From contig OZ037769.1 in NCBI GenBank assembly GCA_964035545.1, positions 17,055,633 to 17,119,632 on the forward strand: a stretch of 64,000 bases of DNA, read 5' to 3'. Both the position numbers and the translations under genes were made by a program. Positions 1 through 64,000 of the stretch are shown here, piece by piece; the stretch's first letter is position 1, and each line of letters begins with the position of its first letter. Below the pieces are notes generated by a model that saw only the letters and a program-made list of their open reading frames with translations, made no database searches and was not told the origin of the DNA. This DNA comes from Bugula neritina (lineage: Eukaryota > Bryozoa > Gymnolaemata > Cheilostomatida > Bugulidae).

Positions 1-74
1 TTTACTACTGATGACTAAATTAATTATAGTGAACATTGCTGTTATTAAACCACAATAATTACTAAATACTACCA

Positions 75-150
75 GGAGTAGGCGTGGTCTAGTGATTAAA
101 GCACTGGCTTGGAAACACAAGGTTAGTGGTTGGGCTCCAGTGAAGACCAA
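75..150 (+). mobile_element. tRNA-derived SINE-like head
   Basis: The stretch has a tRNA-like internal promoter: an A-box-like TGGTCTAGTGATTAAAGC near 85-102, an anticodon-loop-like TTGGAAA near 109-115, and a degraded B-box near 121-138. The same A-box phrase (TGGTCTAGCGGTTAGAGC) recurs on the minus strand of the better-preserved copy at 61326-61396. The body may run to about 240. It is too degenerate to be a functional tRNA, and no poly-A tail or target duplication was identified. Confidence 0.4.
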
Positions 151-240
151 TGGTGATGTAAGTGATACTTACGTCCCTGCCACACTAAAACCAATTTAAT
201 CAACTTTTTCATGAGAGGAGGAGTAAACCAAAAAGGATGC

Positions 241-1860
241 ACTTACTGGCAGAAACAATGACAACTTCATTAGCTTCCTCAGAATCTTTTTGTGTCTGTA
301 ATTCCAATGACATCTCACTAAAACCAAAAAATAGCATCAACTATTTTACTGCCTCAGGTTATGACAAATAACTGAATTAAATTTAATAAATCAAAATGTT
401 GGTATTCCTAATACTAACAGTATTACTTTCAATTTGCTTTTTGAATAGACTATAGAGGTAAAACTTTCACTTTGAAGCACTAAATTAAGGTTAAACTTAA
501 GGATAATTATTAATATTATGATTATAAAAGCTAGTGCCTAAGCTAGTGCAACAGTAATGACTAATGAGTAAATGAGCAAATATGAAATAAAAAGAAAGCA
601 AAAACCTTAACCTGCAACTATTGGTAGTAACTAAGTAAGTTAGTATTAGTAAGCTAGTAACTTTTAGCTTTAGTAATTATTACTAATACTAAAAGTTAAT
701 CTAATATAAATATATAACTATAATGTTATACTTGTGTTATGGTAATCAGTATGAGTCTCACTGAAACTAAAAGTAAATCACTTATCAGTAAATCAAAATG
801 TAATCAGTAATGACATTGACAACATAAATATGAAATTGAATACGTAGTTTGATTATTACATTATTTCTGACAATATACTAATAGCTCTAGTTGTCTAAAA
901 TAATGAGACAACTATTTTTATAATTGAAATATTTGTAACTGAAAATCTTAATTATAACAGTAAAACCAACAGGCATCATGAACAACTCAGCTGGCAAAAC
1001 ATTTTTAGTAGTATAGAACTACATATAAGCAGCTCCAATTTGGGAGGTAAATAACGGCAGTACTTTGGGGTTCTCGACTTTGGAGCTGGGACTTGTAAAA
1101 GCCCCAACTCTAAACTCGAAAACTGTAAACTACTGCACTCAGTCTTTCAACTCCGAGCTGCTTATAGCGCAAACTGGTTGCATCTGACGAGAGCAGTAGA
1201 TTTGAAAGCTATTTCCTCTCACTAGACGAGTGGTCCGTATTGTCTCTCTTTTTATCTTTAGAAACTACAATTAAGGTCAAGGTTTCATAGCCAGATTTAA
1301 ATCAATTCCAACAACTTTTTTTATCACTTTTTACAGTTCCATAGTTATTCATTACCTATCACATTTACTGCATTGGTATTTTTATTTCTAAAAAGACACT
1401 AATTTTTGAACGATTGAACATATTCACTCATATCAGTAAACATTGAAACTTTTGTTGTGGTAATGACAAACTGAAACGCTCTAACTCTAAGTCAAACTAC
1501 CAGTATCACTATCAGTATCAGAGTATCACAATCAAGGTGACAGGCATTAAACTTAAACTAAAAGTAAAAGTTCAACTTAAGTCTTGAAGTGAGTAAAAAT
1601 AAATAACAGTAAGAGTATGAAATTAAGTATGAATTACTATTACTATTGTTATTATTATTAATAAAATATCAATATGAATAATCTATGATGCTCATAATCA
1701 TAATGATATTTATATCACTTATTTTAATATCACTATTACTTTAATATCAATATGAATGTAAATAGTAAATCTGGGCACATTCATATTAATGTTTATGTTA
1801 TGTAGTATATACTTTTATGAAAAATAAAACACCAGCATACATTATTTAGTCTGTAACTCA
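241..1860. other. AT-rich intergenic region upstream of the first gene
   Basis: No coding exon or RNA gene was recognised. The DNA is AT-rich, with short TAGTAA/ATTATT-type simple sequence and the fold-back element listed separately at 1024-1166. Confidence 0.6.
1024..1166. mobile_element. Fold-back (MITE-like) inverted repeat
   Basis: The two ends are inverted copies (TATAAGCAGCTC at 1024 and GAGCTGCTTATA ending at 1166). The arms stay imperfectly complementary inward, through CTTTGGGG / CCCCAA and TTCTCGACTTTGGAG / CTCTAAACTCGAAAA. It can fold into one long imperfect hairpin of about 143 nt. A non-autonomous DNA transposon remnant is the likeliest origin. There is no coding content. Confidence 0.45.
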
Positions 1861-1885
1861 AAGCTGTCTAATCTGTGCACAGGTC

Positions 1886-4800
1886 ATGGCCATGGCTGAG
1901 CCGATGGCGCAGGTTAACTTGTCTCGAACTCTCAGACTCCGAGGTGGCTGCCGGTGGGCTGTTCAGCATGCCTGCTTGCTGCCTACAGTAGAAGGTGAGC
2001 TATTCATGTTTAGACCTTCAGAGAGATTGTATAGGAGTTGTTTTATGAGAGCCAAATCTATTTACAGGTTGCATGTCTTATTCATCACGTATTGCTGAAT
2101 GATAAGTTCCATAAAAAAGCATGAAGATTAAAACATTACATTGTGTGGCCTAAGTTTTAGCCTTTTCTAGAAAATACCAGAGCTGTGTTTGTGTTAAAGG
2201 CCTGGCAGTGTTGGAGTTGTCACTTTCTAAGCGTAAGAATGCCCAAGTGGAAGTAACTCTCTCTTCAATGGATTCGTACACACAGCCTGTAGAGTGTAAA
2301 GATATTGATGCTATTCAGCTTGTGAGGCAGTTAGATGGCAAGCCACACGCAGTGAGTGGATCAACGAGCTCTACTTTAAACTGTTTTAATCTTAGATATA
2401 CTAAATGCTACTTTCACAGCCCGACTTATTGACCTGATTAAGACTTTGAGAGAAAAACCTGAATGTTATGTTGGAGTTTATTCACCAACATGTTCTTACA
2501 AGGAAATTTGCTTTTTTTCGTAGGGTTTGATTTCTGTGATTTATAGATCAGTTGATGAGTTTTGTTTATAAGTTGCCATGGTAACAGTTCTGTGTTGTTT
2601 GACTTTAGATACAGAGACTGAAGTTAGACAGAGTTGTCTGCCCCTTGATAAAGTCTATGGGAGACCACCTAGCTGTGCGACAGGTAAACACTGTAGTTAC
2701 TAACTAGCGATACAAGTAGTGTTTGTGTAGAGCTCCGTGCTGGATATTTCTAGTTCAAGATTCAGTCGTTGAGAAACTAATCTATTTTTGATGACAAAAT
2801 ATACATATTCCTAAGTCTTATCAGGTTTGCTCGTTAAGGAGTTGTCTGCTTTTTTCTCCAGTGTTGCTGGGAGCCGGGGGGCGGCCGGCCCCAACCCAAA
2901 GTAGCCGTGTTAGCCCAGGAACTGTTGCTCTACAAGTACACCAACCATAACTGGAGGGAGTGCGCCAACCTCTCCCAAGCTCTCTCGGACCACCTGGGGC
3001 AGCACCCGCTGCCGAACAACTCGGATGACGTGACGGAGGTGTTCAAGGCTCACAGTCGGTACATCAGAGTCATGCACTGGGCTGTCGCCGGTATCTTCGT
3101 AGCCAACAGTTACAGCCGCTTGTTTGTCATGAGATTCTCGGCTGAGGGCTGGAAGGTGTTGGGACTAGACTTGGGGTCTGTGAGTGTGGGGGGTGTGTGT
3201 AGCCTCTCGTCTCTTCACTCTGGTAGTGGTGCAGGAACTCTGGTTGTTGGAAGACTTGATGGGACGTGTACTCTCGTGACCTTGAATTCAGCCTTCAAGG
3301 TCACGTCTTCTCGTACTCTCAGTCTGGAACCTGACTATCGGCCAATAGAATGTCTTCACACCATATCGGTAGTTATCTTCTCTTCTCAGTGTATTCTCAG
3401 GAGTTATGCTCTCTGTAATGTTGACTTGCAGTTTATTCTTTCGCAACTCTAGTTATGTTAAGTTGACTGTATATTTACTGTGTATAGATATATTGTATAT
3501 TTACTTTATAGAGATATATTGTAGGGTAGATATGGCTATAACTGTATGCTTGTAGAATAAAGAAATAGTATTCGTCAAACACACAGACATATTCATATAC
3601 AGTTACGGACAGGAAGTACTCAAAACCTACACAGTATATGAAACTAAGTACAGCGTTGTCCAAGCTACTGCTGACTCCGCCCATTTATATATCGCTACTA
3701 ATGAGTCAGGTGTATTCGTAAAGGTAATACCTGTAATAACTGCAGGTATTATTTCCGGATAGCCAGTGTTGCAGCTGTGAAATTCATTTTTGTTGAACCT
3801 TCAAGATGTACAAAATTCTAAACTCTAATATAATTTACTATAAGCAGCAGTTTCTCCATGAAATGTAAAGAGCAGGTGCTAGCAAGTTGTTTCTATGATT
3901 CAGAGCAGAGCAAGTGGTGACACTGTGCGACACCTGCCCAACCTGCCAAACTACTCTTGCTACGGGTTGACACTCAGTCCTAGTGCCACATTCCTTCTGA
4001 CAGTAGCTCAGCCTGTCTCTGTTGACATGTACATACACAACAAACCACTTTCGGTACGTGTCATTTGTTAATATCAGTTTCAGTAGTGTTACTCAAACTC
4101 AAACCAAATAATTTTCTTCATCATATTATGTCATCTTCATTATATTGAACATTGATAGGTAGTTTTCTTAATTTACTGCATAACTGTGTGTCATGTGTCA
4201 GCTATTGATTATACCCTGTAAGCCTTACAATGATGTTATATTCTCTTCTCTCTAGGTGCAAGTCTTCAGTCTGAAATCTTTAGAAAAATATTTAGAATCT
4301 CTTTGGAATTCTTCGACTACATCCGACATCTCCTTTGAAACCTTCATTATGATTGGTTAGTTGAAATTCTTACCGTAACACACTTGTAATAGAAAATTGT
4401 CTCAATGTTAAGCTGTTGCTAGGTAACTGCTTACTCGTTGTTAGGTAATTGTTTACTCGTTGTTAAGTAACTGCTTACTCGTTGCTAGGTAATGGTTGCA
4501 TGAATCTACCGGATTGGCTGATCAGGGAAATAGACAGAGATTTGCTAACGGCCAACTTCACACACATGCAACTCAGAATTCTCTACATTGTGTGTTTCGT
4601 GACACAGAAGAGCTCCAATCTTGAGCCAGGTGTTGCTGATAGGTATGTGTTGCTGTAAACTCTGAGCCAGATGTAGCTGATAGGTATGTGTTGCTGTAAA
4701 CTCTGAACCAGGTGTTGCTGATAGGTATGTGTTGCTGTAAACTCTGAGCCAGGTGTAGCTGATAGGTATGTGTTGCTGTAAACTCTGAACCAGGTGTTGC

Positions 4801-5351
4801 TGATAGGTATGTGTTGCTGTAAACTCTGAGCCAGGTGTAGCTGATAGGTATGTGTTGCTGTAATTTTCGAGAAGCATGGAAAGTAAATTATCTGTAGTTG
4901 TACTTGTTGTGGGCATAGTTTTACCCTCATGTTGATTTTAGGAACAAAATTGTGTTTCAGGTTGAAGAAGTTGTCTTCCCTGAAACTGCGTCTCACTTTA
5001 CAACACATGAAGAGCAGAGAGACGGTCAGCTCTTCACACATTAACCTCATTGAACAATTGTGCACAACACAGCCTACCTCTTGGGACGTGTCTCGTCTCC
5101 CCGGCACCAAGTGTGTGATATGTGGAAAGAATCTCAGTCTAGCACCAGAGCTATTGTATTGTTGTGAAGATGGGCACGGTTTCCCTGCATGCTCCAACAC
5201 AATGCTACCCATTGTGAGTGCCAGCCCTGACAGGTGCTCTCTGTGCTCTGCATACATTATAGACTTGAGTGACACGACGCGTGACATGGAGTCGCTTATT
5301 GCTGACACTTGTGCTTACTGTGGAGGTGTCAAACAGGTCTCCGACACTTAG
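1886..5351 (+). CDS. GTF3C4: TFIIIC 90 kDa-like subunit (general transcription factor 3C polypeptide 4-like)
   Basis: Coding exons by splice sites and frame: 1886-1994, 2200-2351, 2609-2683, 2862-3368, 3556-3723, 3904-4053, 4256-4355, 4489-4629, 4942-5351, giving 603 aa. The N-terminal half is beta-propeller-like (GTLVVGRLDGTCTLVTL, YGLTLSPSATFLLTVA), and LAVLEL resembles the start of the human TFIIIC90 propeller. The C-terminus has a Cys/His zinc finger: CVICGK, then CCEDGHGF, CSLC and CAYC. This is the layout of the TFIIIC90 C-terminal zinc-binding domain. The family helps TFIIIC bind and open RNA polymerase III promoters in the nucleus. The protein is shorter than the human one (about 820 aa), mainly in the propeller loops and the acidic middle. 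An acceptor-like AG just before 1884 suggests an upstream 5'UTR exon. AATAAA at 5503 may end the transcript. Intron-rich and convergent with COASY. Family call is moderate; existence of the gene is strong. Confidence 0.75.
4415..4489 (+). repeat. 22-bp minisatellite carrying a splice acceptor
   Basis: Three tandem 22-bp units precede exon 8 of the GTF3C4-like gene. Each contains the acceptor phrase GTTGCTAG or GTTGTTAG/GTTGTTAAG followed by GTAA or TAA, which copies the authentic junction TTGCTAG|GTAATGG at 4488/4489. Confidence 0.75.
4621..4862 (+). repeat. 41-bp minisatellite carrying a splice donor
   Basis: About six tandem units of 41 bp start at the 3' end of exon 8. The real junction is GAGCCAG|GTGTTGCTG at 4629/4630, and the later units repeat GAGCCAG or GAACCAG followed by GTGTTGCTG, GTGTAGCTG or ATGTAGCTG. 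The exon edge and the donor are therefore both copied. Confidence 0.8.
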
Positions 5352-5502
5352 CCACACATGATAATTACATGGAGAGAAGTTGGGCAGGTGCTCTCAGTAC
5401 TCTACACACAGCTCAGCGACACATGACATCAAGTGCTCTTTTACTGTGACTTGTTTAGGCTGTAGAAGGCTCAAAGTGGTCAGGTTAACAATATTCGTTG
5501 GA

Positions 5503-5508
5503 ATAAAT
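5503..5508 (+). terminator. Candidate polyadenylation signal AATAAA
   Basis: Canonical hexamer about 150 bp after the stop codon of the GTF3C4-like gene, in the convergent gap before COASY. Confidence 0.45.
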
Positions 5509-5897
5509 TTGTTCATAATATAGGAACCTTCACATGTTAGCACTAGTTTTGGAAGTAATCAGCTTAACAGTTATTATGCAGATTTACTGTTAAATATTTG
5601 AGATATGTATTTAAGAGAAGATAACTCTGTAGGAAAGAATACAGCCATGTTAGAGAAATGGTACGTGAAAAACTTTACTTGTTGGGATGCTTTTGTAAAA
5701 CTAGAAAATTTAAATTGTTTTTGAATCTTTTTTATTGTTATTAAATGATTTTATTAAATATAAATTACATTAAAAAAGACATAGACACTGCAGTTAAAAC
5801 TCTCTTATTTAGAAGGAACGTTTTCACCATATAGCTATCCAATTGTGTTTTCCCGCAGTATTAATAGAAATAAATAGATTCTCATAATATATTAAGT

Positions 5898-8800
5898 TCA
5901 TTTAGTGGGGAACTGTTTGAGTCTCTCCTGGAGCAACTTCCACGCTGTCTCTACTTGCTGCTGAGTCACCTGGTAATCCCAGAGTGTACAGAGCATGACA
6001 TTAGAGTTGTCTACTCTGTACTCATTACTAGACTGAGATCTGATACGCTTGAGGGCCTCTTCCTCACCCAGCCCATCTCTAGCATGTAGCCTCAGCACTG
6101 CCTCTTTCTCTGGTATCACACATGACCAGACCTCGTGTAGCTGAGAGCTCCAGTTGGCCTCCAGTAGGAGGGCTGCCTCTATGAAACACACTTCTTTACC
6201 TGCAGGGTGAGCACAGGATCTTAGGCTAGTATGATAGCATTCTCTTGAAGTACTAGAGCAGGGCCAGTTTGGTGTATACCATCTGGTTTAGTTTATTAAC
6301 AGAAGTTAAACTATTACACTCGATTCACTTCTACTACTAAAACGCTCCCTGTCCACAGCAAGGAGAAATGTAACCCTGACTACAAGTAATTATATTACAT
6401 AACTTGAATACCTTGCTGGTGGAGCTCCCCTATTTTCTGCTGTACTAACTTTGCTGTGGCCGGCCAAACAATCCCATTCAGCTGGTCCAGTTTTGACTGG
6501 AAGTATAAAAATAGCATACAATGCAGAATATTTATATAGCAAACCTGGAAATATGCTTTTGTATTGGCAACTGCTGTAAAACTATTTGCATACCAGAGCA
6601 AGTAAGAGTGTAGGTATACTGTCTGTCTGGTGACATCACTAGAGAGTAGCTCACCTGGTCACTAAACACAATTGTGCCAAGCTTGCGTCTTTCAATCTCA
6701 CCACTCTCTGGGTTAACAATATCTTCTCCAAATGTCTTTACTATCTTGTGGTATGCTTCACTCCCTTTAGTATAGGCTTTGTGAGCTGAAGTGGTAATAT
6801 GTATCAGTATTATATTATATATAGTATATATCAGTTTTATATTATATATAGTATATATAAGTATTATATTATATATAGCATATATTAGTAATATATTATA
6901 TACCCAGCAAATCGCTAGAAATTAGACCAGCTCCGAGAGCTTCTAGTCTTTTCCCCACGGAGCTTTTACCGCTGGCTATACCTCCGGTTAAACCAATCAA
7001 ATACGGCCTTGCTGGCAAGTTACTTCGTGGCTGTAGAGTAGAAAATGTAAACCGGTTTTAGTTATGCATAAAAAACAGCTTGTCGCCATAGCAACACAAG
7101 TAATAATTAAATCATTCAACAACTGTTGGAATCAGAATTTAACTCAAGAGAAAATCATTGTTAGCTAGTTTGTATTGCATTTTGGATCAATTTTATGTTT
7201 ATATTTTCTTGAGAGTGTACAAATATACCACAGGACATAGTTTGCATCTAGTATTTAATGCAGTACTTCAGGTTGGCGTAGGAGTCGTCCCAACTTCTGC
7301 TCTCTGATGGAAGAGGAACTAACTTTCGCATCTTGGTGAGCATCATGGGAGTCGTCTGCTACTAGAGGAATGCAGAACTTGGCCATCGGTGAGAAGCCCT
7401 AGAAACAGACCATGTGCAATTTACTCAGTCTATGAAAATTTTCTTCCAAAGCCAAGAGCCACAGACAATGTTATTAGATCTATTAGTAGTAGCTTTGAAA
7501 TGTTTGTATATTTTAACTTTTCAGCCCTTCATTTCTAGCCTCCCGGAAAAGATACTCTAATGTGAGCAGACAATAATGCTTCTACCAATAACATACTTTA
7601 CCAACTCTCTGCTCGTTAATCATATCTGCGCCTTTCTTGGTCTCTTCGCTAACAACTATGCACTGTAGCTTCTCATCTGTTACGGTTGGTCCGTAGACGT
7701 CCCTCAATGTCACCACCTCATACTCAATCTCAGGCCGCACCTGCTCTACAAATTCTCTAATGGCCGCTTTGCGATCTTCTATGGGAGTTATCAGCTCATT
7801 CAAGGTCTTTCCTGCCAATATTAAATTTTTAGTTAGCACTAAGCAATAGGCTGGCATAATATAGTCACATGATTTGTAAAGCTATGAGTCATACCAATAG
7901 TTGTTCAGAGAACTGGCTTTTAAATTATCTTGTTTTTCAACAACAAAGACAAGATTTAATAGTTGTACTACTTACTCTGATTCATAGCTTGGTCAGTCAC
8001 ACCGATAGTGAGTGACTTGTTGGTTATAGCTATCGCAGCACCTAGCAGTACTTTGTGTCCATTGTGGATAGAGTCAAATGTACCACCCAGTGCGCAGTAG
8101 TCATAAGTTTGAGGATCTAAGTCTTGGAACAGAGCTTCTAGATTATCATTAGGAGTTGTCTCATCAGCCTTGCAGCTGATCACCTACCGGGGAAAATAGT
8201 TCCCCATGTGAGGTTCAGACAATTATTGAGAAAACACTTTAAGTTTAAAAAATTGTGAGAAACTTTCTCAATAGGGTGTGGCATATCTAGGTGTGACTAG
8301 GGTGTGACATATCTAGGATATATAATTGCTGAAATAAAACTACGGGAGTTACCTGAACATCTGGGGAGAGACCAAAGTATTGTTTCGCTGCATCGACTAG
8401 AGGATCCATATGGTGGACATCCACAAGCAAGAGGTTTATGTCACTTTCCAGTCTTTGAGGTTGTTGAGGGGAATATCTTTGAAGAACAGTAAAATTCAAC
8501 AAGGGGGCGTGCTTTGATGCTGAATTGTATACATGTGATGTACATTGCAGCAACTTTTTCAGGTAAGGTCGTGTTGAAAATAAACCAGATGAAAAAGCTG
8601 AAACAATACAAATCAACATTTCATCTTGCTTTGTGGCACAACTTAAAGTCTAACAGTCAGCAGATATGCAATTGTCACTAAGCCACACCATAAGTTTCAG
8701 CACCTGGAAGTGGCAACCGACGCAAAGACACATTTAAAACAAATATAAACTTTTTGGCTTCTATTCAAGAGCACTGAATAGTCAGTGAATAGGACAATAC

Positions 8801-9083
8801 TAACGTTAAACGGTTAATACAAAAATAAATGTTGTAAAATAAAATGAAACTTCAACACTTGTCAAGCTTCAGATGATTAATGCAAAGTTATTTTACCTGT
8901 GGTTGTAGAACTAGAAGTTGAACTTGATGTACTTGTACTTGTAGGAGTGGCAGAATACATGTGAACAAATACTTGTTTCTCAACGTTTTTATACGTGCTG
9001 ACATTCTTCAATGCACTTAATACATTCGCAGAAAATCTAGCAGTTGAGACATCTAGACACATCAAAACTGATTTAGAAGACAT
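5898..9083 (-). CDS. COASY: Bifunctional coenzyme A synthase (phosphopantetheine adenylyltransferase / dephospho-CoA kinase)
   Basis: Minus-strand coding exons: 9083-8897, 8597-8353, 8183-7976, 7811-7606, 7398-7267, 7030-6904, 6785-6655, 6496-6412, 6199-5898, giving 540 aa (human about 564). The adenylyltransferase domain shows ALGGTFDSIHNGHKVLLGAA with the HxGH-type catalytic motif (HNGH), and VVSEET further on. The kinase domain shows the P-loop GGIASGKSSVGKR, followed by GKEVCFIEAALLLEANW and the C-terminal LWDYQVTQQQVETAW. It catalyses the last two steps of CoA synthesis from 4'-phosphopantetheine. The fused enzyme is the animal arrangement and is often mitochondria-associated. The N-terminal ~60 residues are Ser/Thr-rich and poorly conserved. 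The 7606 donor (gttggt) is non-consensus; the stronger gtaaag four bases on would break the frame. Confidence 0.96.
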
Positions 9084-11120
9084 TACTGAATCTGATTAGT
9101 GATTACATTTACTTTCAGTTCGAGTTTCACTTCAGTTTAACTTCAAGTTTTACTTCAACTTCTTTGACTTTGATTCATTTATTGTATTACAACATAATGA
9201 TAAATGTACATCTCACTAAAGATAACCCAATTAAAACTATCGCAGCTTGTATAAACACAATTATAACTTCACTTTGTTTATTGACAAGGTCTCAAACTAT
9301 ATTATGTTTATACTTGGAGTTTAACCAACTTTTTTTTACTACGGTTTCTATTTTACAGAGGGCAAAGATGTAGCTCAGGCACATAAGTTACACACATGAA
9401 CGGGTCTCTAACAGTGCCCCCGTACAAGATTTAGACTAAAATATCTTCTATATTTTGCGAGAAATGAAAATAATTCCAATATAAAGTACATTAAAATAGT
9501 CTCCAAAGCTAAAGTAATTTAAAACTAAAAAAATTTTTTGAGCTTCAAATTAAACAAAAATATTCAATTACCTTTTTTTTATTAAAAGTTATTTTATAAA
9601 AAATATTTAAGTTTGGAGATTACGTTTGTAGCTAGTAAATTTGCAAAGTATAGTTGATATTCATGTCAAATTATGAATTGACGGTATAATGATAATCATA
9701 ATCACTATCGGCTATCAAGGTACAAGCTGAAATTGAATCTCCTGTTGCAGTTGTGCTCACCATATTATATATGTGCGATAATATCATTATAATACAAATA
9801 ATTTGTCAGTCATCTCACAAAATTGTTTTATTTTATATGCAATAAAATTAAAGTTAAACTCAAACTGGTACTGGTACTCAACTGGTAGTGTCCGGCCCAG
9901 TGTGAGTGTGAGTGGCAGCCGTAGTGGTAGTACAGGTACTACTAGTAATAAGTAGTGTAGTAGTAGTAGCACTAGCTGTAGTGAAGTACTCTACTACTAC
10001 TACTACTAGTACTAGTAGTAGTACTAAGTCTAAGGTCTGAGAGTAAGTTAAAGTACTACTACTACTAGTAGTAGTTCTGTACTAGGTCTAGTAGTAGTAG
10101 TACTAGTACTAGTAGTAGACTACTAATAATAATCGTACTCGCAGTAGTAGTAGCTGTTAGTCATGGTGTTAATAATATTAATATTAGTAATACTAATAGT
10201 AATAATATTAATACTAATAGTATAATAAAATTAAGTACAGACTACTACTACTAGTTATTATATATTTATATTAGCATTATTATTATCAATAATTATGAGT
10301 ATAACTATAATGATAATAATCATAATGATAAAAATTAAATCTATTGTCATAATTTTATAATTATTTGATTATATCTTATTCTGATCCTAATACTCAATTT
10401 TATACTCGTAGTGTCAGTCAAACTAGTCAAATTCAATTTCAAGAGTCAAACTCGATGTCATTTCGTGATTTACCATCACACACTTACAGTCATAGTGAGT
10501 CATACTCATAGTGATAATTGTTAGTATTATGATTATGATTATCTCAATATCATTATTTTTATCATTATCAATTAGCATCATAACTATATTTATATTTATA
10601 ATGATGAAGATCAAGTTATCATAGAAAAACTTTCCATCTTATAATTATCGATTCTTAAAGTTAAAGTAAGTAATTTATAATATTGTAATTATATAATTAT
10701 TATTATAATATAAACATTAAAGTCTTGCATTTGCTCACTTCTTAATCTCAACCAACTGAAAGGGAGTTTCAGTCATGTATTAGGTTTAATAGTTTTACTG
10801 TCTATATTTTTTATCAATCTGATGTTGTATTACTAATTCCTGCAAGCTCATGGCTACTAAACTCTTAGTTATATGAATCAACTAATCTACAGTGGACTGG
10901 AGATATCTGATAGTTATGGTATACTTCTTTATAGACAGATTAATGTAATTGGTTGCTACTAAAAGAAGAAGATACACAGACTAAGTGACTAAATGCATTC
11001 ACTAATGTACTTTCAGATAAAAGGGGTTCAACTAAATTAAGATTTTTGAATGTTGAGATATGACATCATGTTTGTAAGTTTTCCTCTCTAACTGATGCGA
11101 AGCCATCAACTCAAGCTGCT
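9084..11120. other. AT-rich intergenic region between divergent genes
   Basis: About 2 kb separate the COASY start from the ankyrin gene start. The content is AT-rich, with an imperfect CTA/TAG trinucleotide tract at about 9940-10160 that folds on itself because both CTA and TAG runs occur. No exon, RNA gene or clear promoter element was recognised. Both promoters should lie here. Confidence 0.6.
9940..10165. repeat. Imperfect TAG/CTA trinucleotide tract
   Basis: Runs of TAGTAG alternate with CTACTACTA and ACTAGTAGT, so the tract is locally self-complementary. It lies between COASY and the ankyrin gene and has no coding potential. Confidence 0.6.
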
Positions 11121-14100
11121 ATGACTCTCCTCCAGATTCAGAATGAGGTGAGTAGAGTATTCAGAATGAGGTGAGTAGAGTATTCAGAATGAGGTGAGTA
11201 GAGTATTCAGAATGAGGTGAGTAGAGTATTCAGAATGAGGTGAGTAGAGTATTCAGAATGAGGTGAGTAGAGTATTCAGAATGAGTTGAGTAGAGTATTC
11301 AGAATGAGGTGAGTAGTGTATTCAGAATGAGGTGAGTTGAGTATTCAGAATGAGGTGAGTAGAGTATTCAGAATGAGGTGAGTAGAGTATTCAGAATGAG
11401 GTGAGTCTAGTTGTTACGTTGTGTCTCACTTTTTTAGCCGGAACTGATTCAAGCTTGTTTCCATGGCTACGCAGACGAAGTCAGAGCTATCATTTACAAC
11501 AAGTCGGAGGAAATAAACTATCAGGTGAATGTGCGGTCACAACGCTATGCCTACCTGGGTACTCGAGACCATGTCGATGCATTGAGTGGAGTTGTAACTA
11601 GGCTGTGCATTGTTTCTTATTATGTTAATGTTAATAAGAGAGCATGATATAAGTTTTTAAGCAAATCTAGGCCCTTTAATCTATGAGAAATATTTTTGTA
11701 CAGATCTATGATTTAGATTGTGCTAACTCGGTTGTGAGAGATCAGATTGTGTTTGTAGGACCGAGAGAAGAGGACAGCACTTCACGCTGCCGCGTATTGC
11801 GGAGAACCCGACATCATTGACCTTCTCATACTCAGCGGAGCTCCGCCCAACCACAAGGACAGCAAGTGGAGGACTCCGCTACACAGAGCTTGCTGTAGTA
11901 GGAGTGCTGTGAGTCACCGCTTGTCTACCAGTTACTAGTTACAATACTGAGTTACTATTGAGAGTACTGAGTTACCATTAGTTGGAGTACTATAACTTAC
12001 AGTACTACTAGTTAAGGTGATGGAATAGTTGGAGTACTGAGTTATTCCTACTACTACTTCTAGTATTAGTAGGAATTCATGTAATTAATTGTGAAGGTAG
12101 ATTACTAGTATGATACTAGTATGATGTTATCAACTTACAGGAAGTGATGTCATGATTTGTATTGTAATCTGCAGATCTATTCGGCTCATTAGCTGAGAGT
12201 ATGTTAGTATGTCCATATGATATTATATACTATACTGTATGTTATATAACTCATCATATGATATTGTACACTATACTGTATATTATATAACTCATCATAT
12301 GATATTATATACTACACTGTATATTATATATCTCATCATATGATATTATATACTTTACTGTATATTATATATCTCATCATATGATATTATATACTATACT
12401 GTATGTTATATAACTCATCATATGATATTATATACTATACTGTATATTATATATCTCATCATATGATATTATATACTACACTGTATATTATATAACTCAT
12501 CATATGATATTATATACTTTACTGTATATTATATATCTCATCATATGATATTATATACTATACTGTATATTATATATCTCATCATATGATATTATATACT
12601 ACACTGTATATTATATAACTCATCATATGATATTATATACTTTACTGTATATTATATATCTCATCATATGATATTATATACTATACTGTATGTTATATAA
12701 CTCATCATATGATATTATATACTATACTGTATATTATATAACTCATCATATGATATTATATACTATACTGTATGTTATATAACTCATCATATGATATTAT
12801 ATACTATACTGTATATTATATATCTCATCATATTCCAGGCTAGTGTTGAGGTGCTGCTGAAACACAGTGCTGACGTGAATGCCAGAGACAAACAGTGGCA
12901 GACACCGCTACACGTTGCTGCCAGTAATAATGCTGTCGGGTAAGTCTCTACACATACACAGATTTGTCACTCAACTATGTCTGAGACCATCTATAAGCCT
13001 GCCCTCGTACTGCTCATACTGCACCACTCTATAAAAGTTATCTCCCTCTGTCATATTTTACATTCTTGAAATAATATCTGGTATTTTCCAGGTGCGCTAA
13101 GATGTTGCTCCCCCTGGTGACCAAACTAGACATGACGGATCGCACCGGACGCTCTGCTCTGCACCACGCCGCCTTCAACGGGCACACAGCGGTATGTTGT
13201 ATATACAGTCTTGTAGTTGTGGGATTTATGCTCTCTTATCTGGTGTAGCCTGTGATCTGAAACTTGGTGTTTCTGCAGATGGTGAGCTTGCTGTTGGAAA
13301 ATAGGGCTAAGATAAATGCTCTAGACAAGAAGGAACGTCAGGCTATGCACTGGGCGTGTTTTATGGGTCACATCGACGTGGTGATGGAGCTGGCGCAGCA
13401 CGGGGCTGATCTGGCTTGTCCGGATAAGCAGGTGCGAATATCATAAATATAATCCACTATCATCTCTGTGAGTATACAGTATGGAATACATGACCACCGC
13501 TGCCCTGTATGTCATCGCTGCCTCTCTTCTCTTCAGATGTTTACCCCGCTGCACGCCGCTGCCGCTGGAGGTCAGACCACCGTCGCTAAGTTCCTCCTGG
13601 AGATGAACGTAGACGTCAATGCTGTCAACTGTAACGGCAACACGCCTCTTCACATAGCCTGTCTCAACGGCATGGACATCATTGTCACTGATCTCTTGGC
13701 TTATGGAGCTTCCATTCTTGTGACTAACACTAAGGGACAGGTAGATATCAGTGATATTGACTAGACTGGTTATTCTGTGACGTATGCGCCCTGTGTTTAT
13801 AGTTAGTGTTCACATCTAGCAGCCAATAGTGTGCCTTGTACCTTGCAAAGTGTATATTTCATGGACAAGCCTTGCTAACAGATCAAATCTTCTGATTTAT
13901 CTCCACTTGTTCTCCACTCTGTGTGTTTTCTGATCTCCCTGCACTTTCCATTATAATATCAACTATCACGTTGTCGTAGACCCCGTTACACTACGCCGCC
14001 GGGGCCTCGTATAGTGACACCATACTAGCAGTGTTGGCCAATGAGAAGGCAGATGTGAATGCCAAGTGTCAGGAGGGGAGAACTCCTCTACACATAGCAG

Positions 14101-17100
14101 CTGTTCATGGGAGATGCAGCAGAGCGCGTGTCTTACTCAATCACGGTGCCATGGTGGATGAGGTGGATATATACGGTAACACGGCTCTGCATATAGCGGC
14201 TCAGCACGGACACGATGCCTTCATAAATACTCTCCTTCTACACAAGGTACGTACTCTACTACACAAGGTACGTATTCTCTCAACTTCCTGTATAGTATAT
14301 GTGTGATTAAACTTTTCCCGTGTTGTGCAGGCACAGGTAGACAAACCAGGAAGTGGCGGGTTACTTCCTGTGCATGTGGCGGCCCTCAATGGGAGACTGG
14401 ATTGCTGCAAGAAGCTGATATCCGCAATGCCTCAGTTCGACATCAACTGTTCTGATAACAGCAGCCGTACCCTCCTCCACGCAGCTGCGTGCAGCAAGTG
14501 AGCTTAGTCTATGTGTTATGTAATATCCTGTGTGTTATATAATATCCTGTGTATTATATAATATACTGTGTGTTATATAATATACTGTGTGTTATATAAT
14601 ATACTGTGTGTTATGTAATATACTGTGTGTTATGTGCTGCCAGTAACCTGGAATGCCTCCTCTACATAATCAACATGGACTGTGATACTAACCTGAGAGA
14701 CTCCATTGGAAGAACTCCTCTACACTACGCTGCTGCCAACAGCTCTCTCTCTTTCGTCAGCAAGTTGGTTGACTCTGATGCTGACGTCAGTATAGCCGAC
14801 ATCAGGGGCTGCACCCCTCTTCACTTTGCGGCAGCATTTGACACTGAAGGGAGGTGAGTTACTATCACGCTGCTGTGTGAACTGTTACTGTTGGTTACTG
14901 TTGCTAAGGAGACTGTTGCTATGGGGACTGTTGCTATGGCTACTGTTGCTAAGGAAACTGTTGATATGGTTACTGTTGCTATGCAGACTGTTGCTATGTG
15001 GACTGTTGCTATGGCTACTGTGTTGTAGTATGATCCATTTCCTCCTACAAGCCGGAGCTAATCCACGAGCCACCGACTCTCAGGGTCACTCGGCTCTCCA
15101 CTACGCTGCTTTGAAGGGGAGTTCGGCAGCACTTGACATTGTAAGTGTAGAGTAAGTAAAGAGTAAGTGAGCTGGTATTGTAAGTACAGAGTAAGTGAGC
15201 TGGTATTGTAAGTACAGAGTAAGTGAGCTGGTATTGTAACTACAGAGTAAGTGAGCTGGTATTGTAAGTACAGAGTAAGTGAGCTGGTATTGTAAGTACA
15301 GAGTAAGTGAGCTGGTATTGTAAGTACAGAGTATGTAGACTAGTAGTCCAGATATTCATTTATCTCTACACTTTCTTCTAGTTGATAAAGAGGTCAGAGC
15401 ACGACCTGTTCAGTCTCAATGTTAATGTGCCAAACGTTACGCCACTGCACTACGCCGCATTCCATGGACATGACGAGGCCATCTCTTTGCTCATGAACAC
15501 AGTCATAGACGTAGACTTGAGAGATGACAAGGGTGAGTCAGACTGAGCGAGTAGTGAGTGAGTAGAGAGTAGAGAGTGACGCTGAGTGAGACTGAGTGAA
15601 TAGTGAGTAGAGAGTGACGCTGAGTGAGACTGAGTGAGTAGAGAATGAAAGTGAATGAGTAGTGAGATTGAATGAGTAGTGAGATTGAATGAGTAGTGAG
15701 TGATGAGTGAGTAGTGAGACTTACTTAGAACAGGCAGTTATCTGTCTGCTATTTTCTTGTCACATATTCTCACCCCCTATTTGTGATCTAGGGAGAACTC
15801 CACTAGACTTGGCAGCATTCCAGGGACATGATGACGTGGTGACATCACTAGTGAACGCTGGAGCCAACATATGGGTGAATGATTTGTTTAGCGGGCGAAC
15901 TCCGATCCACGCGGCAGCATACAACGGACATGAAGGGTGTCTGCGTGTCCTCCTAGACAACAGCGATGACGAGAATATTGTCAACGCGATAGACAACTCC
16001 GATAGGTTAGCTCATGTTGCTCACTCTTTTCTGTGTATATAGATAGACATACAGACAGACATATAGACAGACAGACAGACAGACACACAGATAGACAGAT
16101 AGATAGATTTTACAGCTAGCTATGTTATTGCTGCAGGACGCCTCTCATGTGGTGTGTACTGAATGGTCACGCTGACACGGCCGGACTGCTGCTACAACGT
16201 AGCGCATTACCCAACGCCGTGGACAAGGCGAGAAGGTCAGCATTGCACAGGGGTGCTGCCCTCGGCCGGGAGGAGTGTGTGGACATCCTGTTCCAGTACC
16301 AGGTGGATGTGTGTCAGCGGGACGTCAGGGGGCGCTCGGCTCTTCACCTGGCGGCGGCAGCAGGGTATTCTGGGATGCTCGTAGCTCTGGACAAGGTCTG
16401 TCGTAGCGTATATATTACAGTAGACTGCTTCGTATTACTCACTGTGTTATATTACTATATCAAAGTTATATAATATATTACAGTACGCCACACAGTACGC
16501 TAAAGATCCCTCTCTGTTGATGCAAGTTGATAGAAGAGGCTTCACTCCTCTACACTGGGCATGTTACTACGGTACGTGTGACTATAACTCTGTACTAGGT
16601 ACTACTCACTATGTACTATATACTGTGTACTATATACTATATACTATGTACTATATACTGTATACTATATACTGTGTACTATATACTGTGTACTATATAC
16701 TGTATACTATATACTGTATACTATATACTGTGTACTACTCACTGTGTACTATATACTGTGTACTACTCACTATGTACTATCACTGTGTACTATATACTGT
16801 ATACTATATACTGTGTACTATCTAGGTCACTGTAAATACATTCCATTGTACACTGTTTTATTTCTAGGTCACGACAACTGTGTTGATAGTATCTTAGATT
16901 CTGATACATACACAGAGTTCGCTGGCAGCTCTTATTCTCCTCTTCATTGTGCAGCGTAAGTTTCTCAGACTATACTCTGTATATATTCTCAGACTATACT
17001 CTCTGTATATATTCTCAGACTATACTCTCTGTATATATTCTCAGACTATACTCTCTGTATATATTCTCAGACTATACTCTCTGTATATATTCTCAGACTA

Positions 17101-20100
17101 TACTCTCTATACTATACAGATCTCAGGGAAATGATACCTGCACTCAGCTGTTGTTAGAGCTTCACGGCTCTACTATCTCCAACCTCAGAGACTCGTGTGG
17201 ACGGTGAGTTGTCTTCCCTCTACATACTAGTTTATATTTCTACAGATCCCCTCTACATACTAGTTTATATTTCTACAGATCCCCTCTACATACTAGTTTA
17301 TATTTCTACAGATCTCCTCTACATACTAGTTTATATTTCTACAGATCCCCTCTACATACTAGTTTATATTTCTACAGATCTCCTCTACATACTAGTTTAT
17401 ATTTCTGTAGATCTCCTCTACATACTAGTTTATATTTCTACAGATCTCCTCTACATACTAGTTTATATTTCTACAGATCTCCTCTACATACTAGTTTATA
17501 TTTCTGTAGATCTCCTCTACATACTAGTTTATATTTCTACAGATCTCCTCTACATACTAGTTTATATTTCTACAGATCTCCTCTGCATCTGGCCGCTGCA
17601 GGTGACCACTGTGAGAGCATACAGCAGCTGATAGCTGTAAAAGCTGATGTGGACGCTAGAGATAACAACAACCAGTCTGTCATCATGAACGCTGCCGCTA
17701 AGGGCAAGGGTGCTGCCATAGGTGAGTATAATATACGACTCAGCTCACCCACCTGTTGTGTGATCACTTGTTATGAACTGCTTCAACGATATTGTGTAAA
17801 CAAACAGACAGACAGACTACTTTTCCTTTTCAACTCTGAAGTTACTTTTCAGTCAATAGTTTCTTCATCAGTCGAGACTCACTTAGAGCTAACAAAATGC
17901 TAGTTTACAAGATCTCTACTCTCTTGTTTTGTTCTTAGAATTACTTCTGGAGAACAACGTAGACCTCAGTGTGGCTGATAAAGACGGTAATACGGTCCTT
18001 CACCTAGTATGTCACAGTGTAAGTATGTCACAGTGTAAGTACATCACAGTGTAGGTATGTCACAGTGTAAGTATGTCACAGTGTAAGTATGTCACAGTGT
18101 AAGTATGTCACAGTGTAAGTATGTCATAGTGTAAGTATGTCACAGTGTAAGTATGTCACAGTGTAAGTATGTCACAGTGTAAGTATGTCACAGTGTAAGT
18201 ACGTCACAGTGTAGGTATGTCACAGTGTAAGTATGTCACAGTGTAAGTATGTCACAGTGTAAGTATGTCACAGTGTAAGTATGTCATAGTGAAGTATGTC
18301 ACAGTGTAAGTATGTCACAGTGTAAGTATGTCACAGTGTAAGTATGTCACAGTGTAAGTACGTCACAGTGTAGGTATGTCACAGTGTAAGTATGTCACAG
18401 TGTAAGTACGTCACAGTGTAGGTATGTCACAGTGTAAGTATGTCACAGTGTAAGTATGTCACAGTGTAAGTATGTCATAGTGTAAGTATGTCACAGTGTA
18501 AGTATGTCACAGTGTAAGTATGTCACAGTGTAAGTATGTCACAGTGTAAGTATGTCACAGTGTAAGTATGTCACAGTGTAAGTATGTCACAGTGTAAGTA
18601 TGTCACAGTGTCAGTGTGTTTAGACTGAGTTCCTGTATCAGTGTGTTGTATTTCAGGGTGTCGAGAATGCAGTCCTACTTGTGCTGGATAAAATAGAAGA
18701 CCAGGCTATTGTAACTAAGGCTAACCTGAATGGTGAAACGTAAGTTTCCTGTTTATTTAGCCAATCATTGTCCTGCAATAAACCAACCCTCTGATACACC
18801 CTAATACTATGTTATACAGGACTGGTAACAGTCTAATACTATGTTATACAGGACTGGTAACAGTCTATTACTATGTTATACAGGACTGGTAACAGTCTAT
18901 TACTATGCTATACAGGACTGGTAACAGTCTATTACTTCCTGTTTTCAGAGCTCTCCATCTGGCAGCAAGAGATGGAATGCTGCCAGTGACGGAGATTCTG
19001 CTGTCTAAAGGAGCGAGCGTCTTCGCTGTCGACAGCAGAGGCAGGTACCCAGCTCTCGCCTGCGCTCAGTCCGACCGAGTGGCCGACTGCTTGGAACTCA
19101 TCATCGCTCAGATGATGCAGGTCGGGGGTGGTACGCCCCGCCCTTCCACCAGTGGCAGAGGCAGCTTAAATTCTCTGGCTAACACCACCATTGGTATGTC
19201 AATTATTATACTTATTCTTTTCTATTTATTGTGTCGAAAATTCTTTCTATTTTTTCTCTAACTGTTCTACTTTTTTCTCGAGAAAATATTTAGCTATGAA
19301 CACAACTTGAGTTTAGACCGTGACTCGAGCTACCTTGTATCCAGGTATTTTCTCGCGTCTCAAAACCAGTTCCCCTTTCACTTGTATTGTGCTTGTGAAC
19401 AACTAGCTCGTTGTACGACCTCTACAGTAATCTACAGCAGCACACTGACCTCTATAGCTACTGTGTGTACATCTCATTGTTACTGAGCTGTGTATGTCAT
19501 TACCAGATGTAGAGCTCTGTGTGAGACTGGACGATCTATTGTCTGGTACTGACTAGTTGGTATTAGAGTATAGTCTGTGGTAAGCAGTGCATGTGGTGTG
19601 ACGACATTAATACCTCTCTCCTTCCGCTCTCCTCCCTCTCTCTCTCTCCCTCCTCTACTGTCTTTATAGTCAGTAGCAGTAGTACTACTAGTAGTATTAG
19701 AAGTAGTAGTAATAGTGATAGAGTATATATCCATGCCAACTTACCATCAGTAGTACTAGAGTTACTATCAGTAGTACTAAAGTTACTGTCAGTAGTACTA
19801 GAGTTACTATGAGTAGTACTAAAGTTACTGTCAGTAGTACTAGAGTTACTGTCAGTAGTACTAGAGTTACTGTCAGTAGTACTAGAGTTATGAAGCAGAT
19901 CTGGCATGCTAAAAGATTTCCTCTCTGCAGAAACGGTTTGACCACGGCGTGCATCTTTATTGTTGGGTTAAGCAATGCGGAGTGCTTCACACCCTCCCTT
20001 CTATCTCTGCGTACATTCCAACTCCTGCGCTATGCTCTCTCGATTGAGTCTTTTCTGCATAATATTCTGATATCATTCTCGTTATGCCTGGTTTCTGTGC

Positions 20101-20978
20101 CAGTCAGGTATTGCCTTTAGTTTTAGGAGTTGTTCTCCTTCCAGAGCTACCTCTTTTCTGTTTTATGATATAATATTTATTCACAAAGGGAAATTTATTT
20201 GCTTGGTGTTTGATTTGCTGTATGCCAGATAATTTATATTAATATACCAGCTCATATAAATGTCAGAAGCTTTAAATTGTGTTCTATCACCACAGCAGAT
20301 GATAACTCCCCTGCTGCATATATTTCAGCCGTATCGTGTGTGGTTCAGAGTAAAATATAGGTTTGTTATCTGCATTTCTTACAGTCTGTTGCACCACACC
20401 TTATTTCCATATTTGCCAACTTTAATACAGCCATCCACTCTCTATCACCGCCATATTCAGTTACAGCGGCTTTTCTTTGCTTTGGCTAAATATTGTTTAT
20501 GTGATACTAACCTGATAATATGTAAGCTTATTTGAGTTTATTAACCAATCAACAAGCAGATGCGGTTGCCATGAGCCAATCAGAGCAAACATTATAACGT
20601 TAGTCAAGTTGTATTGCAAGGGTTATATACACAGCATAATACAGTAATAGAAGTTGTAAAGTGGACAGTTTAGTTTTCGCAATAAAAAATAATTTTTTTC
20701 AAAAGTTTAAATAATTAATTAAAAGAGAAAAGAAATATTATGTTACAATAAAAAACTAGAAGAAGTTGCAGTTTGTGTAGAGAAGGTAGGATAACTCCTA
20801 CAGTACTGCCTTTTGATTATACTTCAAGTGATGGCAACTGTTTAGCCACAGGAAACTGTTAGATCACATGACTTGTTATGTTGCAGGGGGAGAAATGGGC
20901 GATTCTCGAGTTCTCAACGATACGCGGGAGTTGTCTGGCTCCGTCAAATCCTGTGACTCATCAGACCAGTACTTCTAG
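11121..20978 (+). CDS. ANKRD28/44/52-like ankyrin repeat protein (PP6 regulatory ankyrin subunit)
   Basis: Coding exons: 11121-11147, 11438-11524, 11759-11908, 12839-12939, 13092-13191, 13279-13431, 13537-13740, 13980-14246, 14331-14497, 14644-14853, 15029-15140, 15382-15532, 15792-16005, 16137-16395, 16484-16571, 16868-16955, 17120-17203, 17576-17721, 17939-18018, 18657-18739, 18949-19193, 20887-20978. All phases join and give 1,035 aa (human ANKRD28 about 1,053). The protein is nearly all ankyrin repeats with TPLH-type starts, aligning unit by unit with ANKRD28: [48 protein letters not shown]. The C-terminus ends [19 protein letters not shown] plus a short acidic tail. In vertebrates the family scaffolds the PP6 phosphatase; that role is inferred here. 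Introns are loaded with minisatellites, several copying splice sites. The first exon encodes only nine residues, so an alternative upstream start cannot be excluded. I cannot choose among ANKRD28, 44 and 52. Confidence 0.93.
11135..11411 (+). repeat. 23-bp minisatellite copying the exon 1 splice donor
   Basis: About 12 tandem copies of a 23-bp unit. It comprises the last bases of exon 1 (ATTCAGAATGAG) and the donor GTGAGTAGAGT. Only the first donor keeps the reading frame: reading through the next copy reaches TGA within about ten codons. Confidence 0.85.
12200..12836. repeat. 41-bp AT-rich minisatellite in an ankyrin-gene intron
   Basis: About 15 copies of a 41-bp unit built on CATCATATGATATTATATAC fill most of intron 3. 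The array ends a few bases before the acceptor at 12838. Unlike other arrays here, its units do not contain the AG acceptor. Confidence 0.85.
14236..14280 (+). repeat. 21-bp tandem duplication of a splice donor
   Basis: The exon end CTACACAAG and donor GTACGTA occur twice, 21 bp apart (junctions after 14246 and 14267). The interval is a multiple of three without a stop, so use of the second donor would add seven residues (VRTLLHK). Confidence 0.75.
14508..14640. repeat. ~19-bp tandem repeat (GTGTTATATAATAT type)
   Basis: Seven or so copies of a 19-bp AT-rich unit occupy the short intron between the exons ending at 14497 and starting at 14644. Confidence 0.7.
14885..15025. repeat. ~15-bp tandem repeat (ACTGTTGCTATGG type)
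   Basis: Eight to nine imperfect copies of a 15-bp unit fill the intron before the exon at 15029. Confidence 0.7.
15135..15345 (+). repeat. 28-bp minisatellite copying a splice donor
   Basis: About seven copies of a 28-bp unit containing ATT|GTAAGTACAGAG, like the authentic junction ACATT|GTAAGTGTAGAG at 15140/15141. A strong GTAAGT donor is present in every unit. Confidence 0.8.
15533..15720. repeat. GTGAGTAG-type degenerate repeat after a donor
   Basis: The intron after the exon ending at 15532 begins GTGAGTCAGACTGAG and continues as irregular copies of GAGTGAGTAG / GTGAGACTGAG to about 15715. Confidence 0.55.
16585..16825. repeat. Imperfect TACTATATACTG repeat
   Basis: Degenerate array of TGTACTATATACTG and related words in the intron between the exons ending at 16571 and starting at 16868. 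Confidence 0.7.
16965..17112. repeat. 26-bp repeat (CTCAGACTATACTCTC type)
   Basis: Five to six copies of a 26-bp unit fill the intron between the exons ending at 16955 and starting at 17120. Each unit ends TTCTCAG, an acceptor-like phrase, but the authentic acceptor reads ACTATACAG. Confidence 0.7.
17217..17590 (+). repeat. 33-bp minisatellite copying a splice acceptor and exon start, open in frame
   Basis: About 11 copies of a 33-bp unit. Each holds the acceptor TTTCTACAG (or TTTCTGTAG) and a close copy of the exon start ATCTCCTCTACAT; the real exon at 17576 starts ATCTCCTCTGCAT. The unit length is a multiple of three and the host frame is open through all units, encoding [11 protein letters not shown] or [11 protein letters not shown]. 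Confidence 0.85.
18003..18620 (+). repeat. 16-bp minisatellite with about 38 copies of a consensus splice donor
   Basis: The exon ends TATGTCACAGT at 18018 and is followed by GTAAGT. The 16-bp unit ATGTCACAGTGTAAGT, made of the exon edge and donor, then repeats about 38 times with few substitutions (GTAGGT, TCATAGT). Nearly every unit is a perfect GTAAGT donor. Most intended readings beyond the first donor shift frame or meet TAG. Confidence 0.88.
18805..18935. repeat. 32-bp repeat (GACTGGTAACAGTCTA type)
   Basis: Four copies of a 32-bp unit lie before the exon at 18949. Each ends in TATACAG, acceptor-like, but the real acceptor (CTGTTTTCAG) follows the array and does not match it. Confidence 0.7.
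19194..20886 (+). other. Last intron of the ankyrin gene
   Basis: A 1.7-kb intron. It holds a 24-bp-type repeat of CAGTAGTACTAGAGTTACTGT words at about 19745-19892, preceded by a pyrimidine-rich stretch at 19610-19670. No confident additional coding exon was found; vertebrate homologues have extra tail residues at this point. Confidence 0.5.
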
Positions 20979-21357
20979 CCGTGTACCGTCACAACACTAG
21001 ACTTATGTAGAGCAGTATTTGCCAGTTGATATACTCATCTCAGCTATGCTATCTGTACCTCATTACCTGTAATCCACGCGTCTTCACATTATTTTTTACA
21101 TTTTTATCTCGTATTTAAAGCTCTGCTGATTCATTCTGTTTGTTATAAAAAGATTTTATATATTTTCATCACAGCCAGAGATTGGCTGCTCCAGTCTACC
21201 AGCTTTCCAAATATTTTCTTTTGAATTATGCATCTTGTAATGAATTATGTAACGGAGTCTATGCACTTTAGAATTGTAGGTTTAGCTAATGTTCTCATTA
21301 ATTCATTCAGAATATAAACATGCATTAAATAACCACCAGATATTCGTGATGACTCAC
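20979..21357. other. Convergent 3' gap between the ankyrin gene and KDM2
   Basis: A 380-bp gap shared by the 3' ends of both genes. No further gene was seen. Confidence 0.6.
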
Positions 21358-33021
<11,664 letters not shown>

Positions 33022-33119
33022 TCCCGCTGCTACGCCATTTACGCATATTATGCGCCTGCGTCCGCACATCTGTATCCTGTTTCGCGTCGATGACCAAAGT
33101 TGTGTCCTCGTGCTTTTGA

Positions 33120-33132
33120 GAAGCTTCGGGAA
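33120..33132 (+). promoter_or_regulatory. Heat-shock element in a divergent promoter
   Basis: GAAGCTTCGGGAA is three perfect alternating GAA/TTC pentamer cores (nGAAnnTTCnnGAAn), the binding site of heat-shock factor. It lies about 90 bp upstream of the TATA box of the Hsp40 gene and about 100 bp upstream of the KDM2 start codon on the other strand. Confidence 0.7.
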
Positions 33133-33218
33133 CGACCCGGGTTATTCGCTCTCATTCGTTCAGCCTATCACGTCTCAATGTTTGTAAACTAGAAACTACT
33201 AGAATGTACGTTACCACA

Positions 33219-33224
33219 TATAAA
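33219..33224 (+). promoter_or_regulatory. Candidate TATA box of the Hsp40 gene
   Basis: TATAAA in CACATATAAATGC. A transcript starting roughly 30 bp downstream would have a first 5'UTR exon ending near 33390 (CTTCACAAG|GTAAGA) and a second starting after TTTTTCAG at about 34217. Confidence 0.5.
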
Positions 33225-33390
33225 TGCATGCAGAGACGGAGGGTTTACAGATAACCTAGAATCGACAAGGACTCCTTTACTGTTTCCCAACAAAGTTTTG
33301 AAATATACGTGCAGGCGCAAGGCAAATTTGTCTTTTGGATTGCTGACATTATTCAGACTTAGCACTACAACTTTTCCAAGGCTTCACAAG

Positions 33391-34216
33391 GTAAGACCAT
33401 TGGCTAAGAGTAAGACTTTTAAAGTAGGACTACTACGTCTACTAGCCTAAGGTACTAGAAGTTTAACTCAGTTATTCATATTATTATTTATGTTGTTATT
33501 GTTAAACTTACAGTTTAAAGCAATTTCAATCTGAATCTTATTTTATTTTATCATTACTATGGCAATCTGGATCTATCTCTTTGATATGACCTTCGAAGTT
33601 TAATCTCATATTCACAGACCTGTTTTTTTTACAATTATTTATAATTTAAATTATATTATTATTTTAATTTGTTTTTATGTTTATACTTATTAAATTTAAT
33701 TATTATATTCATAACTTCATACTTTATTAACTTAATATTCATTAACAACTACTTTCTCCGAGAGGTCTTGGGACTTAACCCAATCAATATCAAGACCTAT
33801 ACTTAGACACTATTGCTATAACTGCATAAGATTAAGTATTAAGTATTAATGTCATTCGCAGTAACTCTAAAATTATGAATATGTCTTCTGGAACTTTGAT
33901 TTGCAACTACAATCATGTTTTGATTTTAGCTTAACACTAACAACTTTCACTCTGAATCTGTTGAATTTAATTTTTTATGATTGGTCATTAAACTTGAAGT
34001 TCAAGTTAAAGTTGCTGTGAGCCGAGTAATGGTGATTTAGTAGAAGTAATATGCAAATAAGCCCTAGCATCTGCATGTGGTGTTCACAACGATGTAGTTG
34101 CACGTTGACCATCGAATGATTATTCAAATTCAATTTTAATATTTCAAATGTTACTATTAGTTAGAAATCTATATTTATACTTATATTAGATATTTGAATA
34201 TACTTTGATTTTTCAG
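33391..34216 (+). other. Probable 5'UTR intron of the Hsp40 gene
   Basis: Between the donor GTAAGACC at about 33391 and the acceptor TTTTTCAG ending at about 34217 there is only AT-rich sequence. The coding region itself has no intron. Confidence 0.45.
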
Positions 34217-34279
34217 GTTGTTATTTGCAAAGAATAATTTGTGCTAGCACAGACCCTGGTGCTCAAAGGATATTAGTAA

Positions 34280-35341
34280 ATGATGGGTAAAGACTACTAC
34301 CAGATCCTTGGTGTCAAAAAAGATGCCAATGATGATGAGCTGAAGAAAGCCTATCGTAAAATGGCGTTGAAGTTTCACCCAGACAAAAACAAGTCTGCTG
34401 GGGCTGAAGAGAAGTTCAAGGACATTGCGGAGGCATATGAGGTTTTATCAAACAAAGATAAGCGGGCGGTATATGACAAGTATGGTGAAGAGGGTTTGAA
34501 AGCCGGCGGTGGAGGTGGTGGCGGTGGCACTGGTCATGCTGGACCTGGTACTTACACATTCACAACTAGTAGTGGCTCAAACGTTGATCCTTTTGAAACA
34601 TTTAGACATTTCTTTGGTGACGAAGATCCGTTTGCCTCCTTCTTTGGTGGCAGTGCTGGACGAGCCAATGGACCCTCAGCACCTGGTGGCAGAAGTAGAA
34701 TGTTCAACTTTACTACTATGCCAGGTGGTCACAGCCCGATGGACATTGATGATATGGGCCACGGGATGAATATGGGCATGCCCAGTGGGTCCCGTAAGCG
34801 GCCAGATCCTCCTATAACAAAGGACCTGCAAGTGAGTCTGGAGGAAGTGTACTCTGGAGCCACTAAGAGAATGAAGATCAAGAAACAAGTTTACTCAAAC
34901 AACCAGTATTCAACTGAGGAGAAAGTGCTGTCTATAGATATAAAGCCGGGTTGGAAGGCGGGCACTAAAATCACTTTCCCAAAGGAGGGTGACCAGACTC
35001 CTAATAATGTACCGGCTGATATAGTATTCATACTCAAAGACAAACCACACCCCAAGTTTAAACGTGACGGAAGTGACATCAAATATAAAGCTAATGTTTC
35101 ATTAAGGGACGCTTTGACAGGGGGTGTAATCAACGTACCACTAATCGAAGGGGGACATTTACAACACCGACTACAAGAGGTGATAACTCCCAACACACAC
35201 AAAAGACTGGTTGGAAAAGGTCTTCCTTTACCCAAGGAACCAGGTGCTAGAGGTGACATGATTCTTGAATTTAACATAAAATTTCCTGAACAGCTGCCTG
35301 ACACTACTAAAAGGAGATTACGAGAAGTTTTGCCATCGTAA
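34280..35341 (+). CDS. DNAJB1/4/5-type Hsp40 co-chaperone
   Basis: A single coding exon of 353 aa. The J domain (residues 1-70) begins [17 protein letters not shown] and contains the HPD tripeptide (KFHPDKN), which stimulates Hsp70 ATPase. A Gly-rich linker (GGGGGGGG) and a Gly/Phe region follow. Then come the two C-terminal beta-sandwich domains, starting [20 protein letters not shown] and including [15 protein letters not shown] near the dimerisation end. There is no Cys-rich zinc domain, so this is class B (type II). It acts with cytosolic Hsp70 in folding and disaggregation. The ATG at 34280 is followed by a second at 34283, which matches the usual family start better. A heat-shock element, TATA box and intronless coding region fit a heat-inducible gene. 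Confidence 0.95.
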
Positions 35342-35725
35342 CGCTGAGCTTCCTGTCTAATATACCAGCTTATCTGTGTTACTTACTAGTCATGTACGTG
35401 TGGGAAGATACAGCATTTATTACTACTGCTACTATTGACTAATTAATATTTATAGTGGAGCAAACTTATGTACTAATTACCTGTCTGATGCAATCTTTTA
35501 CTCTGTTGAAGCTGGTAATATAGATTGTATAGGTTACACTCCTTGTTATATAATGGTGTAATTTTATTGCGTTAGTTGTGCTGTGTAGATCTAGTCTAAT
35601 AATTAATATACTTTATATTGCAACTGCTTTGTAACAATATTCATGCAATGCTGTTTATAAATCTCTGAATTATCAATACCTACTTATTTTTATCGTGTTG
35701 AAAAGTTTTGGTTGAACTAAGGAAG

Positions 35726-35731
35726 AATAAA
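35726..35731 (+). terminator. Polyadenylation signal AATAAA of the Hsp40 gene
   Basis: Canonical hexamer about 385 bp after the stop codon. Confidence 0.55.
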
Positions 35732-35759
35732 ACTATTTTGATTATATTCAGTGCACAAT

Positions 35760-37787
35760 CTTATTTTTATATCTGTTATTAATTTGAGTAATTTATGAAA
35801 TTGGAATCTGAATTATAATATAGTGCTATTGCAACTCTCTTGAAGTGTAGTTTTAATAAATAATAATAATAGCCCATTAAGTAGATAACATTTTCTAGTT
35901 TTAGTTAAATATGTTCAGGTTATTGCACATACATGGTACAAGTACTTTTTTCATACTCTTTCAAGTGACATCTTTTTGTTGTCCTCTCTTAGAGCTGATC
36001 TTTAACTGCTAGCTAGTATTTTGAGGTCAGGTTAGGTATATAGAATGAAAGAAAATTATCAGTCACAAAGCCTCTACAAGGTTTTTGCTATTATAGTTTG
36101 CAAGATTGAAAAGGATGACCAACTTTTAATCTAGATTATAGAGATTCGAACTTGAACTGGTGTTTGTTGATGAATCACTAAAGATTATAAAAGTTATAAC
36201 AAGTCAATATCATAAAAAAACATATGTTCAGTGTTATAAACTTTCACTTGAAGCTATAATAAACAGTTCATGATGGGCACCATCGGAAATGGTCACAAAC
36301 ATAGTGTTGGAATGCGACAAGCGTGCCATATTGGCGCTATGTTACGTCATTCTAATAAATACGCAACAACATGTTGTTATGGTTTTTACAATGGGAACTT
36401 AGATTTGGTTCAACGAATACCGCTAAAAGCAGCACCAACTTAGGAGCTACTGGGTGCAGAAGTTGCATAAACAGTAATTTCCAACGGCAGACTCGAGACA
36501 TTCACGAACTTAGTAATCTCCAATTCGATGCTGTTTCCAGCAACTTTCGTGTCTGCATGGCCTTTCTTGCCTTTTTCATAGCTTTCAAAGCATGGTAATT
36601 TTCTGTAGGCGTCCAACACCCCTTCCCTTCCTAGTTGCACAGCCAAAGACAAACCAAGGCATTTTGACATCCAAGGCCAATGCTAATGCAAATAATAATT
36701 TTTCGCAACAAATACTAGAGTAAAATTGTATATAATATGATTTAACTGTCAATATTGTGTTTTGTTTCAAAGTCATCACTAATTAGACATGTGATTGAAA
36801 ATATAATTGTATGACGCTAAAAAAGAGAAGGGCTTTAGTTAATACTTAAGTTCAAGTTTTAGTCAAGTCAAAATGAAAATCAAAATGTTGAAAACTATTT
36901 ACTATTTAGTATTTAACTAATTTAATTTTTTTACTTTTAATTTTACTCTTTTAGGAAATAGAATCAGAATCAGAATGATAATTAGCAAACTATTTCAATT
37001 TTTGTTACCTCTTCCTTATAATAATTATTTTACTAGCCACAAACCATAAGTGTAGTTTTGTTACTGTTAGTGCTGCTAAGCCTAATACTAATACTAATAG
37101 TAATAGGTAATACTAATAGTAATACTACTTACAGTTACTAGTAATACACATAACAGTAATTATAATACTATAATTATTAATTATCAATATTATAATGATA
37201 ACAAAGACGATATTCAAATTGATATTCATGTGACTTTGTGAGCATGAATATCAATCATCTATGTAATATTTATTGTTTAATTAATTAATTTGGTACTCGT
37301 ATCATTAAAACAGTGACCATCAGTAGCTAACTTTTTGATAGGTCAGATTGTGTAGATTTGCACTAATTTTTTATTTTTAGTTTGAAAGATTTGTAATTTT
37401 TGTAAAGCTGATACTAACAACATTTCTTCCCCCCCCCCCCGCACCTACCTCTTATATTAATATTATAGTGCTAGTAGGTAGGTAGATGCTATAAGTAAAT
37501 ATAGTTATACTGATAGACTTATGGTAAACTTAAGTGTAATGGTAATTACGATGGTGCTGGTTTTGCAAATATCGGTATTATCATATAGTTACTAGTAATG
37601 GTATTTCTATCATAATCACTATACGTAACAGTAAATTGAAACTATAATTTGTTGTATTAAATTATCGTTGTTTTGTCATATTAGTTAATTGCATCTCTAT
37701 GCACTGTGCAAAAAATTCATTTTTAAATTTCAAAGTTATAGAAAAGCATAGTTTCTTGTAGTTATTGGCATTTATTATAGGGGTACC
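35760..37787. other. AT-rich intergenic region
   Basis: About 2 kb between the Hsp40 and KYAT genes. A somewhat GC-richer island at 36240-36700 shows short broken minus-strand reading frames (one starting MPWFVFGCATRKG) that may be an old transposon fragment; I could not place it. A C12 run lies near 37431. No gene was recognised. Confidence 0.5.
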
Positions 37788-40744
37788 ATGAGCTCCCCCA
37801 AACGATTAGCAAATCGCCATGGGAAAGGGAAACCGTGAGTTACTTTATTCCGTCAGTATGTACTCTTCCTTGTGCACTAGTCTGTGTGTATTGCATCCCT
37901 GCCCCTATAATAATTGTACAGCCAATTTATTAAAATGAAGGTTTGATTTAAGTTTGAAAGGTTTTTAATTGCTCTAGACACATAATTTTGGACACAGCAA
38001 CTCTTGTTAGTTTTCATGTAAGCAATTGCATATTATATTTCACCTCGCATGTCGGTATACTTTATAGGAACATATGGATTGAGTTTTCAACATTAGCAAA
38101 AGAGTTTGCTAAAGTTGACTTCGGTCAGGGACAACCGAGCTACGCCCCGCAGAGTTACATAGCTGAAACACTGTCTCAGGTAGCGCTTGAGGGTAATGAC
38201 TTTCTTCAATATACAAGAGAAGTAGGTCATCCAAGGTAGGTCAATGTGCGCTCTTATTGGTCGATGTTATAGCATATATAAACTGTCTTTTTAGTGGTCA
38301 GAAAAAGTTTGATCAACTCCCCATCTCTCAAATGACTGAATCAATACGACTAACAGTGAAACTAATCACTCATGGTGCTGAGTAGATAGAAGAGAATTTA
38401 GTTTGAAATGAAACATAATGTTTGATCTTGTTTCTAACTTTCAATAATCTATAGAAGTCTCGTTCAGTGTTGAATAATTTTCAGTTTTGACTATCAGGAG
38501 TTGTCTGCTTTCTTTCACATTGTTTCGATGTTAGGAGTTATCTACTCTATTTTCAAATACAATGTAGTTATAATTATTAGTATTATACTACGTAAATTAT
38601 GCATGATGCTCTATTTATGTTATATACGTATATGGGTGTATCATGTTATATATAATTTGGTAATGTTATATACTAATATAATATAGTAACATTATTATAT
38701 ATATTGGTATATAATATAATATATAGTAATATACTGTAATATATAATATAGTAATATATGCCAGAGTAATATCTAATATATAATATAATATAGTAATATA
38801 TGCCAGAGTAATATCTAATATATAATATAATATAGTAATATATAACAGAATAAAACTTGCTGTAGATTAGTGAAGGCTGTAGCAGACTTACACGGACCTC
38901 TTCTTGGTAGAGCCATAAATCCTACAACAGAAGTTCTTATAACCCACGGGGCGTATGAGAGCCTCTTCTGTTCTTGTCTTGGCCTGGTATGTGGTACTCC
39001 ACTACGTAATACAGAGGGTACAGCTCTTAGTTTAGTATATGCTATCTTATTTGTTATATGCTGTTTATATATGCTTTGTATTATTTATATTTTATAATAT
39101 TAGTTTATCAGCCAATCACACGTGATATACTAATATATCAACCAATCACAGGATATATACTAATATATCAGCCAATCACAGGATATATACTAGTGTCATC
39201 AATGTGACCTGTGCTCTGATTGGTTGAAGGTGAACCCCGGAGATGAGGTCATACTGATAGAGCCGTTCTTTGACTGCTATGAGCCGATGGTTAGAATGAG
39301 TGAAGGGAGAGCAGTGTTTGTTCCGTTACGCCCCTCTGTCACTCCGCCCACCAGAAGTGAGCACTGGAAACTGGACCCCGTGGAGCTGGAAGGGAAGTTC
39401 AGTGATAAGACTAAGCTCATCATCTTGAACACCCCCCACAACCCAACTGGCAAGGTGGGATCCCATTCTACAGCCGATAGTCAAAGTTTCTCGTACAACT
39501 TCTGTCTTCCAAACTAGCGTTTCCTATAATTTATTTTTGAAGTTCGCTTCATTCTTTTCTCCATGCTATTAAGTTCTGGTACAGTAAAAGCCATGTTTCT
39601 TGCATACTTTGTGAAAATGTTTGGTACGTAGTGCTCACCACCCGATACTAATTTATAGGTTTACAGCCGAGAGGAGATGGAGATGATAGCTGCTCTCTGC
39701 ATAAAGTACGACGTCATTTGTGTGTGCGACGAGGTGTATGAATGGGTGGTGTATCCAGGGGCCCGCCACCTGAGAATGGCTACTTTACCAGGTACTCAGT
39801 CTATATAATGTTCTAAGTGCTCAGTCTGTGCTGTGTATATACTATGTGTATGTATTACATAATAAAGGTATATATTACATAATGCAGGTATATATTACAT
39901 AATGCAGGTATATATTACGTAACACAGGTATATATTACATAATGCAGGTATATATTACATAATGCAGGTATATATTACATAACACAGTATATATTACATA
40001 ACACAGGTATATATTACATAATGCAGGTATATATTACATAACACAGGTATATATTACATAATGCAGGTATATATTACATAATGCAGGTATATATTACATA
40101 ATGCAGGTATATATTACATAACACAGGTATATATTACATAACACAAGTATATATTACATAATGCAGGTATGTGGGAGAGAACCATCACCATCTCATCTGG
40201 AAGCAAGTCTTTCGGTGTGACTGGGTGGAGAGTCGGCTGGTCTGTCGGGCCAGAAGATCTCATTAGTTGTCTCCTCGTGGTCCATCAGTCGGCAGATGGC
40301 GTCTGCGCCACGCCCACACAGGAAGCTGTCGCCAGATGCATTGAGAAAGAGATCGCGACTCTTAATCAGCCCGAGTCTCACTTCTGCACTCAGAGAGAGA
40401 ACTTACTGGAGAAACGAGACGTCTGCGTGCAGCTGCTGAGAGAGGCCGGTTTTGTGCCATGTGTTCCCGACGCCGGCTTCTTCGTAATGGCCGACTGGTC
40501 CAGCGTGGCTACGGAAGAGATGGTGCGCGACGGCTCCGTTTCTTCCCCAGACTTCCTCTTCGTCAAGTGGTTTCTCAAGAACTTCGGTATCTTGACAATC
40601 CCGCCGTCTGCTTTCTACGGGGAAGAAAATAACAAACACATCTGCAGCAGATATATTAGATTCTGTTTTTGTAAAACTGACGATAACTTTGACAAGGCAA
40701 GACAAATCTTGAAAGATATTCCCAAGTTGAAACGTATCCAATAA
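37788..40744 (+). CDS. Kynurenine/cysteine-S-conjugate aminotransferase (KYAT1/KYAT3 family)
   Basis: Coding exons: 37788-37834, 38068-38235, 38866-38986, 39230-39454, 39659-39791, 40167-40744, totalling 423 aa (human KYAT1 is 422). It is a fold-type I PLP transaminase. VDFGQGQP is at the N-terminus. The substrate/cofactor part shows [13 protein letters not shown] and [11 protein letters not shown], then [23 protein letters not shown]. The PLP lysine is in [20 protein letters not shown], and the C-terminal substrate arginine lies in [10 protein letters not shown]. It converts kynurenine and 2-oxoacids to kynurenic acid and also acts on glutamine and cysteine conjugates. No organelle-targeting peptide is evident. 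The fifth intron (39792-40166) is almost pure minisatellite carrying the acceptor. Closest human relative (1 or 3) not resolved. Confidence 0.95.
38640..38855. repeat. AT-rich repeat (TAATATATAATATAG type)
   Basis: Degenerate AT-rich units, including two copies of ATATGCCAGAGTAATATC, in KYAT intron 2 just before the exon at 38866. Confidence 0.6.
39105..39200. repeat. ~30-bp repeat (CCAATCACAGGATATATAC)
   Basis: Three copies of a ~30-bp unit in KYAT intron 3. They contain CCAAT motifs by chance of the repeat and carry no copied splice site. Confidence 0.65.
39845..40170 (+). repeat. 20-bp minisatellite copying a splice acceptor and making up most of an intron
   Basis: About 16 copies of GTATATATTACATAATGCAG (variants end AACACAG). 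Each unit starts with GT and ends with AG. The authentic junction is TAATGCAG|GTATGTGGG at 40166/40167, so the acceptor and the first four exon bases are repeated. Confidence 0.85.
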
Positions 40745-41111
40745 TCACTGACCTTTGACCTTTACCAATTTATCAGACAATCAGTAAATTATAAGCGTGT
40801 TTATAAACTATGAGAGTTGCTTCCTCTTGCTTCACGCTCTAAACTCATATTTACATCATCTATTCACTGCGGAGCTAGTCTTCTGCCTGGTTTTATGCTT
40901 TTCCATCATATTTTTGCCAAATGATTGGATTTTTCCTAGTTTTTTTTATGTGTTTTGCATAAATTTTCACTTTTCCTATTGTAAACTGATCATACCTGTT
41001 ACAGACTTTAACTGTACAATGCTGTACTTACTATTGCAAGTAACGCATCTTGTATGAGCATTCCTATATATATTCACTACATTCTTATATTGGTGCTTGG
41101 TTACATGTTCT

Positions 41112-41117
41112 AATAAA
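41112..41117 (+). terminator. Candidate polyadenylation signal AATAAA of KYAT
   Basis: Canonical hexamer about 370 bp after the KYAT stop codon. Confidence 0.45.
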
Positions 41118-41261
41118 TAGACATTATTGAAACAAATCTTTAATATGTGAAAAAGTCTACAAATTTCCTCATTTTCTTAATTTTCCTTGCATTTGGCACA
41201 TTATAGTAATACTATAAAAGTTATTTTAGCTGTTTTGTTGGTTGTTTTGCTATATTAAATA

Positions 41262-41302
41262 ATGTGTATATATATATATATATATACATATATAAACATA
41301 AC

Positions 41303-41378
<76 letters not shown>

Positions 41379-41388
41379 GTTATGTTTA

Positions 41389-41475
<87 letters not shown>

Positions 41476-41527
41476 ATAACATACATACATATATATATAT
41501 ATATATGTATGTATGTATGTATGTTAT

Positions 41528-41593
<66 letters not shown>

Positions 41594-41600
41594 AATACCA
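41262..41600. repeat. Palindromic (TA)n microsatellite cluster
   Basis: Long TA tracts are bracketed by matching inverted arms, TATAAACATAACATACATAC on one side and GTATGTATGTTATGTTTATA on the other. This occurs twice (centres near 41340 and 41500). The DNA could extrude as cruciforms. Reading frames of alternating Ile-Tyr here are not genes. Confidence 0.8.
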
Positions 41601-42399
41601 CTCATTACTAAAGTAATATTTCAGTGTATGTTTACAGTTTGCAGGGCATTGACTTGAGGTATATGTAAGAACAAATCATATACGTCTAGACTCTAGACCT
41701 TTCTAGAATATTTAATTAAAGTGTCTGGCATTCATTATGAACTATTATACTCAAGTCTTTCAACACGTAAATTAAAATCATATTTGAATTATTAATGAAA
41801 ATCTAACAATTAAAGATTATCAAGTCTCTACTTTACAGCATGCTTGGCAATCCATACTTGATAGCACTAGAAGAGGTGGTAGGAATATAGTACAATGTTG
41901 TCTGATTTAAATATACCTTGTGAAACTGTATCAATTGTAATATATATAGCCAGCGGTCAAAGTTGTATGTGGGGGGGGGATATGGTGTACCCTCTTACCG
42001 TTGAGTCTTGTAAATAGCTAGAACTTCATGACTAATTGACCCTCTAAATTTGTTTGGTGGTGAAGTGGTGCATGTGACTCATGACAACTTTGTGACGCAA
42101 CTATAACAAACAAACACACAGCTGTTATACTCCCAGCTCCTATCTACAGTTGGTTTACATCCAGGCTTCATACAACCACGGCTTCATACAACCACGGCTT
42201 CATACAACCACGGCTTCATTTAAGAAGCTTACAAGATTGTAGGTTATAAAACTACTCATAAAAATAAGCACAATATTTCACATCCTATAAGTAGATTTAT
42301 ATTTCTGCACGTTTCATCGGCTAATGAGTTTATACTGCGTCTGCCATTGGCCAATCAAATACATTTCTACAACTTTCCAGCGCTACTTGCTGTAGCACA

Positions 42400-42430
42400 T
42401 ATCTTATAGCTGAACATCTGTTTAACAAAG
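42400..42430 (+). other. Possible 5'UTR exon of the first four-TM gene
   Basis: Sequence ending TTAACAAAG|GTAAGTG at 42430/42431 is a good donor. The first coding exon of the next gene is preceded by an acceptor (TTAAATTTTAG), so a spliced 5'UTR is likely. The 5' end is unknown. Confidence 0.35.
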
Positions 42431-42535
42431 GTAAGTGTGAATCTAAATTCAGCGTTTTGTTAGATTCAACTTTAGCAAGTTCAATTTATGAAAAGTTAAT
42501 TTAAAGCTGAGAGAACGTTTGATACAGAAGACTTG

Positions 42536-42836
42536 CCCCCTATTCACACTTACCGTATCATACGCCGTAACAGCAAATATCAGCCATTTTTACAGATGTC
42601 TGAGCTTCCTGTACGGCGTTGCGGTACGATAGGATCAAACACTGCTTGATTCAAATAAGTTACGCCAGACTCCTATTGGACAGAAAAACTTTTGTGTTAA
42701 CTCATTGGATATAATTGTCCAATGAAGTGTCATAGATCGTACCTAAGAGCGAACTTTGAAAACTTCAACCCGGACACATTAAATATGGCTGATATTTTAC
42801 GTTACCACGTACGTTACGGTTAGTGTGAATGAGGGG
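42536..42836. mobile_element. MITE with ~36-bp terminal inverted repeats
   Basis: The left end CCCCCTATTCACACTTACCG and the inverse of the right end CCCCTCATTCACACTAACCG match over about 36 bp with a few mismatches. The element is about 301 bp with no coding capacity. A clear target-site duplication was not found. It would lie in the 5' intron of the first four-TM gene. Confidence 0.7.
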
Positions 42837-43384
42837 TTAGTCGTAAATTAGTTTTGTAAATGAAATTTCATAATAATTCTATCAAATATGTAATAGATCA
42901 GCATGGTGGTATATATATAATTTATTGGAATGTTTTGCAATGGAACTATGACCTCATTTGATAGACAGAGTGGGATTGACTACCAGCTGCAGTGTTTTAG
43001 GTTTTGCATACTTATTATGAATATATTATATATAGCAATAGATTACACTACAAAAGTACGAAGCAGAACGTAAATAACAACAGAGTAGATGTATACCTAC
43101 TACAGTTTACTCTAATATGTTAATCTCTGTGTCAGTCAATGTAAATGAATCAACTTTTGCTATAGAAACAGAGTATATTTGTTATGGAAACATAGGATAT
43201 TTACTATAGAAACAGAGTATATTTGTATATAGAAACAGAGTATATTTGCTATAGAAACAGAGTGTGTTTGCTACTTGTAGATGTATATCTACTGCAGTTT
43301 AGACTAATATGCTAATATATAATTTGCTAAAGCATTCAACATGAAATTAATTAAATTTTAGACCAAGTCTTGCATCTGGACTCC

Positions 43385-46300
43385 ATGGAGAAAAAACGAA
43401 CAGATCAGACAAATGAAGTTATGTCTGCATCCCTTCTATATGTAAACGTGTAAGTATATATCAGTAGATAGTGTACTCACTATATTAGTGTAAGTATATA
43501 TCAGTAGATAGTGTACTTACTATACTAGTGTAAGTATATATCAGTAGATAGTGTACTTACTATACTATAGTGTAAGTATATATCAGTAGATAGTGTACTT
43601 ACTATACTAGTGTAAGTATATATCAGTATAGATAGTGTACTTACTATATTAGTGTAAGTATATATCAGTAGATAGTGTACTTACTATACTAGTGTAAGTG
43701 TATATCAGTAGATAGTGTACTTACTATACTTATAGTGTAAGTGTATATCAGTAGATAGTGTACATACTATACTAGTGTAAGTGTATATCAACCCCTTTTG
43801 ATGAGGTTTCCTTGTAGTGGCTATAACCTTGTCTAGCATGAAGAGTATTTATTACCAGATGCAGTAAAAGATATATTGCCCTTTAACTGTTATATGGTGT
43901 TGATGAAATATTATGGCTATATCAACATTTCGTGAATTTTAATGGTTTGAAAAGTTGAAGCGCGTGGCCCCACTCCATTAATACACTATGAGCTATGAGT
44001 TAATATACACTACGAACTGTAGTAGTAGTTAGTAATCAGTATACTATGTACTAGTAGTAGTTTGTAAACTGTGTAGCTACTAGTAGTAGTCAATACATAG
44101 TATATACTAGTAGTAATTAGTACATGAGGTTCCTAGTATTTGTTGCAAAAGCAATAAAACACTTGACGCTCAATTACTGTGTGGAAAGTGAGGTGATGCA
44201 CACGTGTGGTTGTTTTACTGCTCCATGCTGTTCCTTTACTCTAAAGACTACCACCATAATTATGCAGTCACTGCATCCTTTGAAGGCCAGCTGTTAGTGA
44301 ATGTGTTTGCTTTTTACTTTGCAAATAACCATAACTTTTTGATGAGGGTAGACATTTATTCTTTATTAACTAATCTTAAACCAACTGAAGTTCATGTAAT
44401 ATAATATAGTAATAGTATATATTATAGTATAGTAATATGTAATTATAATGTACCAAATGGTTCATAAATATTATGTAGTACTATTACATATTATAATAGT
44501 AATATGTAATAGTGTATTAGAGAGTTCATATATAATATAATAATATATATAATAGTAGTAATATGTTAGTATGCACTAAATAGTTAATATATAGTATAGT
44601 AACAACATTATACCAATTCTGGCCTATTATGAACAGTTGAGGGTAGATGAAAGCTATAGTAACCATAGTAACGGTAGTAGCACTGGTAACCGTAGCAACA
44701 ATTAGTATCACCATATAGTATTTCTCCCATATATTGAGCTGAATTTACTCTCTAAATATAATAAACTATTAACAGCAATTCAGTCATAATTCATTGGAAT
44801 ATTGATTTACTGATTGATTGATTGATTTACTGATTGATTGATTTATTTATTTATCGATTACATATCACAGGCATGAAAACACGTGAAATTCAGAGTAAAT
44901 ACTGGCTATAATAAGTAGGCAAGAAAAAAATTGGAAAATAAGTCAAAACTCTGTTGGATGATTTAAAATAAAATCTCATTTGAATTTTGAAGTATTTAAA
45001 GCTATCCCTGCCCTACATGCTCCTCTCTATTGGGAATTATCTTCTTGTCTATATCGTATTCCCACTAGCAGCTGGAAAACTTTCTAGTTTCTGTAGGAAA
45101 TCTTGAATGGTGTATTATTTCTGCAGCTTTTGCCCACTTTTAGATTTTTTAGTTACTTATGCATCAATATATAGTGATAATAATGGTATTATCATCAACA
45201 TCAGGGTATACCATTATAATATGATTACTATTAGTGTTAGCAATACGCTATGCAGTTTTTTTATAAATCAGAACAATAAGTGAATTCTAGATGTTTCTAT
45301 AGCTTTTAGGAGATAGTTGTGGAGGGGGGGGTGGTGGTGGCTCTTTCAGTATAACAGATATCTGTCACATACCATCAATGCTAATAGTTCACATCAATTT
45401 GATTTGACCATTTAACCATTTATATGAATATTATTTGAATGATTTTTAGAGTGTGTCTGACACAACTAACCCTCGGTTTGTTCACTTTATTCCAAGGACT
45501 CACTTCATCATTGTGGGACAACTCCCAATACGACGTAAATGACTCATCAGTAGACACCCTCTGGACTGGACTAGGAGTGAGTACTCTCTCTGTCTGCTGA
45601 TAACACACTATTTGAGAGAATAGCTAATGTTAATTAGTTCTTAGATATTCAGGTGTATTTACTTTCTTCCATCTATCACATTTATATTGACTGATGTACC
45701 AGCTTTTCATATTTATAGAGTAAGTTAGTTATTGATGAAATACATGATGATGCTTATACCAATTCGTTGTGCATAATTAGTATATACAAGATAAACCATG
45801 TAGCAGTGCTGTCTTTTAATATTCTGATTAAATATATGTCATAATCTATGTCAAAATATGTCAGCATGTGTCGGTATGTGTCATAACATGTGTCATAATG
45901 TGTCATAATATATGTCATAATGTGTCATAATGTGTCATAATATATGTCATAACGTGTCAGTATGTGTGTCAGGATATGTCAGTGTATTTGTCAGAATGTG
46001 TCATAATATATGTCAGAATATGTGTCACAATATGTGTCAGTATGTGTGTCAGAATATGTGTCAGTTATATGTGTCAGTAAATGTGTCAGAATGTGTCAGT
46101 AATCAGTATATGTGTCAGTATATGTGTCAGAACGTGTCAGTTATACCACTGTAATACTCAGTCTCTCTCCAATCAACAAGGTGACTCCTTTGTTTCAGCT
46201 CATCTTAGCTGGAGGACTGGGGTTGGGGTTGACTACATTCAGTGAGAAGATATGGGTATGTAGTAGAGCTGAGCTGGTACCAGCCTTAACTTAGTGTCAG

Positions 46301-47474
46301 TTCAGCTCTAGTATGTCACTCTTTACTTACTTCTACGCTACCCGCAGTTGTACTATATTATTCTATATTATATACATGTACATGTATATTGTATAGCGTA
46401 TTATTTTACTCTTATAATGCTATATTTATCATTTATTACTGATTGTTTTTAACCATTTTATCTTATACATAACTTGTTTTCTATATAATATATCATAGTG
46501 ACATTCAATTGACCCTGAACATACTGTAGGTCACGGGTACTTTGATACTGAATATTACTCTGTCTGGACTCTTCGTTGGAATGCTGACTGAATTGGCATC
46601 GTCTGGGTTTCCATTGACATCTGTTGAGAGGTGTGGCTGGTACAGCCTGTTTGTCTGTGACCAAACTAATGTGAGTATTACTACTCCACCCGCACCTTGA
46701 GTGTAAGTTCTCAGGCTAACACTAATGCTATATTATACATAGTGTTAGATTATACCTCCTTTCATGTTACATTGTAAATTGTAATACGTTACGTTACATA
46801 TTACAGGATGTTTTACTATACTACATCATGTTACATAACAATATTCCGTATGACTACGCCATATGATTACATTATATTCTATATGTCATGATATGTTTTA
46901 TTCAGGTGTCATACGCTGCCTACCTGACGGAGTTGATGCTGCTGTTTGTCTCTCTGTGTCAGTTTCTCTTTACTGTCTTCAGTATTAGCCTGGGTTTCCA
47001 CAGTCTGTACAATAGTTGTGGTTCTATCACACACAGAGCTGCTAGTATCAAGGTAAGGTAACTCCAACTTGGTTTAACTCATGACTAAACAATATTCAGG
47101 TTTGACATTTCATTTTACTATGCTATTGCATCCTACCATATGATTATATAACATCTTCTATTAATCTCAGAAATGATGGCAAAGTGAGAACATAGTTTTG
47201 AACTAAAGACCTTGACCTCTGGAGTTGTGGGACTCGGCTGTGTCCCGGGAGTAGCGAGGAGTAACTCAGGGAACTTTCCTTCCTCCCAGTGAAAGAGTTC
47301 CGCGAGAATGGATCGCTCTTCAAACTCAATTTGGACCAGAATTGTTGAAATTTCTGCTGCATTGACGTACAGCTTGAAAATAATTAAAAATGTTTTATCA
47401 AGAATCAAATTTTCACTTGCTGCTGCACTTTTTGGTTACAGGATGGTAAAGGAAAGATAACTCCTTTGTCATAA
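43385..47474 (+). CDS. Four-transmembrane protein 1 (MS4A-like tetraspan, tentative)
   Basis: Coding exons: 43385-43449, 45450-45576, 46199-46255, 46530-46670, 46906-47052, 47442-47474, totalling 189 aa. Four hydrophobic segments are visible: VCLTQLTLGLFTLFQGL, GLILAGGLGLGLTTF, VTGTLILNITLSGLFVGML and LMLLFVSLCQFLFTVFSISL. The loop between segments 3 and 4 carries a Cys pair (RCGWYSLFVC). Both termini would be cytosolic. The second segment is encoded by a separate 57-nt phase-0 exon, also seen in the three following genes. The size and four-pass layout resemble MS4A/CD20-like proteins, but no diagnostic motif decides it. No enzymatic residues are seen. Intron 1 has a donor-copying array. Confidence 0.75.
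43446..43795 (+). repeat. ~41-bp minisatellite copying a splice donor
   Basis: About eight copies start at the donor of exon 1. Each unit contains GT|GTAAGTATATATCAGTAG (or GTAAGTGTATATC), repeating the authentic GTAAGTATATATC at 43450. The first base pair or two of exon edge are included. Confidence 0.75.
45840..46145. repeat. Degenerate TATGTGTCAG repeat
   Basis: Irregular array of ATGTGTCATAAT and ATGTGTCAG words in the intron before the exon at 46199. The AG phrases are acceptor-like but do not match the real acceptor. Confidence 0.65.
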
Positions 47475-47599
47475 ATTGATCATTTGTTATTATGTGTTGT
47501 AAATTGTGTATTTATTAATAATGTATATGGATCAGATACTGGTTTGTGAGGTTGGGAATATATATCAAATATACAGTATTTATAATATTATATTCATAC

Positions 47600-47842
<243 letters not shown>

Positions 47843-48129
47843 TGAGTATATTACATCATACAGTTTACCATCAGTACACATTATAACATGAATACGTGAC
47901 ATTTAACTCCAGTTTATCCTTATACTAGAAGGTAAATAACATGGAGTCACATGATCTAAGTAGGCTACAATCAATACTATCAGTATTATATTACAGTAGG
48001 TAATGTATTGTGTTATATTATATTAGGTAGAGTGTTGTAATGTCTCCTAGCAATCATCAAAACAATGAGTTGAATAGCTATTGAGATCTATTGAGCGTTG
48101 TATTGAGGTCTATTGAGCTGTGTATTACA

Positions 48130-48192
48130 CACATTAGCTGATGAAAGGAAAGTAAACACCGCCATTACACAACTACCTGGCTAAGCTGACTG
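48130..48192 (+). other. Possible 5'UTR exon of the second four-TM gene
   Basis: The segment ends CTGACTGGG|GTAAGTAA, a strong donor. The next gene's first coding exon is preceded by an acceptor (TTTCTTACAG at about 49137). The exon's 5' limit is not visible. Confidence 0.35.
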
Positions 48193-49147
48193 GGGTAAGT
48201 AATGTACATACCAACGTTCTACAAGGTTCTACAAGGAACTGTAAGTTACTTCATGAGAGTCTTATGCTGCCTTTATACCTTATAGTTGTCGGCGCACTAT
48301 TACTAGTTAGTAGTAATTACTTACTAGTTATTGCTAGCCTTAGATAGTTGTAGAATACCTTATTATGCTATTTGTGTGTTTTTGCTTGGAGCACATTCTA
48401 GACTATGGCAAATATTCACGCATATAGTTTATTAGACTCTATAGCTTGTTGGAATTTTGCATTTCTTGGACCACAATGCATTGCAAATTATATTTTCAAT
48501 GCGTTCCGCAAATTGTAAGCAAGCTGCACATTTCAGTTTAACTTTCGACATGCTGTGACAATTGAAGGTGTCACCGAGGCAGCGCCGCACATATCTTTTA
48601 TTATTTCAGAGAGTGAGAGCTCTAAAATCGGCAGCAAGTATTCTAAATAAGTGCTGCCCCAGCATTGGGAATGTTGAAGTAACTAAAATTATTTAACTGT
48701 TGTATTTTTCATATTTTGACACTATTTATATTTTTGTGTTCTCTGTATATTCTCTATAGTACGCTGTATTGTTGATCTAACACGTTCACTATACATTCGG
48801 CCTCTCAAATCTCTCCAGGATACACCAAAATACCAGTTAAATAAAGTTCAGCCCTGAATCATAGTTTAACTTTATTCTTGATAATGAACAATACGCTATG
48901 GAATAGATATAATGATGCATTCAATGAACTATTATATACGCCATCTACAAAATATTATGTGCAACATGCTTGCGGATTGACTGCCATGAGTAGTTAATAG
49001 TACTACTTAGTTGTGAGTAGAGAAAGATGGGTAACTGTGTAAAACATTTCCAAACTTACAGTGAAACATTCTATTGATCTCACTTGTAAGGATAGTACAC
49101 GCGAGACAAGTTAATGTTGGAGTTATCTTTCTTACAGAAACAAGAAA

Positions 49148-52100
49148 ATGCATTCTACCCAGCAAGTACACGTGCAGCAGCATCCCATGCAGCCGGTTAC
49201 TATAGTAACCCAGCCTGCTCCGCAAAATGACCCGGAAGATAAATTTCAGCCTTCTGCCCTTTCGCAGATGAAAGTGTGAGTGAAAGTTTTGATCAGTAAA
49301 TTCAAAATGATCAGATTTCAATTCGATCAGCGAGATTGGCTAGTTGTTACATAAGCATATAGTATTCTAATGTAACTAACCAAGATAACCACTTTCAGGC
49401 TCAGCATAATACAGATAGTTATGGGGGTTCTTTGCATCATATTTGGCATCACTCTGGCAGCATTGGACTATACCTCGTATCTATCCAGCACCAGTGAGAT
49501 TGGAGTTATTGGATATGGTATATGGATTGGATTATACGTAAGCTCTTTGATTTTATACTATACTGCGTATACATGAGTTGGATTTAACTTTTATAAAATA
49601 TACAGATTGTATAAGTGAGCAATTCATTTTGATACTTTTATTTTTAACATTATTATATTTATACATTTTTGTCTCCACTAAAAGCAAAATAATGTTGAAA
49701 AATTGTAAAGTTATGTTATTATTTTATCATAATTGGTAGTACCTTTTACTAGTATTACTTATTTTACTACCTCATCATTTTAGTTCATACTTGTTGGAGG
49801 TATTGGGATGGGAGCTGTTAGCCAAAACTCTAATGGATGGGTTAGTTTAACAACTTTAATTTTTCTTTGTATCAGCCTCTACTATTTATTTGGATATTTT
49901 TTATTGATTACCATTTTTTATACTATATCAGTGATTCCATTTCAAACTATCAAAATAATACTCTGTTTTAGATTATCAAAACGATTATGTTTTAGATTAT
50001 CAGTACGACTCTGTTTTAGATTATCAGTACAATGGTGTTGAACATACTCTGCTCTGCGGTCTGGTGTTGGATGTTGCTCAGCTTCTCCACAGCTGGTCTC
50101 GTCAGCATGCGTGTGAATGAGTGCTATTGGTTCATCTGCTCGTCTAACCATGTACGCTTCAGTTTCTCCACACAATATAAGACTTGCTAATGTTTTGCTA
50201 TAGTTATTCAATGTGCTATTTCAACAGTATCTGGCATTGGTTTTATTTATTTTCTGAATTGAGTATTGAATTTACTTGGAGTTGGTTGCCCCTGTTGATT
50301 TTATCAACCCAGAGTTTATGTTGAACTTGCATTTTATAACTCAGTTATGTAGAGTTGTAATTTTCAAATTTTTTATCCTAAATTGTTTTTGGTTCGAAGC
50401 ACATCAACAATAAGGTCTATTCTGTAATAACACTGAATTCATGCAACTTGGTTTATTAACACCCCTGTGTATTACTTGAGGAGTTGTCTTTCTTATTTGG
50501 GGCCTTTTCTATATAATAGAGTACTTACATGGTTGTCATATTATGAAAAGTTCTAATATATTATAGATTGCTGATGTTTTCTATGCCATGGATGGGATGA
50601 TGTTGATTATGAGTATCATCCAGTTTGTCATAACTATCTGGTGTGCTGCCTTGTGCTGTGGTGCCGTCTGCAGATGCTGTAAACACACGGCTACTTCAAC
50701 ACACATGGTGAGTTCTATGAGCGGCCATCTTGGTTAGTTGATATCCTAACCGTAGCTGATTTTTAGCTAACCTCTGTTAGAGTTACAAAGAAACATTTAG
50801 TATTCTAGCTAAATCCAATTCATTGTCTTACAAGTGAGTAAGTACATACAGGTCAAAGTTCAAACCCCACTCCCTCTTTGCTAATATATTCAGGAGTTGT
50901 TTTCTCTTGTTAGAATATTGTTTATGAAGTGAATATAATTCTGGCAAAAATCCAAAACTCAAAGTCATTCTAGCAATAAATTTCTATTTAGAATAACAGC
51001 TTACAATACAAATTCTGAACAGGTTTTATACTAATGAATTGTTGATAATTTAGCTGAAACTTAACTTTACAAGAGCAATGAGAAATGTTGTAGAAATGTA
51101 TATTTATTAGGAGTTACATATTATATAAGTGAGGGCATTACATTACGTCAAAATGTATATTTATTAAGAATGAAACTTTTCTACTCTGTTGATACATAGT
51201 AATATAGGTATCAAACTAACAGAATAAATTTAAAAATGTAGTATGCTCATTTTCACTAATGGAAATTTGAACATAGACTCTCTTACGTCACGTTACATGG
51301 CGTTACATTACTTTATATGACATTACGCCACTTTACATGACGTTACACTACTATGTATATAATATATGCTGTAATACTAGGGCATTGCTTTATTTCTCTT
51401 ACTGAATTTATGGGTCTTGATGTAAAATATTATGAAATATGAGTTGGTTTTGAAGGCCATGTAACTAAGTGGTCATTACTGAATGACCAAATCTCCACAT
51501 GCCAATTCATTTAGGAGCAGTGGTGAAGAAATTGAGACAGCCTAAGTGTTTTTAAATTTCTTTATAAATTTTAGAAATAGATTTTCACGAGAATATAACT
51601 TCCTTTGCTACATTTCTAATCTAGAACACAGGCTTTTCTCAATTTCTCCATTACCTTTGCCAATATCTGTTCTGTGTGCCAGTTTCAGAAGTTTAAAGCA
51701 AGACTTCATGTAAAGTAAACATAAGATGTAGGTGGTGTGATAGTGTGGGTGATTTCTGCTGTAGATACATTACAACAATGGAATGAACACCCAAGTGATG
51801 TACCCCAGTGTGCCCATGTACTCCACAGGATACCACACAGGGATGAACCAGGCTTGTGAGTGTTGAATATTCTAGCTACTAGTTGTGTTTATGTCTAACA
51901 TGCAGGGTAGTACTCTGTAACTCTGATAGATAGCTGAGATGTTACTACTCCTAGACTAGTGTAGGGAAAGTTGGCTTAGAAGTTGATATTTGCTTCGGTT
52001 CAGCTGACTAACTCATGGACTATTTTATTCAAAATCTTTTGCCGATAACCAAATGCAAAATTCAATATGGTCATGGAAGTTTGAAGGTTTAAAAAGATAA

Positions 52101-52836
52101 AAAAGGGTTATAAAACTAGGGTTATAAAACTGTGTTGATCTTTAGAAATTTTGACTGCATCTGTTTCTGATATTGGAATTTCAGTCTATTATTTTAGGAT
52201 GCAACTTCATCAAGCTGATTTCAAAAACTGCAAATAATGTTTTTGCAAGGCACTTTCAATATTTACAAAACTGCGTTTAATTTAAAATATTACAACTATT
52301 CAATGATTTCTACATGAGTTTGACATGTTCAGTCTTTGACTGTGCCAGCTACAGGTACTCTAACGGAGTAGACAGAACCCGCTGGGGTTGGCTGAACTGT
52401 TTAAACAATAATCTGCTCAGTCAAGGGCATATTGTTCTCTGGTATATTCAGAATCTCTTTCTTGGTGTTATTCTATAAACAGACGTTACTAGGTAACTGA
52501 TTGAAGACATTCATTTCTGTTGGTCAGCATTTCACTTTGATGAATCAAAAACTTGTTGGGAATTTTTCACTCTGAGATATTTTACGTTGCTACTTCATGG
52601 GATTAACTGAATGTACAGAGTATCACCAATAACTGTCCACTGATCATTTCTCTCTTTAACTTACAGTCAGTGTCACTGTGCAGCAACCTCAGCCAATGGG
52701 AGTCAACTATGGCATGCAGCCGCAGCCAATGGGAGGCTACGCTATTCAGCAGCAAGCTTCGCCCAGCTACGTGACTCAGTCTCAAGGCCCGCCCTCCTAC
52801 GCCTCGCAAAGCATCACCCCTACTGATAAGTTCTAG
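49148..52836 (+). CDS. Four-transmembrane protein 2 (MS4A-like tetraspan, tentative)
   Basis: Coding exons: 49148-49275, 49399-49537, 49784-49840, 50020-50151, 50567-50707, 51765-51855, 52667-52836, giving 285 aa. The N-terminus is Gln/Pro-rich (QQVHVQQHPMQP). Hydrophobic segments follow: LSIIQIVMGVLCIIFGITLAAL, GYGIWIGLYFILVGGIGMGA, ISTMVLNILCSAVWCWMLL and MLIMSIIQFVITIWCAALCC. A Cys pair lies in the loop between the third and fourth (ECYWFIC). A Cys cluster right after the last segment (CCGAVCRCC) could be palmitoylated. The cytosolic tail of about 90 residues is Gln/Pro/Tyr-rich with PSY motifs. It shares the 57-nt phase-0 exon and the loop Cys pair with the preceding gene, so they are probable paralogues. 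Confidence 0.8.
49958..50028 (+). repeat. ~26-bp repeat copying a splice acceptor and exon start
   Basis: Three copies of GTTTTAG|ATTATCA, each followed by AAACG, GTACG or GTACAATGG. The last is the authentic junction at 50019/50020. Acceptor plus about ten exon bases are copied. Confidence 0.75.
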
Positions 52837-53564
52837 AAGTACGAGAGAGAAAAATGGAACTGCTTTATCAAGAGTGTTCTAGATCTTCTAAACAGTAACA
52901 TTTATTTCGTTTGTGTTGCTTTTGACTTGATGAAAAAGTTTATCTTACTCTACTTATAATATTTTGTTTTCTATGAAGATATTTTATTTTTATATCAATA
53001 TTTGTATGATTTTGCATTATTATACACACATAAATATAATATTCGAATATAATTTCCTTTTGCTAATTGGCTACATTATATTATAATTCAGTATTTATAT
53101 GTCAGCATTGCCATAGAAGTCTAACAATTACAGCGTGTATATAAGTAAGAGGAGGGGTGATAGACAGAGCTGTAGCCCCTAACGGGTTTGAGTTTTCATA
53201 GTATGTACTCGAGTTATTGCTCGAGCTGTACAATCTGGAAGTCATGGACTACTCCACTGGAAATTTTCTATTCCCAACATGGGCCACTTACCTGTGCTGT
53301 AACTCATTTCTAACAGAAAATCAACTTATGTTTTTAAGGTACGCAATAGCTGCTAAAATTACAGGTTTTTCCCTTCTGATCTATGGTCTATTCATCACCT
53401 TATGAATAAACAAAAGCAATATACTGTTATTTACAAGTTGAATTAGTTATAACACATTTTCTAAAGTTCACATAACACATGAAACAAGCTTCCAGTTACA
53501 CATATAAGTGAGTGCATTGCAGAACATACAGTACTTTGCTGAGATTCAACTCCAAGAAAGCACC

Positions 53565-59041
<5,477 letters not shown>

Positions 59042-60937
59042 ACTCTCATTGGCTGCAGAAGATGGCAGCTGAACCGTCTGCACTCAATGAGAATGAAACT
59101 GATATTCAGCTACCAATCAACAAACTATTCAACCAAATCCATCCATTCAGAACTTACGAGTAATTCAAACCTAATCTGGTTCTTAAATTGGTGTTAGAAC
59201 ATTTCATCAACTTGCCATAATATTATGTGTCTAGAACCTTCCTTTAATTACAATAGCTTGATTCGCTTACATTGAAGTTTTCTCCTACCTAATATAGCTG
59301 TCTTTGTGTCTGATTTTGTTGTCCTATGCTGTCTTTTATTATTGATGTGAAAACAGATTTTAGGTAAAAAGGACACAAATGGAAAAGTAAGAAAAAATGG
59401 TTTAATTTCTCCAAACTCAAACCCTCAACTCTTAAACCCCAACCCCAAACCTAAACCCCCATTCCAAACACTCAATATCCTGTTCTAAACGCTGTAATAT
59501 TGAAACCGTTCCATTTTTACCTACTTTACCATTTGTGTCGTTATTACCTGCGTGCCGTTATTACTTGTGCCATTTTTTACCGGATCAACACCGTGAAAAC
59601 ATCCTTGGCTGTTTTCTGGAAAGTTCCTTGCATGCAAAGGGTGTAATTCATTATTTATGTTTATGAGTGGTTTAGAGTGATTTATAGTAGTTTAGAGTAG
59701 TTTAGAGTAGTTTGGAGTAGTTTAGAGTGTTATCTATTAAGTGATTGACTCATCTTGAAATAAAAAGTTCACGAGAACACAATCCTTGGAATGTGAGCCT
59801 TAATTATTGAGAAGCTGTGTACTTTCTATATTGGTAAGACAAATGCAAAGACAACTATATATTTGGTTTCAAACAGGCCCAAATTCTGCACATGCACATG
59901 TTAAAAATTACAAATGAAAGACTTGGAAAAGCTGTTGATGGTTTGCTTCTAATAAATTAATGTTTTCAGAGCACGTGAATAAATCACTCAAAGTAACTAA
60001 CAAAGACTATGTCGGTAGCAGCTGTATATATAATACATTATTTGACGTGAGATACAACAAACTCGGCCTCAATAATATATAATTAATGTTAGATCATAAA
60101 GCACTAAAATCTTTCTACCCTAGTGAGAGGGGGAGAGCTTTTGAGCACACTGCTTGTATCAGAGAAGTATAAGTATGACGTCCTTTCTGACATCACTGGT
60201 TTTATCGGAATTTGAATTTGAACCACTATAAAATACTAATCCTGCTCCCGATTATTATTAGATTATATTGCATGTGCTTTAATATTTCATGTATATTTTA
60301 TTATTATAAGTTTAGGTCTCAATAACATTGCAGCTTTAAGACAACTTTATATATAGTGCAATTGTTGTATTATATTATAATATTACAATAAGCACAATAC
60401 AATATATTATGAAGATTATATTTAAAGTACCAATATAAATCTTCACAAAATATCATAATAATTATGCTGCATTACATTTTTCTACAATATGAGAAAATGT
60501 ACAAAACATGAATTCGCTTAGATATGTGTTTATGACCGGTTATGCAAACTTGTTCTGTAGGTGTAGACAGTGTGGCCAACTCCTGTTTATAATCAGTTTG
60601 TCTTCCTTTCTTTGAGAAATAAACGGAAGTTTGAAAGTTGAACACCATGTTATTCCATTACTCATTAGTATCTTCCCGCTATTGAGCCGTACTTTCCCAG
60701 TGAGTATGCAATCACCATTACGTCTACAGCTTATCTGCATTGGCCATTATGCAGATAAGCCCAACAGAGATTGTGCAAGATACCCAACGCAGTTTCTAAA
60801 CTTCCCAATAGCTCATCCTTCAACAGTTTCCATATAAATATACATGTACATTTAAAGCCTAGCATATCTCATTTGTGATTTGAAAGCTGTATAGTAACAC
60901 ATAGGTACTAACTGTCTATTGTCTATTGCTAATATTC
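59042..60937. other. Intergenic region between four-TM genes 3 and 4
   Basis: About 1.9 kb of AT-rich sequence with the fold-back element at 59363-59548 and a short GTTTAGAGTA-type repeat near 59667-59730. No gene was recognised. Confidence 0.5.
59363..59548. mobile_element. Fold-back element with ~45-bp inverted ends
   Basis: The left arm GGTAAAAAGGACACAAATGG and the inverse of the right arm GGTAATAACGACACAAATGG match, and the similarity runs on for about 45 bp. The interior is a CCCCAAACC-rich strand-biased stretch. No coding capacity; likely a MITE. Confidence 0.6.
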
Positions 60938-63824
<2,887 letters not shown>

Positions 63825-64000
63825 CATCTCATTGGCTGCTGAAGATGACAACTGAAACATCTTCATTTTAAGAACAAGGCTTATTATCTCTTATAATATC
63901 AATTAATCACTAAACCATTGAATCAAATTTGTCCAATAAAACTCGAACCCCAAAAAAGTTCTATAATATATTTATATAAACTTGGTGTTTGCTATAACAT

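Follow-up and report, generated by a model that had tools for sequence, protein, structure and literature searches.

Minisatellites in the bryozoan Bugula neritina extend across splice junctions in several genes, copying a donor or acceptor together with a few bases of the adjacent exon. We consider it probable that short tandem duplications grow in introns and are tolerated when they reach over a junction, and that the outermost copy of the splice site is the one spliced. The arrays were studied in a stretch of 64,000 nucleotides (the window) and at additional loci elsewhere in the genome.

Detection of arrays and junctions

Arrays were found using TRF, and all counts, in the window and at the other loci, rest on a score of at least 50. 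The arrays are minisatellites in the usual sense (head-to-tail units of roughly 9-100 bases), with periods of 12-46 bases for the intronic arrays in the window. Junctions were taken from two sources. For the ankyrin, KDM2 and KYAT genes, a custom spliced protein-to-DNA aligner was run against homologues. The other source was a custom exon-chaining gene finder, which was trained on the same window and whose models were edited by hand. It replaced an earlier finder that over-predicted; in the gene-poor half of the window it too yields an excess of predictions, and the noncoding model behind it took in two loci, L039 and L042, that were later seen to hold genes. The window set consists of five curated genes with 59 introns and 32 intronic arrays, and the outside loci add 56 introns, bringing the combined set to 45 intronic arrays.

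Exons were picked by eye among the predictions, and the counts of arrays at junctions depend on that choice. Exons omitted before counting were 211-222, 4423-4444 (small, within the array at 4415), 23064-23081 and 23152-23169 (small, within the array at 23010), 26748-26818, 21358-21496, CoASY exons above 8183 or below 5970, and ankyrin and KDM2 predictions past the listed ends of those genes. Exon 24242-26314 was merged, and three exon ends (14246, 16496, 19192) were shifted to positions given by homology. Among the outside loci, L042 and L047 (both with Pfam matches), L040 and L045 were left unused, and single weak exons were removed in L039, L044 and L052. Two arrays beside dropped or unfinished introns are uncounted: L039 308-364 and L046 3528-3764, the latter lying 6 bases within an intron whose far end has no model.

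Arrays at splice junctions

We call an array crossing if it covers a junction and at least 4 exon bases. The following arrays lie in the GTF3C4-like gene, which matches zf-TFIIIC (PF12660), and in the ANKRD28-like (PPP6-ankyrin) gene.

4415..4492, + strand: 22-base array reaching 4 bases into GTF3C4-like exon 4489-4642 across its acceptor (TRF, gene finder)
4622..4863, + strand: 41-base array at the donor of the same exon, 4489-4642, 21 exon bases (TRF, gene finder)
11136..11406, + strand: 23-base array with 11 decoy donors, reaching 12 bases into the exon across the first donor of the ANKRD28-like gene (TRF, gene finder, aligner)
14238..14278, + strand: 21-base duplication reaching 9 bases into exon 13980-14246 across its donor (TRF, three homologues)
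15141..15333, + strand: array from the donor onward, 0 exon bases (TRF, spliced alignment)
17217..17588, + strand: 33-base array reaching 13 bases (ankyrin SPLH codons) into exon 17576-17721 across its acceptor (TRF, three homologues)
18006..18619, + strand: 16-base array of 38 copies reaching 13 bases (VCHS codons) into exon 17939-18018 across its donor (TRF, three homologues)

The array at 15141 consists of a weak 11-base repeat (score 46) that starts at the first intron base, 15141, and a 28-base array that begins 11 bases in, at 15152. The arrays in the KDM2 locus, in KYAT and at other window sites are as follows.

22106..22143, - strand: irregular 13-base repeat at a KDM2-locus donor, below threshold with a score of 46 (TRF, gene finder)
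23010..23219, - strand: 22-base array reaching 6 bases (Ala-Trp) into KDM2 F-box exon 23015-22833 across its acceptor (TRF, KDM2A homology)
26784..26925, - strand: 46-base array reaching 11 bases into KDM2-locus exon 27080-26915 across its donor (TRF, gene finder)
27546..27791, - strand: 22-base array beginning at a donor of the KDM2 locus, with a single exon base (TRF, gene finder)
29364..29515, - strand: 31-base array reaching 13 bases into KDM2 exon 29376-29212 across its acceptor (TRF, gene finder)
30305..30631, - strand: 28-base array that makes up the entire KDM2 intron 30630-30305 (326 bases), 0-1 exon bases (TRF, KDM2A homology)
39848..40170, + strand: 20-base array at the acceptor of the KYAT exon at 40167, 4 exon bases (TRF, KYAT3 homology)
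43448..43790, + strand: 40-base array whose units each contain GTAAGT, no supported exon (TRF)
49960..50030, + strand: 24-base array at the acceptor of exon 50020-50151 of a CD20-like four-TM gene, 11 exon bases (TRF, gene finder)
25278..25426, - strand: control, a 21-base array entirely within a coding exon, its period divisible by three (array edges against exon models)

The repeat at 22106 has about three irregular copies, and would carry 8 exon bases if the gene-finder junction is right. At 43448, the exon-chaining finder predicts no exon; one at 43362-43449 came only from the discarded, over-predicting finder. The CD20 match of the four-TM gene (E 3e-4) is below Pfam's cut-off.

The initial annotation had listed 16 arrays and claimed that at least 14 hold a junction, usually with 4-13 exon bases. 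This holds for 11 of the 16, which score at least 50 and carry 4-21 exon bases. It fails for those listed at 15135, 27545 and 30303 (0-1 exon bases), at 22104 (score 46) and at 43446 (no supported exon), and the measured range across the named arrays, 0-21, is wider than stated. The array listed at 30303 was said to include both a donor and an acceptor, which is borne out by its extent over the whole intron; the two sites fall at different positions of the unit.

Crossing arrays recur outside the window, where one further array lies wholly in an exon.

L044, 5508: crossing array in an MFS transporter gene, PF07690 (gene-finder junction)
L048, 3971: crossing array in a VASP-like gene (gene-finder junction)
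L054, 8013: crossing array (gene-finder model only)
L054, 8442: array entirely within a gene-finder exon that lacks a Pfam match, period a multiple of three

The VASP-like prediction as a whole has no match, and one piece of it has an E-value of 7e-5, below the cut-off.

Given that arrays offer many candidate sites, the reader of the sequence or the gene finder could have picked junctions within them merely because those sites were on offer. In the window, the gene finder supplied the junctions of four crossings out of ten (4415, 4622, 26784 and 29364) and that of the array at 49960; it also supplied all three elsewhere, and it placed spurious small exons within two arrays. Motifs by themselves can also mislead. 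A search for tandem donor patterns gave 43 matches versus 4 in a reversed control, but was rejected as evidence of junction arrays, because in the five loci examined the tandem motif marked no predicted sense junction: the predicted gene is on the opposite strand in L004 and L006, and there is no convincing gene in L001, L003 and L005. Against such an artefact, six window crossings are in introns labelled as fixed by homology, with the junction given by spliced homologue alignment in five and homology-supported in the sixth. Moreover, coding bases recur within the units. In regions aligned to homologues, the copied exon codons are SPLH (17217), VCHS (18006) and LLHK (14238) in the ankyrin gene, and the F-box Ala-Trp (23010). 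We regard such an artefact as very improbable.

The recurrence of coding bases implies that a segment straddling the junction was copied, and we infer that the crossing arrays originated by tandem duplication of such segments. It also agrees with the earlier proposal that duplications at junctions occur and are tolerated.

Crossings compared with chance

The number of crossings is close to that expected if arrays are seeded at random. Ten of the 32 window arrays cross, whereas 8.0 are expected with each array reduced to a single unit (collapsed introns, P 0.26), 7.4 from the lengths of array-free introns (P 0.18) and 5.4 from present intron lengths (P 0.03). A per-intron conditional null gives 12.1 (P 0.86), which is probably too high an expectation, since the collapsed introns may have lost sequence. 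For the window and the loci elsewhere together, 13 of 45 arrays cross (8 at donors, 5 at acceptors), versus 9.0 expected with collapsed introns (P 0.09) and 6.4 with present lengths (P 0.007). Unstratified pooling (12 versus 5.5, P 0.005, with L054 not yet included) was left unused, given that the window has shorter introns and also more arrays.

In the window, array edges form a continuum across the junction, and repeats seem to begin with little regard for the boundary. On the exon side, 11 edges are at 1-15 bases and 1 is at 16-30; on the intron side, 12 are at 0-14, 7 at 15-29, 11 at 30-44 and 6 at 45-59. With this continuity, and with random seeding yielding 6.4-9.0 of the 13 crossings, the arrays at junctions may not be the distinct class that they were initially taken to be. 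We count the nearness of crossings to the seeding expectation, the involvement of both donors and acceptors and the recurrence outside the window in favor of tolerated duplication. The crossing excess under present intron lengths counts against it, as does an excess near junctions.

Specifically, 26 of the 45 arrays either cross a junction or come to within 15 bases of one, versus 16.3 expected with collapsed introns (P 0.0016; 0.032 in the window and 0.008 elsewhere). For window arrays with at least three copies, the figure is 17 of 24 versus 10.5 (P 0.0067). Duplications might then arise preferentially at intron ends through some process tied to the boundary, such as breaks coupled to transcription or splicing, the step in G+C content between exons (50%) and introns (33%), or slippage on the splice consensus. 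Arrays near junctions are also somewhat purer than interior ones (median matches 95% versus 90%, P 0.054). On the other hand, the excess of crossings proper is not clear with collapsed introns, and any other sequence lost from array introns would make the denominator of the null smaller. Both intron ends are hit (14 near or crossing arrays at donors, 8 at acceptors and 4 at both), so no single motif accounts for the arrays. There is no clear sense-strand G+C skew (24 positive and 14 negative among 45 arrays, P 0.15), and the test for an R-loop-like G skew was not significant. Boundary hotspots are a less likely explanation, though one to be taken seriously. We are similarly doubtful of the stronger proposition that boundaries are true birthplaces of minisatellites and that the spliceosome so reliably takes the outermost of up to 38 near-identical sites that copying a junction costs nothing.

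Predicted use of the outermost splice site

Under tolerated duplication, short segments in or around introns would duplicate in tandem and afterwards expand. Because introns are short (median 162 bases when array-free), the segment would often straddle a junction, and the copied stretch would then include the splice site together with at most some 15 exon bases. As long as splicing takes the outermost site (among donors the first, among acceptors the last), the mature mRNA would stay the same. To selection, the array would be intron rather than exon, with no pressure toward periods divisible by three, and its surplus splice sites would drift. Long exon parts would presumably be lost, as they would make the decoys too good. 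No more than 15 exon bases are included in 13 of the 14 crossing arrays, versus 8.9 arrays expected from a uniform spread along the unit (P 0.011).

A period divisible by three occurs in 4 of 14 crossing arrays, 8 of 32 intronic arrays in the window and both wholly exonic arrays; neither crossing nor window intronic arrays show a bias toward in-frame periods beyond chance. It had been suggested that any copy can splice. Judging by the period, use of another copy would shift the frame in 10 of the 14 crossing arrays, where free choice is unlikely, while the other four are compatible with it. To keep the protein right, the outermost copy should be the one spliced. When identical donors compete, the site closer to the acceptor is often preferred. 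We count this against tolerated duplication, and also that our programs took inner copies in two cases: the gene finder by itself chose the second copy (14267) for the donor at 14238, and the aligner chose a later copy for the tiny exon at 11136, where the start codon and N-terminal length given by the first donor agree with P0003.

The copied sites could instead be functional decoys or enhancers that are under selection and regulate splicing. Up to 37 decoy donors retain an intact GT (18006), structure prediction gives the authentic site greater accessibility than the decoys in 10 of 14 arrays (P 0.049), and a C. elegans study reports minisatellites near regions of alternative splicing (PMC4039745). 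The accessibility difference could be an edge effect, however, and the hypothesis that RNA structure hides decoys fared weakly in predicted folding of the 14 arrays: nine fold no better than shuffled sequences (z above -1.5), and two far better (z about -11). In-frame periods are not favored, as noted. Copied splice sites are neither more nor less variable than the rest of the unit, a comparison of low power: in ten of 12 arrays, the decoy GT or AG has 2 mismatches in 96 cells versus 34 in 1258 for other columns. The arrays at 18006 and 39848 were excluded from this comparison, as indels break their ungapped register; when they are included, the counts are 49/200 versus 368/2055. Selection for decoy function is, on balance, highly unlikely.

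The arrays might also be young introns that arose or lengthened through tandem duplication of exon segments containing AGGT (Rogers 1989; Hellsten 2011), as the initial annotation proposed. One KDM2 intron (30305-30630) consists of an array alone, and array-bearing introns are longer (median 264 bases versus 162 for array-free ones). Yet none of the 45 arrays spans both junctions with exon bases, and the length of the only intron that is all array does not divide evenly by the unit (326 mod 28 = 18). In the four of eight crossing donor arrays compared, the intron part of the unit agrees with the next exon at only 9/20, 2/11, 3/12 and 1/3 bases, and array introns collapsed to one unit still have a median of 87 bases. 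The test of both junctions contradicts this mechanism as a general account, and we give it very little credence.

Comparison with other systems

The loci constitute a natural experiment on splice-site choice, with 2 to 38 near-identical donors or acceptors in a row and a coding frame that says which copy must be used in 10 of 14 cases. If the outermost copy is used in RNA, models of competition between equal splice sites become testable on many genes together. The arrays also suggest that splice junctions need not bar tandem duplication, such that introns can grow from their edges. Work by Zhuo from 2007 reportedly derives human introns from tandem arrays; going by its title, it shares with our arrays a link between tandem arrays and splice sites, and its title concerns intron origin.

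Variable internal tandem repeats at exon-intron boundaries are described for human segmental-duplication paralogues by De Grassi and Ciccarelli (2009, PMC2812944). Like ours, they are TRF-detected minisatellites over these boundaries. Those repeats vary among recent paralogues and may create introns, and where they do, most are retained in an alternative transcript too, whereas the Bugula arrays occur in unrelated, mostly conserved genes and have inner copies that would shift the frame in 10 of 14 crossing cases. The intron-gain mechanism outlined in PMC4974935 resembles the Bugula arrays in the tandem duplication of segments within exons or close to them and, for part of the arrays, in an AG|GT junction. 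It differs in that the Bugula arrays are at one intron end, with the other splice site kept.

The C. elegans minisatellite CeRep25B, found near alternative splicing regions (PMC4039745), is likewise intronic and tied to splicing regions. It is one repeat family, whereas Bugula units differ between arrays. We found no common unit, as a dispersed element or introner would supply, among 42 window units. Nineteen of their 861 pairs share at least 10 bases (5.8 in shuffles) and five share at least 12 (0.8 in shuffles), and the longest common words are between AT-rich units.

Arrays across splice junctions

Tandem arrays were called with TRF at a minimum score of 50 and a minimum period of 9, and those covering a splice junction plus at least 4 exon bases were counted as crossing. 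The window's gene content appears to be animal, and five of its genes were curated:

GTF3C4-like gene, + strand: zf-TFIIIC (E 2e-7)
CoASY gene, - strand: PPAT and DPCK parts
PPP6-regulatory ankyrin (ANKRD28-like) gene, + strand: spliced alignment to ankyrin homologues
KDM2 gene, - strand: JmjC, F-box, LRR
KYAT gene, + strand: spliced alignment, KYAT3 chain

These genes contain 32 arrays in 29 of their 59 introns. The initial annotation had described arrays whose units include an authentic junction with adjacent exon bases, and such arrays are indeed present: 10 of the 32 cover at least 4 exon bases, as does one outside the curated set.

Arrays at junctions, by window start
4622: donor, 21 exon bases
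11136: donor, 12 exon bases
14238: donor, 9 exon bases, ankyrin codons
18006: donor, 13 exon bases, ankyrin codons
26784: donor, 11 exon bases
4415: acceptor, 4 exon bases
17217: acceptor, 13 exon bases, ankyrin codons
23010: acceptor, 6 exon bases, Ala-Trp of F-box
29364: acceptor, 13 exon bases
39848: acceptor, 4 exon bases
49960: crossing, outside curated set, 11 bases of a CD20-like exon
27546: touching only, 1 exon base
30305: touching only, array is the whole intron

Wherever homology reaches (14238, 17217, 18006, 23010), the exon part of the units is coding sequence; these units were therefore copied from a segment straddling the junction.

Junctions came from a purpose-written spliced protein-to-DNA aligner, queried with three ankyrin homologues (P0001, P0003, P0007) PDB chains of KYAT3 and KDM2A, and CoA-synthesis chains. 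The remaining ones came from a purpose-written gene finder trained on the aligner-derived exons, and models were then edited by eye. The homology-fixed label applies to 32 of the 59 curated introns, including 20 ankyrin introns; within these, the gene finder contributed in part to the first donor and to the stretch of introns near 11909-13278. At array 11136 the aligner set the tiny first ankyrin exon on a later copy; the first copy agrees with the start codon and the N-terminus length of P0003.

Another ankyrin-gene array, at 12214-12833 (41-base unit, 15 copies), makes up two thirds of a 930-base intron and ends 5 bases before the acceptor.

Comparison with chance placement

Our null places a unit, as long as the period of the array in question, at any position over the stratum's introns or across their edges. 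The 10 crossing arrays in the window compare with 8.0 expected when arrays are collapsed to one unit (P 0.26), 7.4 for array-free intron lengths (P 0.18), 5.4 for present lengths (P 0.03) and 12.1 when the null is conditional on each array's own intron. Restriction to homology-fixed introns gives 6 of 20, against 5.5, 4.8 or 3.3 (P 0.49, 0.34, 0.09).

Outside the window, we sampled 17 loci of the same assembly (215.8 Mb, 295 contigs; C1, C2 and C3 measure 35.6, 33.6 and 32.4 Mb, and the window is C5:17055633-17119632). Fifteen (L039-L053), each of 10 kb, were taken at round positions along six large contigs, L054 is one flank of the window, and L004 was brought in by a tandem-donor pattern and is thus not a free choice. 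Nine were usable (L039, L043, L044, L046, L048, L049, L052, L004, L054). They contributed 13 arrays and 56 introns that could be used, and every junction there comes from the gene finder. Pfam matches are clear in 7 of the 10 genes used and weak for the L048 and L049 genes, and the membrane gene of L054 lacks any. Three of the 13 arrays cross (L044, 5 bases; L048, 15; L054, 13), versus 1.0 expected.

Across both strata, 26 of 45 arrays lie across or at most 15 bases from a junction, against 16.3 (collapsed, P 0.0016) or 11.9 (present lengths, P below 0.0001); 14 are on the donor side, 8 on the acceptor side and 4 on both. There is thus some pile-up of arrays at intron ends, on both sides, which counts against pure random seeding. 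For crossing alone the excess depends on the null: 13 of 45, against 9.0 (collapsed, P 0.09) or 6.4 (present lengths, P 0.007).

Intronic array density is 2.27 per kb of intron in the window genes versus 0.41 per kb in genes of the other loci (before L054 was added), and 0.42 per kb in mixed non-curated stretches. The window is therefore a rich region, whose rate should not stand for that of the genome.

Published work describes, in duplicated human genes, tandem repeats lying at exon-intron boundaries (PMC2812944) and, in worms, minisatellites close to alternative splicing regions (PMC4039745). Intron gain by tandem duplication of AGGT-containing segments, outlined with a multi-copy fission yeast case in PMC4974935, had also been suggested for these arrays; our results do not bear it out. 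In the window, the array units do not point to a dispersed element, though they share AT-rich words beyond shuffles (5 of 861 pairs with at least 12 bases, versus 0.8). No significant sense-strand skew was seen among the 45 arrays.

Edges, frame and splicing

Array edges in the window run past the junction rather than halting there: 11 are found at depths of 1-15 bases in the exon and 12 at depths of 0-14 bases in the intron, with a single edge at exon depth 16-30. Among 14 crossing arrays (the pooled 13 plus 49960), 13 have an exon part no longer than 15 bases, versus 8.9 expected (P 0.011). We infer that longer exon parts would make decoys, the extra donor or acceptor copies, too competitive or too costly.

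The period is not a multiple of three in 10 of the 14, so splicing at one of the inner copies would put the message out of frame; in 14238, 17217, 49960 and L048 the frame would be kept. Both wholly exonic arrays seen have periods that are multiples of three:

Window 25278-25426: KDM2, period 21
L054 8442-8502: period 18, exon from a gene-finder model

Decoy GT or AG columns are about as variable as the others, with mismatches of 2/96 versus 34/1258 (ten of 12 arrays), a comparison of little power. Selection thus seems to treat crossing arrays as intron. On the simplest account, the outermost copy (first donor or last acceptor) would be spliced while the remaining copies drift. In 10 of 14 arrays the authentic site is predicted to be the more accessible one (P 0.049), a difference that may be only an edge effect.

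Additional observations

The KDM2 locus has an open frame of 710 residues with two zf-CXXC stretches (24198-26330, - strand); a further CXXC-like cysteine motif, near 28370-28770, was spotted by eye, not by domain search. Another open frame, of 470 residues (56617-58029, + strand), has CCHC knuckles and an aspartic-protease-like motif, and is probably a retroelement. Small contigs of the assembly (G000; e.g. L009-L015, L017-L038) have matches to protein kinases that contain numerous TAA/TAG codons in frame, and are probably ciliate contaminants or companions. Satellites with 20-base units occupy L041 1-7867 on C1 (about 400 copies, 74% matches) and L051 6-10000 on C4 (about 500 copies, 72% matches). 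In the window, TRF reports an uninterrupted AC dinucleotide repeat at 54113-54444, with 166 copies and 100% matches.
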